The notes under the pieces: model-generated
The model's database searches: none
The model's input: only the letters and a program-made list of their open reading frames with translations
What the model was told of the DNA's origin: nothing
DNA from: Gelidibacter algens
Lineage (GTDB): Bacteria > Bacteroidota > Bacteroidia > Flavobacteriales > Flavobacteriaceae
DNA length: 64,000 bases
NCBI RefSeq assembly: GCF_001678675.1
Contig: NZ_LZRN01000022.1
Location: forward strand, 1 to 64,000
Direction: 5' to 3'
Position numbers and translations under genes: made by a program
Shown: positions 1-64,000 of the stretch, piece by piece
Layout of the letters: the number at the start of each line of letters is the position of its first letter
Numbering within the stretch: the stretch's first letter is position 1

Positions 1-842
1 GTTCAATACCATTAGTACAGGGCTTTATCACCAAGCATCTTTATAATATTGAGCCAATAAAAGAAATCATCATGACTATCTTCCTTTCTAGATTCTGTGA
101 CAAGTAGATACAAAGATCTTTTTGTTAAAAAAAATTGGTGAGTTGAATGATATATTTCTTGTCCTCCAAAGTCCCAAATATTAATCAACAAATCTCGCTT
201 AATTTCTGGATTATATTTTACTGCTACTTCTTGAGGTACATTCCATTTTGCAATGTTAATCCCTTCGGTGGAAGTTTCATCTTCTAGTGAATAATTTTCA
301 TCTATTAATGCTTTTGATAAAGAAGTTTTTCCAACTCTCCCTTCACCAACAACGAGCAATTTTACTTCATATAAGTAATCTGGGTCTTTAAGTTCACGGA
401 AGAAATTTCTAATGGAATCTATTCCTTGAGATGCAATTTCAGGTGGCAGTATATCAAATGGATTGCCTGAAATTTCTAAAACATCTAATTGTTCCATATT
501 AGCAACTTTTTCTGGTAATTGCTTTAACTTATTGTTTTTTAAGTTCAAGTACTTTAGTCGATTTAGAGTTGCCAACTCATCACTTATTTTGATAACCTCA
601 TTATTTTCTAAATTTAATTTAGCCAATCTTTTAATTTGGCCAATTTCATTTGGAATTTCATTTATTTTATTTTGATATTTAATATCAATTCCTAAATCAT
701 TGCCAAAATCCAGAAATACAATGTTAGGGTTTTCAAAAAGTTCAGCTGGAATGTGTGTAATACCGCAATTACGAAAATCAAGGCTTGTCCATCCATGTTC
801 ACGGAAATTATTGATTTGCTTTTTTACTTTTTCAATATTCAT
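1..842 (-). CDS. LRR-Roc (Roco-family) GTPase, 5' part, frameshifted near window edge
   Basis: Leucine-rich repeats occupy about residues 35-135 (spaced Leu/Asn repeats such as LKYLNLKNNKLKQLP). They are followed by a Roc GTPase domain with the Walker A loop GEGRVGKTSL near residue 165 and a switch-II-like WDFGGQE near residue 223. Roco proteins are multidomain GTPases; the COR and later domains would lie outside the window. The frame stops at 12-14 with GDKALY-stop, which is not how this domain continues. Adding one C to the CCC run (plus-strand GGG at 20-22) gives GDKAPVLMVLN, a normal Roc G4 approach, so the gene carries a one-base frame break from a true mutation or a base-calling error. 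The start is the ATG at 842. Its target is unknown. Confidence 0.8.
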
Positions 843-893
843 ATTACCATAAATTACGTTGTACTTGAAAATGTTTCAATTTCCTTCAAATAA

Positions 894-1646
894 TTATTTA
901 AAACGTTTCAACGTTTCTTTAGTAAATTCTGAAAGCACCAATCGTCCACTAATTTTGGCGCGTTGTGCCAATAATTGGCCCCAATCTTCGGTGCCTCTCC
1001 AGAACATGGTTTTCATTTCGGTCATGGCTTTTGGGTTATAGGTTTTGAGGTTTTCAGTAAACTCAACCACAGCTTTATCTAAGTCTTCTGCCGAATCGAA
1101 CACTTTTGTATACAATCCTTTTTGCATTGCCCATTCTGCTGGATAAAACGTATTGGCATCGATGGCGATTTGCGACATAGCGCTCAATCCCATTTTGCGT
1201 TCAATAGCTGGACCAACCACAAAAGGGCCGATTCCGATATTCAACTCGCTTAATTTTATGGCTGCAAATTTAGTGGCCATACAGTAATCGGTAGCCGCTG
1301 CCAATCCGACGCCGCCGCCTACTGTTTTTCCTTGAATGCGACCAATGATGAACTTCGGACATGTGCGCATGGCGTTGATGACATTGGCAAATCCAGAAAA
1401 GAATATTTTCCCAGTAGCTTCATCATTAATGGATATCAGTTCCTTAAAACTGGCGCCTGCACAAAAGGTACGGTCACCGCCACTTTTAAGTACGATCACT
1501 TTTATGTCATTGTTATTCCCTGCATCTATTATAGTTTGCGCTAAATCCGCCAATACATCTCCTGGTAAGGAATTATGAGCGGGATGAAAAAATTCAATGG
1601 TTGCTACTTCGTTCTCTATGGTTTGTTTTACGTAGGGTTGTGTCAT
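894..1646 (-). CDS. enoyl-CoA hydratase/isomerase family protein (paa cluster, PaaF-like)
   Basis: Crotonase-fold protein of about 250 residues. The oxyanion-hole segment CAGASFKE lies near residue 65 and the GGGVGLA helix near residue 113. Of the two catalytic glutamates of enoyl-CoA hydratases, the second is present in SELNIG, but the first is replaced by Gly in GGGVGLA, so the chemistry may differ from simple hydration. It is the most distal visible gene of the paa cluster, so a role in the lower beta-oxidation-like steps (2,3-dehydroadipyl-CoA hydration or an isomerisation) is inferred from position. The ATG at 1646 is preferred over the GTG one codon upstream. A perfect 7-bp hairpin lies about 13 bases upstream of the start. 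Confidence 0.8.
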   Translation of the reverse strand: MTQPYVKQTIENEVATIEFFHPAHNSLPGDVLADLAQTIIDAGNNNDIKVIVLKSGGDRTFCAGASFKELISINDEATGKIFFSGFANVINAMRTCPKFIIGRIQGKTVGGGVGLAAATDYCMATKFAAIKLSELNIGIGPFVVGPAIERKMGLSAMSQIAIDANTFYPAEWAMQKGLYTKVFDSAEDLDKAVVEFTENLKTYNPKAMTEMKTMFWRGTEDWGQLLAQRAKISGRLVLSEFTKETLKRFK

Positions 1647-1658
1647 CACATTTATGTG

Positions 1659-1676
1659 TTCCCATGAAAATGGGAA
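1659..1676. repeat. hairpin in 5' leader of the enoyl-CoA hydratase gene
   Basis: Perfect stem TTCCCAT / ATGGGAA with a GAAA loop, followed on the plus strand by a T run. It has the same architecture as the hairpin before metF at 54305-54320 (CCCCAC / GTGGGG, GAAA loop, then ATCTCTTTT), so the two look like members of one small repeat family that sits just upstream of minus-strand start codons. Confidence 0.6.
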
Positions 1677-1691
1677 TCTTTTTATTATTAA

Positions 1692-1976
1692 TTATAAATT
1701 CTTATACAAATCCAACCATTCTGGATTAGTGTTTTCAATTAGTTCAATTTTCCAATCTCTATTCCATTTTTTCAATTGTTTTTCTCTCATTCTGGCATTA
1801 TCCTGTATGTCATGATTCTCAAAATATACAAGTTTGTCTAAATTATATCTCGCAGAAAAAGTATTTGGATGCGATTTGATTTTATGTTGATATATTCGTT
1901 CTTTCAAACGTTTTGATTGTCCTATGTAAAGCACTCCATTTGGTATATTCGTTATTATGTAAATGCTCCATGACAT
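1692..1976 (-). CDS. small GIY-YIG nuclease-domain protein
   Basis: A 94-residue single-domain protein. The GIY-YIG signature appears as IYIITN...GVLYIGQSKRLKERIYQHK, split over residues 5-35, with the downstream ARYNLDKLVYFE and E-rich helix typical of the UvrC/UPF0213-like superfamily. These stand-alone domains are abundant in Bacteroidota, and their cellular role is mostly unknown. Here it separates the enoyl-CoA hydratase gene from paaZ, is unrelated to phenylacetate catabolism, and is bordered on its 5' side by two inverted repeats (2000-2017 and 2018-2059). Insertion as a selfish or repair-associated cassette is an inference from that context. Confidence 0.85.
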   Translation of the reverse strand: MSWSIYIITNIPNGVLYIGQSKRLKERIYQHKIKSHPNTFSARYNLDKLVYFENHDIQDNARMREKQLKKWNRDWKIELIENTNPEWLDLYKNL

Positions 1977-1999
1977 AGATTGTATTTTAATTTTCGAGA

Positions 2000-2017
2000 C
2001 ACCCGATTTCTCGGGTG
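2000..2017. repeat. CACCCGA/TCGGGTG mini-hairpin
   Basis: Perfect 7-bp arms with a TTTC loop. It belongs to a loose family of CCCGA...TCGGG mini-hairpins also seen at 8129-8146 inside paaH, with related C/G arms at 46909-46924. It directly abuts the longer palindrome at 2018-2059. Confidence 0.6.
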
Positions 2018-2059
2018 CTTGAACAGTTCAATCTTTTATAAAAGATTGAACTGTTCAAG
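2018..2059. repeat. perfect 42-bp palindrome at the paaZ stop codon
   Basis: The 21 bases beginning CTTGAACAGTTCAATC are followed without a spacer by their exact reverse complement, centred at 2038/2039. The right arm encodes the last residues of PaaZ and the centre overlaps its TAA stop. It could act as a transcription terminator for paaZ or be a footprint of the GIY-YIG gene insertion. There is no long T run after it, so an intrinsic terminator is not certain. Confidence 0.75.
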
Positions 2060-4534
2060 ATGATGATTCAAATGTTTCCTTTCCAATAAATAAGATTCAT
2101 ATTTATTCAATTCGCCAAATACTAAATTTTTTAATTTAGATTCTGGATGCTCCTTGAAAAATTCCAAATACTTCTCTCTTTGCTCTTTAAACTTCTCTTT
2201 TGCCGTTTCCAAATCAGGATGTTTCAAATCTGCTAGCTTATCTTTTTCTAAGGATGGAAATTTGGTGTTTCTCGGGAATTTCTCATAATTATAAAGACTT
2301 GCATGGACCTTTTCCAAAATTTTCTCTGGTGTGGCAACGTCAAAATCCTGAATCTCACCAGCTGCAATCTTATAAGTATATTCCAAATGCTCCAACATGT
2401 GTTGCGGTGTCATGATGCCCCATTTTGGTTTCATGTCTGACGTTAATTTTGAAAGATACTCATCAATTTTAGCATCGGTCATCTCGATAAAAACGTCTTG
2501 TTTCTTCTGAACCATGGTCAAAATTGTAGCAACGGCTACCAATTCATCCTCTACATCGAATACCTCGACAAACCATTTGACAATGCCGCTTGGGTGTTCA
2601 GTAGAAACCACATCGCGATCTACTTTTTGTTTACAGGTCAATCGTACATAAATGGTGTCATTGTGATATAAGGGACGCAAGAATCGGCAATCTTCCAATC
2701 CGTAATTGGCGGCAACAGGTCCTTTATTAGGATACACAAATAAGCCAGCTGCTGCTGCAATAATGAAATAACCATGAGCGGTTCGTTTTTCGAAAATGCT
2801 GCCGTCTAAAGAGGTGATATCGGTATGGGCATAAAAATGATCCCAAGTAAGATTCGCAAAATTGATGATGTCTGTATCGGTCAGCGTACGCTTATGGGTT
2901 TTTAACGACATGCCCGGTTGGATGTCTTCCCAATGGTATTTGAACGGATGCTGATCAGCTTCTTTATATTTTGCGTTTGCCTGATAAATGCCAGTGATTT
3001 CAGTTAGGGTTGTTGGCGACCCTTGAATGGCCGTGCGTTGTAAATAATGTTTGATGCCACGCATACCGCCCATTTCTTCTCCACCTCCGGCACGTCCTGG
3101 ACCACCATGAACCAAATATGGTAAGGGCGAACCGTGCCCTGTGCTTTGTTTGGCGCTTTCACGATTCAAGACTAAAATACGTCCATGATGACTCGCAGCA
3201 TTGATGACGTATTCTTTGGCAATCTTATCGTCATTTGTAGCAATTGATGACACCAACGAGCCTTTACCCATTTCTGCCAACTTAATCGCTTCTTCTAAAT
3301 TTTTATAAGGCATGATGGTACTTACCGGACCAAATGCTTCGCGTTCGTGAACAATGGTATTTTGAAACGGATGGTCTGCTCGCAATAAAATAGGGCTGAT
3401 GAAAGCGCCTTTTTTAGCATCTGCGCCAATGGTTTCAATTTTATCTAAACTTCCGTAGACAATTTGCGCTTCTTTCGCTAAATCAGTGACTGAATCTCTC
3501 ACGGCTTGCACTTGTTGGTGACTGACCAAAGACCCCATTCTAACTTCTTTCAGCCTTGGGTCGCCAATAGTGACTTTATCCAAGGCTTTTCCAAGAGCGA
3601 TTTGAACATCTTCAACCAAATTTTCTGGAACGATGATGCGTCGGATAGCTGTGCATTTTTGTCCGCATTTGACAGTCATTTCATTTCTGACTTCTTTGAT
3701 AAACAAATCAAACTCTGGAGTTCCAGGAACGGCGTCTTCACCCAAAACCGACGCATTTAATGAATCAGCTTCCATAGTAAATGGCACGGATTCTTGAATT
3801 AATCTTGGATGCGCTTTTAATAAGCGTCCTATTTTTGCAGATCCTGTAAAGGTGATGACGTCTTGAGATTCGACGGTGTCCAATATGCTTTTAACTGTTC
3901 CGTTTATGATTTGCAAAGCGCCTTCAGGCAAAATACCGGATGCGATGATTTCTTTTGCAACCGCTTCTGACAAATAGGAGGATGATGGCGCTGGCAATAC
4001 AACGGCTGGAACACCTGCCATCCAATTGACGGCGCATTTCTCCAACATTCCCCAGACCGGGAAATTAAACGCATTAATGTGAACAGCGACTCCTTTTTTG
4101 GGCACCATGATGTGATGTGCCATAAAACGTCCGCCTCGAGATAAATCAATGGGGTCGCCTTCTACATGATACGGTTGATTGGGGAATAATTTTCTTAAAG
4201 ATGCATTGGCAAACAAGTTTCCGAATCCACCTTCAATGTCAATCCAACTGTCCACTCTTGTGGCACCTGTTCTATAACTCAATTCATAAAAAGATTCTTT
4301 CCGTTTCGTGAGATACAATGCCAGACTCTTGAGCATATTACCGCGTTCTTGGAAGGTCATTTTACGAAGCAGTTCGCCTCCTTTGGTGCGTCCGTAGTTG
4401 AGAATTTCTGGGATATCTAAACCTTCAACCGCGATACTTGAAAACGCTTCGCCTGTAACGGCGTCCAATATTGGTGTGCCTTCTTCAGTTCCTGTTGTCC
4501 AGTGTCCTTGAACGTAATGTTGTATTTTTTTCAT
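2036..4534 (-). CDS. paaZ: bifunctional PaaZ (oxepin-CoA hydrolase / semialdehyde dehydrogenase) with extra C-terminal DinB/DUF1569-like domain
   Basis: Ring-opening enzyme of the aerobic phenylacetyl-CoA pathway: hydrolyses oxepin-CoA and oxidises the resulting semialdehyde to 3-oxo-5,6-dehydrosuberyl-CoA. Residues 1 to about 520 are an aldehyde dehydrogenase with the catalytic Cys in VKCGQKCTAIRR. Residues of about 530-675 are a MaoC hotdog hydratase with LTWDHFYAHTD. The protein is 832 residues against about 680 for the E. coli enzyme. The extra 155 residues (from about 677) contain GIMTPQHMLEHL and end with KHLNHHLEQF, the histidine pattern of DUF1569/DinB-like four-helix proteins. The final codons and stop lie inside a perfect palindrome, and a hairpin lies 16 bases upstream of the ATG. 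The fused tail has no known function in this pathway. Confidence 0.95.
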   Translation of the reverse strand: MKKIQHYVQGHWTTGTEEGTPILDAVTGEAFSSIAVEGLDIPEILNYGRTKGGELLRKMTFQERGNMLKSLALYLTKRKESFYELSYRTGATRVDSWIDIEGGFGNLFANASLRKLFPNQPYHVEGDPIDLSRGGRFMAHHIMVPKKGVAVHINAFNFPVWGMLEKCAVNWMAGVPAVVLPAPSSSYLSEAVAKEIIASGILPEGALQIINGTVKSILDTVESQDVITFTGSAKIGRLLKAHPRLIQESVPFTMEADSLNASVLGEDAVPGTPEFDLFIKEVRNEMTVKCGQKCTAIRRIIVPENLVEDVQIALGKALDKVTIGDPRLKEVRMGSLVSHQQVQAVRDSVTDLAKEAQIVYGSLDKIETIGADAKKGAFISPILLRADHPFQNTIVHEREAFGPVSTIMPYKNLEEAIKLAEMGKGSLVSSIATNDDKIAKEYVINAASHHGRILVLNRESAKQSTGHGSPLPYLVHGGPGRAGGGEEMGGMRGIKHYLQRTAIQGSPTTLTEITGIYQANAKYKEADQHPFKYHWEDIQPGMSLKTHKRTLTDTDIINFANLTWDHFYAHTDITSLDGSIFEKRTAHGYFIIAAAAGLFVYPNKGPVAANYGLEDCRFLRPLYHNDTIYVRLTCKQKVDRDVVSTEHPSGIVKWFVEVFDVEDELVAVATILTMVQKKQDVFIEMTDAKIDEYLSKLTSDMKPKWGIMTPQHMLEHLEYTYKIAAGEIQDFDVATPEKILEKVHASLYNYEKFPRNTKFPSLEKDKLADLKHPDLETAKEKFKEQREKYLEFFKEHPESKLKNLVFGELNKYESYLLERKHLNHHLEQFNLL

Positions 4535-4549
4535 CCTATCCTATCCCAA

Positions 4550-4568
4550 CCCTTTCCAAAGGAAAGGG
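4550..4568. repeat. CCCTTTCC-AAA-GGAAAGGG hairpin, 5' leader of paaZ
   Basis: Perfect 8-bp arms with an AAA loop, ending 16 bases upstream of the paaZ ATG. A near-identical copy, including the flanking CTATCC, lies at 6230-6248. Related stems occur inside aroA (37822-37838), in the siroheme gene N-terminus (61997-62009) and upstream of tyrA (47871-47885). Confidence 0.7.
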
Positions 4569-4611
4569 CCTCTTTTATTTATTAAACTTTTTTACTTCTA
4601 AAAATTTCATC

Positions 4612-4644
4612 AGACCTAACAGGTTTTGTAAACCTGTTAGGTCT
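4612..4644. repeat. AGACCT-type palindrome, copy 1
   Basis: Arms AGACCTAACAGGTTT and AAACCTGTTAGGTCT with a 3-base loop. It is one of three copies (also 13538-13570 and 57396-57428) whose arm differences are compensatory. It precedes an RNA-like element starting at 4663, the same order as at 13538-13656. Confidence 0.8.
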
Positions 4645-4662
4645 TTTGTCCGAGTTAGATTT

Positions 4663-4810
4663 GCGTTAGCGATTACTCATACATTCTTATTTAATATTTA
4701 AGAACTCGTGAGTGCTTCGCAATTGAACGTTATGTTGGAGCTCCTAGAAGAGAGCGACAGCCGAAAGCCCGACCCTTTTTAGGGTAATCTGTCTGTGACA
4801 GGCAGGCGCC
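4663..4810 (+). ncRNA. candidate structured RNA repeat, copy 1 (interrupted)
   Basis: Starts GCGTTAGCGATTACTCAT and is closely similar over about 125 bases to the minus-strand copy at 54398-54522. It includes a TGC-TTC-GCA hairpin, a GAGCTCC...GAGAGC stem, GAAAGC, and a GACCC...GGGT hairpin. The expected 3' closing strand TAACGCC is interrupted after GGGTAA by an 18-base segment containing CTGTC/GACAG, and CGCC follows. From memory it resembles the Flavo-1 class of Bacteroidota RNAs; this identity is unverified. It lies in the paaZ-paaJ junction, antisense to the operon. Confidence 0.5.
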
Positions 4811-4814
4811 CCAA

Positions 4815-6032
4815 CTATTTATTATAACTCACATTTTCAATTATAGCGGCATACCCTTGGCCAACACCAATACACATGGTAATCAACGCGTATCTTTTTC
4901 CGGTTTCTTTCAACTCCAAAGCGGCAGAATACGCGAGTCGCGTTCCTGTAACGCCAAGTGGATGACCAATGGCGATGGCTCCACCGTTTGGGTTTAATCT
5001 GGAGTCGTCATCTGCTAATCCCCAAGCTCTTGTACAAGCCAATGCTTGGGCTGCAAAGGCTTCATTCAACTCAATGATATCCATATCATCCATAGTCAAA
5101 CCTGCTTTTTCCAAGGCTTTATTTGATGCATCTACGGGACCAATCCCCATGATTCTTGGTTCTACACCAACCACAGCTGAACTTACAATTCGTGCCAATG
5201 GTTTTAAATTATATTTTTTCACTGCGTCTTCTGAAGCGATGATTGTTGCTGCGGCACCATCATTTAATCCTGATGAATTACCAGCAGTGACACTGCCACC
5301 TTCGGCTTTAAATGCACCTCTTAATTTTGCCAATACTTCCAATGATGTGTTTGGTTTGACAAATTCATCTTTTGAAAATTTGATTGGGTCTTTTTTGCGT
5401 TGTGGAATTTCAACAGTGATTATCTCTTTAGCAAGTCGTCCATTTTCTTGTGCTTTGGCCGCTTTCATTTGGCTCCAATACGCGAATTTATCCTGATCTT
5501 CACGAGAGATATTATATTTCTCTACCAAATTTTCAGCCGTTTGTCCCATCCCATCTGTGCCGTATAATTTTTGCATTTTTGGATTGACAAATCGCCATCC
5601 AAAACTGGAATCGTACATTTTGGCATCGGTTCCAAAAGCAGTGGAAGGTTTCGCAACCACGTAGGGTCCGCGGGTCATATGTTCAACGCCTCCCGCAATA
5701 AACACATCACCATCACCAGCTTTTATCGCGCGATTGGCGTGAATGATTGCTGATAACCCTGAACTGCATAAGCGATTGACCGTTTCACCTGGCACTGTAA
5801 AAGGTAATCCTGCCAAAAGAGCGGCCATACGTGCCACATTACGATTGTCTTCTCCTGCTTGATTGGCGCAGCCCAAAATGACATCGTCATAGGCTTCATT
5901 TGGAATCGTTGGATTTCGTTTGACAATTTCTTCAATCACCAATGCTGCTAAATCGTCAGTACGAACTGTCGATAAAGCGCCTTGATAACTTCCTATTGGT
6001 GTTCTAATACCGTCTATGATGTATGCTTCCAT
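4815..6032 (-). CDS. paaJ: thiolase PaaJ (3-oxoadipyl-CoA / 3-oxo-5,6-dehydrosuberyl-CoA thiolase)
   Basis: Catalyses the CoA-dependent thiolytic cleavages that end the phenylacetate pathway, giving acetyl-CoA and succinyl-CoA. At 405 residues it is the usual length. The nucleophile Cys lies in VNRLCSSGLSA near residue 90, the NEAFAAQALA motif near residue 325, GHPLG near 355 and the second Cys in MCIGVGQG near 390. Placement between paaZ and the peptidase/paaI genes supports the pathway assignment over a general acetyl-CoA acetyltransferase. A period-7 array (6041-6075) begins about 9 bases upstream of the start codon. Confidence 0.93.
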   Translation of the reverse strand: MEAYIIDGIRTPIGSYQGALSTVRTDDLAALVIEEIVKRNPTIPNEAYDDVILGCANQAGEDNRNVARMAALLAGLPFTVPGETVNRLCSSGLSAIIHANRAIKAGDGDVFIAGGVEHMTRGPYVVAKPSTAFGTDAKMYDSSFGWRFVNPKMQKLYGTDGMGQTAENLVEKYNISREDQDKFAYWSQMKAAKAQENGRLAKEIITVEIPQRKKDPIKFSKDEFVKPNTSLEVLAKLRGAFKAEGGSVTAGNSSGLNDGAAATIIASEDAVKKYNLKPLARIVSSAVVGVEPRIMGIGPVDASNKALEKAGLTMDDMDIIELNEAFAAQALACTRAWGLADDDSRLNPNGGAIAIGHPLGVTGTRLAYSAALELKETGKRYALITMCIGVGQGYAAIIENVSYNK

Positions 6033-6040
6033 TTTAAATA

Positions 6041-6075
6041 TTGAATATCGAATTATGAACGCTGAAAATCGAAGT
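6041..6075. repeat. period-7 array, five nnGAAnn units, upstream of paaJ
   Basis: Units TTGAATA, TCGAATT, ATGAACG, CTGAAAA and TCGAAGT in perfect 7-base register. Facing TTC-bearing sequence follows. The same unit type recurs at 9042-9076 and 10898-10925. Confidence 0.7.
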
Positions 6076-6229
6076 TTTCATTCTTGCATTCATTACAAAT
6101 TCCTGTTTTATTATTTTAAATTATTTTTTAGAATCGAACTAACTTCAGTATTCATTATTTATCAGTTCGATATTGGATATTTTTGACGTTTCGAGATCAT
6201 TTCGATGCTTCTTTCGTTCCTATTCCTAT

Positions 6230-6248
6230 CCCTTTCCAAAGGAAAGGG
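6230..6248. repeat. CCCTTTCC-AAA-GGAAAGGG hairpin, second copy
   Basis: Same 19 bases as 4550-4568, here in the intergenic space about 90 bases downstream of the zinc peptidase stop codon and upstream of paaJ. Confidence 0.7.
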
Positions 6249-6336
6249 AACTTGTTTTTAGTAAGTATTTAAATATGTTCATTTAAGTTCTGAATTCCTA
6301 CAAATTAGGAATTCCTAGGAGTTTGTAATCTTTTTA

Positions 6337-7200
6337 CTAATTCACCAGTTCCGAAAACGTATCTCCTTGTTTGATGTCTCCTGTTTTGTAACCTTTCATA
6401 AACCAATACTTGCGCTGTTCTGAAGTGCCATGCGTAAAACTATCTGGTCGCACACTGCCCTGCGTTCTTTTCTGAATGGCATCATCTCCTACCGCATTTG
6501 CAGCGCTCAAAGCTTCGTCAATATCACCTTCTTCCAAATACTCTTTATTATAATGTGCCCAAACGCCAGCATAAAAATCTGCTTGGAGCTCTTGTGCCAC
6601 AGACAGTTGATTGGCGCCTGCTTCATTGGTTTGTTGTTGAAGTTCTCTCACTTTTTGAGAAGTGCCTAGCAACGTCTGCACGTGATGGCCTATTTCGTGA
6701 GCCGTGACATATGCAATGGCGAAATCACCTCCCTTAGCACCAAATCGAGTTTTTAATTCGTCAAAAAAGGCCAAATCCATATACAGCTTTTGATCTGCAG
6801 GACAATAAAAAGGCCCGGATGCTGAGCTCGCATTTCCACAACCTGTTGAGACAGCGTCAGTAAAAAAGACCATACCAGGCTCTTCATAATCACCGAGATT
6901 ATTTTCTCTAAAAATTTGATTCCAGTTGTCTTCAGTATCCACTAAAACGGCGTTCATGAAATCGCCCATTTCTTTTTCTTGTGGCGTTAATTCTCTTTGT
7001 TGGATAGACTGGGAGCCTGATTGTGATTGCGTGACTTGCTCAATAATTGGAGCTAACTGTTGCCCAGTTTCACCACCAAAAAGTTGTAACAGTACAACTA
7101 CGACTGCTATTAGTCCGCCACCTGCAGCTAACTTGCCTTTGGAGCTCATTCCGCGACGATCCTCCATGTTATCACTTTGTCTTCTACCTTGCCATTTCAT
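6337..7200 (-). CDS. neutral zinc metallopeptidase (YpfJ family), membrane-anchored
   Basis: YpfJ/KPN_02809-family protein of 287 residues. A short basic N-terminus (MKWQGRRQSDNMEDRRG) precedes one membrane segment at about residues 22-43, then a linker rich in Gln and Ser. The catalytic HExxH is visible as TAHEIGHHVQT near residue 167, with downstream LQADFYAG supplying the likely third ligand region. The catalytic domain would face the periplasm. The substrate is unknown. It sits between paaJ and paaI on the same strand but has no known role in phenylacetate degradation, so it may be a passenger of the cluster. Confidence 0.9.
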   Translation of the reverse strand: MKWQGRRQSDNMEDRRGMSSKGKLAAGGGLIAVVVVLLQLFGGETGQQLAPIIEQVTQSQSGSQSIQQRELTPQEKEMGDFMNAVLVDTEDNWNQIFRENNLGDYEEPGMVFFTDAVSTGCGNASSASGPFYCPADQKLYMDLAFFDELKTRFGAKGGDFAIAYVTAHEIGHHVQTLLGTSQKVRELQQQTNEAGANQLSVAQELQADFYAGVWAHYNKEYLEEGDIDEALSAANAVGDDAIQKRTQGSVRPDSFTHGTSEQRKYWFMKGYKTGDIKQGDTFSELVN

Positions 7201-7273
7201 AATTAGATGAGTTGTTATTATTCGTTAATCCTAAGTTGAACATCATGTTCTTCCAAACCTAAATTTAAGTAAA

Positions 7274-7690
7274 TTATTTTTCCCAATCTTTGCTGGTTCT
7301 ATAAACCACTCCTTTAAAAAGTGCCACTAACTCATCACCTCTCTTCACTTCGATAATATTAAAGCCCAACTTATTGTTTACCTTTCCGATCACTGATTCA
7401 GCCACGATATAATCTCCTTCATTCAATGCTTCTATATGGTTGATACTTGTTTCGATTGAAACTGCGTATTTCCCATGGGTATTGGCAGCAAAACCGAATG
7501 CCGTATCCGCCAAGGCATAACTAATGCCACCGTGCGCTTTGCCCATACTGTTCAGCATTTCTTTTCTGATAGTCATGGCGACTTTGCATCTGCCTAGTTC
7601 ACATTGTAGAATTTCTATCCCTAGCCATTGGCTGTAGGCATCGAGAGAGAGCATTCTTTTAGGTATGAGGTGTGAGGCAATAGGTTTCAT
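7274..7690 (-). CDS. paaI: hotdog-fold acyl-CoA thioesterase PaaI
   Basis: A 138-residue single-domain thioesterase of the PaaI type, with the conserved helix segment NSMGKAHGGISYALADTAFG at residues of about 47-66. PaaI hydrolyses stalled or ring-hydroxylated phenylacetyl-CoA products and releases CoA, protecting the pathway. The first dozen codons overlap a period-7 tandem array (7662-7689), so residues 1-12 are probably repeat-derived. An internal start at Met13 (MLSLDAYSQWLG) is possible. It lies between the peptidase gene and the remnant of a four-helix-bundle gene. Confidence 0.9.
   Translation of the reverse strand: MKPIASHLIPKRMLSLDAYSQWLGIEILQCELGRCKVAMTIRKEMLNSMGKAHGGISYALADTAFGFAANTHGKYAVSIETSINHIEALNEGDYIVAESVIGKVNNKLGFNIIEVKRGDELVALFKGVVYRTSKDWEK
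7662..7689. repeat. period-7 array overlapping the paaI start
   Basis: Units GGTATGA, GGTGTGA, GGCAATA and GGTTTCA. The last contains the start codon complement, so the array encodes the first residues of the annotated PaaI. Confidence 0.6.
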
Positions 7691-7703
7691 CCGTTCTTAA
7701 AAA

Positions 7704-7838
7704 TTATTTATTTATTCTTTTGACAATTATTGCACGTAAAGTTGTTATCATTTTAGACCATTCAGTTATCAATCTTCTGTTTTCTTCATCTTCTTCTGCC
7801 GTTATATAATTTCTCAAATTTGAAATGATACTTAAACT
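7704..7838 (-). pseudogene. 3' remnant of a four-helix-bundle (S23/IVP-like) gene
   Basis: Read on the minus strand, this space encodes about 40 residues, including ISNLRNYITAEEDEENRR, then a helix ending AIIVKRINK and a TAA at 7704. That matches the C-terminal helix of four-helix-bundle proteins such as the intact genes at 9094-9462 and 11790-12140. There is no start codon or N-terminal half; a stop lies just upstream in frame. It is bordered by period-7 arrays on both sides (7662-7689 and 7840-7867). Confidence 0.55.
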
Positions 7839-7839
7839 T

Positions 7840-7867
7840 CCTCATACCTCAAACCTCATACCTTTCC
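7840..7867. repeat. period-7 array overlapping the paaH stop codon
   Basis: Units CCTCATA, CCTCAAA, CCTCATA and CCTTTCC. They form the last codons and stop of paaH (protein end GMRFEV). Confidence 0.6.
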
Positions 7868-9041
7868 CATTCATTCTTCTCAACAACGGACTACAACGGT
7901 ACCTGTCTTCATGATATTCGTTATATAATGCATCCATATTTGAAACACACCAATCGATGCCCTTTTCATCAGCCCAAGCCAACAATCCTTTCGGATAGTT
8001 GACGCCCTTGGTCATTGCTTTGTCAATGTCTTTCGCTGAAGCAATATTCCAGAATAGAGCATCTGCAGCTTCGTTGATGAGCATAACGAGGACACGGTCG
8101 AATATTTGTTGGGCTAATTCAGACTCCTCTCCCGAAACTTCGGGAGCGTTTTGAGGGACATTAGAAATTTGTGGAACAATTGAGCCGTTCTCATCATAAT
8201 TGTAATAGCCCTTTCCTGATTTTCTTCCAAGATAACCTGCTTCAGCAAAACGTTTTTGAGTGAACGCTGGTTTGTATCTTGGATCGAAATAAAAGGCTGC
8301 AAATACGGTTTCAGTTACGGTGTAATTCACATCGTTTCCAATAAAATCCATCAATTCAAAAGGCCCCATCCTGAAACCTCCCAAAGTTTTCATGCTTCTA
8401 TCAATGGTTTCAAAATCAGCAATCCCTTCTTCATAAATCCTCAAAGCCTCACTATAAAAAGGTCTTGCCACACGGTTGACAATAAACCCAGGAGTATCTT
8501 TAGCAATTGCTACAGTTTTTTTCCAATCTGAAATAATTTTAACCGACTTGTCCAAAACTTCTTTTGAAGTTTGAATAGCCGGAATAACCTCAACCAACTG
8601 CATCAATGGTGCTGGATTGAAGAAATGAATTCCGATACAACGTTCTGGTTTTTGTAATGATGCCGCAATAGATGCGATAGACAAACTTGATGTGTTTGAA
8701 GCGATAATGCATTCATCACTTACATAACTTTCCAATTCTGAAAAGACTTTCTTTTTTATTTCTAAATTCTCAACAATTGCCTCAATAGTGAGGTCAGAAT
8801 CTGATAAATCTTTTAAACTATCACTGTAAGAAATATTGGTTTGGATTCTGTTTTTCTCTGCAGAATCAATTCTACCTTTTTCAACCAACCGGGCGAGAAT
8901 TTTTTCCAAAGCTGATTTTGCTTTGTCCAATGCCGCTTGATTGGTATCGTATAATTTCACTTTACAGCCAGAAGTTGCCGCAACTTGTGCGATGCCGCTT
9001 CCCATGGTGCCTGAACCGATGATTCCTACTTTATTAATCAT
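7842..9041 (-). CDS. paaH: 3-hydroxyacyl-CoA dehydrogenase PaaH
   Basis: NAD-dependent oxidation of 3-hydroxyadipyl-CoA to 3-oxoadipyl-CoA. The Rossmann motif GIIGSGTMGSGIAQVAA starts at residue 6. The catalytic dyad regions are GIHFFNPAPLM (His) and KDTPGFIVNRV (NAD-domain/C-domain junction), and a C-terminal dimer domain follows. The protein is 399 residues; the E. coli protein is longer (475) with a fuller second C-terminal domain. A mini-hairpin (8129-8146) lies in frame in the linker around APEVSGEE, and the last six codons belong to a heptamer array, so repeats have intruded twice into this gene. Confidence 0.92.
   Translation of the reverse strand: MINKVGIIGSGTMGSGIAQVAATSGCKVKLYDTNQAALDKAKSALEKILARLVEKGRIDSAEKNRIQTNISYSDSLKDLSDSDLTIEAIVENLEIKKKVFSELESYVSDECIIASNTSSLSIASIAASLQKPERCIGIHFFNPAPLMQLVEVIPAIQTSKEVLDKSVKIISDWKKTVAIAKDTPGFIVNRVARPFYSEALRIYEEGIADFETIDRSMKTLGGFRMGPFELMDFIGNDVNYTVTETVFAAFYFDPRYKPAFTQKRFAEAGYLGRKSGKGYYNYDENGSIVPQISNVPQNAPEVSGEESELAQQIFDRVLVMLINEAADALFWNIASAKDIDKAMTKGVNYPKGLLAWADEKGIDWCVSNMDALYNEYHEDRYRCSPLLRRMNGKGMRFEV
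8129..8146. repeat. CTCCCGAA/TTCGGGAG mini-hairpin inside paaH
   Basis: Perfect 8-bp arms with a 2-base loop. It is read in frame as PEVSG in the interdomain linker of PaaH, where an insertion is likely to be tolerated. Confidence 0.55.
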
Positions 9042-9076
9042 GAATATCGAATTTTGAATACTGAATATCGAAGTGT
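9042..9076. repeat. period-7 array upstream of paaH
   Basis: Units GAATATC, GAATTTT, GAATACT, GAATATC and GAAGTGT in exact register, directly 5' of the paaH start. It forms the downstream border of the four-helix-bundle gene at 9094-9462. Confidence 0.75.
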
Positions 9077-9093
9077 AATGCCGTCAATTTATT

Positions 9094-9462
9094 TTAATTT
9101 TTACTGTTATTTTGAGATGTTCGAATACTTGAAACAAAAATCGCAATTAGCTCATTATTTTCTTTCATTATAATCTCTAAACGTTCTATATTTTTAATTA
9201 AATCTGCTCCTTTCTGAATCTTAAGATTCACTAAGGATTCTCTCAGTTCCTTTAGACACAACTTCATTTTATGAAGAAAATCTCTTGCCGACTCCGCACT
9301 TTGAGCTTCCCCGTAATTCAATGCAGCCGACGTGGCTGAACGAATTAATTGTTTTGATAAATGTTGTGAGGCAAAACTACCATCAATTTTTCCACAAATT
9401 AAAATAACATCTACTGCAAACTGAATCAAACGTTCTTCTAAATCAAATTTATAATTTGCCAT
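9094..9462 (-). CDS. four-helix-bundle protein (23S rRNA IVP / S23-like)
   Basis: A 122-residue all-helical protein. It has the family hallmarks FDLEERLIQFAVDVI, then QLIRSATSAALNYGEAQSA near residue 38, then KMKLCLKELRESL near residue 65. Relatives include proteins encoded in 23S rRNA intervening sequences and the Avd accessory protein of diversity-generating retroelements, so nucleic-acid association is plausible; the function of stand-alone copies is unknown. It separates paaH and paaG on the same strand, is clearly homologous to the protein at 11790-12140, and is flanked on both sides by 7-base-period repeats (9042-9076 and about 9468-9502). Confidence 0.85.
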   Translation of the reverse strand: MANYKFDLEERLIQFAVDVILICGKIDGSFASQHLSKQLIRSATSAALNYGEAQSAESARDFLHKMKLCLKELRESLVNLKIQKGADLIKNIERLEIIMKENNELIAIFVSSIRTSQNNSKN

Positions 9463-9467
9463 TTAAA

Positions 9468-9502
9468 ACTTCATTATTCGTTATTAATCAGTTCTTTATT
9501 CG
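9468..9502. repeat. TTC-type period-7 units upstream of the four-helix-bundle gene
   Basis: TTC trinucleotides at 9470, 9477, 9492 and 9499 are spaced 7, 15 and 7 bases, a slightly broken heptamer register. It faces the GAA-type array at 9042-9076 across the gene. Confidence 0.45.
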
Positions 9503-9506
9503 AGAT

Positions 9507-10286
9507 TTATAAACCTTTAAACTCCGGCTTTCTCTTTTCCATAAAGGCTAAAACTCCTTCGGCATAATCTTCGGTTTGGGCTGCTTCAATTTGTAGTTTG
9601 GATTCTAAAGCTAATTGAGATTCTAAATCATTGGTCATTGATTTATTGAATAACTCTTTGATCATTCCTAAGGCTTTGGTTGGCATATTGGCCAATTTTA
9701 TTGCGAGTTTATTCACTTCTTCATCAAAGTTTTCAAAAGGAATCACCTTATAAATCATTCCCATACGTTCTGCCTCTTCAGCAGCTATTTTATCGCCTAA
9801 CATTGCTAAAGCTGATGCTTTTTGAAAACCGATCAATCTTGGTAAAAAGAAGGTTCCACCGCTATCCGGAATCAAACCAATCAGACTAAACGCTTGAATG
9901 AAATTAACGTGTTCGTGAGCGACCACAATATCACAAGCTAAGGCAATATTTGCCCCAGCACCTGCGGCTACGCCGTTAATGGCGCCAATGATTGGTTTTT
10001 TAATAGAACGAATTCTGGTAATTATTGGATTATAATGCTCCTCAAGAATTTTTTTGAATCCTGGATTGAGATCAGAGGATGTGACTTCTTTCAAGTCTTG
10101 ACCAGCACAAAATGCTTTTCCATTTCCTGAAAGCACAATTGCTCTTACGGCATCATCTTTTTCACAAGCATCTAAAGTATCTTGAAGTAAAAATGCCATT
10201 TCGCGATTGAAACTATTAAAGACCTCGGGCCTATTAAGGGTGATATAGGCTACACCATTTTTATTTTCTAATAGAATAGAACTCAT
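9507..10286 (-). CDS. paaG: 1,2-epoxyphenylacetyl-CoA isomerase PaaG
   Basis: Converts ring-1,2-epoxyphenylacetyl-CoA to oxepin-CoA, the step between epoxidation and ring opening. It is a 259-residue crotonase. The oxyanion-hole segment is GKAFCAGQDLKEV near residue 57. The first hydratase Glu is absent (GAGANIALACD). The Asp expected in PaaG-type isomerases is present in LIPDSGGTFFLPR near residue 137. This residue pattern supports isomerase over hydratase. The gene lies between a four-helix-bundle gene and a five-unit GATTGTT array. Confidence 0.92.
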   Translation of the reverse strand: MSSILLENKNGVAYITLNRPEVFNSFNREMAFLLQDTLDACEKDDAVRAIVLSGNGKAFCAGQDLKEVTSSDLNPGFKKILEEHYNPIITRIRSIKKPIIGAINGVAAGAGANIALACDIVVAHEHVNFIQAFSLIGLIPDSGGTFFLPRLIGFQKASALAMLGDKIAAEEAERMGMIYKVIPFENFDEEVNKLAIKLANMPTKALGMIKELFNKSMTNDLESQLALESKLQIEAAQTEDYAEGVLAFMEKRKPEFKGL

Positions 10287-10300
10287 TTTATCTTATTTTT

Positions 10301-10335
10301 GATTGTTGATTGTTGATTGTTGATTGTTGATTGTT
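10301..10335. repeat. five perfect GATTGTT heptamers
   Basis: Five identical 7-base units followed by GAAGTAT, in the paaG-paaD junction. It is a clean heptamer microsatellite. Confidence 0.85.
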
Positions 10336-10388
10336 GAAGTATCTCGCTTCTGAAATCAAAAATCATTATTCTGCAATTGTTAATCCTT

Positions 10389-10889
10389 TTATTTTAGGCA
10401 TTTAAAATAATCAAAGGGCTCTTGGCAATCATCACATTGAAATTGTGCTTTACACGCTGTTGATCCAAATTGACTCACCATTTTTGTATTTATGGAACCA
10501 CATTGCGGACATTTTACCAATCGTTTGCCATGCAGTAACACGTCTTTGTCAGCTTCAGCATCTAGGGGCGACGCAATTCCATAATCTTCTAGGGCTTTTC
10601 TACCTCTAGGTGTAATCCAATCAGTGGTCCAGGCAGGAGAAAGAATTAACTCTACTTCACACTGATAGCCTGCTTCTTTTAGAGCCGTTTTAATATCATC
10701 GCCAATCACATCCATCGCAGGACAACCGCTATACGTTGGAGTGATTTGCACTTTCACAAATTCATTTTCTAGGATAGCAGAACGCACGACACCCATGTCC
10801 ATGATGGAAAGAACTGGAATTTCTGGATCTGAAACTGTTTCCAAAATCGTGATCAGTTTGGGGTCGATATGTTGTTCAGTTGTTGTCAT
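10389..10889 (-). CDS. paaD: PaaD, phenylacetyl-CoA epoxidase maturation protein
   Basis: A 166-residue protein with a DUF59/MIP18-like N-terminal domain (VSDPEIPVLSIMDMGVVR near residue 15 and PTYSGCPAMDVI near residue 51). A C-terminal zinc-ribbon-like region of four Cys pairs follows (CPQCGS, CKAQFQCDDC). PaaD is required for assembly of the PaaABCE epoxidase, probably in iron delivery. It is downstream of paaC as in other paa operons. Period-7 units lie immediately before its start (10898-10925). Confidence 0.93.
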   Translation of the reverse strand: MTTTEQHIDPKLITILETVSDPEIPVLSIMDMGVVRSAILENEFVKVQITPTYSGCPAMDVIGDDIKTALKEAGYQCEVELILSPAWTTDWITPRGRKALEDYGIASPLDAEADKDVLLHGKRLVKCPQCGSINTKMVSQFGSTACKAQFQCDDCQEPFDYFKCLK

Positions 10890-10897
10890 AATTAATA

Positions 10898-10990
10898 GCG
10901 AATATCAAATGCTGAATATCGAAGTATAAAGTTTGAGATTTTTAGTTAAATCATGATTCGTTATTCAAACTTCAATATTCATGATTCTTT
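10898..10990. repeat. paired period-7 arrays in the paaD-paaC junction
   Basis: Left arm GCGAATA, TCAAATG, CTGAATA, TCGAAGT (10898-10925). Right arm has TTC at 10957, 10964, 10971, 10978 and 10985, exactly 7 apart. The two arms carry complementary cores (GAA and TTC), so the junction is an inverted pair of heptamer arrays that ends at the paaC stop codon. Confidence 0.7.
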
Positions 10991-11742
10991 TACCATTCCA
11001 TATTCGGATACGCGCGTTGCATGTATTGCAATTCGGTCAATAAGTATCCCATATGTTCGGTATGAATACCTTGTTTTCCGCCCTTCTGGAAATATTTTGA
11101 TTCAGGAATGATCAAGGTGGATTCTTCCAAAATGCTATTTACTTTTGAGTAGTATGCTTGCTTTAGTTTTGTGACATCTACACCAATTCCTTCTGAAACC
11201 ATTGCTTTATCAGCTTCTGTTTGGTGGAACAATTCGTCGGTATAAGTCCATAAAAAGTCAATGGCAGTTTGCATTTTCTGTTGACTTTCATCAGTCCCAT
11301 CTCCAAGACGCTTTATCCAATCTGAGGAAAAACGCTGGTGATAACTCACTTCCTTCAAAGATTTTGTCGCGATTGCAGCCAAGGTCAAATCTTTGCTTTT
11401 TTGCAATTCTGTCAAGAACAAGAAATGGTACACATCAAATAAAAAATGGCGCGCCATCGTATAAGCAAAATCATTATTGGGCTGTTCCACCAACAGAACA
11501 TTCAAATATTCACGTTCTTTACGAAGCATGGCAATATCATCTTCTGTCCTTCCATCTCCTGCAATTTTAGAGGCGTATTGGTAGTAACTGCGTACTTGCC
11601 CGAATAGATCCAAAGAGATATTGGTACAGGCGATATCGGTTTCCAAACTTGGTCCGTGGCCGCAAAGCTCGCCCATGCGTTGGCCCAGGATAAGACTGTT
11701 GTCGGCGATACCGAGGATATATTTATACAGATTATCTTTCAT
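10990..11742 (-). CDS. paaC: PaaC, structural subunit of phenylacetyl-CoA epoxidase
   Basis: Ferritin-like 250-residue partner of the catalytic subunit PaaA. It begins with a helix carrying LGIADNSLILGQRMGELCGHGP near residue 10 and has SYHQRFSSDWIKRLGDGTDES near residue 132, typical of PaaC. PaaC has the diiron-protein fold but no intact metal site, and it stabilises PaaA in the (PaaAC)2 core. Position between paaB and paaD fits the operon order, apart from the four-helix-bundle gene inserted upstream. Confidence 0.94.
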   Translation of the reverse strand: MKDNLYKYILGIADNSLILGQRMGELCGHGPSLETDIACTNISLDLFGQVRSYYQYASKIAGDGRTEDDIAMLRKEREYLNVLLVEQPNNDFAYTMARHFLFDVYHFLFLTELQKSKDLTLAAIATKSLKEVSYHQRFSSDWIKRLGDGTDESQQKMQTAIDFLWTYTDELFHQTEADKAMVSEGIGVDVTKLKQAYYSKVNSILEESTLIIPESKYFQKGGKQGIHTEHMGYLLTELQYMQRAYPNMEW

Positions 11743-11750
11743 TTTATAAA

Positions 11751-11773
11751 TTGAAGTTGAAGTTGAATTTGAA
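11751..11773. repeat. TTGAAG hexamer array upstream of paaC
   Basis: GAA cores at 11753, 11759, 11765 and 11771, a 6-base period rather than the 7 seen elsewhere. It borders the four-helix-bundle gene at 11790. Confidence 0.55.
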
Positions 11774-11789
11774 ATCAGGTTGAGTTTTC

Positions 11790-12140
11790 CTATTTAATAT
11801 TTTTAATACTTGTAACTATTATGCGAATCAGTTGATCATTTTCATCTTTTAGTGTCATCAAACTATCATCAGAAAATAATCTTGCTTTTGTTTGGATATT
11901 AAAGTTTCTGTGACATTCCCTTAATTCTTTTAAACAAATTCTCAATTTATTAATTTTATCCTTATCGGTTCCAGCACCTAAAACTTCTCCATAATTTAAA
12001 GCTGATGAACAAGAAGACCGAATGAGCTGTTTCGCTAAATAATCTCCCGCATATGACAATGGTTTTTTGTCATAGAGCAAAATGATTTCTGCAGCAAAGT
12101 CTTCTAAACGATCTGATAGATCAAATTTCTTCTCAATCAT
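11790..12140 (-). CDS. four-helix-bundle protein (S23/IVP-like), second copy
   Basis: A 116-residue helical protein with the same landmarks as 9094-9462: FDLSDRLEDFAAEIILLYDK, LAKQLIRSSCSSALNYGEVL and KLRICLKELRECHRNFNIQ. By eye the two share roughly 40% of aligned residues, so they are separate insertions or old duplicates rather than a recent copy. It splits paaC from paaB, which are normally adjacent, and is on the operon strand. Short-period repeats lie on both sides. Function is unknown. Confidence 0.85.
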   Translation of the reverse strand: MIEKKFDLSDRLEDFAAEIILLYDKKPLSYAGDYLAKQLIRSSCSSALNYGEVLGAGTDKDKINKLRICLKELRECHRNFNIQTKARLFSDDSLMTLKDENDQLIRIIVTSIKNIK

Positions 12141-12181
12141 GTTTCAGATTTAAACTTCAAATTGAGTTTCAATTTCTTTTG

Positions 12182-12472
12182 TCACATATATTTCACCTCA
12201 TCAGGCAACTCGTAAAACGTTGGATGACGGTATACTTTATCTTGTGCTGGTTCAAAAAGTTCGCCATTATGTTCGGGATTTGATGCGGTAATGTTCTTGG
12301 ATTCCACCACCCAAATACTCACACCTTCATTACGTCGCGTATAAACGTCCCGTGCATTTTCCATGGCCATTTCTGAATCTGCGGCGTGCAGACTTCCAAA
12401 ATGACGATGCTCCAATCCGTTTTTACTTCTGACGAAAACCTCCCAGAGAGGCCAGTTTTTTTTATTAGACAT
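12182..12472 (-). CDS. paaB: PaaB, phenylacetyl-CoA epoxidase subunit
   Basis: A 96-residue subunit with the family start WPLWEVFVRSKNGLEHRHFG near residue 7, then DARDVYTRRNEGVSIWVVES and the C-terminal HPTFYELPDEVKYM. PaaB bridges the reductase PaaE and the PaaAC core. The gene directly follows paaA, separated only by a period-7 array. Confidence 0.95.
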   Translation of the reverse strand: MSNKKNWPLWEVFVRSKNGLEHRHFGSLHAADSEMAMENARDVYTRRNEGVSIWVVESKNITASNPEHNGELFEPAQDKVYRHPTFYELPDEVKYM

Positions 12473-12536
12473 AAGACATTAGATTTTAGATTTTAGACTT
12501 CAGGACGCTTATCTAACGTCTCATATCTCAAGTCTA
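12467..12536. repeat. ten-unit inverted period-7 array, paaB-paaA junction
   Basis: Units AGACATA, AGACATT, AGATTTT, AGATTTT, AGACTTC, AGGACGC, then TTATCTA, ACGTCTC, ATATCTC, AAGTCTA. The AGA-type half is followed by a TCT-type half, in continuous 7-base register, so the array is self-complementary overall. It overlaps the first two codons of paaB. Confidence 0.7.
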
Positions 12537-12545
12537 TTTTCTACA

Positions 12546-13502
12546 TTAAACTGCTTGTTTTTCTTTTCTTTCTTGTTGCTTTTCAGCGTGAGCCATGGCA
12601 GCATCTCTTACCCACTCTCCGCCTTCCCATGCGCCAACTCTTGCTTTCATGCGTTCTTTGTTCATTGGGCCATGGCCTTTGACTACTTGCCAAAACTCAT
12701 CCCAATTGATTTCTCCAAAATCATAACTTTGGCGCTCCTCATTCCATTTTAAGTCTGGATCTGGAATGGTCAAACCTATTAAATCTGCCTGTGGAACGGT
12801 TTGGTCTATAAATTGTTGGCGTAACTCGTCATTGGATTTACGTTTGAGTTTCCATTTCATTGATTGCTCGGTATGGATAGATTCCGCATCTGTAGGTCCT
12901 AACATCATCAGACTTGGCCACCACCAACGGTTCAGTGCGTCTTGAGCCATATCTTTTTGTTCAGGAGTTCCATTTGCCAATTTGATCATGATCTCATAAC
13001 CTTGACGTTGATGAAAACTTTCTTCTTTACAAACCCTGACCATTGCTCTGGCATAAGGTCCGAAAGAAGTGCTGCATAACGGCACTTGATTGATGATGGC
13101 CGCACCATCTACCAACCAACCAATGGCTCCCATATCTGCCCAAGTCACGGTAGGATAATTGAAAATGGAAGAATATTTCGCTTTTCCTGAATGCAATTGT
13201 TCATACAGTTCATCTCTGGAAATGCCTAAGGTTTCACATGCTGAATAAAGGTATAAGCCATGGCCCGCCTCATCTTGGACTTTTGCCAATAATGCTACTT
13301 TACGTCTTAAAGAAGGCGCTCTGGTAATCCAATTGCCTTCAGGAAGCATCCCTACAATTTCAGAATGTGCGTGTTGCGACATCTGACGGATATGCGTTTG
13401 ACGGTATTTTTCTGGCATCCAATCTTTGGGTTCGATTTTTTCGTCTCTTGCGATACGCTCCTCAAACTGCTTTTCTAAGTTTTTTACTTGTTCTTCACTC
13501 AT
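12546..13502 (-). CDS. paaA: PaaA, catalytic diiron subunit of phenylacetyl-CoA 1,2-epoxidase
   Basis: Monooxygenase subunit that epoxidises the ring of phenylacetyl-CoA with O2. At 318 residues it matches the family. Diiron ligands are visible in [13 protein letters not shown] (ExxH, near residue 77) and [14 protein letters not shown] (ExxH, near residue 163), with [10 protein letters not shown] upstream supplying another Glu. Electrons arrive from PaaE. The paaE-paaA junction carries a palindrome and an RNA-like repeat, so the pair may not be a simple uninterrupted transcript. Confidence 0.96.
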
Positions 13503-13537
13503 CTTATTTGGTATTAGTGAACTGTTATTTGTTTTTC

Positions 13538-13570
13538 AGACCTCACAGGTTTTGAAAACCTGTGAGGTCT
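13538..13570. repeat. AGACCT-type palindrome, copy 2
   Basis: Arms AGACCTCACAGGTTTT and AAAACCTGTGAGGTCT with a single G between them. The C/G at arm position 7 replaces the A/T of copy 1, a compensatory change. The RNA-like element starts 4 bases later at 13575. Confidence 0.85.
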
Positions 13571-13574
13571 TGTT

Positions 13575-13656
13575 GCGTTAAGGATTGCAGCGGCATCCTT
13601 TTTTGTTTTTCACAAAAAAGATATAGCGGAAAGCCTGACCCTTTTGGGTAACGCCC
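13575..13656 (+). ncRNA. candidate structured RNA repeat, copy 2 (compact form)
   Basis: GCGTTA at the 5' end pairs with TAACGC at 13649-13654. Inside are AAGGAT/ATCCTT, a CTTTTTTG/CAAAAAAG stem, the single-stranded motif GCGGAAAGCCTG, and an ACCC-TTTT-GGGT hairpin. The overall form, with the GAAAGC...GACC...GGGTAACGCC 3' half shared with the copies at 4663 and 54398, suggests one RNA family with two types of 5' domain. It resembles Flavo-1 RNAs from memory, but this was not checked. Confidence 0.55.
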
Positions 13657-13671
13657 AAATTATTATTCCAA

Positions 13672-14745
13672 TTATACGTCAAAATCAACCACTACTTTTT
13701 TGCTGGTCGGGACGGCTTGGCAGCTTAACACATAATTCTGTTCGACTTCCTTATCCTCAAGTGCGTAATTCTTTTTCATTTTAACGGATCCTTCTTTGAC
13801 TTGACATTTACAAGTACTGCAAACACCGCCTTTGCAAGCAAATGGCAAATCAGCACCAGCGGCCAAAGCGCCGTCCAAAATAGTATCAAAATCATCATCC
13901 ATGATAAAATGGAACTCTTTCCCACCGTCAATAATGGTCACCTGCGTGCCCTCTATCCTTTGCTCAAGGACTTCTGCTATATGTTTATTTTCTTCTTCGG
14001 AGCTTCCTGTAAAGAACAGTTCGTAATGGATATTGCCTTTTGGCATTCCAGCCGCCTGCAACTCATCACGAATGAGGAAAATCATGTCTTGAGGTCCACA
14101 TATAAACGCATGATGCGTATCTGGAACATCTATAAATGTTTTGGTCAACACAGCCATTTTATCCTTATCAAAACGGCCATTCAAAAACGGAATATCGCGC
14201 TGCTCTTTTGTCAAAAAATAAAAGACTTGAAACCTTCCAAAGAACTCATTTTTAAGTTGTTCTATTTCTTCTTTAAAGATAATGGATTTTACGGTTCTGT
14301 TCAAGTAAAACAGCTTAAAGGTGCTGTTTGGTTCTTGATGCAAATGTGTTTTAATGATGGAAAGGAGTGGCGTAATACCACTTCCTGCAGCAAAAGCAAT
14401 GTAGTTATTGGACGCATCAACATCCACATCAACCGTAAACTCACCGTGTGGTGCCATGACTTCAAGGCTATCACCTTTCTTTAATTTATTGAAGGCATAA
14501 TTTGAAAACACACCTTCACGAATGGTTTTAACGGCCACCTTCCACTCACCGTCCAAAGGGCTTGAGCACAATGAATAATTCCGTCTGATGTCTTCGCCAT
14601 TGATCTCCTTACGTAAGGTCAAATGTTGACCTTGTCGGTAGTTGAACTTTTTCTTAAGCTCGTCAGGAATTTCAAAAGAAATGACAACGCAATCTTTCGT
14701 TTCCTTGTAAATATCTGCCACTTTAATCTTGTGGAATTCTGCCAT
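13672..14745 (-). CDS. paaE: PaaE, NADPH-dependent reductase of phenylacetyl-CoA epoxidase
   Basis: A 357-residue reductase with a ferredoxin-NADP-reductase core (FAD motif RRNYSLCSSP near residue 53; NADP region FAAGSGITPLLSIIK near residue 118). A C-terminal plant-type 2Fe-2S ferredoxin domain follows (CKGGVCSTCKC plus a distal VLSCQ near residues 305-345). It passes electrons from NADPH to the PaaA diiron centre. It is the first catalytic gene after the TetR gene, and its promoter region carries a TAAATTTG -7 element followed by an inverted repeat that could be the repressor site. Confidence 0.95.
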   Translation of the reverse strand: MAEFHKIKVADIYKETKDCVVISFEIPDELKKKFNYRQGQHLTLRKEINGEDIRRNYSLCSSPLDGEWKVAVKTIREGVFSNYAFNKLKKGDSLEVMAPHGEFTVDVDVDASNNYIAFAAGSGITPLLSIIKTHLHQEPNSTFKLFYLNRTVKSIIFKEEIEQLKNEFFGRFQVFYFLTKEQRDIPFLNGRFDKDKMAVLTKTFIDVPDTHHAFICGPQDMIFLIRDELQAAGMPKGNIHYELFFTGSSEEENKHIAEVLEQRIEGTQVTIIDGGKEFHFIMDDDFDTILDGALAAGADLPFACKGGVCSTCKCQVKEGSVKMKKNYALEDKEVEQNYVLSCQAVPTSKKVVVDFDV

Positions 14746-14763
14746 AAATCGTCAAATAATCAA

Positions 14764-14779
14764 ACTAACAACCGTTAGT
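14764..14779. promoter_or_regulatory. ACTAAC-AACC-GTTAGT inverted repeat, candidate TetR operator of paaE
   Basis: Perfect 6-bp arms with a 4-base spacer, 8 bases downstream (in paaE direction) of a TAAATTTG element and about 19 bases before the paaE ATG. Length and placement over the expected transcription start suit a TetR-type repressor, and the neighbouring gene encodes one. Binding is inferred. Confidence 0.55.
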
Positions 14780-14787
14780 CTGCTTCG

Positions 14788-14795
14788 CAAATTTA
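14788..14795 (-). promoter_or_regulatory. Bacteroidota -7 element (TAAATTTG) for paaE
   Basis: Exact match to the TAnnTTTG consensus on the minus strand, upstream of the paaE ATG. No clear TTG -33 element is seen at the usual distance. Confidence 0.5.
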
Positions 14796-14811
14796 CAAAA
14801 TAAATTCTAAA

Positions 14812-15387
14812 TTATTTGTTAATTCCGTTGATGAGGACTCTGCTTAGGGTTTCAGCTAAATCGTTTGCGTTGACAGCCTCTTTTTTGGGAATCCAAAGGT
14901 ATAAGGAACGTAAGGTAGAGAGTATGGAAAACATAATAATTTCGGCATTAGCATCCATAATTTCATCAGATATAATTCCTGATTCGATAATGTCAATAAA
15001 ATCCTGCTCATATGTTTTTCGCAATTGTAAATAGTGCTCCAACTGTTCTTCCAGATGCATCCAATCATTATTCAGACAGGCCATTCCGTAAGTATTTTTT
15101 ACAGTGATCTCTACATGAAGTGCCACAATCAACTTTAATTTTTCAATGGCCCTAAGGTCTGACGCTTTGATTACATTCATTTCACGAGTAAACTCTTCAG
15201 CAAGAGAAACAATGATCGCTTTTAATATGTCTTGTTTGGAGGTGATATGGTTATAAAGACTTGCCGCTTTGATGCCCATGGCTGCCGCCAGGTCTCTCAT
15301 CGTCACCGCGCTATAACCCTTTTCCTTAAAAAGTTTAGCGGCCGTTTTGATGATCTCTTCTTTTCGTGTTTGAACTACACTATTCAA
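14812..15387 (-). CDS. TetR-family regulator, likely repressor of the paa genes
   Basis: A 191-residue regulator. The N-terminal helix-turn-helix reads FKEKGYSAVTMRDLAAAMGI with SLYNHITSKQDILKAI (residues of about 20-55). The rest is an all-helical ligand-binding domain. PaaR-type TetR proteins release DNA on binding phenylacetyl-CoA; this role here is inferred from its place at the head of the paa genes and from the inverted repeat at 14764-14779. The start codon is TTG, with no ATG nearby in frame. Confidence 0.8.
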   Translation of the reverse strand: MNSVVQTRKEEIIKTAAKLFKEKGYSAVTMRDLAAAMGIKAASLYNHITSKQDILKAIIVSLAEEFTREMNVIKASDLRAIEKLKLIVALHVEITVKNTYGMACLNNDWMHLEEQLEHYLQLRKTYEQDFIDIIESGIISDEIMDANAEIIMFSILSTLRSLYLWIPKKEAVNANDLAETLSRVLINGINK

Positions 15388-15455
15388 AGTTTATAATTTT
15401 AGTCTCAAAGTTTTTCGAGTGGTGGATATTTTGTAAATTTAAATAAAAATAAACA

Positions 15456-15767
15456 ATGGGATTTTTGGATTTTATATTTGGCACAAAAAAGCGGCAAGTG
15501 CAAGAATTGTTGGACAAAGGCGCTATTATTTTAGACGTGAGAAGCAAGAGAGAATGGGATAGCGGCCATATTGCCAATTCTAAACACATTCCTTTAGATG
15601 ATTTGCAAAATCATGTTGAGAAATTGAAGAAACTAAACAAACCCATTATTACCTGCTGCGCCAGCGGAATGCGCTCAGCAAAAGCTGCCGAATTTTTAAA
15701 CTTAAATAATATTATCGCCACTAATGGCGGTGGATGGTTGAGCTTGAAGAAAAAAGTCTCCTCCTAA
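15456..15767 (+). CDS. rhodanese-like sulfurtransferase domain protein
   Basis: A 103-residue single rhodanese domain: GAIILDVRSKREWDSGHIAN near residue 23, then the active-site loop ITCCASGMRSAKAAEFL near residue 66 with the catalytic Cys. Its likely role is sulfur transfer or thiol chemistry in the cytoplasm. It is divergent from the TetR gene, and a TATTTTG-like sequence lies a few bases upstream. Confidence 0.85.
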   Translation: MGFLDFIFGTKKRQVQELLDKGAIILDVRSKREWDSGHIANSKHIPLDDLQNHVEKLKKLNKPIITCCASGMRSAKAAEFLNLNNIIATNGGGWLSLKKKVSS

Positions 15768-15832
15768 CCCCGAGACTTAGGACACTCCGAAGAAGAGCTA
15801 ATTTTTGTTGCTATCACTTTTACAATATCTCT

Positions 15833-16444
15833 TTAAAGTTTTATGTTTTGCAACTCGTCAGAGGATTGGATGGAAGTGCCTTCATACTGAAGTGTCCATC
15901 CCAAAGAACTCGTGAGAATATAGAATTTTGACAACTCACTAATCAATCGATTTTGAGCATTGCTTTTAAGGTTGGATGCCTCAATCTTTTTCATCAGCTG
16001 TGCATTCACCTTATCCTTGATTTTATTATAATCTTCTGCCTGAAACGGATTTAAGAAATCTGCAGTGACATCATAATATTCAAAATCTGGACTGATTTTG
16101 ATTTCTTCCTTTGGAATGCTTAAAATTTTTAGCGTTTTTGATGCTTGATCCAATTGGTATTCAATTTGACTTAAATCATAAGACACCGTCACATCTGCAT
16201 TGACAACTACAAGGGCTTTCTTTTCGACATTCACCAAATTGGCAAAAACCGCTTTAGAGTTTTTATAGGTGAATACTTGACTAAAATGGCCTTCAGTAAC
16301 AACCAACTTGCTCACATTCCGAATCTGTTCTTGGATGAGCGCTGAATTTTCCTGTAGAATTGTTTTGTCATTATCATTAAAAAAATAACGATAGCCAAAC
16401 AAGACCACGATCACCAAAATTAAAACGTATAGAAGTCTTCGCAT
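15833..16444 (-). CDS. DUF4230 domain membrane-anchored protein
   Basis: 203 residues with one N-terminal transmembrane segment (about residues 4-21). The DUF4230 domain follows: VVTEGHFSQVFTYKNSKAVF, then KALVVVNADVTVSYDLSQI. The family is widespread in bacteria and its biochemical role is not known. It lies downstream of gldC on the same strand. Confidence 0.8.
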   Translation of the reverse strand: MRRLLYVLILVIVVLFGYRYFFNDNDKTILQENSALIQEQIRNVSKLVVTEGHFSQVFTYKNSKAVFANLVNVEKKALVVVNADVTVSYDLSQIEYQLDQASKTLKILSIPKEEIKISPDFEYYDVTADFLNPFQAEDYNKIKDKVNAQLMKKIEASNLKSNAQNRLISELSKFYILTSSLGWTLQYEGTSIQSSDELQNIKL

Positions 16445-16502
16445 TGTTATCTCTTTTAAGACCTAAGCTGATTGTGAAATCTCAAAGGCTTCAAAACCTA
16501 TT

Positions 16503-16838
16503 TTATTTGTTTAGCTCTAGTTTTTCTGCAAAATAATCGCAGAAATCTTTCATGGTTGCAGTCATTTTATCGTCTTGGGTAGCACGTTGGTAAGTGTTGC
16601 TCATTTCCACTAACGTTTGATGGAAAAAAAGTTTCATTTCATCAACTGGCATATCTTTAGTCCATAGATCAATCCTTAAAGTCTCCTGGGCTTTACTGTC
16701 CCAAACAGAGAGCATCATAGCTTTGGCTTCTTCGTTGTTTATGCCACCGTCTTGTGCAGTCCACATCAATTTTTCAGGAACTTTGTTTTCATCTAATTCC
16801 ACTTTAAGTTCTATGGTAGAGGTTTTATTTTTTGACAT
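16503..16838 (-). CDS. gldC: gliding motility protein GldC
   Basis: A 111-residue protein with the GldC pattern (ELKVELDENKVPEKLMWTAQ, then DMPVDEMKLFFHQTLVEMS). In Flavobacterium johnsoniae GldC assists gliding and associates genetically with gldB. The stop/start overlap with gldB supports co-transcription. Cytoplasmic; biochemical role unclear. Confidence 0.9.
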   Translation of the reverse strand: MSKNKTSTIELKVELDENKVPEKLMWTAQDGGINNEEAKAMMLSVWDSKAQETLRIDLWTKDMPVDEMKLFFHQTLVEMSNTYQRATQDDKMTATMKDFCDYFAEKLELNK

Positions 16839-17796
16839 TATTTACGGGGTTTAAATTTTGAATTATTAAAAATTTCGTCAGCATTCTTCTGAAGCATTTC
16901 CATTAACGTGACATCATTATTTTTCATGTAAGCCCTTACTATTTGCCAACCTACATACTGCCCTATCCTGCCTGGAGATTCACTATCCAGTTCCAGATAA
17001 AATTTTGAAAAAGGGGCATCGGCAATAAATCGGCTTGCTAAAGTATTGTCTGTACTAAACAACAGCTCACGTTCAATAAAATAACGCCATATTTCACTTT
17101 CATTGGCAGCGGCCCAATCCATCTGCGCTTCGGTATAGCCAATCTTTTCAGCATCTGAAGCAAACGGGATCATCTTATCTTTAAAATACAGCTGCTTTCC
17201 AGAATAGACCATATCGTCTAAAAGTGTTTTAGGACTATCTTGGAAGATATAGTGATCTGAATAGTTTGACGCCAGATCGCTCACCATCTGTGATCGCTTC
17301 ATATTTTGGGTCAGAAACTTCTGAATGCCTTCATAAAAATGATGTTCTGTGCCGAGATAGGTGTCTAAAGAAATCAAAACAATAGTATCTGTGACGATGG
17401 TTTTATTTCTATAGTCTACATCAGAGGTTACGGTAATAACTCGTGGCACTGTAAAGGTCTTGTCGTAATATTTCAAATGTTGAAAAAGCGACTCAATTGC
17501 TTCCTGTTCTTGATCAAAATTTGAAAACGTTGCTTTTACTTCACTTGCCAGTTCTTGCTGCAAAGAATCAGTCATCCGATCAACCCAAATAGAGTCATTG
17601 ATTTGCTCTGAAAAAAGAAAAGGAAAGTCTGCCTTAAGTTTAGGCAACTCTTTAGGCTGGGCGTTTGCGAAAGCCAGATCAAAACGTTCTATAGTAACCT
17701 CTACGTCAATTTTAGAAATTTCACTTTCTATCTCATTATCCTCCTTACAAGAACTAAAAAAAGCAACAGTACTATTAAAAGACCAACATTCTTCAG
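16838..17796 (-). CDS. gldB: gliding motility lipoprotein GldB, frame break in the signal peptide
   Basis: The continuous frame reads back only to a TTG at 17647 (LPKLKADFPF...). In-frame codons continue upstream through a lipobox Cys (codon 17747-17749, context FFSSC-KEDNE), but the stretch before it (SPTEECWSFNST) is not a signal peptide. Adding one T to the seven-T run (17756-17762, plus-strand A's) gives LKNVGLLIVLLLFFSSC, a standard lipoprotein signal. So the gene carries a one-base break exactly in the signal sequence. After correction no ATG is seen, so the start (CTG at 17796 or further upstream) is uncertain. GldB is needed for gliding and type IX secretion. Confidence 0.8.
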
Positions 17797-17846
17797 TGGG
17801 ACTAATTTTAAGTAGTTTTTAATTTTTATTACTTATCTGATTACTT

Positions 17847-17854
17847 TATTTTTG
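17847..17854 (+). promoter_or_regulatory. TATTTTTG, -7-like element upstream of nadE
   Basis: Matches the TAnnTTTG consensus 41 bases before the nadE ATG. No TTG -33 partner is visible. Confidence 0.35.
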
Positions 17855-17895
17855 TAGTACAAAGGTAGTATTCTTTGTGTTAAATCTTCCAAAAA

Positions 17896-18684
17896 ATGCA
17901 AACAGAAAAAGTTGTTGACCACATTGTAAACTGGCTAAAAGAGTATGCCACCAACGCCGGTGTAAATGGTTTTGTTATAGGTATTTCTGGCGGCATTGAT
18001 TCGGCCGTTACCTCAATCCTTTGCGCCAAAACAGGATTGGATGTTTTATGCATTGAAATGCCAATCCATCAACCTGCAAGTCATGTATCCAGAGGTCGGG
18101 AACACATCCAAAAATTGAAAAATAATTATGGAAACGTTACCGATAAACTTGCAGACTTAACTCCAGTTTTTGAAGCATTTAAGGCCGAAGTTTCCTTGGA
18201 TGGCACTCAAGCAGTCGTTGATATGGCGCTTGCCAATACCCGTGCCCGCCTAAGGATGACCACCCTTTATTACTATGCAGGACTAAAAGGTTTGCTTGTT
18301 GCTGGAACCGGAAACAAAGTAGAAGATTTTGGCGTCGGATTTTATACTAAATATGGCGATGGTGGTGTGGATTTGAGCCCCATAGCAGACTTAATGAAAT
18401 CTGAAGTGTACAGGATTGCAAAGGAATTGGATGTTCCAGCATCGATTATAAACGCAGCGCCTAGCGATGGCTTGTTTGGCGATGCCAGAAGTGATGAAGA
18501 TCAAATTGGCGCGTCTTACCCTGAATTGGAATGGGCCATGAACATGAAAGAAAGCGGTAAAACTGCGGATGATTTTGATGGACGCCAACAAGAAGTCTTT
18601 AACATACTTTCGAGGTTAAATACTATCAATCAACACAAAATGATCCCCATCCCTATCTGTGAAATTCCTACATACCTAAAATAA
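17896..18684 (+). CDS. nadE: ammonia-dependent NAD+ synthetase NadE
   Basis: Last step of NAD biosynthesis: amidation of nicotinate adenine dinucleotide using ATP. At 262 residues it is the short form with no glutaminase domain. The N-type ATP pyrophosphatase loop GISGGIDSAVTS is near residue 29, and AGTGNKVEDFGVGFYTKYGD near residue 136 lines the active site. It is divergent from the gldB operon. Confidence 0.95.
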   Translation: MQTEKVVDHIVNWLKEYATNAGVNGFVIGISGGIDSAVTSILCAKTGLDVLCIEMPIHQPASHVSRGREHIQKLKNNYGNVTDKLADLTPVFEAFKAEVSLDGTQAVVDMALANTRARLRMTTLYYYAGLKGLLVAGTGNKVEDFGVGFYTKYGDGGVDLSPIADLMKSEVYRIAKELDVPASIINAAPSDGLFGDARSDEDQIGASYPELEWAMNMKESGKTADDFDGRQQEVFNILSRLNTINQHKMIPIPICEIPTYLK

Positions 18685-18834
18685 GCGATTGGTCTATTAG
18701 CATATTCATTGAATATTATCAAATTTAATGGTATATTATTGTTTTTTTTATACATTTACGTAGCACATCTCCACAAGTTTAACTTAAAATCTTAAGTATA
18801 TTGACTAACATAAGTAACTAATAAATACACTATT

Positions 18835-19464
18835 ATGATTAAGGTACTGGTTGTGGACTATCATCCCATAGTAAGAGAAGGATTAAGGCTACTTTTTGAC
18901 AAGGATCCAGAGATAGAAGTTGTTGGAACGGTAGGCACAGGTATTGAAATTTTTGAATTTGTTAGACGCCATCCCGTAGATGTGTTGATTTCTGAAATTG
19001 ATCTTCCTGAACTCAACGGTATTACAGCCTTAAGGGCTATTAAAAAAGAACATAAAGATTTACGCGTTATTATGTTCAGTTACCATCCTGAAGAAATTTA
19101 TGCCATTAGTTCTATAAAGGCAGGTGCCTCAGGGTATCTTTCAAAAACAGTAGATACCAAAACCATCAAAGAAGCCGTCCTGAAAGTTTATAATGGCGCT
19201 ATTTATTTAAGTGATAATATGGCAAAACACTTGAATTTTGATGACACCCGAAATACGAAGAGCAAGCTTTACAAACGTCTATCAACGAGAGAAGTTGAAG
19301 TTTTGAAACTACTATCTTCGGGAAAAAAGAATAAGGAAATCGCACAAGAGCTTGATATCAATGAGAAAACCGTCAGTACATACAAAGCACGCCTTTTCAA
19401 GAAATTAAATGTGACCAATTTGGTGGACTTAATCCATCAAGCTAAACATATTGGCACTGTTTAA
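18835..19464 (+). CDS. NarL/LuxR-type response regulator with altered phosphorylation site
   Basis: 209 residues: a CheY-like receiver (1-120) and a C-terminal LuxR helix-turn-helix (STREVEVLKLLSSGKKNKEIAQ, then NEKTVSTYKARLFKKL). The usual acidic pair DD is D8-Y9. The expected phospho-acceptor Asp is Glu54 (DVLISEIDLPELNG). The Lys in GYLSKTVD is kept. This suggests a receiver that is not phosphorylated in the normal way, perhaps locked in an active-like state by the Glu. No kinase gene is adjacent. The stop overlaps the convergent dnaG end by 4 bases. Confidence 0.88.
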   Translation: MIKVLVVDYHPIVREGLRLLFDKDPEIEVVGTVGTGIEIFEFVRRHPVDVLISEIDLPELNGITALRAIKKEHKDLRVIMFSYHPEEIYAISSIKAGASGYLSKTVDTKTIKEAVLKVYNGAIYLSDNMAKHLNFDDTRNTKSKLYKRLSTREVEVLKLLSSGKKNKEIAQELDINEKTVSTYKARLFKKLNVTNLVDLIHQAKHIGTV

Positions 19465-21431
19465 TGTTTACTTCCAACAACTTTTCCCAATTTTTTAGAC
19501 AATAGGGTTTTTAGCCTTAAATAATCCCTGACATCCTCCATGATGACCATCGAATTGGCATCGGGCCTGATAATATCCGCCTGGTATTCCACTACCTTTT
19601 GGTCAATTAGAAAACAGCGCAGACTTAAAATTGTTTGGGTTACCAATTGCGGAATAGTTTCCTTTTTATTTTTAGGGATGATATGGTTCCGCTCCCAATC
19701 ATGCAACCTGTAACGCTCATCATTCATCAAAATACTGGTTACTTCATTGGCCATATGCTGATCCAGTTTATTAATAAAATCCCTTAACTGAAAGTCTTCC
19801 GCCTGGTGTAAGGCATCAATAATAATATAGTATAAATTTTTGAAGTGTTCATCAGAAAACTGCATTTCGTCCTCCTGTAAATCCAAATAGATCTTTTCAA
19901 ATACTTTTGCCTGATGGATTACGGGCTCCATTTTTAAATCGCCAGTAGCTTCATCCTCCTTCATGACTAAATCCTCAAAATCTTCAGTTTCGTTGCCGTA
20001 AAGCAGAAGAATCTCAATGATTTTAAGTTCCAACTCATATTGATGGTTGACCTTGTTACTAGGCGGTTCTGAACGCACCACATCAAAGGCTCTTTGTTCA
20101 GTTTGGTGTTGTTTGCCAATTTCTTGGGTTTCTTTTTTGCCAATTTGCGCCAGGGTAGAAAACAAGACATTCTCACTAATGTCCATGATATTGGAACATT
20201 CCTTAACATAGATCTCACGCTTGATGGGATCAGGAATTTTTGCAATACTGTTGACAATTTCCCTAATAGTATCTGCCTTTTTTATGGGATCATTTTTGGC
20301 ATCCTGCACCAATAGCGAGGCTTTAAATTGAATAAAATCCTTGGCATTTTCATCAAGATAAGCAGAAAGTTCATTTAATGAATTCTGCCTAGCAAAACTG
20401 TCAGGATCCTCTCCGTTTGGGAAAGAACATACTTTAACATTCATTCCTTGTTCCAAAATCAAATCAATCCCTCTAACGCTCGCTCTAATTCCTGCGGCAT
20501 CACCATCAAAAAGGACAGTAATGTTTTTGGTCAACCGATTGATCAAACGGATTTGTTCAGGTGATAAGGCCGTTCCAGAAGAGGCGACCACATTTTTAAT
20601 ACCTGTTTGATGAAATTGGATCACATCAGTATACCCTTCTACCAGATAGCAATTATCTTCCTTAGCGATGGATTGCTTCGCATGAAATAGCCCATACAGA
20701 ATTTTACTTTTATGATAGACTTCACTTTCAGGTGAATTGAGATATTTGGCCGCTTTTTTATCGGCACCCAAAATTCGGCCTCCAAAACCCAATATTCGGC
20801 CACTCATACTGTGGATTGGGAACATGACCCGACCCTTAAATCGATCAAAACGCTTCTCTTCCTTAACAATGGTCAAGCCCGTTTTTTCAAGAAATTCAAG
20901 TTGGTATCCTTTTTTTAAAGCTTCATCCGTAAACGCTTGCCACTCATCAAGAGAATACCCCAAATTAAAAGTGTTAATGGTCTCATTTGTAAAACCACGC
21001 TCCTTGAAATAACTGAGGCCAATGGCTTTGCCTGGATCTGTTTTATGAAGTATTTTTTGAAAATAGGTGTTCGCAAATTCATTCACCAAATAGAGGCTTT
21101 CCCGCTCGTTGGCTTCCTCCTTTTGTTCGTTGGTTTGTTCCGTTTCCTCAATTTCAATGTTGTACTTTCTGGCGAGGTATTTTATGGCCTCCGGATAGGT
21201 AAAATGCTCATGCTCCATAAGAAAAGTCACTGCATTGCCGCCCTTACCGCTACTAAAATCTTTCCATATTTGTTTTACGGGACTTACCATAAAACTTGGA
21301 GACCGCTCATCACTAAAAGGACTCAACCCTTTAAAGTTACTTCCCGATTTTTTAAGGTTGACGAAATCGCCAATAACCTCCTCAACACGGGCTGTTTCAA
21401 ATACTTGTTCAATGGAAGATTTAGAGATCAA
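19461..21431 (-). CDS. dnaG: DNA primase DnaG lacking zinc ligands
   Basis: Synthesises RNA primers at the replication fork. The 656-residue protein has an N-terminal CHC2-type domain, a TOPRIM catalytic domain (LVEGYTDVIQFHQTG near residue 265; VLFDGDAAGIRAS near 310) and a C-terminal helicase-interacting region. The four zinc-binding positions (Cys, His, Cys, Cys in E. coli) are Ser37, Ser40, Asp58 and Ser61 (GLSPFSDE...WKDFSSGKGG), so the fold must stand without zinc. From memory this is shared by other flavobacterial primases. The catalytic residues look intact. Confidence 0.95.
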   Translation of the reverse strand: MISKSSIEQVFETARVEEVIGDFVNLKKSGSNFKGLSPFSDERSPSFMVSPVKQIWKDFSSGKGGNAVTFLMEHEHFTYPEAIKYLARKYNIEIEETEQTNEQKEEANERESLYLVNEFANTYFQKILHKTDPGKAIGLSYFKERGFTNETINTFNLGYSLDEWQAFTDEALKKGYQLEFLEKTGLTIVKEEKRFDRFKGRVMFPIHSMSGRILGFGGRILGADKKAAKYLNSPESEVYHKSKILYGLFHAKQSIAKEDNCYLVEGYTDVIQFHQTGIKNVVASSGTALSPEQIRLINRLTKNITVLFDGDAAGIRASVRGIDLILEQGMNVKVCSFPNGEDPDSFARQNSLNELSAYLDENAKDFIQFKASLLVQDAKNDPIKKADTIREIVNSIAKIPDPIKREIYVKECSNIMDISENVLFSTLAQIGKKETQEIGKQHQTEQRAFDVVRSEPPSNKVNHQYELELKIIEILLLYGNETEDFEDLVMKEDEATGDLKMEPVIHQAKVFEKIYLDLQEDEMQFSDEHFKNLYYIIIDALHQAEDFQLRDFINKLDQHMANEVTSILMNDERYRLHDWERNHIIPKNKKETIPQLVTQTILSLRCFLIDQKVVEYQADIIRPDANSMVIMEDVRDYLRLKTLLSKKLGKVVGSKH

Positions 21432-21593
21432 AGTTTTGGTAGAATTTTTTGTAAAAATAGTACAATCTTATCAAACATTACAGGAATGGAGGGTTTGAGT
21501 TTTGTGAATATCAAGAGGAACTTTATGAATCTCCTCCACTAATGCCTGAGACAAATAAAAATAAGAAGAGAGCTCAGGACAGGCAATTAAATT

Positions 21594-21627
21594 AAAAAAG
21601 GACTCAAATAAATTTAAGTCCTTTTTT
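21594..21627. terminator. bidirectional intrinsic terminator
   Basis: AAAAAAGGACT / AGTCCTTTTTT arms with a 12-base loop and T runs on both strands. It lies 37 bases after the stop of the outer-membrane protein gene and before dnaG. Confidence 0.8.
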
Positions 21628-21663
21628 GACTAACACAAAATAACTAAATTTTTATTATATGAC

Positions 21664-22728
21664 TTAATCTAAAGCCCAACGCAATCCTAAAGACACATTG
21701 TGTTGGTCTACTGCCTGATCTTTGAACAATTCATTCAAATTATATTTGGCATAAATACTAAAATCTCCAACCCCAATATAACCGCTTAAGCCGTAAACAA
21801 GATTTGTAGTATTGAAATCTGACTTTATTTTTTCCTTTTGACGGTCACCATCTTCTTTATATTTTAATTTTTGCATCGCGCTTAAATTGACACCAGCAAA
21901 TCCACCGATACCGATCTTGAAGTGATTGTCTGTGAAATAACGGATACGGTCGCCATAATCTTTTAAGTCAGAGGGTCCAAACTCAAAATGCAACGGCACG
22001 ACAAAACTGGTAGTTCTAAACTTTGATTTTTTCAAATCAAAAGGGAACGCTTCCAAAGTTGTCTCGTCGCCATTTTCAACAAAATAGTTATTATTTTTTA
22101 TAGATAATTTATTCCATTGCATTGATAAACCATAATTGACCCTCACAAAATTTGAATTTTTAAGCAGTCTCGTGTTCCAGATCCATCCTATTTCGACAAA
22201 ACCAGAACCTCCCAATTCATAAGGTGAGTCATCCAAACTTTCCCCATCAATAATGGTATTGTTGAAGCCGATGGCGAATAATAACTGGTTGCCCGTTTTT
22301 ATGTCATACTTTGGCGGCCCATTATCGTTTTTGATACGCAGTCCCTTTTTTTTACCTATGGAAATTACGAGTTCTTTTTCATGAGAGTTTTTAATTCCAT
22401 AAGCCTCATCATTCCTTTCTAAAAGTGCAATTTGATGATCAATAATGGCCAAACGATTTTCAATATTCAAAGCCCGCTTTTTGGCCTTTTCCTGTTTTAA
22501 TGTTTCGGCTTTTTCCGCGGTAATCTCGCCTTTTTCCAAACGTTGATTGATCTCCTCCACTTCAGTTTTTAATGCGGTTTTCTCCTCCTTTTCGATGGTT
22601 TCCTTATACTGTTTGAAAGACTCGATTTTTAACTGAGTTTTTGTTTTTTGAATGGTGTCCTGCCCTTGAGCTTTACCCATAATTAAGCATAAGCTTGCCA
22701 GCACAATAAGTTTTGTAATTGTGTTCAT
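21664..22728 (-). CDS. secreted coiled-coil / outer-membrane beta-barrel protein, unknown function
   Basis: 354 residues with a Sec signal peptide (cleavage near AQGQD, about residue 23). A charged coiled-coil segment (about 30-115, rich in Glu and Lys) is followed by a C-terminal region with alternating hydrophobic strands (FVVPLHFEFGP, IGIGGFAGVNLSA, LGLRWALD) that resembles an outer-membrane barrel. It is the last gene after an ECF sigma factor and an anti-sigma-like gene, so it may be a target or sensor of that system. No name can be given. Confidence 0.7.
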   Translation of the reverse strand: MNTITKLIVLASLCLIMGKAQGQDTIQKTKTQLKIESFKQYKETIEKEEKTALKTEVEEINQRLEKGEITAEKAETLKQEKAKKRALNIENRLAIIDHQIALLERNDEAYGIKNSHEKELVISIGKKKGLRIKNDNGPPKYDIKTGNQLLFAIGFNNTIIDGESLDDSPYELGGSGFVEIGWIWNTRLLKNSNFVRVNYGLSMQWNKLSIKNNNYFVENGDETTLEAFPFDLKKSKFRTTSFVVPLHFEFGPSDLKDYGDRIRYFTDNHFKIGIGGFAGVNLSAMQKLKYKEDGDRQKEKIKSDFNTTNLVYGLSGYIGVGDFSIYAKYNLNELFKDQAVDQHNVSLGLRWALD

Positions 22729-22798
22729 AATGTTCGAATTTTGATTGATGATTAATTTACGCTACCGTCTTAAGATTTTCGAGGCGGATTTATTACTT

Positions 22799-23557
22799 TT
22801 AATTATTTCGGTCCGCAACTGCAGTGATTACGGTTTCATAACTGGTCTTTAAGGCTTCGAAGATTTTGTTTCTAAATGAGTGTTGCAAATCTGTTTCAAC
22901 GTCTTGTAAAAGCGCACTGGCATCTACGGTTCTGATGCTTTCCTTTAGTATAGCTTGGTGAGTAAGTTCTCTTTGTGCTTTGCGCAACAATGCATCGATA
23001 TCTGCATCTGTCACCGCTTCGCCTTTCTTTTCTAAATCTTTAATTTGTGCCACAATTTCTGATACTTTTTGATCTTCCAAAGTTTCTTTTTGTGGGCTTA
23101 TTTTCAATGGCTCCAAAGATTTATTTCTTTCGTTTTTAGCAACACTCAGATTCTCCTTTATCGGAGATGTCAAGCTTTTCTGTGTTTTTAAAAGTTCGGT
23201 TTTTGAGGTGTTCTTCTCAAGAGACTCAAGAGATTCAACACGTTCTTCTGTTTCTGCCAACTGTTTCTGTTGTGGTAATTTGTCCATCGGAATTAATTGA
23301 TCTTCAACCTGTTTTTGAGTCTCCACTACAACAGGCTGTCGAATCTCACTGCCGGCATCTTTAAAAACTAGGGCTGTTGTAAAGAGAACACCTATCATAC
23401 TGGCAGCAATCCCCAATCGCCAAAACAGTGTTTTACTCTTTCGATTTTCAGCGGACTCCAATCTTTCAGCCAAAGTATTCCATGAGGCCTCAGAGGGCGT
23501 AATGGCTCTTTTTTCGAGCTTCTCTTTCAAACTATCTTCCCATTTCTGCTGTCCCAT
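22799..23557 (-). CDS. single-pass membrane protein next to ECF sigma factor, possible anti-sigma factor
   Basis: 252 residues: a cytoplasmic N-terminus (KWEDSLKEKLEKRAITPSEASW), one transmembrane segment at about residues 44-65 and a charged periplasmic region. It overlaps the sigma gene by 26 bases, as expected for translational coupling of sigma/anti-sigma pairs. No clear zinc anti-sigma motif is seen, so the role is inferred from context. Confidence 0.65.
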   Translation of the reverse strand: MGQQKWEDSLKEKLEKRAITPSEASWNTLAERLESAENRKSKTLFWRLGIAASMIGVLFTTALVFKDAGSEIRQPVVVETQKQVEDQLIPMDKLPQQKQLAETEERVESLESLEKNTSKTELLKTQKSLTSPIKENLSVAKNERNKSLEPLKISPQKETLEDQKVSEIVAQIKDLEKKGEAVTDADIDALLRKAQRELTHQAILKESIRTVDASALLQDVETDLQHSFRNKIFEALKTSYETVITAVADRNN

Positions 23558-24107
23558 CTTTCGTTCTATTTGATTTGTTAATCTTATCCTTTAAAATTTG
23601 TCGTGCCTTAAACAACTGCGATTTTGAAGTGCCCTCAGTAATATTGAGCACGCTTGCAATTTCATGATGTTTATAGCCTTCAATCGCATACATCATAAAG
23701 ACCATTTTATAGCCTTCAGGAAGTTCATCTACGTATTGCTGAATTTCATCCAGTTCAGTTGCGGTTTCAATATTGTTGGTATGCTGATGGTTGATGTCAA
23801 CATCTTCCATTGAAAATTCAATCTTCTTTTCTTGTCTCAAAAACGAAATAGCCTCCCTTACCATAATTTTTCTGAGCCATCCCTCAAAGCTCCCTTCATT
23901 CTTGAAATTTTTCAAATTGGTAAACGCTTTAAAAAATCCGTTGAGCATTACTTCCTCCGCTTTTTGAAGGTCTCTTATATAATACCTACACATACTCAGC
24001 ATTTTTGGCGCATGTGTTTCATAAAGGAGGTGTTGCGCTTCACGATTGTTTTTGGCTGCTTTTTTTATGAGCTGGATATTGTTGTTATGTAAGTGGATAA
24101 CTTTCAA
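23532..24107 (-). CDS. ECF-type RNA polymerase sigma factor
   Basis: 191 residues with sigma region 2 (AEEVMLNGFFKAFTNLKNF and GSFEGWLRKIMVREAISFLR, residues of about 50-90) and region 4 (LPEGYKMVFMMYAIEGYKHH, then SKSQLFKARQILKDK). It probably directs genes for envelope functions together with the overlapping membrane protein. The start is a TTG; no upstream in-frame ATG was found. Confidence 0.88.
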   Translation of the reverse strand: MKVIHLHNNNIQLIKKAAKNNREAQHLLYETHAPKMLSMCRYYIRDLQKAEEVMLNGFFKAFTNLKNFKNEGSFEGWLRKIMVREAISFLRQEKKIEFSMEDVDINHQHTNNIETATELDEIQQYVDELPEGYKMVFMMYAIEGYKHHEIASVLNITEGTSKSQLFKARQILKDKINKSNRTKDGTAEMGR

Positions 24108-24300
24108 AATTAGTCGCGTTAGGTCTTCTATTTATAAAGACGCAAAAGTTGTGCAAAAGGTTGCCTGGAGGGTTGGTTATTGTAGAGTTGTGTGTCGCTG
24201 AGTGGTTTGTTGATAGGTGTTAATTAATTGATTATCCGTTAATTACCTAGGTAAATTAAAATTAAAACAAATTGCAAACCTAATTATAAAAATGTATAAA

Positions 24301-24447
24301 CTTCCAGCTTCAGTCTTCAGTCTTCAGTCTTCAGTCTTCAGTCTTCAGTCTTCAGTCTTCAGTCTTCAGTCTTCAGTCTTTAGTCTTTAGTCTTCATGCT
24401 TCATGCTTCAAACTCCATGCTTCATGCTTCAAACTTCACCCTTAATC
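24301..24447. repeat. 21-unit heptamer array (CTTCAGT type) ending at a stop codon
   Basis: 147 bases in unbroken 7-base register. CTTCCAG is followed by ten CTTCAGT, then two CTTTAGT, then CTTCATG, CTTCAAA, CTCCATG, CTTCACC and CTTAATC variants. The last base abuts the stop codon of the polyprenyl synthetase gene at 24448. The homogeneous left half and degenerating right half suggest recent expansion at one end. Confidence 0.95.
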
Positions 24448-25425
24448 CTACTTCTTCCGATCGATAACGTAATTGACCATAAGCAACAAAGACGCTTTAA
24501 ATTCAGATTCTGGATACGTATTGAGAAGTTGTAATGCCTCCTCTTGAAAAGCAATCATTTTAGAAACTGCATAATCGAGTCCGCCTTTATTTTTCACAAA
24601 AGCAATGACTTCTTTGACGCGCTTTTTATCTTTATTATGATTTTTGACCGAATTGATCAGCCAAGATTTTTCCTTTTTCGAGCAATTATTGACGGCGTAG
24701 ATAAGCGGTAAGGTCATTTTTCGTTCCTTGATATCGATGCCTGTTGGTTTCCCGATGGCTTCGTTTCCATAATCGAACAAGTCGTCCTTAATTTGAAAAG
24801 CCATTCCTATGAGTTCTCCAAATTTCCGCATGGCTTCCACATCAGGAGAATTGGGCTTTACTGAAGCAGCACCAAGGCTGCAACACGCAGCAATTAGCGT
24901 TGCCGTTTTTTGACGAATAATCTCGTAGTAAATAGCTTCCGTGATGTCCAGCTGACGGGCTTTTTCTATTTGAAGCAGTTCGCCTTCGCTCATTTCCCTA
25001 ACCGCTACGGAAATAATCTTAAGCAAATCAAAATCATTGTTATCAATAGAAAGCAAGAGACCTTTTGAGAGCAGGTAATCGCCAATAAGAACGGCAATTT
25101 TATTTTTCCACAAAGCATTAATGGAGAAAAACCCACGCCTCCTGTTACTGTCATCAACCACATCATCATGCATCAATGTGGCCGTATGGATCAATTCAAT
25201 TACCGCAGCACCTCTATAAGTACGCTCGCTAACATTGCCGTTATTGACCATTTTAGCCACCAAAAACACAAACATAGGCCGCATTTGCTTGCCTTTTCTG
25301 TTAACGATGTAAGTTGTAATCCTATTTAAAAGCGCCACTTTTGAAGACATGGAAAGTAGAAACTTTTGTTCAAAAAGTTCCATTTCATAAGCTATGGGCT
25401 GCTTTATTTGTTCAACGATTTTCAA
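24448..25425 (-). CDS. polyprenyl diphosphate synthase
   Basis: Chain-elongating prenyltransferase of 325 residues making the long isoprenoid tail of menaquinone. The first aspartate-rich motif is LMHDDVVDDSNRRRG near residue 91 (DDxxD) and the second QIKDDLFDYGNEAIGKP near residue 218. The chain length cannot be read directly. The start codon is TTG (MKIVEQIKQ). Its stop is flush with a 21-unit heptamer array. Confidence 0.92.
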   Translation of the reverse strand: MKIVEQIKQPIAYEMELFEQKFLLSMSSKVALLNRITTYIVNRKGKQMRPMFVFLVAKMVNNGNVSERTYRGAAVIELIHTATLMHDDVVDDSNRRRGFFSINALWKNKIAVLIGDYLLSKGLLLSIDNNDFDLLKIISVAVREMSEGELLQIEKARQLDITEAIYYEIIRQKTATLIAACCSLGAASVKPNSPDVEAMRKFGELIGMAFQIKDDLFDYGNEAIGKPTGIDIKERKMTLPLIYAVNNCSKKEKSWLINSVKNHNKDKKRVKEVIAFVKNKGGLDYAVSKMIAFQEEALQLLNTYPESEFKASLLLMVNYVIDRKK

Positions 25426-25583
25426 AGGGTTATAGACATACGGATTTCTTTAACAAACGTACTAAAAATGGCAATGATATGCTATTATAAATAATGGAAA
25501 GACACATTTAAAAATGTATGTATGAGATGAAATAATGATTTATTCAACAGACAAATACACATAAAAAAGAGTATTCCAACTAA

Positions 25584-25618
25584 AAAAACCTGAACAAGTA
25601 GACTTTTGCTCAGGTTTT
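25584..25618 (-). terminator. hairpin after the T9SS protein gene
   Basis: AAAAACCTGA / TCAGGTTTT arms, 59 bases beyond the stop codon, with A/T runs on both sides. Confidence 0.65.
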
Positions 25619-25676
25619 CAGATATTATAATTGAATGTTGAAATTTCAACAGATGACAATATTCTTATTTATAATA

Positions 25677-26699
25677 TTATTTCTTAATAAATTTTTTAGT
25701 TTCTATTTTCCCATCTTCAGACTTGATATTTATAAAATACATACCTCCTCCTAAATCAGAAATATCGAATTTAACCTCTTTAACTAAATTTGTGGTTCTT
25801 TCAATAACAACTTGTCCCAAACTATTGTAGAGCTGAACTTTTTGAATTGCAGAAATCGACTTTAAATTAATCTCGTTGGTTGCAGGATTAGGATAAAGTG
25901 ACGTAACATTCGTTGCAAACTCTGCTACGCCGAGCAAAGTATTTGTCGCTGAAGCTCTTACGATATAATTATCAAAAGTTATGCTTGACGCCATTGTATT
26001 CGGAACGGTTTGCGTTGATCCGGAAAAAGCAACAAAGTCTATTTCAGTTGGAACATCGGGTTGCGTGGTTATAGGAAGACCTAATGGTCCGTCGATACCA
26101 TCACCATCAATTAACACTTGTCCAGTTATCGTATTATAGCTTATACCATAAGTTGAAAACATATTTGGAGCCACTACAATATCTAGATCATACCTAAAAT
26201 TACCAGGAGTAAGCTGGCCGGTAGGAAGACTATAGGCTACAAGAAACAATTTATTAGTGGATTCGTCAATTCTAAAACCCGCCAAAACTTTGGTATAACT
26301 TGGATCGTAAATATATACGCCAAAATTATTTAAACTTGAAGATCCCAAATCTCCGGGATTAACCGACACCTCTACTTCAATTATGTCATTACCAGACGTT
26401 CGAGATGCCCACGCAGCTGGCAATCCATCGTTCCAAACAAATGAACCTCCCATATCACCATTGGGTCCAGTTAAGGTAAAACCTTGTGTGCTGTTTTTCC
26501 CGTTGGCTGTAACTTGCAAATTTTCTTCAGATGCATTGTTGCTGGTTGTAGGCGGAGCTCCATTGCTAATCTGAGTATCCCATCCAAGTTGCCCCTTGAT
26601 GTTGCCAGGAGTGAGGGAATTAAAATCAAAGGAACTCAATTGTTGACTAAAACCGAAAAATGGTAAAATGAGTAATACTAAAAGTAATTTTTTCATCAT
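25677..26699 (-). CDS. secreted protein with type IX secretion C-terminal sorting domain
   Basis: 340 residues. A signal peptide (MMKKLLLVLLILPFFGFSQQ) is followed by a jelly-roll-like domain rich in Gly, Asn and Thr. The C-terminal T9SS type A sorting domain at about residues 262-340 shows NVTSLYPNPATNEINL, then KVQLYNSLGQVV, then GGGMYFINIKSEDGK. The mature protein should be exported across the outer membrane and anchored or released. No catalytic motif is visible; a binding module for polysaccharide or protein is possible. Confidence 0.88.
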   Translation of the reverse strand: MMKKLLLVLLILPFFGFSQQLSSFDFNSLTPGNIKGQLGWDTQISNGAPPTTSNNASEENLQVTANGKNSTQGFTLTGPNGDMGGSFVWNDGLPAAWASRTSGNDIIEVEVSVNPGDLGSSSLNNFGVYIYDPSYTKVLAGFRIDESTNKLFLVAYSLPTGQLTPGNFRYDLDIVVAPNMFSTYGISYNTITGQVLIDGDGIDGPLGLPITTQPDVPTEIDFVAFSGSTQTVPNTMASSITFDNYIVRASATNTLLGVAEFATNVTSLYPNPATNEINLKSISAIQKVQLYNSLGQVVIERTTNLVKEVKFDISDLGGGMYFINIKSEDGKIETKKFIKK

Positions 26700-26765
26700 A
26701 TCTTTATTATTTATACATTAATAGTTGATTAAAAATAAACCTTATTATTTAAATTTAACAGTTAT

Positions 26766-26940
26766 CTAGCTTTTTTTCTCCAACTCACCGCAAGCTGCAT
26801 CAATTTCTCTTACATCATACCGTAATGGTGGCACTCGCTTCCAACATAAAGACAAACATCTCTAATACCACATTGCTGGATTGATGAAAATAAGCATCAT
26901 CAATGGTATTTATTCAATTAAGTTAACCTACTTGGGTCAC
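26766..26940 (-). pseudogene. decayed copy of the rlmN 3' end
   Basis: The plus-strand text closely follows 35113-35290 (for example CCGCAAGCTGCATCAAT, CTCGCTTCCAACAT, ATTCAATTAAGTT in the same order and spacing). Translated on the minus strand, with frameshifts, it gives fragments matching RlmN: IDDAYFHQSSNVVLEMFVFM, then EIDAACGELEKKS-stop against the functional DIDAACGQLANKS-stop. Only the last 55 or so codons are present. It lies in the same orientation as rlmN, on the other side of the Sus locus. Confidence 0.85.
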
Positions 26941-27286
26941 ACTTTCAATTTTATAATAAAAAAAGTGCATCATGCTATTCTCCATCAAAGCGCTCGATTC
27001 AATTGCTGAAATCCGATCTGGTTAACCTTAACAAATACTATAATTTACGATCTCAAAAAATAACTATTCATGCATAAGTATCTGGAAATAGGGACACTAC
27101 ATTACGTAATTATTAGTGTTTGACGATTTATACTGCTATTATTTTAATGAACCCTATGGTTTACTGATGATTCTATAGCTTTTGGGAGTTAAATTTCGAT
27201 TTTTTAATATTGTTTTAAGTGTTTTGTTTGTTTCTTTAAGATTAAATTAAGAAGTTTACGCCGGATTAATTTAAAGAAAAAATTAT

Positions 27287-30200
27287 ATGAAATTAAAACT
27301 AACCTGGTTGATGACACTTTTTTTGGTTGTTTATCACACATGTTTCCTTTGCCCAACTGAAAACAGTAACTGGTACTGTGACCTCTGCATCAGACGGTAT
27401 GACACTTGTGGGTGTGAATGTTATTGTGAAAGGAACCTCAAGAGGTGTGCAAACAGATTTTGACGGGAATTTTTCTATCAATGCACAAAAAGGAGAGGTC
27501 ATTGATTTTAGTTATGTTGGCATGACTACCAATTCCATTACCGTAGGTGATGGGATGACCTATGATATAGTAATGGCTGAGGATGTTGAAAGTTTGGAAA
27601 CCGTCGTTATTACTGGTTATCAAAATATCAAAAAAGAGCTTTTTACAGGTGCTTCGCAAACACTAAAAGCAGCAGATATTAAATTAGATGGTGTAGCTGA
27701 TATATCAGGGTCACTTGAAGGTAGGGCTGCGGGTGTTTCTGTTCAAAACGTTACTGGAACTTTTGGTGCTGCACCACGAATTACCATAAGAGGGTCGTCT
27801 TCAATTTTAGGAGATACGAAACCTATTTGGATTGTGGACGGGGTTATCCAAGAAGAGATTGTTAACATTTCCGTTTCAGATTTGGTCTCTGGAGATCCAA
27901 ATACCTTATTGAGCTCTGCTATCTCTGGGCTAAACCCCTCTGATGTTGAAAGCTTTGAGATCTTGAAGGACGCTTCTGCGACTTCATTGTATGGGGCGCG
28001 AGCACTAAACGGAGTGGTGGTGATAACCACAAAATCAGGCAAAAAGAATCAGGCTCCCAAATTTAATTATAACGGTGAATTTTTAGTAAGGGATAGGCCT
28101 CGTTATGGTCAGTATGATTTGCTGAATTCTCAAGAAACTGTTTCTGTTTATAGAGAGATGGAGTCCAAGGGATTTTTAGGCTATCCTGCAGTTTTACAAG
28201 GAAGAAATGGGGGAATCTATAATATTAGGGCAAGAGCACTAAATACTTATAATGAGTCTGATGGCTCTTATGGTTTGGAAAATACGGCTGAAGCTAAGGC
28301 AGCATTTTTACAAAAATATGAATTAGCCAATACAGACTGGTTTAAGGAGTTGTTCAATATGACCCCTACGCAAACCCACAACATTAGTTTTTCTAGCGGG
28401 AGCGACAAAGCCACAACATACGCGTCTTTGGGATATTATACAGATGCCGGATGGACCGTTGCAGACAGGGTGAGACGTATAACTTCTACTTTAAGAAATA
28501 CGTATTACCTTAACGATGATAAATTAAAGTTAACAACATTACTTCAAGGTAATATAAGAAACCAGAAAACGCCAGGGACCCAAAATAGGCAGGAAGATGT
28601 GTTCTTCGGGTCATTTACAAGAGACTTTGACATTAACCCTTATAATTATGCCATCCAGACCAGTAGGGCGTTAAGACCAAAAGACGAGAATGGAGATTTG
28701 GAGTATTATCGAAATAATTGGGCTCCTTTTAATATTTTAAACGAAGTTAGAAATAACACCTTTGAACTAAATGTGTTCGATCTTAAGTTCCAAGGTCAGG
28801 CAGAATATAAGATCAATGATAACCTGAAGTATAACTTTCTGGGTTCTGCAAGATATGTAACGTCCAATGGGGAGCAAGGTGCAACTGAGAACTCCAATCT
28901 TGCTGCTGCTTACAGGGCAGATGAAACAGCCATTGTGCAACAACAAAACACATTTTTATTTACTGATCCAGATAACCCAAATGCTTTGCCCAAAGTGGTA
29001 CTGCCATTTGGTGGGATCTTGACAGAATCGAAAAATACCTTAACAACCTATACCTTCAGAAATTCTTTGGAATTTTCAAAAACATTCAATGATGTACATG
29101 GTTTAACAATCTATTCTTCTCAAGAATACCGATATGTTGACAGGGCAGCGTCTTCATTTACAGGATACGGGTACCAATTCTCTAGAGGAGGTTCAATTTT
29201 CACGGACCCTGATATTTTGAAAAAGGTAATTTTAGAGGGTAATGACTATTTTTTCTCACAAGAAACGCGTCAACGTGAAGTGTCCTTAGCTGTTCAGGCA
29301 ACATATGATTTTGATACAAAATACATCGTCAATTTAACAGGTAATTATGAAGGCTCTAACAGAGCTGGAAAATCGTCTGACGCCAGATGGCTTCCAACCT
29401 ATTCTATCGCCGGACGATGGAACGTACATAATGAGAACTTTTTGAAAGATTCTAGGGTCATTTCAAGTTTAGTGTTAAGACCAAGTTATGGTGTGACCGG
29501 ACTTATCGCTGATGCTGCCAGTAACAATTTACCTGTTTTTCAAAATTTGGTAACAGACCGATTGAACCCTGATGATCGTGAAAACTATATTGATATTGTG
29601 GATCTTCAAAATTCCAATTTAACATACGAGCGTACTAAAGAATTGAATCTTGGCTTAGAACTTGGTATGTACAACGGCAGAATTCAAACTGTAGTTGATG
29701 TTTATTTTAGAAAGGGTATAGACCTTATAGACCTCATCAGAACGTCTGGAATTGGTGGAGAAGTATTAAAACTTGGTAATAATTCTTCTATGGACACTAA
29801 GGGTGTTGAGTTTCAGTTAAATACCATCAACCTTGATTCCGAAGATTTCAGATGGAGCTCAGGATTTAATATTTCATTCATTGACCAAGAGATTACGAAC
29901 TTAAAGCAACAGACCAACGTTTTTGATCTGGTATCTGGTACAGGTAGAGGGAACGCTATCGGGTATGCTCCCGGGTCTTTATTTTCGTTTGATTTTGATG
30001 GCTTGAATGAATTTGGGCTGCCAACTTTCAATTTTGATGACCCAGATGCAGATCCAATTGGTGGCGTCGATTTTCAGGACACGATAGATGTTCTTGATTA
30101 CCTAGTGCATGAAGGTTCAACACTTCCTACTATTACAGGAGGTTTTGCAAATAATTTCAAATACAAAAATTGGGATATGAGTGTGTTCTTTTCTTTTTCT

Positions 30201-30647
30201 GCGGGTAATAAGGTAAGGTTAAACCCTAGCTATAGCGCCACATATTCAGACTTGGATGTATTTCCTAGAGAGTTTGTAAATAGATGGTTACTTCCTGGAG
30301 ATGAAGCAATAACAAATATTCCTGCAATTGCTTCTCAGCAAGCTATACAAGCATATGGTCAAAATGCCGTTACCCAAGCTTACAATGCATACAATTATTC
30401 TACAGAACGCGTAGCTGATGGAGATTTTGTAAGATTAAAAAATGTGACCGTAGGATACTCTTTCCCTTCTGAAAGCCTCAGTCAAATAGGATTGTCCAAT
30501 TTAAGAATGAGTCTGCAAGGGACGAATTTATTTTTATTATATTCAGATTCCGATTTAGGAGGACAAGACCCTGAGTTTTTTAATTCTGGAGGAGTTGCAT
30601 ATCCAATCACGAGATCATTCACATTTTCATTAAATGTAGGTTTTTAA
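27287..30647 (+). CDS. SusC/RagA-family TonB-linked outer-membrane transporter, frame break in signal peptide
   Basis: Large TonB-dependent transporter with an N-terminal carboxypeptidase-D-like domain (TVTGTVTSASDGMTLVGVNV), a plug (RGSSSILGDTKPIWIVDGV, LKDASATSLYGARALNGVVV) and a C-terminal barrel ending SFTFSLNVGF. The ATG at 27287 begins MKLKLTWLMTLF, but that frame runs into WYCDLC. The mature frame is entered if one T is removed from the seven-T run at 27318-27324, giving MTLFWLFITHVSFAQ, a good signal peptide. It pairs with the SusD gene that follows by 10 bases. The substrate is unknown; companion genes hint at peptides. Confidence 0.92.
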
Positions 30648-30657
30648 AAAATAAACT

Positions 30658-32145
30658 ATGAAAAATTATAATTTCAATTTAAGAGTATTATTTGTTGTAC
30701 TAGGTGCGTCATTCGTATCATGCAACGATGTTCTTGATGAGGTGCCAGATAATAGGGCATCTATAAATACAGAAGAGGATATAACGCGATTATTGACAGC
30801 AGCCTACCCTGAGGCGGCTTACGTTTCTTTTGTTCAGCCCATGTCAGACATCGCAACTGATAAAGGTCCGGATGCCCGTAATCAAAGGCTCAATGAAGAA
30901 ATGTATTTCTGGAGAGATTTAAATGACATTGACTCTGATACACCAACCAATTATTGGAACAGTGCTTATGAAGCCATTTCGCAAGCCAACCAAGCCTTAC
31001 AATCGATAGACGAACTTGGTGGTGGCGACAAGTTTAATGCTCAAAGGGGTGAAGCTTTGGTAAGCAGAGCATATGCCCATTTTATGCTGGTTAGTATATT
31101 CGCTAAAGCTTATAATCCAGAAACAGCCGCCAGTACCTTGGGGGTGCCTTATGTAACAGAGCCAGAAACGGTATTGTTGCCAAAGTATACAAGAGCATCA
31201 ATTGAAGAGGTTTACACTAATATTGAAAAAGATTTAACTGAGGGGTTACCATTAATTTTAGACAATTACGATGTACCTTCTTACCACTTCAACAAAAAGG
31301 CCGCGAATGCCTTTGCCGCCAGGTTCTATTTGAATAAAGGTGAATGGCAAAAGGTAATTGATCACAGTACTGTGGCATTAGGCTCTGGTGGGGCAAGTGC
31401 ATTGAGAATCATTAACACCCAAGCGTATCAAAATTTAACTTATAGTGAATTGAGTAATGGTTACATTTCAAGTAGCGAACCATCCAACCTGTTGTTAGTG
31501 GCAGGAAGCTCTACGTATGCTAGGGACTTTGCAACTCTACGTTACCATTTGGGTGCTTCTGTGAGTAATAGCCTATTTCCTGGTGATAATGGCACTGGTT
31601 CTCCTTGGGCTTATTCACTTTTCGGAGGTGAATTATTTGCAAATGTTCCTAAATTTGTAGAATATTTTAGAGTCACTAATCAAGCAGCTGGTATTGGTTT
31701 TCCATTTGCAACTTTTGTGCTTTTTAATGCAGATGAAGCTCTATTAAATAGAGCTGAGGCGTATGCGATGTTAGGACAGTATGAAAGTGCCTTGGCAGAT
31801 ATAAACTTGTCTTTTTCCGTAAAAACAGAAGATTATGCACCACGGAATGTTTTATCTGATGCTGAACTTAGAAACGAATTTGCTGTAAACGATAATAGCT
31901 TATATACACCATTTTACACAATATCAGAGGAGGCCTTACCCTATATTAATGCAGTTTTAGATATGAAGAAAACAATTTTCTTTGATGAAGGTTTGCGTTG
32001 GTTTGATATTAAACGACATAATATAGTAGTTGTCCATAATGATTTCTTCGGAAATACATTTACGTTGCCAAAAGATGATTTGAGAAGAGCATTACAAATA
32101 CCAAGTGATGCACAATCCTTTGGAATTGAACCAAATCCTAGATAG
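30658..32145 (+). CDS. SusD/RagB-family nutrient-binding lipoprotein
   Basis: 495 residues with a lipoprotein signal (lipobox ASFVSC, Cys23). SusD features follow: an N-terminal NYWNSAYEAISQANQALQSI helix, TPR-like middle RGEALVSRAYAHFMLVSIFA, and C-terminal FDEGLRWFDIKRHNI near residue 443. It caps the SusC transporter at the cell surface and captures the substrate. It starts 10 bases after susC and belongs to the same operon. Confidence 0.93.
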   Translation: MKNYNFNLRVLFVVLGASFVSCNDVLDEVPDNRASINTEEDITRLLTAAYPEAAYVSFVQPMSDIATDKGPDARNQRLNEEMYFWRDLNDIDSDTPTNYWNSAYEAISQANQALQSIDELGGGDKFNAQRGEALVSRAYAHFMLVSIFAKAYNPETAASTLGVPYVTEPETVLLPKYTRASIEEVYTNIEKDLTEGLPLILDNYDVPSYHFNKKAANAFAARFYLNKGEWQKVIDHSTVALGSGGASALRIINTQAYQNLTYSELSNGYISSSEPSNLLLVAGSSTYARDFATLRYHLGASVSNSLFPGDNGTGSPWAYSLFGGELFANVPKFVEYFRVTNQAAGIGFPFATFVLFNADEALLNRAEAYAMLGQYESALADINLSFSVKTEDYAPRNVLSDAELRNEFAVNDNSLYTPFYTISEEALPYINAVLDMKKTIFFDEGLRWFDIKRHNIVVVHNDFFGNTFTLPKDDLRRALQIPSDAQSFGIEPNPR

Positions 32146-32172
32146 TATATTAATTTTAAATCCACTAGAGTT

Positions 32173-33075
32173 ATGAAAGATAATTTTTTAAATAGAACCT
32201 TTGTCATCGCCATCATTCTGGCCGTTTTTACTACCTCGTGTAGTAATGTAGATGACAGTGTGGGCCCAAGCCAAATAGATACCACCCCACCAATCCTCAA
32301 TGAACTTGATCTGTATCTTCGAAATAGTTTTGTAATACCCTACAATATCGATATACAATACAAGTGGGATATTAATGATACGAGCGTAAACAGGTTTTTG
32401 CATCCACCATTTCAATCTAATGTAAAGCCAATGGCAACGTTGCTTCAAGATGTTTGGATAGCGCCTTATACAGCGGTTGGGGGAGTCAACTTTATTAAGA
32501 ACATCGCTCCTAGAGAATTTATCTTATCTGGAGGATTTAATTACAACCCTAACAGTCCTACCATTACATTGGGTATTGCTGAAGCTGGTGCCAGAATCAC
32601 CTTATTTAACTTGGATGAGCTTGATTATAGCTCAATTGTATATGATGAAGATACCAACAATGATTTTGAGGTTCAACTAAGTATCGTAGGCCCCATAAGT
32701 ACTGTTCATCACGAGTATGGCCATATTTTAAACCAAAACGTGCCTTTTGATCCTGCTTTTGAAAAAATTACACCAGGCGACTATACTGCGCAATGGTTTA
32801 ATAGAAGTAATGAGCAAGCGAGGGAATTAGGTTTTATAACCGCTTATGCATCAAACCAACCAGGTGAAGATTTTGTTGAAATGATTGCACAAATGTTGGT
32901 ACGAACAAGGGCAGATTATGATGCACTGGTTAATAGTATCTCTAGTCAACAAGCTAAGGATGCTATTAGATTGAAGGAACAATTTGTTGTGGATTACTAT
33001 CAAGATAATTTTGATATTGATTTTTATGCCCTCCAGGAGTTAACGAGTCAGGCCTTAATAGATGCAGTAAATTAA
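32173..33075 (+). CDS. substrate-import-associated zinc metallohydrolase lipoprotein
   Basis: 300 residues with a lipobox (TTSCSN, Cys24). The zincin motif HEYGH in TVHHEYGHILNQN is near residue 180, with the downstream EDFVEMIAQM likely providing the third ligand. The family (LP_HExxH, found with SusC/SusD pairs) is thought to process proteinaceous material at the surface. It is the third gene of the Sus operon. Confidence 0.85.
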   Translation: MKDNFLNRTFVIAIILAVFTTSCSNVDDSVGPSQIDTTPPILNELDLYLRNSFVIPYNIDIQYKWDINDTSVNRFLHPPFQSNVKPMATLLQDVWIAPYTAVGGVNFIKNIAPREFILSGGFNYNPNSPTITLGIAEAGARITLFNLDELDYSSIVYDEDTNNDFEVQLSIVGPISTVHHEYGHILNQNVPFDPAFEKITPGDYTAQWFNRSNEQARELGFITAYASNQPGEDFVEMIAQMLVRTRADYDALVNSISSQQAKDAIRLKEQFVVDYYQDNFDIDFYALQELTSQALIDAVN

Positions 33076-33088
33076 AATAAACTTTACA

Positions 33089-34534
33089 ATGAAAAGAATT
33101 TTTAAAACACAATACTGGTTTGTATTACTAGCAATGATCTGTTTAACAGCTTGTCAAGATGATACCACCGAAGAATTATTTGATCAATCTCCATCCGTTA
33201 GAGCTGATCAGCAAACCAACGAACTTAAGGCACTATTGCTATCACAACCTAATGGCTACAGGGCTGAATATTTCACAAAAAATGATGAACGTGGAGGGTT
33301 TACCATATACATGCAGTTTAATGCAGATGGTACGGTCAGACAAACCTCAGATTTTGACAATCAAACAGCTTTGGCCAACTCTCTTTATGACGTACGGTTT
33401 GGCACGACAGTAGAATTGGTTTTTTCAACGAGAAATCACATTACGAAGGCTGTCGATCCCACTGCTCAAATTGATGGCGTCTCTGTTGAGATTGGAACGG
33501 GCTACGCAGGTACTAACAATTTTCAATTTTTTGGAAACGACAATGGCGTGTTAAGTTTTAGGGATATCAGAAATAGCGAAACAGCGACACTTACCTTAAC
33601 GCCAACCAATTTTACAGATTTTGATTCACAAAGTCTTGCGGAAGTTGATGTTTTGAGAGAAAATTATGATAAGTTGAGTTCGCCTCAATCAGATTTGCCA
33701 ACATATCCCGTTTTGGAATTTGACAACAGTCAGGGAAATACAAGATTTAAGTTCTCGTTCAATGAGGTTACAAGATTCTCAACTTCAAGGTTAGTAACTT
33801 CTAACGCTATCACAGATTTGGAGTTTGGTATTACGCCTACATTGGAAGGATTGACTGTCAGTCCACCGCTTACGTATCAAGGAGAGGTCTATGAGGATTT
33901 TACTTACAATGATGAAACCAAACGTTACGTATCAACAGTAAATGGCACTACGGCATCTATTTATTATGACTTTGCAGCGGCCTATGTTAACCCTAATGAC
34001 ATTGTCGTTTTGGAACAGGATCTTGGAGCATCAGGCTTTCTGTATCGTTTAAATTTGGGAAAGAACCCACTTACCAGCGGTACTCATGATAGCATGATTA
34101 ATTTAGTGTCCAATAGTTTCAACCAAGGGTTAAACCTTAATTATAGAGTTAGTGGCTATCAATTGATATTGGACTTTGAAAGTAATGATTGTGATACATT
34201 CTTGGTTCTTCAGCTATACAATGATGTTAATAATAACGGCGTTAACGATGGAGAGGCTATAGGGCCTAATATCTTTTATTGTTTTGAAGCCGCCAAGATT
34301 AATGATGGGAAACTATTTTTAACTTATACAGGTATAAGTAACCCAGGTCTGGCCTTTACCGTACCATGGGTCCAACCGTTACTTGATTTTGTCGGAGATC
34401 CTGATGGGTTGATATTTTCAAGAGAAGGTAGTTTTTCCACTAATACTGCCAGTTTCGGCAATACCGCAGGAACCTTTACAAGTGTAGATAGTGAAGGTAA
34501 TGGTGAAATAAGAGTTTATGGCTTGTTTTTTTAA
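33089..34534 (+). CDS. DUF4302-type surface lipoprotein
   Basis: 481 residues with a lipobox (LTACQD, Cys22) and the N-terminal pattern ELKALLLSQPNGYRAEYFT...GGFTIYMQFNADGTV, as in DUF4302 proteins. These are typically encoded next to SusC/SusD and the HExxH lipoprotein, as here. Function is unknown; probably an accessory binding protein. A strong terminator follows. Confidence 0.8.
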   Translation: MKRIFKTQYWFVLLAMICLTACQDDTTEELFDQSPSVRADQQTNELKALLLSQPNGYRAEYFTKNDERGGFTIYMQFNADGTVRQTSDFDNQTALANSLYDVRFGTTVELVFSTRNHITKAVDPTAQIDGVSVEIGTGYAGTNNFQFFGNDNGVLSFRDIRNSETATLTLTPTNFTDFDSQSLAEVDVLRENYDKLSSPQSDLPTYPVLEFDNSQGNTRFKFSFNEVTRFSTSRLVTSNAITDLEFGITPTLEGLTVSPPLTYQGEVYEDFTYNDETKRYVSTVNGTTASIYYDFAAAYVNPNDIVVLEQDLGASGFLYRLNLGKNPLTSGTHDSMINLVSNSFNQGLNLNYRVSGYQLILDFESNDCDTFLVLQLYNDVNNNGVNDGEAIGPNIFYCFEAAKINDGKLFLTYTGISNPGLAFTVPWVQPLLDFVGDPDGLIFSREGSFSTNTASFGNTAGTFTSVDSEGNGEIRVYGLFF

Positions 34535-34571
34535 GGGTATCTAAACATCAAGTATTTATAAAATAATTTCA

Positions 34572-34602
34572 AAAGCCTTTGCGTATTGCGTAAAGGCTTT
34601 TT
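34572..34602 (+). terminator. intrinsic terminator of the Sus operon
   Basis: 12-bp stem AAAGCCTTTGCG / CGTAAAGGCTTT (one G-U pair) with a 5-base loop and a following T run, 37 bases after the DUF4302 stop. Confidence 0.88.
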
Positions 34603-34604
34603 CT

Positions 34605-35112
34605 TGGTATGAGTTTACGATATCAATTTCCTAACCTACTATTGAAATTCCTTATGCGCAGAAATAAGCTAAAATGGCCCTGCATTTCAGCACTATCCTA
34701 AGTGCATTTCTTGGATGGCTAATTTAGTTGGTGTTAGGAGATAGCATGTAGATGTCACTAGAAAAAATAAACCTATCTGACTATCTGATCAGAAGAACGC
34801 AAAGAAAGGTTGTACTAATTTTATGGTCGGGTGTTATGGGTTTGTTGAAACAAACAAAACTCGGCACAATTTCATCCACATTGACAACCGTCTGCACTTT
34901 TTCGCCCCCTTATATTTTACCTTCTTGAAGAACTGCCTAAGCAACCCATGATTTCCTTTGCCATGCTGAGAATTAAGCTGTCAAACATTTTAACAAATTC
35001 TCGATATTTTTCTCTGAAATTTTCTACAATGATTGGAAAATGCTATCAAAATATAGTCATTTTTAAGCAATGACTTTTAAAAACAGTCTTAAGACAACTA
35101 TTTTTAACAGGG
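34605..35112. other. gene-free stretch between the Sus operon and rlmN
   Basis: 508 bases without a convincing gene. Minus-strand translation around 34850-34975 gives short fragments (for example NHGLLRQFFKK) that faintly recall transposases of the IS30 type, but no continuous homology can be followed. It may be debris of the event that placed the Sus locus here. Confidence 0.4.
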
Positions 35113-36153
35113 TTAGGACTTATTGGCCAACTGTCCGCAAGCTGCATCAATATCCTTGCCTCTTGAGCGTCTTACCGTAACGGTAATGTTACTCGCTTCC
35201 AACATGGAAATATACATCTCGATAGCCGCATTGCTGGCTTGTTGAAATTGGCCATCATCAATGGGGTTATATTCAATTAAGTTGACCTTGCTTGGCGCAA
35301 ATTTGCAGAATTGGATCAAAGCTTCCACATCTTTTTTAGAATCATTAATCCCTTCCCAAACCACATACTCATAGGTAATGGTATTTTTGGTTTTGGCGTA
35401 CCAATATTCTAAAGCTTCCCTCAAATCAGCCAACGGAAACGTAGCATTAAAAGGCATAATGGAAGTTCGCACCTCATCAATGGCAGAATGTAACGACACG
35501 GCAAGACCAAATTTCACCTCATCATCAGCCATTTTCTTGATCATTTTAGGAACACCTGACGTAGACACAATAATTCGTTTGGGAGACATTCCCAAACCTT
35601 CTGGCGATGTAATTTTTTCAATAGCCTTTAATACATTATTATAGTTCATGAGTGGTTCTCCCATGCCCATAAACACAATATTGCTCAATGGTCTGTTAAA
35701 ATATAATTTGCTCTCTTTGTCAATGGCCACCACCTGATCAAAAATTTCATCAGGATTAAGATTACGCATGCGTTTAAGACGCGAAGTGGCACAGAATTTA
35801 CAATCCAAACTACAACCAACCTGAGAGGACACGCATGCTGTGGTACGTTTTGAGGTAGGAATCAACACCGATTCAACAATCAAACCATCATGCAGGCGCA
35901 CCGCATTTTTAACGGTCCCGTCATTACTGCGTTGCATTTGGTCCACTTCAATATGATTGATCACAAAATGATCTTGCAGCATTTGACGTGTGTCTTTGGA
36001 GATATTGGTCATATCCTCAAACTTGTGGGCACCTTTGCTCCACAGCCATTCATACACCTGATTGCCGCGGAATTCCTGATCGCCTTGTGCGACAAAAAAT
36101 TCACGAAGTTGCTCTTTCGTTAATGCTCGTATGTCTTTTTTTGTTGTTTCCAT
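35113..36153 (-). CDS. rlmN: RlmN, dual-specificity 23S rRNA/tRNA adenine-C2 methyltransferase
   Basis: Radical-SAM enzyme methylating A2503 of 23S rRNA and A37 of some tRNAs. The iron-sulfur motif CSLDCKFCATSRLKRMRNL (CxxxCxxC) is near residue 114. The GEPLMNY motif is near 165, and the methyl-accepting Cys lies in the C-terminal DAACGQLANKS (Cys341). At 346 residues it is complete. Its last 55 codons have a decayed duplicate at 26766-26940. Confidence 0.96.
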   Translation of the reverse strand: METTKKDIRALTKEQLREFFVAQGDQEFRGNQVYEWLWSKGAHKFEDMTNISKDTRQMLQDHFVINHIEVDQMQRSNDGTVKNAVRLHDGLIVESVLIPTSKRTTACVSSQVGCSLDCKFCATSRLKRMRNLNPDEIFDQVVAIDKESKLYFNRPLSNIVFMGMGEPLMNYNNVLKAIEKITSPEGLGMSPKRIIVSTSGVPKMIKKMADDEVKFGLAVSLHSAIDEVRTSIMPFNATFPLADLREALEYWYAKTKNTITYEYVVWEGINDSKKDVEALIQFCKFAPSKVNLIEYNPIDDGQFQQASNAAIEMYISMLEASNITVTVRRSRGKDIDAACGQLANKS

Positions 36154-36276
36154 TGCAGATGCAAAAATAATGAAAGGATTTCCGTTTACAGAATAGGTAG
36201 CGGGATAATTTGAAAAAGTTCAATTTTATGGTTCGTCTAAACTTAATGCCGACGTTATAAAGACTTTGGGGATTTT

Positions 36277-36305
36277 CCCGCAGATGTCGCAGATTGACGC
36301 AGAAG
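36277..36305. repeat. CCCGCAGAT...CGCAGA repeat, copy 1
   Basis: Sequence CCCGCAGATGTCGCAGATTG continuing into ACGCAGAAG. It is related to 39088-39118, where the pattern reads CCCGCAGATTTCGCGGATGA then ACGCAGATCTT. It is a short dispersed intergenic repeat with an internal period of about 10-11 bases. Confidence 0.6.
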
Positions 36306-36361
36306 AAACCAACGATTACCCTTATGTTTCCTCATTTCAATAGCTTTTGACGAATAATAGA

Positions 36362-36392
36362 GAAAAAAAAACTCCATCAAAATGATGGAGCC
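36362..36392 (-). terminator. intrinsic terminator after queA
   Basis: CTCCATCA / TGATGGAG hairpin with a 3-base loop followed (minus strand) by a run of T, 23 bases after the queA stop. Confidence 0.85.
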
Positions 36393-36414
36393 TTTATAAA
36401 ATAAAAAGTATCTC

Positions 36415-37464
36415 TTAGATAATGAGCATCGCGTCACCATACGTATAGAAACGGTATTTTTCTTTAACAGCTTCTTCGTACGCTTTTTTCATAAAATCAT
36501 GACCAGCAAAGGCAGAAACCATCATCAACAAGGTTGATTTTGGTGTATGGAAATTGGTAATCATACAATTGGCAATACTAAACTCATAAGGAGGGAAAAT
36601 AAATTTATTGGTCCATCCTGAAAACTCATTTAATGTGCCACTTGAGGATACTGAACTTTCAACAGCTCTCATGGCAGTAGTTCCTACAGCACACACTCTC
36701 TTTTTCTTAGTTTTCGCGTTATTGACAATATCGGCAGCTTTCTGATCTACAAAAGCTTCCTCACTGTCCATTTTGTGTTTGGACAAATCTTCAACTTCAA
36801 CGGGGTTAAAGGTTCCCAAACCAACATGAAGGGTGATTTCAGCAAAATCAATACCTTTAATTTCCAAACGCTTCAGTAAATGTTTAGAAAAATGCAACCC
36901 TGCGGTTGGTGCTGCAACTGCACCTTCGTTTTTTGCAAAAATAGTTTGGTAGCGCTCTTCATCTTCTGGCTCCACATCTCTCTTAATATATTTTGGTAGT
37001 GGTGTCTCTCCCAATTCAGTCAATTTTTGACGGAATTCTTTATAAGAACCATCGTAAAGAAAACGTAATGTACGTCCTCTAGAAGTGGTATTATCAATAA
37101 CCTCAGCCACTAAAGTTTCATCATCTCCAAAATACAATTTGTTACCAATACGTATTTTACGTGCCGGATCAACCAAAACATCCCACAAGCGTTGTTCTTC
37201 ATTGAGTTCTCTTAATAGGAACACTTCAATTCTTGCGCCTGTTTTTTCTTTATTGCCATATAAACGTGCAGGAAAAACCTTGGTATTGTTAAGAATCATG
37301 ACGTCTCCTTCATCAAAATAATCAATGACATCCTTAAATAATTTATGCTCAATCGTCTTGTTTTTTCTATCCAAGACCATCAAACGTGCTTCATCTCTAT
37401 TTTCGGCAGGATGTTCAGCTAATAATTCTTCAGGAAGTTTAAAACTAAAATGGGATAATTTCAT
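36415..37464 (-). CDS. queA: S-adenosylmethionine:tRNA ribosyltransferase-isomerase QueA
   Basis: Converts preQ1-tRNA to epoxyqueuosine-tRNA. 349 residues, with [20 protein letters not shown] at the start, [18 protein letters not shown] near residue 55, [18 protein letters not shown] near 187 and [19 protein letters not shown] near 308. It follows rlmN in reverse order on the same strand, both acting on RNA. Complete. Confidence 0.96.
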
Positions 37465-37644
37465 GTTTACAATTTGTTTTTAATGATCAGACCTATCTGC
37501 CAACAGACCTCAAGAATACCTTTTCTACCATACCGATTGCTTCCTACTTAGCTGTAAGTATTTTACACGTCGATTTGTATAGATTTTTTGCAGGCTGCAA
37601 ATATACAATCTCAAAGTAGGGGTTGTCAAGTAAATGAGGGTTTA

Positions 37645-38919
37645 TTATTGGGTTATTTTAAAACCGAGAGTTTTAAGGTCTTCCCAAAATGTAGGATAGG
37701 ATTTGGAGACTACCATGGCATCTTCAATTTGAAGGTTTGTTTTTAAAGCTAACGGTGCAAACGCCATGGCCATCCGGTGATCATGATATGTGCTGATGGC
37801 CTCTCCTGTATCCTCCCCTAACCCCTCCGAAGGAGGGGAACTTACGTCTGCAATGAAAAGTTTGTGAGGTTTCAGGGTTAAACTGTTTTCCGTGATGTGC
37901 AGGTCTGCTCCTAGTTTTTCTAGTTCTGTTTTTAAGGCAACGAGCCTGTCGGTTTCTTTGATTTTGAGCGTATGCAAACCAGTGAGATGGCAGCCTACAC
38001 CCAATCCAAAACAGGTGACGGCGATGGTTTGTGCTATATCTGGAGCGTTTTGAAGTTGGCAGTTGACCGTCTGCAGTTGGCAGTCAGCTTGCTTTGTAAG
38101 GGTGATTGCATTGTTGTTGAATAGTGTAGCCACGCCAAAATCAGTATAAATGTCAGCCAACACTGAATCGCCTTGTAAGCTATCTCTTTTGTAGGAGGAC
38201 AGGGTGATTTCAGTTCCGATAGGACTTAAGGCTACGATGCTATAAAAATACGATGCCGAGGACCAATCACTTTCTACTGTAAGGATATCTTGATGTGTGT
38301 TCAGCTTTTTTAGCGGACTTACCTTTATTGTATTACCCTCAAAACTAGTCTTTACACCAATTTGATTAAGCAAATCCAAAGTCATATTGATGTAAGGAAC
38401 AGAGGTGATTTCTCCTTCCAAAGACAATTCCAAACCATTTTTTAATTTTGGGGCAATCAACAGAAGGGCTGAAATATACTGGCTGCTCACATTGGCCTTG
38501 AGAGCTACTTGGTCTTTTGACAGCAATTCGCCCTTGATTAACAATGGCGGACAACCTTCCGACTCGAGATAAGAAATATCAGCGCCTAACATATTCAGCG
38601 CTTCTACCAAAACTTGTACTGGGCGTTCTTTCATTCGAGCTGAACCTGTAATAGTAATTTCTCTTCCCGTTTGAGTAGCGAAAAAAGCCGTTAAAAACCG
38701 CATGGCAGTACCCGCATGGGATACGTCAATAAGGTTGGAGGTCGATTTCAATGCTTTTTGCATCACCTCAGAATCGTCAGAATTGGAGATGTTTTCAATC
38801 TGCAATTCTGGATAAAGCGCTTGCAAAAGCAACAATCTATTGGACTCACTCTTGGAACCCGTGATGACAATTTTAGGAATATTTTCTGAGAGAGAGGATT
38901 TGTGGAGCGTTAACAACAT
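37645..38919 (-). CDS. aroA: 3-phosphoshikimate 1-carboxyvinyltransferase (EPSP synthase) with two repeat-derived insertions
   Basis: Shikimate-pathway enzyme joining PEP to shikimate-3-phosphate. 424 residues, with GSKSESNRLLLLQALYPEL near residue 22, SHAGTAMRFLTAFFA near 66 and the C-terminal TYHDHRMAMAFAPLALKT. Two loops are encoded by intergenic-type repeats in frame. Residues around DCQLQTVNCQLQNAP come from a period-7 array (38055-38089). Residues around DVSSPPSEGLGEDTGEA come from a CCCCTCC hairpin element (37822-37838 and flanks). The motifs for substrate binding look intact. Confidence 0.94.
   Translation of the reverse strand: MLLTLHKSSLSENIPKIVITGSKSESNRLLLLQALYPELQIENISNSDDSEVMQKALKSTSNLIDVSHAGTAMRFLTAFFATQTGREITITGSARMKERPVQVLVEALNMLGADISYLESEGCPPLLIKGELLSKDQVALKANVSSQYISALLLIAPKLKNGLELSLEGEITSVPYINMTLDLLNQIGVKTSFEGNTIKVSPLKKLNTHQDILTVESDWSSASYFYSIVALSPIGTEITLSSYKRDSLQGDSVLADIYTDFGVATLFNNNAITLTKQADCQLQTVNCQLQNAPDIAQTIAVTCFGLGVGCHLTGLHTLKIKETDRLVALKTELEKLGADLHITENSLTLKPHKLFIADVSSPPSEGLGEDTGEAISTYHDHRMAMAFAPLALKTNLQIEDAMVVSKSYPTFWEDLKTLGFKITQ
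37822..37838. repeat. CCCCTCC-GAA-GGAGGGG hairpin inside aroA
   Basis: Perfect 7-bp arms. The flanking CTCCCCTAACCC and GGGGAACTT match the style of intergenic hairpins at 4550, 6230 and 61997. It is translated in frame as part of an insertion just before the conserved TYHDHRMAM motif of AroA. Confidence 0.75.
38055..38089. repeat. period-7 array inside aroA
   Basis: Units GTTGGCA, GTTGACC, GTCTGCA, GTTGGCA and GTCAGCT. Three heptamers are 21 bases, so the array keeps the frame and encodes the repetitive peptide CQLQTVNCQLQ. Confidence 0.8.
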
Positions 38920-39087
38920 TCTATTAAAAATTTACAATCAACGAAAATAGAAAAGCTATGTCAAAAACTAACACAAAAATTCAAAATATTGAAAGATAAA
39001 ATTCAGGAATCAACTAGACTCCTCAACTAAAGGAAGAATAGTTAGTTCTATTAATAGCTCATAAATGGTCCGTATGATTTCTTGCTT

Positions 39088-39118
39088 CCCGCAGATTTCG
39101 CGGATGAACGCAGATCTT
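39088..39118. repeat. CCCGCAGAT repeat, copy 2
   Basis: Second copy of the dispersed repeat seen at 36277-36305, in the 235-base space between the MazG-like gene and aroA. Nothing else is recognised in that space. Confidence 0.6.
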
Positions 39119-39154
39119 AATCCCTAGGCAACGAACTCACTTAACAACCAACAT

Positions 39155-39481
39155 TTACTTCAACTTTTCATTATTATGATGTCTGTCATGATCGCGTTTC
39201 GTTTTTGTGTCCATTTTTTTGTCAAAGGCGGCCTGAAGATCGATTCCTGTTTGATTGGCCAAGCACAACACGACAAAAACCACATCAGCCAATTCCTCAC
39301 CAAGATCTTTGTCTTTATCGCTTTCCTTTTCACTTTGTTCACCATAACGGCGCGCAATAATTCTGGCTACCTCGCCAACCTCTTCAGTAAGTTGAGCCAT
39401 GTTGGTCAGCTCATTAAAGTAACGGACACCGTGGGTCTTGATCCACTCATCTACAATACGTTGTGAATTTTTTAGTTCCAT
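39155..39481 (-). CDS. MazG-like nucleotide pyrophosphohydrolase
   Basis: 108 residues of all-alpha NTP-pyrophosphatase fold, with the metal-binding pattern LTEEVGEVARII near residue 30 and EELADVVFVVLCLANQ near residue 63 (EExxE and ExxD). It probably removes non-canonical or damaged nucleoside triphosphates. Its start is one base after the stop of the DUF3857 gene upstream, so it is likely co-transcribed with it. Confidence 0.88.
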   Translation of the reverse strand: MELKNSQRIVDEWIKTHGVRYFNELTNMAQLTEEVGEVARIIARRYGEQSEKESDKDKDLGEELADVVFVVLCLANQTGIDLQAAFDKKMDTKTKRDHDRHHNNEKLK

Positions 39482-39482
39482 C

Positions 39483-41504
39483 TTATATTTTTTTCAGTAC
39501 AACCTTTTCTGCCTGCTTTTCTGTCATGAGCTGATAAAACTGCTTGAAATTATCATATTCGCCCGGCAGTATAAACGATTTATTTAAATTTATGGAAATT
39601 AAAAATTGTAAACTTTTCCCACTTGCTTTTGCAATATACTTAAACTCACCTGCATCTCCTTGAAATTGAACCACCGAATTTGATGGCATAGACTCTACCT
39701 CATAGCCGTCAGGGATCGTCATAATAACTTGATATCTGTCATTAAATGAATATATAAAATCAACTGGATACTCTCTTTTATCTTGCTTAAACGGATTTTC
39801 ATTAGGCGCGAAAAACAGCATTGGTGTCAGGAACAACTTATCACCAATTTGCTCAATGCCACTTTCAAGATGATAATCATAATTATAGGTTATTGGCTTA
39901 TTTAAGGCTTCCATATCAGAGATCTCATAATTTGACACTTCTATTTCGCCTTTATCCTTTTCAACAGCCATAAGTTGTTCTTCAGCATTGAAATTTTGAT
40001 ATTCACTTCGGAAATTTTTGGCCGCAAAAGATGTCAATTGACTTCTAACCTTACCATCAATTGAAAGATCACCGTTAATTGTTGCAAGTAAGGAAACATT
40101 TTCTTGAACAATGTCTTTAGGTAATAAATCAAACCAAGTGGAGCTGCCAGCCTTTCTAATAATCCGTCCTTGCCAATTGATGGCTCTTACAGGAAGCACA
40201 TTTGGTGTCGCAAATTTATCAGTAGCGTCCAAAATGATGACATCATTAAGCACCTCAACCGCTGCAACCACATAATTGAATGCGCCTGTTGCAGGAAACA
40301 ACGGAATGTCATTGCTTCTGGTACTGATCAACATTGGGTTTGCGTTTATTTTAGCATAACGCAGCATCGCTGTAAGCATCAAGTTGATATCCCCTACGTT
40401 ACCTACCCCTTCTTTATATGCTTTTTTTACACCACTATCAGCAGTATAGCCCAAATAATCATTCCATTTTACTTTTGATTTGACAAAATTATAAATGAGA
40501 TTTAGTTTTTGAGAGTCGTCAGTTACACCCGTGATGAGTGCATCAATATCATCTTCAAAATAATTGGTTTGTGTTAGTTGTGATCCAAAGTCGCTGTTAT
40601 CATAAATGGTTTTTGTAACCTCATCCCAGTTGGAGGCATAATCTGTAATTTGTCCTGATGGACTTTTATAAAAGGCGTATTCCCAAATCAACTTGGTTCT
40701 GTACGTATTAAGATTGCTTACAAAGTTTTCGCTTTTTAGTGCAGGAACATTGGATAGTTTTATTTCCGTTTTATATTCCTTGAAATTAAACTTGTCGCTT
40801 GAAAAGTTAGTCTTGACAGTATTTCCAAATCCAGTGGAGTTAGATTCTCTACTTTTACTGCGAACTTCCTCTGTTCTACTCACTGTAGATTCATTTACTT
40901 TTGGAATATAAGTAGCTCTTGGGTTGACATATTTATTAAAATTGAAGTATTCTGGTATTCTGACAGAAATATCCAATTCTTTAATAGGAATGGTATATTG
41001 CAGATTCATGTCGTCAATACTAATATATGGTGACGTTACCCTATATTCAAACTCAATAACACATCCTTCCTTAATATTAGGCATGGTGAACTTTTCGGTT
41101 TTCCAGTATTTATTGTTATGCTCTTCAAATATCCCATCTTTTCTAAGTTTGGTTTCTTCGATCTTGCCATTTACTAAAGTGTAGGTTACTGCGTTAAGAC
41201 CACTAACAGTCTCTCTTTTTGACCCATTATCACTCAGTTTAATTTCTTCTGTAGCCCAATCAAAACCGTCCTTATTATAAATTTTTATACGTTGATACAC
41301 CTCAGTAATTTGAACAAATCCATCACTCTGTGTAAAATCATAATAGGTTTTTTGAGACAGATACAGAATGGTGGCATTTGCCTCAGGATCTGTAGGATTA
41401 CTAACTTCCTGAAGTTCTTCTTCAGATACTTTTCCAAATCGGTAATCTTGCGCATTGGACCAGTTAAAGGCCATAAAAATAAGTAGGCAGGTGATTTTTG
41501 TCAT
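39483..41504 (-). CDS. DUF3857 protein with degenerate transglutaminase-like domain
   Basis: 673 residues with a signal peptide (cleaved near SNAQDY), an N-terminal DUF3857 domain and a central transglutaminase-like fold. At the place of the catalytic Cys motif the sequence reads GVGNVGDINLMLTAML, with no Cys, and the His region reads AFNYVVAAV, with no His. The protein is therefore probably not a peptidase or transglutaminase. It overlaps the next DUF3857 gene by 4 bases; that neighbour keeps the Cys and His. It may be periplasmic or surface-exposed; function unknown. Confidence 0.85.
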   Translation of the reverse strand: MTKITCLLIFMAFNWSNAQDYRFGKVSEEELQEVSNPTDPEANATILYLSQKTYYDFTQSDGFVQITEVYQRIKIYNKDGFDWATEEIKLSDNGSKRETVSGLNAVTYTLVNGKIEETKLRKDGIFEEHNNKYWKTEKFTMPNIKEGCVIEFEYRVTSPYISIDDMNLQYTIPIKELDISVRIPEYFNFNKYVNPRATYIPKVNESTVSRTEEVRSKSRESNSTGFGNTVKTNFSSDKFNFKEYKTEIKLSNVPALKSENFVSNLNTYRTKLIWEYAFYKSPSGQITDYASNWDEVTKTIYDNSDFGSQLTQTNYFEDDIDALITGVTDDSQKLNLIYNFVKSKVKWNDYLGYTADSGVKKAYKEGVGNVGDINLMLTAMLRYAKINANPMLISTRSNDIPLFPATGAFNYVVAAVEVLNDVIILDATDKFATPNVLPVRAINWQGRIIRKAGSSTWFDLLPKDIVQENVSLLATINGDLSIDGKVRSQLTSFAAKNFRSEYQNFNAEEQLMAVEKDKGEIEVSNYEISDMEALNKPITYNYDYHLESGIEQIGDKLFLTPMLFFAPNENPFKQDKREYPVDFIYSFNDRYQVIMTIPDGYEVESMPSNSVVQFQGDAGEFKYIAKASGKSLQFLISINLNKSFILPGEYDNFKQFYQLMTEKQAEKVVLKKI

Positions 41505-43429
41505 GGGGTTAGTGATTTTTTTATTAAAATAATTCTTGACTTATCTTGTTTGACAACCTCTAGCCAAAAGTTTCTAAAAGCTTCATAATCTTCTTTTGCA
41601 TAAGCGCCTTTATTCAAAATGAAGGTTCGTTTGAAGCTTAAGATGATTTCTGATTTTTTAACAATGGAATAGGCATATTCACCAAATTGGTTTTTGATAT
41701 GTGTATCTTCCTGTAAGGCTTCAACCTCAAAATTTTCAGGGATTGAAATCTCATAGTCATCCTTATCATAAAAACCCCGCTCTATTTCAAACGGCAATGT
41801 TCTATCCCGATACCGTGTTGGTACATTTGAAAGCACATTGAAAAAATTTGGACTTAACAATAAACGATCTCCAGTTTGTGAAGCATATTTTTTGGCAGTC
41901 AATTCAATATTTTCAGTAAAAACTATGCTGTCTTTATCATTATTGTAAGTCATGGAGCCCACATCAACATTATTGATATAATTCCAATAATTTTTATAAT
42001 GAAGTGTCTGATCTTTCAGCGTACTGTTCTGAATACCTACGTGATGGCCATACTGTGTTCCATATGAATTTAAGCTGATTTTAGCTTCCATATCACCATT
42101 TTCAGTTACAATGATGTTGGCCTTCGTATCCAATAGGTTTTCTAATGCACTGTAAACTTTAGTACGGACAATTTTACCTCCTTCAGGGGTAATGACAAAG
42201 ACATCTCTATCATCCGTAAAATTGGCACTGTACCCAAATGGTGATGTTTGACTCGTACACTCCAACCAAATATTCTCTCCTTTGTATGGCAGGTTCAGTA
42301 TAACATGGTTTGTTTGCCCAAGAAATGAAACAAAATCATTTTTTATGCTTACAAGGTTATCAGGAGAAGCGTAAACTCTAGTATAATAGGATTCTACACC
42401 AACGAGATCTAACAATGCTTTAGTATAATTAGAAAGTCCTTTGCAATCACCATACTTAACCTCATCCACTTTTAACGCATCAATTGGCTGAATGCCTCCA
42501 ATACCTTCCTGAACACTGATGTATCTTGTGTTATTTTGGACATATTGATACACTGCTTTAGCTTTATCAATGGGATCTACCATATTTGCAACCAGTGATC
42601 TTATTTCACTTTTTGTCTTTTCAGAAACTTCTGTTCTTCCTACCAACAATTGCTCATGCATCCATTGCCCTAAACTGTGCCAATCATTTGTATTCCCTAT
42701 ATAACCTTCATAGGAAAAGTTTTTCAAATTTATCATTGCATATGGTGTAACATCAGTGAGATTGGGAGAATAAGCTTCATGCATAATGGCTTTTAAATTA
42801 TATGCCTCATAATAGATTTCGCCATCTTTAGAGTTGTTTAGAACGTTAAATTCTTTGAAATAATTCTTATAGATATTGAGCTCATTAGAAGGATCATACT
42901 TTATAGAGTAACGACTAGTTTCTGTACTTATATAATAGCCTTCAATTGGTTTCCACCTTGGGATATAGGCAGTATATCCATACTCTACCTCAGTTTCAAA
43001 GACCACAGTGTAAGGATAGTCAGTTGGCGTGTATCTCATATATTTGACACGACTATCAGAATACAATGTTCCACCGTCAACGGCGCTGACATCTTCAAAA
43101 TCATTTTTTTTAAATTTTTTGATCTCTTCACCACTTGAGTTATAAATTTTAGCTTCCATTTTTTTAATGGAAACATTCTCATCATAACCCATTGAAGTTC
43201 CAACTTTAGAGTTCCCGGAAGAATTTAAAATAGTGACAATCCGTTTGTTGGTGTACACCATTTTATTATAAGATTCGACTTCAATATGGATATCATCCAG
43301 TCTTACCACAGCATTGGCATTTTCTAATAAAGCAGAAGGAATGGTATGGGAAGTTACTAGGTTTTCCTCTTGAGATAAGCAGATAAGCGGGAAAACCAAG
43401 ACGAAAAATAAGCGGCAGGTTTTGATCAT
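41501..43429 (-). CDS. DUF3857 protein with intact transglutaminase-like domain
   Basis: 642 residues, signal peptide (MIKTCRLFFVLVFPLICLSQ), N-terminal DUF3857 domain and a transglutaminase core with VKYGDCKGLSNYTKALLDLV near residue 330 (Cys), TNHVILNLP near 380 (His) and LECTSQTSPFGY. The C-terminal part is beta-rich. It pairs with the degenerate homologue downstream through an ATGA overlap, which suggests a functional heteromer. Substrate unknown. Confidence 0.86.
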   Translation of the reverse strand: MIKTCRLFFVLVFPLICLSQEENLVTSHTIPSALLENANAVVRLDDIHIEVESYNKMVYTNKRIVTILNSSGNSKVGTSMGYDENVSIKKMEAKIYNSSGEEIKKFKKNDFEDVSAVDGGTLYSDSRVKYMRYTPTDYPYTVVFETEVEYGYTAYIPRWKPIEGYYISTETSRYSIKYDPSNELNIYKNYFKEFNVLNNSKDGEIYYEAYNLKAIMHEAYSPNLTDVTPYAMINLKNFSYEGYIGNTNDWHSLGQWMHEQLLVGRTEVSEKTKSEIRSLVANMVDPIDKAKAVYQYVQNNTRYISVQEGIGGIQPIDALKVDEVKYGDCKGLSNYTKALLDLVGVESYYTRVYASPDNLVSIKNDFVSFLGQTNHVILNLPYKGENIWLECTSQTSPFGYSANFTDDRDVFVITPEGGKIVRTKVYSALENLLDTKANIIVTENGDMEAKISLNSYGTQYGHHVGIQNSTLKDQTLHYKNYWNYINNVDVGSMTYNNDKDSIVFTENIELTAKKYASQTGDRLLLSPNFFNVLSNVPTRYRDRTLPFEIERGFYDKDDYEISIPENFEVEALQEDTHIKNQFGEYAYSIVKKSEIILSFKRTFILNKGAYAKEDYEAFRNFWLEVVKQDKSRIILIKKSLTP

Positions 43430-43480
43430 GGGGTCTTGTTAGATAGCTAAAATATAACTTTTTAGCTAATAACAAAATAG

Positions 43481-43933
43481 TTACTCAGGATTTTTAGAAT
43501 CTATTATAATGGTTACAGGGCCATCATTTAAAAGTTCAACCTTCATAGTTGCGCCAAATTGGCCTGTCTGAATTTTCTTGCCCAGACTTTGTTCTAATTG
43601 TGTTACAAAAGTTTCATACAGCGGAATAGCAACATCGGGTTTTCCTGCTTTAATGTAACTGGGTCTGTTGCCTTTTTTGGTTGAAGCGTGCAAAGTAAAT
43701 TGACTGACCACGAGAGCATCTCCATCACAATCTAAAAGGGAACGGTTCATAACGCCCTTATCATCTTCAAAAATGCGAAGGTTGGCAACCTTTCTTGTAA
43801 GCCATTGAATATCTTCCTGAGTATCTTCATCAACAATGCCCAATAAAATGAGCAATCCTGAACTAATGGATGCCACTATTTTGTTATCAATGGTAACACT
43901 TGCTTTTGAAACTCTTTGAATGACTACTTTCAT
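43481..43933 (-). CDS. dtd: D-aminoacyl-tRNA deacylase Dtd
   Basis: Proofreading enzyme that removes D-amino acids (and glycine mischarged on tRNA-Ala). 150 residues, with MKVVIQRVSKASVTI at the start, the active-site motif LVVSQFTLHASTKKGNRPSY near residue 75 (SQxTL) and the C-terminal NDGPVTIIIDS (NxGP-type). Complete. A CCCC-GTA-GGGG stem lies 17 bases upstream of the ATG. Confidence 0.96.
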   Translation of the reverse strand: MKVVIQRVSKASVTIDNKIVASISSGLLILLGIVDEDTQEDIQWLTRKVANLRIFEDDKGVMNRSLLDCDGDALVVSQFTLHASTKKGNRPSYIKAGKPDVAIPLYETFVTQLEQSLGKKIQTGQFGATMKVELLNDGPVTIIIDSKNPE

Positions 43934-43992
43934 AAGCTCTCCGCTAAATCCCCGTAGGGGAGTTTTAAATTGTTAATCTTTTTCGTTTAATC

Positions 43993-44090
43993 ATGAAGGA
44001 TGACGGATGACCGATGACGGATGACCGATGACTGAAGACTGCCGACTGCCGACTGAAGACTGCCGACTGCCGACTGAAGACTGAAGACTC
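43993..44090. repeat. 14-unit heptamer array at the rsgA stop codon
   Basis: Units ATGAAGG, ATGACGG, ATGACCG, ATGACGG, ATGACCG, ATGACTG, AAGACTG, CCGACTG, CCGACTG, AAGACTG, CCGACTG, CCGACTG, AAGACTG, AAGACTC in one register. Higher-order order is visible (CCG, CCG, AAG repeated as a 21-base unit). It ends in the rsgA stop codon. Confidence 0.92.
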
Positions 44091-45036
44091 ATTTCACCCA
44101 TTCCTCCGTTCTATAGTTCTCATCATCACCTTCTAAAATCTGCAGGTAACTTCTATAGCGGGAAAATGAAATTTCATCTCTATCCAATGCCTCTTTTACA
44201 GCGCAATTGGGTTCCTCAACATGAAGACAATTATTAAATTTACAGTCTTGTTTTAGGGCGAAAAACTCCGGGAAATAATCCCCAATTTCTTCCTTGTCCA
44301 TATCGACGACTCCAAAACCTTTAATTCCTGGCGTGTCTATAATTTTGGCACCGAAGCTCAAATCAAACATTTCCGCAAAGGTTGTGGTATGTTGACCTTG
44401 CATGTGCTGCATGGAGATGGCTTTAGTTTTTAGGTCTAAAGTTGGCTCAATGGCATTGACCAACGTCGATTTGCCAACACCCGAATGGCCTGCAAACATG
44501 CTGGTTTTATCTTTCATCAATTTCTTTAAATGATCAAGATTCTGGCCTTTCATGGCTGACACTTCCATACATTCATAGCCTATCTTTCTATACACGGATG
44601 CCAAATATTTCACCTCCATCACATTCTCATCATCATAGGTATCCATTTTATTGAATACCAAAACAGTTTTAATTCCGTAGGCTTGGGTAGTGACCAAAAA
44701 GCGGTCTATAAAACTGGTGAGTGTTGGTGGGTTGTTGATGGTGATAAGAAGAAAAACCTGATCAATATTAGATGCAATAATATGGGTTTGTTTAGAGAGG
44801 TTAACCGATTTGCGCACGATATAGTTCTCACGATCGTGAATGGTATGAATAATACCCGTAGTGACATTGTCTAAAGTTTCCACATCAAAATCTACAACAT
44901 CTCCCACGGCAATTGGGTTGGTACTTTTAATGCCCTGAAGTCTAAATTTTCCTTTTATACGGCAATCATACACCACACCTAACGCTGTTTTAACGGTGTA
45001 CCAACTTCCTGTAGATTTATAAACAATTCCTGTCAT
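44089..45036 (-). CDS. rsgA: ribosome small-subunit-dependent GTPase A (RsgA)
   Basis: Circularly permuted GTPase aiding late 30S maturation. 315 residues: N-terminal OB fold, then G4 VFNKMDTY near residue 129, G1 AGHSGVGKSTLVNAI near 183, G3 IDTPGIKGFG near 238, and the zinc-knuckle CKFNNCLHVEEPNCAV near 263. Complete. The stop codon is inside a 14-unit heptamer array. Confidence 0.96.
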   Translation of the reverse strand: MTGIVYKSTGSWYTVKTALGVVYDCRIKGKFRLQGIKSTNPIAVGDVVDFDVETLDNVTTGIIHTIHDRENYIVRKSVNLSKQTHIIASNIDQVFLLITINNPPTLTSFIDRFLVTTQAYGIKTVLVFNKMDTYDDENVMEVKYLASVYRKIGYECMEVSAMKGQNLDHLKKLMKDKTSMFAGHSGVGKSTLVNAIEPTLDLKTKAISMQHMQGQHTTTFAEMFDLSFGAKIIDTPGIKGFGVVDMDKEEIGDYFPEFFALKQDCKFNNCLHVEEPNCAVKEALDRDEISFSRYRSYLQILEGDDENYRTEEWVK

Positions 45037-45119
45037 TGATTGAATTTAATTAACAAAATAACGATTTTTAAGTCGAGAATATGTATAACTTAGATGTAAA
45101 ATTTTCAAAAATTAACAAC

Positions 45120-45572
45120 ATGAAAAAATTAGGTTTATTATTAATAGTGGCATTAATAACCTTTATGGATGCCAATGCACAGGTAGAGTATAAAGTTATT
45201 ACAAGTGTTGAATCTATTGTATCGAGTGGTTTGGGCCGTTCTCGGATTGTTTCAGCTTTAGAGGATAGGAATTATAAGGATTTTACAACCAATCGATCTG
45301 AAGAAGATGATGAACGTAATAAATCAGACAGAGGCGAGATTCGTGTTAAGAATTTTGAGGAAACAAAATTGCTCAACTTTTACAATATTGGAGGTATCCG
45401 TTTTCAAAACATTGCTGCAAACGATGCTGTTGTAAGTTCAAAAATAAACACGATGTCTGAAGAAGGTTGGGAATTAGCCTTTGTGACTAGTGCCGTGGAA
45501 AGTGATAGCGGAAAAGATGACGGGCAAGGCATTTTTATAACACGCTATGTTTTTAAACGTAATAAGCAGTAA
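45120..45572 (+). CDS. small secreted protein of unknown function
   Basis: 150 residues from the ATG at 45120 (MKKLGLLLIVALITFMDANA signal peptide). An upstream ATG at 45081 in frame is less likely because it would place 13 residues before the signal. The mature part is charged (EEDDERNKSDRGEIRV) and ends with EEGWELAFVTSAVESDSG and ITRYVFKR, a pattern seen in small Bacteroidota proteins that resemble DUF4177-type beta folds. No function is proposed. It is convergent with the DAHP synthase gene across an inverted repeat. Confidence 0.7.
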   Translation: MKKLGLLLIVALITFMDANAQVEYKVITSVESIVSSGLGRSRIVSALEDRNYKDFTTNRSEEDDERNKSDRGEIRVKNFEETKLLNFYNIGGIRFQNIAANDAVVSSKINTMSEEGWELAFVTSAVESDSGKDDGQGIFITRYVFKRNKQ

Positions 45573-45585
45573 AAAATATGTCTGT

Positions 45586-45640
45586 TCGAGCCAAGTCGAG
45601 AACCTTCTAAAATTAAAGAAAGCAGCTCGACTTGGCTCGA
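45586..45640. terminator. inverted repeat between convergent genes
   Basis: Perfect 15-bp arms TCGAGCCAAGTCGAG / CTCGACTTGGCTCGA with a 25-base loop. It could terminate transcription from both sides, though T runs are weak. The sequence may also be a dispersed repeat. Confidence 0.6.
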
Positions 45641-45669
45641 TGTGACATAAATCTTATTTAAGACTCATA

Positions 45670-46752
45670 TTATCCGTTGATAACCTTTTCCTGGTGGTTA
45701 ATAGATTCTTGATGAATAGCTTTAAACATTTTAAGGATGAACTCTTCACTCAGTCCATTTTGTTCACCTTCCAGGACCATATTGCCCAAAATTTCATTCC
45801 AACGTTTGCTTTGTAAAACGGCGACGTTTTTCTGCTTTTTCAAGCCTCCAATGCTATCGGCAATTTTCATGCGTTTCCCCATCATTTCAATTAGTTGATT
45901 GTCAACAACATCAATTTGTGCTCTCAAATTATTCAAATTGGTATTGTATTCTGCTTCCGGGTCTGACTCTTTTCTGATTTTTAAATCGATCATCATTTGA
46001 ATCAGCGTCTTTGGAGTAACTTGCTGTGCGGCATCACTCCAAGCGGCATCAGGATTGCTGTGCGTCTCAATCATAAGTCCGTCAAAATTCAGGTCTAACG
46101 CTGTTTGCGAGACATCAAAAATCATATCGCGCTTTCCTGTAATGTGCGATGGGTCATTGATTAATGGCAAATCAGGAAATTTGGTTTGCAACTCGATTGC
46201 CAATTGCCATTCTGGATTGTTTCTGTATTTTGATTTATCATAGGTTGAAAACCCTCTGTGGATCACCCCCAAATTTTTGATATCTGCGGTAGCTAAACGC
46301 TCCACAGCACCCAGCCAAAGCGCCAAATCTGGATTTACCGGGTTTTTAACCAATACAATTTTGTCGGTGCCTTTTAGAGCATCTGCAATTTCCTGAACAA
46401 TAAAAGGGCTTACGGTAGAGCGGGCACCAATCCAAAGTAAATCAATATCATGCTCCAACGCCAATTCAACATGCGCTCTATTGGCCACCTCTGTAGCTGT
46501 TTTGAGACCCGTTTCTTCTTTAACTTTTTGTAGCCATTTTAAACCCAATGCGCCAACGCCTTCAAACATTCCAGGTCGGGTACGTGGTTTCCAAATTCCA
46601 GCTCTATAATAACTGACATCCGTATCTTTCAATTGGTGGGCAATGCCTAATACTTGTTCTTCTGTTTCTGCACTACAAGGGCCTGCAATGACCAAGGGAT
46701 GATCCAATTTTAAATCATCTAACCATGTTCTTAATTCTTTCGTGTTTTCCAT
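45670..46752 (-). CDS. bifunctional DAHP synthase / chorismate mutase
   Basis: 360 residues. Residues of about 1-265 are a KDO8P/AroG-like DAHP synthase, first step of the shikimate pathway (VIAGPCSAETEEQVLG near residue 21, KPRTRPGMFEGVG near 55, NDPSHITGKRDMIFD near 199). Residues of about 270-360 are an AroQ-type chorismate mutase (NLRAQIDVVDNQLIEMMGKR). The fusion couples pathway entry and the committing step to Phe and Tyr. It is the distal gene of the operon that begins with the pheA leader. Confidence 0.93.
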   Translation of the reverse strand: MENTKELRTWLDDLKLDHPLVIAGPCSAETEEQVLGIAHQLKDTDVSYYRAGIWKPRTRPGMFEGVGALGLKWLQKVKEETGLKTATEVANRAHVELALEHDIDLLWIGARSTVSPFIVQEIADALKGTDKIVLVKNPVNPDLALWLGAVERLATADIKNLGVIHRGFSTYDKSKYRNNPEWQLAIELQTKFPDLPLINDPSHITGKRDMIFDVSQTALDLNFDGLMIETHSNPDAAWSDAAQQVTPKTLIQMMIDLKIRKESDPEAEYNTNLNNLRAQIDVVDNQLIEMMGKRMKIADSIGGLKKQKNVAVLQSKRWNEILGNMVLEGEQNGLSEEFILKMFKAIHQESINHQEKVING

Positions 46753-46823
46753 TGTATTCTTGATTATAATTTTTTATTTTTTATTAAGAAAAAAGATCAT
46801 AGAAGACATACTTCACAAATAAA

Positions 46824-46886
46824 TTTGCTCTTTGCTCTTTGCTCTTTGCTCTTTGCTCTTTGCTCTTTCTTCTTTGTTCTTTGTTC
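46824..46886. repeat. nine-unit heptamer array (TTTGCTC type)
   Basis: Six perfect TTTGCTC units, then TTTCTTC, TTTGTTC, TTTGTTC. It sits between the DAHP synthase start and the tyrA stop. Confidence 0.9.
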
Positions 46887-46908
46887 TCTTTTCTGTTTCC
46901 AAGATTTA

Positions 46909-46924
46909 CCCCGATACTTAGGGG
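46909..46924. repeat. CCCC-GATACTTA-GGGG mini-hairpin
   Basis: Short stem of the C/G-rich mini-hairpin group, shortly after the heptamer array in the same intergenic space. Confidence 0.4.
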
Positions 46925-46995
46925 CTAAATCCAAACTTTAAGATTGTATTCCACCACTACTGGAATTTGGTGCTTTACATTTTTGGTGTTTAAAG

Positions 46996-47847
46996 TTATT
47001 GTATGCCGTTTAAAATTTCTTTTATATGATTGGTGTTTTTCATTTCTGAATAAATAGCATCAAAATCATCGTCATGCATTAACGCTCTAAACTTTGTGAG
47101 GTTGTTGATGTATTCATCCAATGTTTCAAGCACATTGGCTTTATTCTGTTTAAAAATTGGTGTCCACATTTCTGGGGAACTTTTTGCCAAACGAACCGTT
47201 GAAGCAAATCCACTACCTGCCATATCAAAAATATCGCGTTCGTTTCGTTCTTTGTCAATCACTGTTTTTCCCAACATAAAAGCACTGATGTGCGACAAAT
47301 GTGAGACATACGCAATATGCTTATCGTGCGCATCAGGATTCATATAGCGGATGCGCATGCCCATATCAGTAAACAATTTAAGTGCTTTTTCCTGGAGCTT
47401 AAAGGCTGTTTTTTCAACTTCACAAATGATGTTGGTCTTATCTTGATACAATCCTAAAATGGCGGCTTTTGGTCCTGAGAATTCGGTTCCCGCAATTGGA
47501 TGAGCTGCTAAAAAGTTACGGCGTTTAGGATGTTGATCTATGGCTTTGCAAATCTCCGCTTTGGTAGATCCGACATCAAAAACTAGGGCATCGTCTGAAA
47601 TCAAATCCAATACTTTTACAATTTCATTGACTGCTGCATCTACCGGAATGGACAAAACTACCAAATCAGCGTTCTTTAAGTCCTCATAGGTAGCTTTAGC
47701 ATCAATAACATTTAACTGAATGGCTTCCTCCAAATGTGCGTCATTATGATCAATTCCGAACACTTTTGATTTATGGTGGTGTTTTTTAAGATCAAGAGCC
47801 AAACTACCGCCTATCAATCCAACCCCTATGATGTATATATTTTTCAT
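46996..47847 (-). CDS. tyrA: prephenate dehydrogenase TyrA
   Basis: Tyrosine branch: NAD-dependent oxidative decarboxylation of prephenate. From MKNIYIIGVGLIGGSLAL (Rossmann GxGxxG), with FDVGSTKAEICKAI, LAAHPIAGTEFSGP and HIAYVSHLSHISAFML further on. The open frame can extend to a TTG at 47865, but the ATG at 47847 places the nucleotide motif at the usual distance. A CTTCCC-AAA-GGGAAG hairpin lies about 24 bases upstream. Middle gene of the aromatic operon. Confidence 0.93.
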   Translation of the reverse strand: MKNIYIIGVGLIGGSLALDLKKHHHKSKVFGIDHNDAHLEEAIQLNVIDAKATYEDLKNADLVVLSIPVDAAVNEIVKVLDLISDDALVFDVGSTKAEICKAIDQHPKRRNFLAAHPIAGTEFSGPKAAILGLYQDKTNIICEVEKTAFKLQEKALKLFTDMGMRIRYMNPDAHDKHIAYVSHLSHISAFMLGKTVIDKERNERDIFDMAGSGFASTVRLAKSSPEMWTPIFKQNKANVLETLDEYINNLTKFRALMHDDDFDAIYSEMKNTNHIKEILNGIQ

Positions 47848-47870
47848 TCCCATTTGTCTTTTCAAGACCT

Positions 47871-47885
47871 CTTCCCAAAGGGAAG
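47871..47885. repeat. CTTCCC-AAA-GGGAAG hairpin, tyrA leader
   Basis: Perfect 6-bp arms with an AAA loop, of the same type as 4550-4568, between the aminotransferase stop and the tyrA start. Confidence 0.55.
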
Positions 47886-47907
47886 AATTAGTTCTTTTTA
47901 TATAATA

Positions 47908-49053
47908 TTATTTCACTCTTGCAATCGCCTCTTCCAATTCATCAACCGTGGCGCACAGTGAAAACCTAATATAGCCTTCGCCATTACTTCCAAAAATAGT
48001 CCCAGGAGCGATAAAAATTGAATGCTCCTTCAAGATCATATCAATATACTTTTCAGCTTTCATGAAGGGCGGCAATTTTGCCCACACAAACAATCCGGTC
48101 GCAGATTTGTCATAAGAGCAGTTTAAGGCGGTCGCCAATTCCCATACTTTCTGACGGCGTTCTTCATAAACACTGTTCAGACTAATGAACCACATTTTTG
48201 AACATTTTAAGGCTTCAATAGCCCCTTTTTGAATGCCGTAAAACATGCCAGAATCCATATTGCTTTTCACTTTCAAAATGGCATCAATATATTCTGATTT
48301 GCCCAAGACCATGCCCACTCGCCAACCTGCCATATTAAAGGTTTTACTCAAAGAGTTAAGTTCCAAACAAACATCTTTGGCCCCTTTATATTTTAAGATG
48401 CTTCGCGGATACTCGTTCAACACAAAACTGTACGGATTATCATTGACCACCAAAATATGGTGACGTTTTGCAAAGGCAATAATATCTTCAAAAACCTTAT
48501 TGCTTGCCGTGGCTCCCGTTGGCATATGCGGATAGCTGATCCACATGAGTTTCACTTTTGACAAATCGCTTTTTTCCAAAACCATAAGGTCAGGACACCA
48601 ATCGTTTTCAGCTACCAAATCGTAAAAAACAGGTTTCGCTCCTACAAGTTTGGTTACTGATTCATAAGTGGGATAGCCAGGGTTCGGGATCAATACCTCA
48701 TCTCCTTCATTCAAGAATGCCATAGAGATGTGCATGATGCCTTCCTTACTGCCCATTAACGGCAAAACCTCAGTTAGCGGACTTAACGACACCCCAAAAT
48801 GCTCTTTATAAAAACCAACCATGGCTTCCCTCAGCTCGGGCAAGCCTTGATAGCTTTGATATTTATGGGCTACAGCATCTTTCATACTTTCATTGAGGGC
48901 TTCAATAACGCTTGCCGGTGGCTCTAAATCTGGACTTCCAATTCCCAAATTGATTATTGGCTTCCCCTGGGCTTTGAGCAAGTTAACTTCCCTCAATTTT
49001 TTCGAGAAGTAGTACTCTTCAACAGTATTTAATCGATTTGCAAAGGTGATCAT
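47908..49053 (-). CDS. class I/II PLP-dependent aminotransferase
   Basis: 381 residues. PLP-fold landmarks are LPLMGSKEGIMHISMAFL, LIPNPGYPTYESV near residue 130, the PLP-binding Lys in LNSLSKTFNMAGWRVGM near residue 235, and the substrate Arg region GYIRFSLC near 363. Placed between pheA and tyrA, it most likely transaminates phenylpyruvate and hydroxyphenylpyruvate (or prephenate) to Phe and Tyr. Its start overlaps the pheA stop by 4 bases. Confidence 0.9.
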   Translation of the reverse strand: MITFANRLNTVEEYYFSKKLREVNLLKAQGKPIINLGIGSPDLEPPASVIEALNESMKDAVAHKYQSYQGLPELREAMVGFYKEHFGVSLSPLTEVLPLMGSKEGIMHISMAFLNEGDEVLIPNPGYPTYESVTKLVGAKPVFYDLVAENDWCPDLMVLEKSDLSKVKLMWISYPHMPTGATASNKVFEDIIAFAKRHHILVVNDNPYSFVLNEYPRSILKYKGAKDVCLELNSLSKTFNMAGWRVGMVLGKSEYIDAILKVKSNMDSGMFYGIQKGAIEALKCSKMWFISLNSVYEERRQKVWELATALNCSYDKSATGLFVWAKLPPFMKAEKYIDMILKEHSIFIAPGTIFGSNGEGYIRFSLCATVDELEEAIARVK

Positions 49054-49877
49054 TGTCGTGCATTTTTATATTCGCCCAAAACCTTAAAGTCTTGTGCCAT
49101 AATGGTCATTATTGATTTTGCCTTTTGATAATCTTGATAGGCCTCAAAAGTAACATCTACAAAAAAGGCGTACTTCCAGGGCGTTTCTATTTTTGGTAGC
49201 GACTGAATTTTGGTAAGGTTCAATTTACAGTCGCTCATCACATTTAAGATAGACGCTAGACTGCCCCGTTTATGGTCCAGTTCAAATTTTAAGGAGGCTT
49301 TGTTGATCTTGACCTCATCAACTTCAGAGTTGGAAGTTTTTGCAATCACAAAGCGGGTTTCATTATGTTTGATGGTTTGGATGCTTTCTGCAATAATTTC
49401 CAGTTCAAACAATTCAGAAGCCAAACGGCTTGCAACAGCGGCGACATTTTTAAGCTTTTTTTGTTGGATGCGTTGTGCTACCTCAGCCGTATCTTTGTCT
49501 TCTACCAACTTAATGTGTGGATGTTTCTTGAAAAACTCCTTACACTGCAACAGCGCCATCGGGTGAGAATACACCTCGTGGATGTCTTCAATAGATTGTC
49601 CTTGAAGGCCCATTAAATGGTGCTGAATATCCAAGTAGTGTTCTCCAATAATGTGCAGGTGATTGTCGTCTATCAATGCGTAATTAGGAATGATGGACCC
49701 CGCAATTGAATTTTCGATCGCCATGATCACAGCGTCGGTTTTATTGCTCAGCACGCTCTGGACAGCACCGTCAAAGGTCATGCACTCATCGAGTGTTACA
49801 GCATCTTCAAAATATTGTAAGGCAACAATATGATGAAATGATCCTTTAATTCCTTGTATAGCAACCGATTTTATCAT
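49050..49877 (-). CDS. pheA: prephenate dehydratase PheA
   Basis: Phenylalanine branch: prephenate to phenylpyruvate. 275 residues: catalytic domain with IQGIKGSFHHIVA at the start and IMAIENSIAGSIIPNYALI near residue 50, TRFVIAK near 150, and a C-terminal ACT regulatory domain (FELDHKRGSLASILNVMSDC, KIETPWKYAFFVDVTFE) for feedback by Phe. First structural gene after the attenuator at 50034-50162. Confidence 0.94.
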   Translation of the reverse strand: MIKSVAIQGIKGSFHHIVALQYFEDAVTLDECMTFDGAVQSVLSNKTDAVIMAIENSIAGSIIPNYALIDDNHLHIIGEHYLDIQHHLMGLQGQSIEDIHEVYSHPMALLQCKEFFKKHPHIKLVEDKDTAEVAQRIQQKKLKNVAAVASRLASELFELEIIAESIQTIKHNETRFVIAKTSNSEVDEVKINKASLKFELDHKRGSLASILNVMSDCKLNLTKIQSLPKIETPWKYAFFVDVTFEAYQDYQKAKSIMTIMAQDFKVLGEYKNARQ

Positions 49878-50033
49878 TTTTTATTTTAAGTTTTCTGCTT
49901 AAAAAGCTTGATTCTAAATACTCCTATTTTTGCTAATAGCTTTTTCTTGATCCTGCCGAAAGGCGCGATTAGTTCAACTAGTTTATTTTATTGCGTTCTT
50001 CGATACTTATAAAACGAACGTTTCAATAACAAA

Positions 50034-50060
50034 AAAAGTCCCGATTTTCATCGAGACTTT
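50034..50060 (-). terminator. attenuator terminator upstream of pheA
   Basis: On the minus strand: 11-bp stem AAAGTCTCGAT / ATCGGGACTTT with a GAAA loop and one G-U pair, followed by seven T. It lies 25 bases after the leader peptide stop and about 155 bases before pheA. The leader sequence CGAGACTT (within the GAC GAG ACT TCG codons, 50095-50104) is complementary to the 5' arm AAGTCTCG, giving a competing antiterminator. Confidence 0.88.
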
Positions 50061-50084
50061 TATATTAAATTTATGGTTAATAAA

Positions 50085-50162
50085 TTACACATACGAAGTC
50101 TCGTCCCCTTTGCTAAAAAAGAAATAAAACCAGTTTTGATATGATGTAATTATTGTTTTCAT
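50085..50162 (-). CDS. Phe/Tyr-rich leader peptide of the aromatic amino acid operon
   Basis: 25 residues: begins MKTIITSYQN, then the control run WFYFFF, then SKGDETSYV and TAA. It contains four Phe, three Tyr and one Trp. When charged tRNA-Phe or tRNA-Tyr is short, a ribosome would stall in the control run and leave the downstream GAGACTT free to block the terminator. When supply is ample, the ribosome reaches the stop, covers that segment and the terminator forms. This is classical ribosome-mediated attenuation; leader, antiterminator and terminator are all visible in the sequence. Confidence 0.85.
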   Translation of the reverse strand: MKTIITSYQNWFYFFFSKGDETSYV

Positions 50163-50174
50163 TATTTGATGTCG

Positions 50175-50203
50175 CTAAAGTAATTAATAAATTGAATAAA
50201 CAA
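50175..50203 (-). promoter_or_regulatory. promoter of the pheA leader transcript
   Basis: TTG at 50201-50203, then 18 bases, then TACTTTAG at 50175-50182, one mismatch from the Bacteroidota TTG / TAnnTTTG promoter. The transcript would begin within about 10 bases of the leader ATG. Confidence 0.5.
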
Positions 50204-50267
50204 AACCTTTTTTAAACTCTTTTTGATATACAACGATTTCGCAAAGTATCCTATATCTAAAAATGCG

Positions 50268-50275
50268 TATTTTTG
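50268..50275 (+). promoter_or_regulatory. TATTTTTG, -7-like element of gldA
   Basis: Exact TAnnTTTG match 17 bases before the gldA ATG. A TTG -33 partner is not evident. Confidence 0.4.
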
Positions 50276-50292
50276 AACAAATTTAGCAATCT

Positions 50293-51186
50293 ATGTCTAT
50301 TGAAGTCAATCATCTTACCAAATTATACGGCAATCAAAAAGCGCTCAACAATATCTCCTTTAAAATTGACAAAGGTGAAATTGTGGGATTTTTAGGGCCA
50401 AACGGCGCTGGGAAATCGACGATGATGAAAATATTGACCACCTATATTGACGCCACTGAAGGGGAAGCCAAAGTAAATGACTTTGATGTTCAAAAAAATG
50501 CACGCGATGTTCAAAAACGCGTTGGATATTTGCCTGAACACAATCCGCTGTATTTGGACATGTACGTAAAGGAATATTTGACATTCAATGCCAATGTTTA
50601 CAAGATTGACAAGGACCGCATTAGCGACGTGATCACCCTAACAGGATTAACTTTGGAAGCTCACAAAAAAATTGGTCAACTCTCAAAAGGGTATCGTCAG
50701 CGTGTTGGATTGGCGAGTGCTTTATTGCACGACCCAGAAGTGTTGATTTTGGATGAGCCAACAACAGGATTGGATCCCAATCAGTTGGTTGAGATTAGAC
50801 AGTTGATCAAATCTCTTGGAAAAGAAAAGACGGTGTTCTTATCCACGCACATCATGCAAGAAGTGGAGGCTATTTGTGACCGTGTTATTATCATCAATAA
50901 CGGTGAAATTGTCGCCGATAAAAAGCTAACGGAATTAAAAGCAGACCAGCAACAAATTATTGAAGTGGAGTTTGACTATCGTGTTGAGAATGTTTTACTC
51001 AATCGTTTAAAGCATGTGCAAAGCGTTAAAAATACCCACGACTTTATATACGAATTAACCTTCTCAACCAAAGCAGACATGCGTGCCTCAGTATTTGATT
51101 TTGCACATGATAATGGCTTGAAGATTTTACAACTGAACCAAAAGAACAAAAACTTGGAAAGCTTATTCAGGGAGCTGACGTTATAG
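50293..51186 (+). CDS. gldA: gliding motility ABC transporter ATPase GldA
   Basis: 297 residues with a Walker A GPNGAGKSTMMKIL near residue 37, signature LSKGYRQRVGLA near 135, Walker B VLILDEPTTGLDPNQ near 152 and switch His in STHIMQEVE. GldA partners with GldF/GldG in flavobacterial gliding; these partners are not in the window. The C-terminal part resembles other GldA proteins (LKILQLNQKNKNLESLFREL). The stop codon is the first base of a heptamer array. Confidence 0.92.
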   Translation: MSIEVNHLTKLYGNQKALNNISFKIDKGEIVGFLGPNGAGKSTMMKILTTYIDATEGEAKVNDFDVQKNARDVQKRVGYLPEHNPLYLDMYVKEYLTFNANVYKIDKDRISDVITLTGLTLEAHKKIGQLSKGYRQRVGLASALLHDPEVLILDEPTTGLDPNQLVEIRQLIKSLGKEKTVFLSTHIMQEVEAICDRVIIINNGEIVADKKLTELKADQQQIIEVEFDYRVENVLLNRLKHVQSVKNTHDFIYELTFSTKADMRASVFDFAHDNGLKILQLNQKNKNLESLFRELTL

Positions 51187-51226
51187 TCAGCAGTCTTCAG
51201 TCAGCAGGCTTCAGGCTTCGGGCTTC
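51185..51226. repeat. heptamer array at the gldA stop codon
   Basis: Units AGTCAGC, AGTCTTC, AGTCAGC, AGGCTTC, AGGCTTC and GGGCTTC, starting inside the TAG stop codon. Confidence 0.8.
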
Positions 51227-51276
51227 CTATCTTCTTATAAGTCATAATAGGGCAAGCAGTTGGCAGTGTTAAATAA

Positions 51277-52026
51277 TCACTCAAAAATCAAATGTCCTGT
51301 ATAATACGCCTGCACATCAATAATTGGAGGTTTATTGACTACAATAACGTTACCAGTGCTTCTGATTTCTCCAGTTAAAGATGCCTGCGGATTGACGATC
51401 ATATCATTACTGCTGCGCTGAAAAATCCTGATATTTTGTGCAATGAGGTTCCGGCCTTCAAAGCGGGAATCTCCAGAATAAAAACCAATGACCAAATTTT
51501 CAACAGTTCCGCTCAAATACATATGAGATAAGTTGTTATTGATCACATTTAAGTTGGAACAATTGACTTCCATTCTGAAATCACCGTCAGTATGGTATTG
51601 ATCTGCTGCTTCAAAATCTTCAGAGACCAAAGTCAAAACAGGATAGTTTAAAACCCCATCACTCAACACAGGCAGCCCCGTGCTCGATCGGATCTCCGTA
51701 ATGTTAGGTGCGCTCACATAAATTTTAGTAATTCCATAATCTCTAGTGATATTACACCCATTGTTATTTCTTAAAACAAGCTGATCGTTTTCAACGTTGA
51801 TCTTAATATCATCTATCAAGTACTCCCCCGTTTCAACAACAATTTTTTGCTCGGGTCCTTCTTTGAGGATCAGCTGCACCCTTTCAAAAACAATGATTTT
51901 ACTGAAGGCAGGAACGGTAATTTCCTTCCGAATAATATCCCCAGAATTCTGAAAACAATCTGGCATCACCTTGGCATTACAGGAAAGTAATACGATTGCT
52001 CCAATGATGTATAGGTACTTTTTCAT
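51277..52026 (-). CDS. head-GIN domain (DUF2807) lipoprotein
   Basis: 249 residues with a lipobox (VLLSCNAK, Cys16). A beta-helical DUF2807 domain follows (FSKIIVFERVQLILKEGPEQ near residue 41, LNVINNNLSHMYLSGTVENL near residue 153). The C-terminal ITGEIRSTGNVIVVNKPPII is typical. The family is probably an adhesive or structural surface module. It is on the opposite strand to gldA. Confidence 0.85.
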   Translation of the reverse strand: MKKYLYIIGAIVLLSCNAKVMPDCFQNSGDIIRKEITVPAFSKIIVFERVQLILKEGPEQKIVVETGEYLIDDIKINVENDQLVLRNNNGCNITRDYGITKIYVSAPNITEIRSSTGLPVLSDGVLNYPVLTLVSEDFEAADQYHTDGDFRMEVNCSNLNVINNNLSHMYLSGTVENLVIGFYSGDSRFEGRNLIAQNIRIFQRSSNDMIVNPQASLTGEIRSTGNVIVVNKPPIIDVQAYYTGHLIFE

Positions 52027-52057
52027 GTTTAATTTTTCCGACTATTATTTATGCATC

Positions 52058-52098
52058 CAACTTCAGGCCTCCAACTTCCAACTTCAAGCTTCAATCTA
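52058..52098. repeat. heptamer array ending at a stop codon
   Basis: Units CAACTTC, AGGCCTC, CAACTTC, CAACTTC, AAGCTTC and a truncated AATCTA in register. It directly abuts the stop of the acyloxyacyl-hydrolase-like gene. Confidence 0.75.
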
Positions 52099-53193
52099 TT
52101 AGAGCCTCACCCCCACTCCAAATTCCACAGCTTCTGCTTTTGCGCCATGGGATTTTAAGGTGATTGCTCCAAAAAATTGATCTCCAAAATAACGTTTTAA
52201 GCCAATTCTGTTATATACGCGACCTTCAAAATCATAAGGATAATAAACGTAGAATCCCAATTGGGTTATAAGGGACATTTTATTGATAAACAATTCATGG
52301 CCCACAAACAGTCCCAAACGCTTATAATCAGTATCGGGGTCAATATTTCTTTCAGGATAAGCCACCGAATAATAATAGATCAATTCCTTTAAAAACTCAG
52401 CAAAAAACACATCTGTTCCTACCTGCAAAGCACTTTTTCTATTGATGCGCTTATCAGCATAAAATGACAGATTATAAAATGGATATTGTCCGGTGCCTAC
52501 CACATCACTTTCATTAACTCCAGCTCTAAATGCGAGGTTATACTTGATTTTTTCGGTGAATTTCTTGTCTTCCGTTGACGGCTGAAAGTCTGGCTTCTCC
52601 TTATAATCCACCAAATAATTAGCGCCTACATTAAAGACAAAGGTATTTGTAGAGTTATTTGGCGCCTTGACATTGGCGTTAGAATAATGAATGATTGAGA
52701 ATCCTGCCTGAAAACCCAAGCCTTTATACACATTCTCTTTTTTATAATTGAGCATGATATACGTGGTACTCATCACATCTGAGCCATAAGCGTTATTGTT
52801 GTAATTGGTCTCCCTGTCGTACGGATTTGTAGTGTATGCAAGACCTTGACCTATTCTAAAGTTAAGATTCCGATTCAAAAAATAGAAGTTGTAATGGGCA
52901 TATAGACTGTAGTTTTCGCCCAAATATTCATTTTTTAAATCCTGATAGATGAATGAAAACCCCCAATCTGGATAGTTGTAGCGACTTTCCCAAGCCTTAA
53001 AGCCGTAAGTTTTTTTGCTATAACTTAAGATTAGTCCGGTAGGATGGTCAGTAATAAGATGTGAAATATCAGGATTATGTTCTAATATGGTTCCATAGAA
53101 GTAATTAGCGTCTAAAGTGAACAAATCAGGATCGTCTTGAGAGAACAGAAATGAACTCGCTAAACACAATAAGCTTACTATTAAATGCTTCAT
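52099..53193 (-). CDS. acyloxyacyl hydrolase / PagL-like outer-membrane protein
   Basis: 364 residues with a signal peptide (MKHLIVSLLCLASSFLFSQ) and a beta-barrel of alternating aromatic strands. The motif FSIIHYSNANVKAPN near residue 180 resembles the His-x-Ser-Asn active-site strand of PagL lipid A 3-O-deacylases, which supports deacylation of lipid A, but the following Glu of the triad is not obvious. Possibly active in outer-membrane remodelling; a structural role is the alternative. Confidence 0.75.
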   Translation of the reverse strand: MKHLIVSLLCLASSFLFSQDDPDLFTLDANYFYGTILEHNPDISHLITDHPTGLILSYSKKTYGFKAWESRYNYPDWGFSFIYQDLKNEYLGENYSLYAHYNFYFLNRNLNFRIGQGLAYTTNPYDRETNYNNNAYGSDVMSTTYIMLNYKKENVYKGLGFQAGFSIIHYSNANVKAPNNSTNTFVFNVGANYLVDYKEKPDFQPSTEDKKFTEKIKYNLAFRAGVNESDVVGTGQYPFYNLSFYADKRINRKSALQVGTDVFFAEFLKELIYYYSVAYPERNIDPDTDYKRLGLFVGHELFINKMSLITQLGFYVYYPYDFEGRVYNRIGLKRYFGDQFFGAITLKSHGAKAEAVEFGVGVRL

Positions 53194-53340
53194 TCAATTG
53201 GAATATTCGGCAAATTTAACCGAATAATTAAAAATGTGATGGTTGTGGGAATCTATCTTTTTTACTTTAACGTTTTGAAACATAAATTTCAAAACTTACC
53301 ATCACCCCAAATTATCTTGTTTTAATAGCTGTCATAACAA

Positions 53341-54297
53341 TTAAAATACTTGTGATGCAATGCTTTGAATGTTATCACTTTTCCCCATAGAATAGTAATG
53401 TAGCACCGGAATTCCTGCTTTTTGCAATTCTTTTGATTGTTGAATACACCACTCTATACCCACTTGTTTTACTTCAGTGTTATCCTTGCATTTTATAATT
53501 TCGAGGATCAAGGCCTCCGGTAAATCCACATGAAAACGGTGTGGTAGCAAGTTCAATTGTTTTTTGGTGGCAATAGGTTTTAATCCAGGAATGATAGGAA
53601 TAGTTATGCCTTCACTTCGGCATTTTTCCACAAACTCGAAGTATTTCTGATTGTCAAAGAACATTTGAGTGACCACATACTCTGCACCATATTTAATCTT
53701 CTTTTTCAAAAAATGAATGTCACTTTCCAAACTTGGTGCTTCCATGTGCTTTTCCGGATAAGCTGCAACACCCACGCAAAAATTGGTTTTAGACGAGTTT
53801 TGCAGTTCTTCATCCAAATAAATGCCGTCATTTAGTGCGCAAATTTGTTTTACAAGTCCGTTGGCGTACTCATGACCTTCTTTTTCTGGTCTGAAATAGG
53901 TTTCATTTTTAACTGCATCACCTCTTAAAGCCATCACATTTTGAATGCCCAAAAAGTCGAGATCAATCAAGAAATTCTCAGTGTCTTCTTTGGTAAACCC
54001 GCCACATAAAATATGCGGAATGGCATCTACCTTATACCTATTTTGAATGGCAGCACAAATCCCAACCGTTCCAGGACGTTTTTTAACCACGTGTTTTTTG
54101 AGCAGTCCGTTTTCTTGTTCTTTAAAAACGTACTCTTCACGATGGTAGGTGACATCGATAAAAGGCGGTTTAAATTCCATTAGCGGATCTATATTATCAA
54201 AAATCATATTGATATGCTGCCCTTTTAATGGCGGTAAAATTTCAAAAGAAAATTGTGTGTTTCCGTTGGCTTGTTGGATGTGTTCTGTTACTTTCAT
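53341..54297 (-). CDS. metF: methylenetetrahydrofolate reductase MetF
   Basis: Makes 5-methyl-THF for methionine synthase. 318 residues of TIM-barrel type, with FSFEILPPLKGQHINMIFD near residue 17, ALRGDAVKNETYFRPEKEGH near 130, CVGVAAYPEKHMEAPS near 171 and TQMFFDNQKYFEFVEKC near 208. Last gene of the methionine operon, after metH. A C-rich hairpin occurs 7 bases upstream of the ATG. Confidence 0.95.
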   Translation of the reverse strand: MKVTEHIQQANGNTQFSFEILPPLKGQHINMIFDNIDPLMEFKPPFIDVTYHREEYVFKEQENGLLKKHVVKKRPGTVGICAAIQNRYKVDAIPHILCGGFTKEDTENFLIDLDFLGIQNVMALRGDAVKNETYFRPEKEGHEYANGLVKQICALNDGIYLDEELQNSSKTNFCVGVAAYPEKHMEAPSLESDIHFLKKKIKYGAEYVVTQMFFDNQKYFEFVEKCRSEGITIPIIPGLKPIATKKQLNLLPHRFHVDLPEALILEIIKCKDNTEVKQVGIEWCIQQSKELQKAGIPVLHYYSMGKSDNIQSIASQVF

Positions 54298-54304
54298 GTT
54301 TACT

Positions 54305-54320
54305 CCCCACGAAAGTGGGG
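54305..54320. repeat. CCCCAC-GAAA-GTGGGG hairpin, metF leader
   Basis: Perfect 6-bp stem in the 5' leader of metF, with the same loop and flanks as 1659-1676. Confidence 0.65.
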
Positions 54321-54397
54321 ATCTCTTTTTTTAGCCACTCCCAAAATATCGGGACACGAATATGTTCAATGGCTTATAATTATTATTCACTTTTTTT

Positions 54398-54522
54398 GGC
54401 GTTACCTAAAGGTCGCGCTTTCACTACTCGCTCTCTTCGAGGAGCTCAAACAGACCGTTCCAATGCGAAGCATTCACGATTTCTTATTTATCACATAAGA
54501 ATGGATGAGTAATCGCTAACGC
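54398..54522 (-). ncRNA. candidate structured RNA repeat, copy 3 (metH-metF junction)
   Basis: Minus strand: GCGTTAGCGATTACTCATCC at the 5' end, then CTTAT...ATAAG, AATGC-TTC-GCATT, GAGCTCC...GAGAGC, GAAAGCGCGACC, GGTAACGCC. The outer GCGTTA/TAACGC pairs as in copy 2. It is closely similar to copy 1 with several paired substitutions (for example ACCC/GGGT becoming ACC/GGT). It lies on the operon strand here, unlike copies 1 and 2. Confidence 0.55.
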
Positions 54523-54629
54523 GGCTCAGTCTACTTGATTACATTTCATCTTTTAACATTCTACTTTTTTGCCACTAATACTCAAATATAGGTAAGCAGC
54601 TTGATTAATATATTTTTAATTATTTCTCT

Positions 54630-54693
54630 GTGAATCTCTGTGTAAACTCAGTGCAACTCTGTGTAACACCTATTTCACAGAGAAACACAGAGC
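54630..54693. repeat. CTCTGTG / CACAGAG repeat block
   Basis: CTCTGTG occurs at 54631, 54641 and 54658, and CACAGAG at 54676 and 54686, so the block can fold back. It lies just downstream of the metH stop. Such CTCTGTGTAA blocks look like another dispersed repeat. Confidence 0.6.
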
Positions 54694-54701
54694 GCCTTTT
54701 T

Positions 54702-57377
54702 CTAATCCGCTAAATTAGGACTCAACCATTTTTCAGCTTCTTCGTTCGAAATTCCACGGCGTTTTGCATAATCCTTCAACTGGTCTTGGGTAATTTTTCC
54801 AAGTCCGAAATATTTTGCTTCCTTATTCCCAAAATAATATCCCGAAACACTTGCTGCTGGCCACATGGCCAAACTCTCTGTTAACTCTACACCAATAGTT
54901 TCTTTGACTTGCAACAACTTCCAGATAGTTTTCTTTTCCAAATGATCTGGACACGCTGGATAACCTGGTGCCGGACGAATGCCTTTATAACTTTCTTTTA
55001 TTAATTCGTCATTTGATAAACTTTCAGTGGAGTCATAACCCCAAGAATTAATTCTGACTTCCTTATGTAAATACTCCGCAAAGGCCTCCGCAAGACGATC
55101 GGCTAGCGCTTTGATCATAATGGAATTGTAATCGTCAAGATTTTTTTCAAATTGTTTTGCCAAGGCTTCAGTTCCAAAACCCGTACTCACACAAAAACAC
55201 CCCATGTAATCTTGTGTTCCTGAATCTTTTGGTGCTATAAAATCTGCCAAAGCAATGTTTGGAACGCCCTCGCGTTTATCGAGTTGTTGACGAAGGGTTA
55301 AAAAGGTGACTTTTACCCTGCCTGAATCATCATAAATTTCAACATCATCATCATTTACAGCATTCGCAGGAAACAATCCAAAGATGCCTTTTGCTTTCAA
55401 AAGCTTTTCGTCCAACACTTTTTTCAAAAGTTCCTTGGCGTCTTTAAATAATTCTGCGGCTTGTTCTCCGACAACCTCATCGGTGAGGATGTCTGGATAT
55501 TTCCCGTGTAAATCCCAACTTCTAAAAAACGGACTCCAATCAATAAAATCCTCCAATTTTGTAAGGTCCAAATCTTCTATGATCTGAATCCCAAGTTGGT
55601 TTGGTCTGACGATTTCTGAAGTGTTCCAATCGATTTTGAATTTGCGCTTTCTGGCGTCTTCAATGGTCACATAATCTTTTTGCTTGCCACGTTTTAAAAA
55701 CTGCTCGCGGAACTTTTCATACTCTTCACGAATTTGTTCTTTATAAACACGATTATCCTTTTTTAGCAAATTACCAACCACGGTTACAGCTCTTGAAGCG
55801 TCATTGACATGCACTACGGTATGTCCATAATTTGGTGCGATCTTAACTGCCGAATGCGCCCTTGAAGTGGTGGCACCACCTATAAGCAATGGAATGTTGA
55901 TGTTCTTCTTTTCCATTTCTTTGGACACATATACCATTTCATCCAACGATGGCGTAATGAGACCGCTTAAGCCGATAATATCGACGTTCTCTCTTATTGC
56001 GGTTTCAATGATTTTTTCTGGTGGCACCATGACACCCAAGTCAATAATTTCATAGTTGTTGCAGCCTAGAACAACACTTACAATGTTTTTACCAATATCA
56101 TGGACATCACCTTTTACTGTGGCCATCAATACACGACCAGCAAATGCTTGTTTTCCGTCTTTTTCGGCTTCAATAAATGGCTGTAAATAAGCAACAGCTC
56201 TTTTCATAACACGCGCCGATTTGACGACTTGTGGCAAGAACATTTTTCCGCTTCCAAAAAGATCACCAACCACGTTCATCCCAATCATCAAATGGCCTTC
56301 AATCACTTCAATTGGTTTCTTGCTTTCTTGTCGTGCTTGCTCAATATCTTCAATGATAAAGGTTTCGATACCTTTCACTAAAGCATGTGTAATTCGATCT
56401 TGCAACGGATCATTTCGCCATTCCAAAATTTTGGCAACGTCTACTTTTTTATCATCTTTAACCGTTTCGGCAAAATCCAATAAACGCTCCGTAGCATCCT
56501 CCCGTCTGTCAAAAAGCACGTCTTCAACACGCTCCAATAAATCTTTCGGAATCTCATCATATATTTCCAACATGGTCGGATTGACAATACCCATGTTCAT
56601 CCCATGTTGAATGGCATGATATAAAAATGCGGAGTTGATGGCTTCACGAACCACATTATTTCCCCTAAAAGAAAAAGACACGTTGCTCACACCGCCAGAA
56701 ACATTGGCATAAGGCAAGTTTTCACGAATCCATTTGGTAGCCTTGAAAAAATCCAAAGCATTTAAACGGTGTTCGTCCATTCCTGTGGCTACGGGAAATA
56801 TATTGGGATCAAAAATGATGTCCTGAGGAGCAAATTTTACTTTATTAACTAAAATATCGTAAGAGCGTTTACAAATTTCGATACGTCTCTCTAAAGTATC
56901 AGCTTGCCCATCTTCATCAAAAGCCATCACAATTACAGCGGCGCCATAACGTTTCACCAATTTAGCATGATGGATAAAAGCTTCCTCACCTTCTTTTAAA
57001 CTAATTGAATTCACTACTGATTTTCCCTGCACCACTTTTAATCCAGCTTCAATAATTTCCCATTTGGAACTGTCAATCATAATTGGCAATTTGGCAATGT
57101 CTGGTTCTGACGCAATCAAATTCAAAAATTTGGTCATTGCATAAACGCCATCCAACATACCTTCGTCCATGTTGACATCTATAATTTGGGCACCCCCTTC
57201 TACCTGATCTCGGGCAACATCTAGGGCTTCACTGTAATTTTCATCTTTTATAAGACGTAAAAATTTACGTGAACCGGTCACGTTGGTGCGCTCACCAACG
57301 TTTATAAAATTACTTTCCGGAGTAACGGTTAATGGTTCGAGTCCTGAAAGTGTAAGGTATTTATTGTTTTTGTTCAT
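54702..57377 (-). CDS. metH: methionine synthase, cobalamin-dependent, C-terminal part
   Basis: 891 residues from the ATG at 57377 ([18 protein letters not shown]). The open frame extends further upstream, but only into a palindrome and the preceding gene's end. Domains: folate-binding ([20 protein letters not shown]), B12-binding cap and Rossmann with [20 protein letters not shown] near residue 443, and a C-terminal SAM-dependent activation domain ([18 protein letters not shown]). The homocysteine domain is in the separate upstream gene, so the enzyme is split into two polypeptides. Confidence 0.95.
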
Positions 57378-57395
57378 TTTAATAGTTCCTTTAAA

Positions 57396-57428
57396 AGACC
57401 TGAGAGGTTTTAAAAACCTCTCAGGTGT
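57396..57428. repeat. AGACCT-type palindrome, copy 3
   Basis: Arms AGACCTGAGAGGTTTT and AAAACCTCTCAGGTGT (last base pair but one lost) with a one-base loop. Relative to copies 1 and 2 it has G/C at arm position 7 and G/C at position 9, both matched on the other arm. It provides the stop codon of the first metH gene. Confidence 0.85.
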
Positions 57429-58425
57429 GCGCAACTGCAATTTTGCGTGGTTCATAATTCTTAGCTATTTCTGCAATCGCTTTTATATGTTCAGGTGTGG
57501 TACCACAACAACCACCTATAATATTGACCAAGCCATCTTTGAGATAATTTTCAATCAGCACCTGCATTTCTTTCGCGGTCTGTTCGTATTCGCCAAAAGC
57601 ATTTGGCAAACCTGCATTGGGATGCGCAGAGGTATAGAATTCTGTCTCGTGAGATAGACGCTGTAAATAAGGTTGCAATTGGTCTGCTCCAAGCGCACAG
57701 TTAAATCCGACGCTGAGCAATGGAATATGAGAAATCGACATCAAAAAAGCTTCGACGGTTTGTCCTGAAAGTGTTCTTCCAGAGGCATCTGTAATCGTCC
57801 CGGAAACCATGATTGGAATATCTATATTTCGAGCTTCTTTAACTTCTTCAATAGCAAATAAGGCGGCTTTAGCATTTAAGGTATCGAAAATAGTTTCTAC
57901 CAACAGCACATCCACGCCGCCATCAATCAGGGCTTCTACTTGTTGTTTGTAGGCAATGCGCAATTCGTCAAAAGTAATGGCACGAAATTCTGGCCGGTTG
58001 ACATCTGGAGACAGGCTTGCGGTTTTGTTTGTGGGCCCAATACTTCCTGCCACAAAACGTGGTTTTTCAGGATTAGCTGTGGTGAACTCGTCAGCAACTT
58101 GTTTGGCTATTTTTGCCGATTCAAAATTCAGTTCGTAAACCAAACTTTCCATATTATAATCTGCCATGGCTATGGAGGTTCCAGAAAAAGTGTTGGTTTC
58201 CACAATATCCGCACCCGCTTCAAAATACTTGCGGTGCACATCGGCAATGGCCTTTGGCTGCGTTAAGGAAAGTAAATCATTATTCCCTTTGAGGGAAGTT
58301 GGATAGTCTTTAAAACGGTCGCCACGAAAATCTTCTTCCGAGAAATTATAGCGTTGTAGCATAGTGCCCATGGCGCCATCTAAAACTAAAATACGATGTT
58401 GTAATGCTTTTTTTATATCTGACAT
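57421..58425 (-). CDS. metH: methionine synthase, homocysteine-binding N-terminal part
   Basis: 334 residues from the ATG at 58425 ([20 protein letters not shown]). TIM barrel with zinc-binding Cys residues in [12 protein letters not shown] near residue 235 and [16 protein letters not shown] near residue 302. An earlier in-frame codon (58473) is unlikely because it lies in the riboswitch expression platform. The C-terminus ([10 protein letters not shown]) and stop come from the AGACCT-type palindrome. Split MetH is common in this group from memory. Confidence 0.93.
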
Positions 58426-58477
58426 TTTGTTATAATAAAAAAATGTCATCAGGAAAGTGAGAGGAAAATACACTTTG

Positions 58478-58591
58478 GTTATCTGTCTAAATCCTGAATA
58501 AATTCAGTATAAAGTAGAATTTAGCACCTTCTTTAAAGTAAAGGGTTGCTAAGGCTTCAATGGGTCTAATCCCTCTGCCTTTCGTGATAAC
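58478..58591 (-). promoter_or_regulatory. SAM-I (S-box) riboswitch upstream of metH
   Basis: On the minus strand: GTTATC (58586-58591) pairs with GATAAC (58478-58483) to form P1. The core reads ACGAAAGGCAGAGGGATTAG, then CCCATTGAAGCC and TTAGCAACC, then GGTGCTAAATTC, matching the conserved SAM-I core. A CTGAAT/ATTCAG stem forms P4. It would shut off the metH-metH-metF operon when S-adenosylmethionine is plentiful; the expression platform before the ATG is short. Confidence 0.92.
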
Positions 58592-58649
58592 AATCATTAA
58601 TAGTATGAACTATGACGAAATTAAGCGATAAAAAACTTATATCCAACTT

Positions 58650-59540
58650 TTAGTCGAACAAATCTGAAGATAAATAACGATCGCCAATATCACAAATGAT
58701 GGCGACGATGATTCCTTTGTCCAGATTCTCAGCAATTTTTAATGCCGCTGTTACAGAGCCGCCACTGCTCATACCTGAAAAGATGCCCTCTTCTTTTGCC
58801 AAACGGTTCGCCATTAGTTTTGACTCTTCTTCACTCACTTCAACAACCACATCTACTTTGGAGCGATCAAAAATTTTGGGAAGATACGCTTCTGGCCATT
58901 TACGAATGCCAGGAATTTTAGCCCCATCCTTAGGCTGCGCGCCCACAATGGTGATCTCTTTATTCTGTTCTTTCAGAAATGTTGAAACGCCCATCACAGT
59001 ACCCGTGGTGCCCATGGCTGCTACAAAATGAGTGACCTCGCCATTGGTGTCTCTCCAAATTTCAGGGCCTGTAGTTTTGTAATGTGCTTTCCAATTATCA
59101 TCGTTTGCGAATTGGTTCAGCATAAAATAGCCCTTCTCCTTTTCAAGCTTTTCAGCTAAATCCCGTGAGCCTTCAATGCCATCATCAGAAGAGGTCAATA
59201 TTAATTCTGCACCATAGGCACGCATAGTTTTGATGCGCTCTTCGGTTGAATTCTCAGGCATGATCAATACCATTTTCAATCCCAACAGTTGTGCAATAAA
59301 TGCCAAGGCAATGCCAGTGTTTCCACTTGTGGCTTCTACCAAGGTATCTCCTTTTTTGATATCGCCACGTTTCAAGGCTTCAGAAATCATATTAAACGCA
59401 GCACGATCCTTGACACTCCCACCAGGGTTATTGCCTTCCAATTTCAGAAATAGACGCACGCCTTTTTTTGAAATGATGTTTTTTACCTCTACTAGTGGCG
59501 TATTCCCAATTTGATCGGTTATGGATTGACTTTGAATCAT
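58650..59540 (-). CDS. cysM: cysteine synthase CysM (PLP-dependent O-acetylserine sulfhydrylase)
   Basis: Forms cysteine from O-acetylserine and sulfide or thiosulfate. 296 residues, with the PLP Lys in NNPGGSVKDRAAFNM near residue 42, the phosphate-binding loop ATSGNTGIALAF near 70 and GTTGTVMGVS near 177, and SGMSSGGSVTAAL. Length and sequence style favour CysM (the B form) over CysK. Overlaps the cysE gene by 4 bases. Confidence 0.92.
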   Translation of the reverse strand: MIQSQSITDQIGNTPLVEVKNIISKKGVRLFLKLEGNNPGGSVKDRAAFNMISEALKRGDIKKGDTLVEATSGNTGIALAFIAQLLGLKMVLIMPENSTEERIKTMRAYGAELILTSSDDGIEGSRDLAEKLEKEKGYFMLNQFANDDNWKAHYKTTGPEIWRDTNGEVTHFVAAMGTTGTVMGVSTFLKEQNKEITIVGAQPKDGAKIPGIRKWPEAYLPKIFDRSKVDVVVEVSEEESKLMANRLAKEEGIFSGMSSGGSVTAALKIAENLDKGIIVAIICDIGDRYLSSDLFD

Positions 59541-60316
59541 TTTTTACGGGTACTTATTTTAATTTCTGTTTTGTAGGTGACCAGCGAGTTCTCTGGAACC
59601 GATTTTGTGATCCAAACATTGGCACCTATAATACTATTCGCCCCAATAACGATATCCCCTCCCAAGATGGTAGCGTTGGCGTAAATGGTGACATTATCCT
59701 CAATGGTAGGATGGCGCTTTGTTGACGACAAACTTTTTCTAATTTGAATGCCGCCCAAAGTGACACCTTGATAGATTTTCACGTTTTTCTTTATGATGGC
59801 TGTTTCGCCAATGACAATACCAGTGCCGTGATCAATAAAGAAAGAATCACCAATAGTGGCTCCCGGATGGATATCTATGCCTGTCAAACCATGAACATAT
59901 TCGCTCATCATTCGTGAAATTACGTAAGACTCCAATTTATAGAGTTCATGACTCAACCTATAAATAGCGATGGCATGAAACCCTGGATATGCCAAATACA
60001 CTTCAGTCAAACTCTTGGTTGCAGGATCATTCTGTTCAATTGCGATGGCATCTAGATCGAGTTTCTCCCGAATTCTTGTAAACTGATCTTCAAACTGACG
60101 CCATAACGCTTCGCCGTTTTCCAATCGAAGCTTTGTAGCTATCTTCAAAAATGTATCCTTGACAATTTGACTATTTTGATTGCGATAGTCTTCATCAAAG
60201 AGCATATAAAATAGACTTTTGGTGAACGTTTTTACGGTATCTTTTAGGCAGATGTTGTAACTCTGAAACTGGTTTTGGTTGTTATAAACTGTACTCATAC
60301 CCTCAATATTACGCAT
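59537..60316 (-). CDS. cysE: serine O-acetyltransferase CysE (EpsC-like)
   Basis: Acetylates serine for cysteine synthesis. 259 residues, with an N-terminal helical region and a C-terminal left-handed beta-helix (GIDIHPGATIGDSFFIDHGT, GIVIGETAIIKKNVKIYQGV, hexapeptide repeats IEDNVTIYANATILGGDIVI). Another start, MSTVYNN at 60298, is equally plausible. It is directly coupled to cysM. Confidence 0.9.
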   Translation of the reverse strand: MRNIEGMSTVYNNQNQFQSYNICLKDTVKTFTKSLFYMLFDEDYRNQNSQIVKDTFLKIATKLRLENGEALWRQFEDQFTRIREKLDLDAIAIEQNDPATKSLTEVYLAYPGFHAIAIYRLSHELYKLESYVISRMMSEYVHGLTGIDIHPGATIGDSFFIDHGTGIVIGETAIIKKNVKIYQGVTLGGIQIRKSLSSTKRHPTIEDNVTIYANATILGGDIVIGANSIIGANVWITKSVPENSLVTYKTEIKISTRKK

Positions 60317-60361
60317 TATTCATGGTTGCAATATCAAAATTAAACAATTATTAACAATGGC

Positions 60362-61411
60362 CTAAAGTATGGCTTGCACAACTGCTTTTGGCGCTTCCTT
60401 TCGAGTCCCATCAAATCCATCAATACCGCTTACCGTTGTGTACTTAAGCACATATTTCTTACCGGGATTGATAATTTGATAAGCTGATTGGCACATTAAT
60501 GTGGCTTCATGAAAACCACAAAGAATCAACTTCAATTTTCCTGGATAGGTATTGACATCTCCTATGGCAAAAATTCCCGGAATATTGGTTTGGTAATCAA
60601 AGGTGTCCACTTTTATGGCATTTTTCTCTATCTCAAGTCCCCAATCTCCGATTGGCCCCAACTTTGGAGACAATCCAAAAAGAGGAATAAAATGATCTGC
60701 TTCATAAACAATTTGTTCTCCTTCCTTTTCAATGATCACGGCCTCTAGCTTTTTGTGTCCATGAAGTGCAGTTACTTCCGCAAGAGTGATTAAATTAATT
60801 TTCCCAAGAAGCTTTAATTCCTGAACTTTTTCAACTGAATCCAAAGCACCTCTAAACTCATTGCGTCTATGGACGAGCGTGACTTCTGAAGCGATATCTG
60901 CCAAAATAATACTCCAATCTAAAGCAGAATCACCACCACCAGAAATAACAACTTTCTTGTTTCTATATACTTCAGGATCTTTGATAAAATAGTCAACCCC
61001 TATTTCTTCATAATGTGCGATGTTATCAATTAACGGCTTTCTCGGTTCAAAACTCCCCAAACCGCCAGCAATAGCTACAATTGGCGCTTGGTGTTTTGTG
61101 CCTTTATTTGTGGTGACAATAAAACTGCCGTCTTCTCGTTTCTCTATTGTTTCTGCACGTTCGCCTAAGGTAAATCCAGGCTCAAATTGTTTGCCTTGCT
61201 CCAAAAGATTTTTGGTCAAATCTCCCGCCAAAATATCTGGTACACCAGGAATATCATAGATGGGTTTTTTGGGATATAATTCTGAACACTGACCTCCAGG
61301 TTGTGGCAAGGCATCAATTAAATGGCATTTTAGTTTTAGCAATCCTGCCTCAAAAACGGTGAATAATCCTGTTGGTCCTGCCCCTATTATTAAGATGTCT
61401 GTTTGAATCAT
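60362..61411 (-). CDS. ferredoxin/flavodoxin-NADP reductase (thioredoxin-reductase-like type)
   Basis: 349 residues. FAD motif DILIIGAGPTGLFTVFEAGL near residue 5, NADP motif VVISGGGDSALDWSIILADI near 153, and GIFAIGDVNTYPGKLKLI near 283. The CxxC of thioredoxin reductase is absent, which supports an FNR that feeds electrons to ferredoxin, probably for the sulfite reductase in the same cluster. Confidence 0.88.
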   Translation of the reverse strand: MIQTDILIIGAGPTGLFTVFEAGLLKLKCHLIDALPQPGGQCSELYPKKPIYDIPGVPDILAGDLTKNLLEQGKQFEPGFTLGERAETIEKREDGSFIVTTNKGTKHQAPIVAIAGGLGSFEPRKPLIDNIAHYEEIGVDYFIKDPEVYRNKKVVISGGGDSALDWSIILADIASEVTLVHRRNEFRGALDSVEKVQELKLLGKINLITLAEVTALHGHKKLEAVIIEKEGEQIVYEADHFIPLFGLSPKLGPIGDWGLEIEKNAIKVDTFDYQTNIPGIFAIGDVNTYPGKLKLILCGFHEATLMCQSAYQIINPGKKYVLKYTTVSGIDGFDGTRKEAPKAVVQAIL

Positions 61412-61412
61412 T

Positions 61413-62030
61413 TTATTTGCTAATTAAGGTTTCGGTAATTTTGTTGAGTGCGCTGACTTTCTGCTCAAAATTGCCTTTAATTGTTTTTCTATATTGATTT
61501 AAATTTTCTACTAAAATGTTGACATCATCAGGAATGACTTCTTCAAAAAACTGACGTAAACGTTTGGCCGTTGTTGGCGATTTTCCGTTGGTGGAAATGG
61601 CTATTTTCACGTTACCTTTCGTGACTATGCCTCCTAAATAGAAATCGCAGAATTCTGGCGTGTCTGCAACGTTAACCAATAGATGACGTTGTTTTGCGTC
61701 ATGGTAAATTTGTTTGTTGACCTCCAAATTATCAGTTGCTGCTATTACTAAGTCTTTGTCGCATAAAGATGAAATTTCATAGGACATATCAATTAGCCGA
61801 ATATCAAATTGTTTTGCCAATTCCTTGACTTCATCCCTAAAAAAAGGAGCCAGCATTTCTACATTCGCATTGGGACTTGATTTCAATAAAAACGTGAGTT
61901 TTTCCAACGCGACATTACCCCCACCTACTATTAAGGTTTGAATTTTGTGCATTCTTAAGAAAATGGGATATAAATTATTGCGTGAAGTCCCCTCCGCCCC
62001 CAAAGGGGGAACTTGTTCTAATCTTTTCAT
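61413..62030 (-). CDS. precorrin-2 dehydrogenase / sirohydrochlorin ferrochelatase-type protein
   Basis: 205 residues with an NAD-binding motif TLIVGGGNVALEKLTFLLKS near residue 34 and the siroheme-synthase pattern KGNVKIAISTNGKSPTTAKR. It oxidises precorrin-2 to sirohydrochlorin and may insert iron, making siroheme for the sulfite reductase. The first 16 or so codons (KRLEQVPPLGAEGTSR) are repeat-like: they span a CCCCC-AAA-GGGGG stem. The natural start is therefore uncertain and could lie just before NNLYPIFL. Confidence 0.85.
   Translation of the reverse strand: MKRLEQVPPLGAEGTSRNNLYPIFLRMHKIQTLIVGGGNVALEKLTFLLKSSPNANVEMLAPFFRDEVKELAKQFDIRLIDMSYEISSLCDKDLVIAATDNLEVNKQIYHDAKQRHLLVNVADTPEFCDFYLGGIVTKGNVKIAISTNGKSPTTAKRLRQFFEEVIPDDVNILVENLNQYRKTIKGNFEQKVSALNKITETLISK
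61997..62009. repeat. CCCCC-AAA-GGGGG stem in the siroheme gene N-terminus
   Basis: Five-bp stem with the AAA loop and GGGGAACTTG flank of the 4550/6230/37822 hairpin group, read in frame. Confidence 0.55.
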
Positions 62031-62809
62031 ATAGTTATAGCATCATTTATGGTTGCTACCTCTGTATTAATAGCGTTTAATGCAACACGTTGATTGACAA
62101 CTTCGCCAATAACAATGATTGCAGGATTGGACAAGTTTTGTTTTTCCACAACCTTACAAATTGTTGACACCGTTCCAAACCCAAATTTTTCGTCTTCGGT
62201 TGTTCCATTTTGGATAATTGCCACAGGGGTGTTTTGCTTTCCTTCAGATGAAAACACACCTACTATTTCAGCCAATTTGCCCATGCCCATTAAAATCACC
62301 ACCGTTGCTGTGGATTGCGCAGCAAGTTTGACGTCCTTTGATAATTCATGAAGTTTTGTAGTACCGGTGATGACCCAAAAACTTTCGGAAGCGCCACGCT
62401 TTGTTAATGGAATTCCTTGGTATGCAGGGACGGCTAAGGCTGATGATATACCAGGTACCATATAGGTTTCTATGCCGTAGTGACGTGCAAAATCAATTTC
62501 TTCCGCACCACGCCCAAAAATAAAGGGATCGCCTCCTTTTAAACGCACCACATGGCCGTGAGATTTCGCTCTTGCCACAATCAAGTCATTAATCTGATCT
62601 TGTTGGTATGCATAACACCCTTTCCGTTTGCCCACAAAAATGAGTTCTGCATCTGCGGAAGCGTAATCCAATAACGCCACATTAATCAAGGCATCATACA
62701 AAATAACGTCCGCAGATGCAATGGCTTTTATCGCTTTGATTGTGATAAGTTCTGGGTCTCCAGGACCTGCGCCTACGACTGTCAATTTTGGAGTTTTTAT
62801 CGCTTTCAT
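62027..62809 (-). CDS. cobA: uroporphyrinogen-III C-methyltransferase CobA
   Basis: First committed step of siroheme synthesis, SAM-dependent dimethylation of uroporphyrinogen III. 260 residues, with TVVGAGPGDPELITIKAIKA near residue 10, VRLKGGDPFIFGRGAEEI near residue 89, and VPGISSALAVPAYQGIPLTKRG near 117. It overlaps the precorrin-2 dehydrogenase gene by 4 bases and follows the sulfite reductase gene by 11 bases. Confidence 0.94.
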   Translation of the reverse strand: MKAIKTPKLTVVGAGPGDPELITIKAIKAIASADVILYDALINVALLDYASADAELIFVGKRKGCYAYQQDQINDLIVARAKSHGHVVRLKGGDPFIFGRGAEEIDFARHYGIETYMVPGISSALAVPAYQGIPLTKRGASESFWVITGTTKLHELSKDVKLAAQSTATVVILMGMGKLAEIVGVFSSEGKQNTPVAIIQNGTTEDEKFGFGTVSTICKVVEKQNLSNPAIIVIGEVVNQRVALNAINTEVATINDAITI

Positions 62810-62820
62810 AATCTTGGATT

Positions 62821-64000
62821 TTAACTTACAATAGATTGTTCCTGGGTTCTAAATGCCCTCACCTTTTCTAAAAACACCGTTGCGTTCTCAATATATCTTG
62901 TGGCGAATGCTTGTGTGGGGGCATTCGTTTTAATTTGATAAATCACCTCAGAGAATGAAGTTCCCAAATCAATTTTATGACTTTCAATAAACTCAGCATC
63001 AAACTGACTTATAATTCCCGCCTGTGTGTTGGTAGAAATGTTTTCGGATAAGAGAAGTGCCTTTGCAGAATTTACCATGGAGCTGTAGGCAAAATAGATG
63101 GCGTTAGAATAAACCTTATGGCCTAAAGCTTCTTTGGCGTTGTCAATCTTTTCGTCACTTTCTAAAAATAAGGTGGCAATCAAATCGATGACCACACCTG
63201 CACATTCGCCAATTCCAATTGCTTTTATGTAGGCTTCATTAGTGCCCCAATCGATAAAATCTTCTTGGGTCAAATTGGTAACATTTGACAAATCGGTCAA
63301 AAGATTGTAGAAGTATTTTTCGCCTTGTTCTAAATAGTAATCCAAAAATTGTTTTCCATTGGCGTTGGCTTCAAAATCGTTTAGTATCCGACGCAATGCT
63401 TCCGGTCCTCTTCTGCTCGGGACTTTCACCACTTTATCAGCATACACGCCATTTCCATTGCCCAAATTTCCGCCACCAAGCAACACTTGAAGGGCGGGCG
63501 CCACCAATTTATCTGGCGTACGTACTGACATGCCCTGAAATCCTATGTTAGCCATATTATGTTGGCCACAAGCGTTCATACAGCCGCTGATTTTAATGAC
63601 TAAATCTTTATTTTTTAGATAGTGTGGGTATTCCGTTTTTAAGACGCGTTCTAATTCTTCAGCAATACCTGTACTGCTCGCAATCCCCAAATTACACGTA
63701 TCCGTTCCTGGACATGCCGTAATATCAACCGCTTTGTTATAGCCAACTTCCGCAAACCCAAGTTTGTCTAATTCCTGATAGAAAAATGGCACTAAATCTT
63801 CCTTCACAAAAGGAATGACAATATTTTGACGTAGCGTCAATCTAAGTTCTCCCGCCGCATAATTCTCAACCAAATCAGCTAACAAGCGAGCTTTATCTGA
63901 ATAAAAATCGCCCAACAAGACTTTAATTCCAATAGCCACATAACCTTCTTGTTTTTGAGGGATCAGGTTTGTTGACTTCCAATTATTAAAAGCGTCTTCA
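62821..64000 (-). CDS. sulfite/nitrite reductase with C-terminal HEPN-like domain (partial, 5' end beyond the window)
   Basis: The open frame runs off the window at 64000; codons upstream of the GTG at 63939 remain open (EDAFNNWKSTNLIPQKQEGY), so the gene starts outside. The visible half has the siroheme/4Fe-4S ligands CPGTDTC (C-x5-C) and SGCMNACGQH (C-x3-C). After about residue 260 a helical tail follows (YSNAIYFAYSSMVNSAKALLL, then ENATVFLEKVRAF), the pattern of HEPN domains. The classical HEPN Arg-x4-His catalytic motif is not seen. It probably reduces sulfite to sulfide for the cysM/cysE genes nearby; the tail's role is unknown. Confidence 0.88.
   Translation of the reverse strand, partial: EDAFNNWKSTNLIPQKQEGYVAIGIKVLLGDFYSDKARLLADLVENYAAGELRLTLRQNIVIPFVKEDLVPFFYQELDKLGFAEVGYNKAVDITACPGTDTCNLGIASSTGIAEELERVLKTEYPHYLKNKDLVIKISGCMNACGQHNMANIGFQGMSVRTPDKLVAPALQVLLGGGNLGNGNGVYADKVVKVPSRRGPEALRRILNDFEANANGKQFLDYYLEQGEKYFYNLLTDLSNVTNLTQEDFIDWGTNEAYIKAIGIGECAGVVIDLIATLFLESDEKIDNAKEALGHKVYSNAIYFAYSSMVNSAKALLLSENISTNTQAGIISQFDAEFIESHKIDLGTSFSEVIYQIKTNAPTQAFATRYIENATVFLEKVRAFRTQEQSIVS

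What the first reader, a model, noticed from the sequence alone, without database searches (positions are those of the whole stretch)
6041..52098. A dozen intergenic arrays share an exact 7-base period but not a unit sequence
Perfect 7-base register is seen at 6041-6075, 7662-7689, 7840-7867, 9042-9076, 10301-10335, 10898-10925, 10957-10990, 12467-12536, 24301-24447, 38055-38089, 43993-44090, 46824-46886, 51185-51226 and 52058-52098. Unit sequences differ (CTTCAGT, GATTGTT, TTTGCTC, GAATATC, AGGCTTC), yet most keep a TTC or GAA core at fixed phase. Several arrays start or end exactly at a stop codon (polyprenyl synthetase, rsgA, gldA, paaH, the PagL-like gene). Independent arrays that converge on period 7 point to a process that creates or copies heptamers, not to one transposing repeat. 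I know of no described mechanism in this group.
Basis: seen in the sequence. Interest (0 to 1): 0.8.

Follow-up and report, generated by a model that had tools for sequence, protein, structure and literature searches.

The report
Heptamer-armed hairpin elements carrying four-helix genes
The seven-base repeats scattered between this marine bacterium's genes look like the matching arms, whole or orphaned, of a widespread hairpin element built around a small four-helix protein gene, which may also explain puzzling seven-base repeats in cyanobacteria.

Summary
The period-7 excess is real: in 864 kb of this Gelidibacter genome 38 intergenic arrays have period 7, against 0, 11, 0 and 3 for periods 5, 6, 8 and 9; shuffles give about 0. 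Arrays abut stop codons (36 of 91 stop flanks within 7 nt, about 9 expected). Units are not all independent.

In Gelidibacter 50 of 69 such genes beat 95% of mismatched flank pairs; control genes 14 of 123. Arm units differ between elements but pair with each other; lag-7 identity in arms is 0.47-0.63, other lags 0.25-0.34 except 14. The same is seen in other Bacteroidota (31 of 60 loci) and on cyanobacterial plasmids (11 of 15). One element is absent from a sister genome (660-nt against 12-nt gap).

Best reading: intervening-sequence-like hairpin elements outside rRNA, plus many orphan arms. Against: 54 of 60 strong arrays have no partner nearby, and the window's own hairpins are individually weak. 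Movement and RNA processing are inferred. Ten literature searches found no report of the link.

The parts
9094..9462 (-). four-helix-bundle gene 1 (23S_rRNA_IVP, 122 aa) in the paa operon
   Evidence: PF05635 E 3.3e-10, TIGR02436 E 2.5e-20, nearest solved chain 2rld
9463..9506 (-). left arm of element 1 (GAATnnn heptads ending GAAGTTT)
   Evidence: lag-7 identity 0.54; pairing score with the right arm 24, just under the null 95% of 25
   Evidence: 18 of 28 matches at lag 7; sense sequence
11790..12140 (-). four-helix-bundle gene 2 (116 aa) between paaB and paaC
   Evidence: PF05635 41.1 bits, TIGR02436 E 1.2e-19
12141..12181 (-). left arm of element 2; period 6, not 7
   Evidence: pairing score 28 with the right arm, above the null 95%; lag-6 identity 0.60, lag-7 0.44
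11743..11789 (-). right arm of element 2; period 6
   Evidence: lag-6 identity 0.61
6041..6075 (-). right arm of a gene-less hairpin, 8 nt before the thiolase start
   Evidence: 15 of 28 at lag 7; best inverted repeat of this gap 26, 40 shuffles give at most 23
6141..6182 (-). left arm partner of 6041-6075
   Evidence: aligned to it; weak period-7 segment 6144-6181
   Evidence: RNA fold z -3.1; inverted repeat 20, shuffles up to 21
10890..10989 (-). gene-less hairpin; left arm 10957-10989 directly behind the paaC stop, right arm 10898-10925 before the paaD start
   Evidence: RNA fold z -2.6; inverted repeat 21, shuffles up to 22
12464..12545 (-). gene-less hairpin between paaA and paaB (TAGAnnn / TCTAnnn arms)
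   Evidence: RNA fold of 12473-12545 z -3.6; inverted repeat 20, shuffles up to 20
24301..24449 (-). long single array (ACTGAAG in sense) directly behind the polyprenyl synthetase stop
   Evidence: score 104; no partner above the null
43993..44089 (-). single array (CAGTCTT/CAGTCGG in sense) directly behind the rsgA stop
   Evidence: the same family at the same place in most named Gelidibacter
46824..46898 (-). single array (GAGCAAA in sense) between prephenate dehydrogenase and DAHP synthase genes
   Evidence: score 56
51185..51226 (+). single array between convergent gldA and DUF2807 genes
   Evidence: gap 90 nt here, 3-6 nt in 7 of 8 named Gelidibacter
52058..52098 (-). single array behind the PagL-like gene
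   Evidence: gap 72 nt here, 9-10 nt in L004-L007
38055..38089 (-). heptad stretch inside aroA coding sequence (a protein loop)
   Evidence: 17 of 28 at lag 7; loops compared

Best explanation
The arrays are arms of hairpin elements that sit in gaps between genes. A complete element is: left arm (heptads sharing one G, usually AG, on the sense strand) - a small four-helix-bundle gene (PF05635/TIGR02436, the family encoded by intervening sequences of 23S rRNA) - right arm (the complementary heptads). Gene-less versions have two arms around a short loop, and many more copies are single, orphan arms. Shown: arm complementarity, period 7 in the arms, recurrence in Bacteroidota and on cyanobacterial plasmids, presence or absence between sister genomes, and the place of arrays behind stop codons. 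Inferred: the arms pair as RNA in the operon transcript with the gene in the loop, and RNase III can cut the element out, as with rRNA intervening sequences, so that insertion into an operon gap is tolerated; and because both arms are arrays of complementary units, gain or loss of whole units leaves them pairable, so that unit number and sequence can turn over. Inferred too: single arrays are orphan arms. Speculative: the four-helix protein, a relative of the DGR accessory protein Avd, helps the element spread. Why the unit is 7 stays unexplained.
For: Flank complementarity of four-helix genes: 50 of 69 in nine Gelidibacter genomes above 95% of mismatched pairs, 18 above 99%; controls 14 of 123, two of the high scorers being four-helix genes themselves. 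Arms: lag-7 identity 0.513 (Gelidibacter), 0.552 and 0.469 (30 family and 30 phylum loci, of which 12 and 19 pass), 0.626 (15 cyanobacterial plasmid loci, 11 pass); lag 14 is likewise high, the other lags 0.25-0.34. Arm units differ from element to element while the two arms match. A four-helix gene inside LSU rRNA (Azospirillum) has a stem with lag-7 identity 0.66 (one case). Gene-less inverted versions lie in the same operon gaps. One site: 660-nt gap with gene and arms in G006, 12-nt gap in G004. Single arrays share families, stop-side position and, over the whole set, the arm strand bias (35:11 near stops, 9:19 near starts).
Against: Only 6 of 60 strong arrays (score 14 or more) have an inverted partner within 600 nt above the null 95%, where 3 are expected; the orphan-arm reading is therefore inference. 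Without the named loci the strand bias is 20:7 and 8:10. 19 of 69 Gelidibacter four-helix genes, 29 of 60 in other Bacteroidota and 4 of 15 cyanobacterial ones do not pass. In the window, gene 1 scores 24 (below the threshold of 25), gene 2 passes but with period-6 arms, and three of four gene-less hairpins do not beat the best of 40 shuffles. At a second site the sister genome is not empty: it keeps facing arms without the gene. No movement was observed, and no RNA data were seen.
Confidence: 0.68

Rival explanations
1. Plain microsatellites: the polymerase slips in 7-nt steps (the footprint idea of Mrazek 2007 as told in PMC4679880), seeds are local, and four-helix genes merely sit in the same gaps.
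For: Whole-unit changes between L004 and L005 behind rsgA (14 nt); most strong arrays are single; heptamers are reported as the commonest long repeats in many bacteria (PMC4679880, passage).
Against: Does not predict complementary arms around one gene family, shared unit families, or abutment to stop codons beyond placement by chance. No lag-7 excess in coding DNA.
Confidence: 0.17
2. Binding sites: heptads bind an oligomeric protein (a translation regulator, or a ParB-like protein as in pSM19035 heptads), and selection keeps the spacing.
For: One conserved G per heptad with free remaining positions; arrays outlive alignable flanking sequence behind rsgA; heptad-binding proteins exist (listing and abstract of PMC9499535).
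Against: Unit sequences differ widely between elements while arms stay complementary; neighbouring genes share no evident function. Compatible with the best reading if the four-helix protein is the binder.
Confidence: 0.1
3. Arrays give stop codons in all three frames behind genes.
For: 7 is not a multiple of 3; arrays abut stops.
Against: Sense units hold a stop triplet in 35 of 75 arrays, antisense units in 31 of 75: no preference.
Confidence: 0.02

Closest known systems
23S rRNA intervening sequences (IVS) with an S23p/IVP gene, such as that of Coxiella (PMC4990558, passages read)
   Same: Same protein family in the loop of a hairpin whose terminal inverted repeats form the stem; sporadic occurrence; decaying genes. 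The one rRNA copy examined here (Azospirillum) also has a heptad stem.
   Different: These lie in protein-gene gaps, not rRNA; arms are arrays of heptads, often extended, and gene-less or single-arm copies are common.
Heptamer repeats: TAACTGA of Beggiatoaceae, cyanobacteria and five Bacteroidetes (PMC4679880); GGGNATC of Xanthomonas and Nostoc (PMC4692102); STRR of Calothrix (recalled, Mazel 1990)
   Same: Period 7, intergenic. TAACTGA sets lie before starts, with one set in reverse orientation behind a stop; G-rich heptamers lie in sense behind stops and antisense before starts, some as inverted pairs: the arrangement expected of arms.
   Different: Those papers link them to no gene; the passages read of PMC4692102 report no association with mobile elements. 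Whether those arrays flank four-helix genes was not tested here for Beggiatoaceae or Xanthomonas.
MITEs and other transposon derivatives
   Same: Inverted repeats, gene-less short copies beside gene-bearing ones, presence or absence between sister genomes.
   Different: No transposase; arm sequence is not fixed; no target duplication was demonstrated.
Diversity-generating retroelements (Avd accessory protein)
   Same: PF05635 resembles Avd (PMC10053308, passage read).
   Different: No linkage to a reverse transcriptase was looked for beyond counting RVT_1 in the genus; G004 has no RVT_1 match but 8 four-helix matches.

Membership tests
23S rRNA intervening sequence (IVS) | encodes an S23/IVP-family protein | tested here: met
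   PF05635 and TIGR02436 matches for both window genes
23S rRNA intervening sequence (IVS) | terminal complementary sequences able to form a stem | tested here: met
   50 of 69 Gelidibacter genes above the null 95%; of the two window genes one passes (28) and one does not (24)
23S rRNA intervening sequence (IVS) | inserted in 23S rRNA | tested here: not met
   Rfam scan of 15 loci: LSU rRNA only in the Azospirillum locus, in none of the 14 others including nine of this genome
23S rRNA intervening sequence (IVS) | excised by RNase III | not testable with these tools
   no RNA data; known for rRNA IVS (PMC4990558, passages)
Published heptamer repeats (STRR, TAACTGA, GGGNATC) | head-to-tail 7-nt units, mainly intergenic | tested here: met
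   38 intergenic against 3 coding period-7 arrays
Published heptamer repeats (STRR, TAACTGA, GGGNATC) | the particular published unit | tested here: not met
   dominant own units are CAGTCTT/CAGTTGG and others; TAACTGA itself was not counted
DNA transposon or MITE | fixed terminal inverted repeats with target-site duplication | tested here: inconclusive
   inverted arms are met, fixed sequence is not; duplication not resolved
Diversity-generating retroelement | reverse transcriptase with template and variable repeats beside Avd | not tested
   only RVT_1 counts per genome: 8 of 9 genomes have one over the cut-off, G004 none

The most novel reading that the evidence does not exclude
A class of hairpin elements that crosses phyla, with arms made of complementary heptad arrays and a four-helix (S23/Avd-like) gene in the loop, is the common source of the heptamer repeats reported separately in cyanobacteria, Beggiatoaceae, Xanthomonas and Bacteroidota; the IVS of 23S rRNA are the members that landed in rRNA. 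The heptad stem is renewable: it can change its sequence without losing pairing.
Probability: 0.45. Interest if true: 0.9.

Novelty: new variant of a known kind. Interest (0 to 1): 0.8.

Why it matters
Heptamer repeats have been noted in bacteria for decades without a cause, and 23S rRNA intervening sequences without a function. If both belong to one hairpin element, two open questions become one that can be tested: does the four-helix protein act on heptad hairpins, and do these elements move? It would also tell annotators that many 'four helix bundle protein' genes inside operons, here also between cas genes and between ribonucleotide reductase genes, are inserted elements.

Tried and rejected
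Genome-wide 7-nt templated mutation (transient misalignment): rejected for Gelidibacter, no lag-7 excess in coding DNA outside arrays (other Flavobacteriaceae show a slight one, z 2.2). Three-frame stop function: rejected. One transposing repeat of fixed sequence: rejected, unit families differ. Hexamer arrays share the gaps but not the stop abutment (3 of 25 stop flanks, null 1.8). A composite interspersed repeat at L117 was followed as a possible source of arrays; its matches are mostly within that region. The comparison of arm pairing within and between species is biased by how the arms were chosen and is not used as proof. In a draft I called the G004/G006 site of L214 empty; one search shows facing arms there, so that claim is withdrawn, and the L212 site (12-nt gap) is used instead. 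Literature: searches found no paper linking heptamer arrays to four-helix or S23 genes; only open-licence PMC papers were searched, so a paper elsewhere is possible. Mrazek 2007 was not read, only its description in PMC4679880; Mazel 1990 is recalled.
Full report
OBSERVATION. The window belongs to a Gelidibacter-like member of the Flavobacteriaceae: the best named matches of its RsgA are G. sediminis and an uncultured Gelidibacter, 94% each. All 14 listed intervals prefer lag 7 over the other lags tested, though three lie in or over coding sequence. In 864 kb of the genome (41 stretches, the window included) period-7 arrays dominate intergenic DNA: 38, against 0, 11, 0 and 3 for periods 5, 6, 8 and 9; shuffles give near zero. 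Two relatives (13 and 18 arrays in 400 kb each; period 6 gives 8 and 2) and nine loci fetched as Gelidibacter or nearest kin (30 in 189 kb; period 6 gives 6) agree. In 71 loci of other Flavobacteriaceae the intergenic excess is small (6 for period 7, 5 for period 8), with 15 more in coding ORFs, most of them in one gene, which matches aroA. The stretches were taken from contigs already known to hold CAGT arrays, which may raise the density.

NOT FULLY INDEPENDENT. Consensus units of the 38 own arrays cluster: 75 pairs within one mismatch, mean 22 and maximum 32 in 100 scrambles; relative G001 also exceeds its scrambles, G008 does not. One family, CAGTYKN, has 64 (overlapping) matches in the whole genome against 3 for the reversed pattern; it occurs in 9 of 9 Gelidibacter genomes and in 3 of the other 30 genera sampled.

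POSITION. Arrays abut stop codons: 36 of 91 stop flanks within 7 nt, null 9.1 +/- 2.2; own genome alone 14 of 35, null 3.8. With a 50-nt keep-out zone at starts the null is 21.9 +/- 2.2. Stops next to arrays are TAG in 18 of 36 cases, against 229 of 1251 overall (Fisher P 2.3e-5 with orthologues counted apart; own genome 6 of 14, P 0.03). At several array sites relatives have almost no gap. RsgA-Dtd: 0-12 nt in L009 and L013-L019, 90-163 nt in eight named Gelidibacter; further genera vary, some above 300 nt. AroA: 4-6 nt in L009, L013, L014 and L016, 154-505 nt in seven named Gelidibacter, one of which (L005) shows no array. GldA-DUF2807: 3-6 nt in 7 of 8 named Gelidibacter, 90 nt in the window.

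THE KEY STEP. Comparing the paa operon in eight further Gelidibacter genomes showed that arrays in one gap often face each other as inverted repeats meeting at GAAGT...ACTTC, around either a short loop or a gene of the 23S_rRNA_IVP / four helix bundle family. The window has two such genes, 9094-9462 and 11790-12140. Where arms are present, both arms of a gap use the same unit type in a given genome, while the type differs between genomes: before paaD, GAAT-type in three, GATT-type in four, neither in two of nine (my reading).

TEST. For 69 four-helix genes in nine Gelidibacter genomes the 5' flank was aligned to the reverse complement of the 3' flank. Median score 30, against 18 for 400 mismatched pairs; 50 of 69 exceed the 95% and 18 the 99% of mismatched pairs. 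These are 70 of the 73 genes over the cut-off (three left out, not fetched or at the edge of a fetched piece) less one duplicate. Control genes of similar size with gaps on both sides: 14 of 123 above their own 95%; of the 11 scoring 26 or more, two are themselves four-helix genes. Inside paired arms identity is 0.513 at lag 7 and 0.469 at lag 14, other lags 0.26-0.30. 13 of the 73 genes hold in-frame stops.

GENERALITY. PF05635 is over the cut-off in 60 of 80 family genomes and 87 of 118 Bacteroidota genomes (own genus included), up to 16 copies each. Of the 60 best-scoring loci handed out (30 family, 30 phylum) 12 and 19 pass the pairing test; lag-7 identity is 0.552 and 0.469, lag 14 0.539 and 0.460, other lags 0.25-0.34. 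On plasmids 32 records match one such protein, mostly cyanobacterial, with 9 Nostoc and 4 Calothrix. I fetched 16 of the 32, 15 cyanobacterial; 11 of 15 pass, lag-7 identity 0.626. Four of the 15 carry similar genes and are not independent. Examples: TAGGGAG heptads around a gene between two ribonucleotide reductase genes of Nostoc edaphicum, TTAGCTT heptads between cas6 and cas4 of Pseudanabaena. The sixteenth, from Azospirillum, lies in LSU rRNA as a classical IVS does; its stem has lag-7 identity 0.66 and lag-14 0.77 (one case). Pooled left arms of 32 Bacteroidota loci share one strong position, G in 86% with A before it in 70%; information 2.37 bits against 0.5-0.7 after shuffling within arms; 50 Gelidibacter arms give 1.81 against 0.5-0.7.

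DYNAMICS. At the L212 site G006 has a 660-nt gap with a four-helix gene and paired arms (score 40), G004 a 12-nt gap; the flanking genes align at 85 and 80%. At the L214 site G004 has a 1,461-nt gap with the gene and several arms, G006 a 305-nt gap that keeps facing arms without the gene, so gain and loss cannot be told apart. A third pair differs by a 148-nt indel that takes in part of the gene. Behind rsgA, unit number differs by two units (14 nt) between L004 and L005.

WHAT DOES NOT FIT. Only 6 of 60 strong arrays have an inverted partner within 600 nt above the null 95%, where 3 are expected. Strong arrays are thus mostly single. I read them as orphan arms because they share period, unit families and position with arms and, over the whole set, the strand bias (left type 35:11 near stops, 9:19 near starts, Fisher P 2.6e-4 with orthologues; 20:7 and 8:10 without the named loci). 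That is inference. The own genome has 10 four-helix genes but 38 arrays in a fifth of its length, so copies without the gene prevail. The window's hairpins are weak one by one: RNA folds z -2.6, -3.6 and -3.1, one of four gaps beats 40 shuffles, gene 1 scores 24 and gene 2, with period-6 arms, 28 against a threshold of 25.

MECHANISM. Shown: architecture, presence or absence, position. Inferred: RNA pairing in the transcript and RNase III release, by analogy with IVS (PMC4990558, passages). Speculative: a role of the Avd-like protein in spread. A reverse transcriptase domain is over the cut-off in 8 of 9 genomes but has no match in G004, which has 8 four-helix matches. The reason for seven stays open.

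KNOWN AND NEW. Heptamer arrays, IVS and S23/IVP proteins are each known. Two published descriptions fit the arm model without naming it: TAACTGA arrays lie before starts, with one set in reverse orientation behind a stop (PMC4679880; abstract, passages, Bacteroidetes section), and G-rich heptamers lie in sense behind stops and antisense before starts, some as inverted pairs (PMC4692102; abstract, introduction, passages). Ten literature searches found no paper that joins heptamers to the four-helix gene.

Noticed in passing
L117:4-719 (G000:C16): A 716-nt array of about 102 GAATAAC-type heptads, with further heptamer and hexamer arrays and composite repeat modules (CGTCATTGCGAG..., CCTGCC...GGCGGG) in the next 6 kb.
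   Followed up: partly
window 11748-11773; L108, L117, L131, L142, L163: A second array class with period 6 (TTGAAn) recurs in the genus, also forms arms around some four-helix genes, and does not abut stop codons.
   Followed up: partly
aroA in L021, L022, L029, L035, L060, L072 and others; window 38055-38089: Heptad stretches (such as AATCGTC) sit in coding sequence at three loops of AroA in different genera, with little or no change of loop length.
   Followed up: partly
L310, L320, L324 (cyanobacterial plasmids): Four-helix genes sit between cas6 and cas4, and between cmr2 and cmr3, inside CRISPR operons.
   Followed up: no
L190, L187 paa gaps: A different palindrome (AACCTGCAAGGTTTT...AAAACCTTGTAGGTT) occupies gaps that hold heptad hairpins in sister genomes.
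   Followed up: no
window 54626-54667; L129, L136: Ten-base arrays (CTTTGTGnnn) with a fixed core and variable spacer.
   Followed up: no
L226:51-123: A Flavo-1 RNA (Rfam RF01705) lies about 1.4 kb from a four-helix gene flanked by long CAGT/ACTG arrays.
   Followed up: no
G005, several contigs: Twelve RVT_1 matches, seven of them with identical scores, which suggests a multi-copy retroelement.
   Followed up: no
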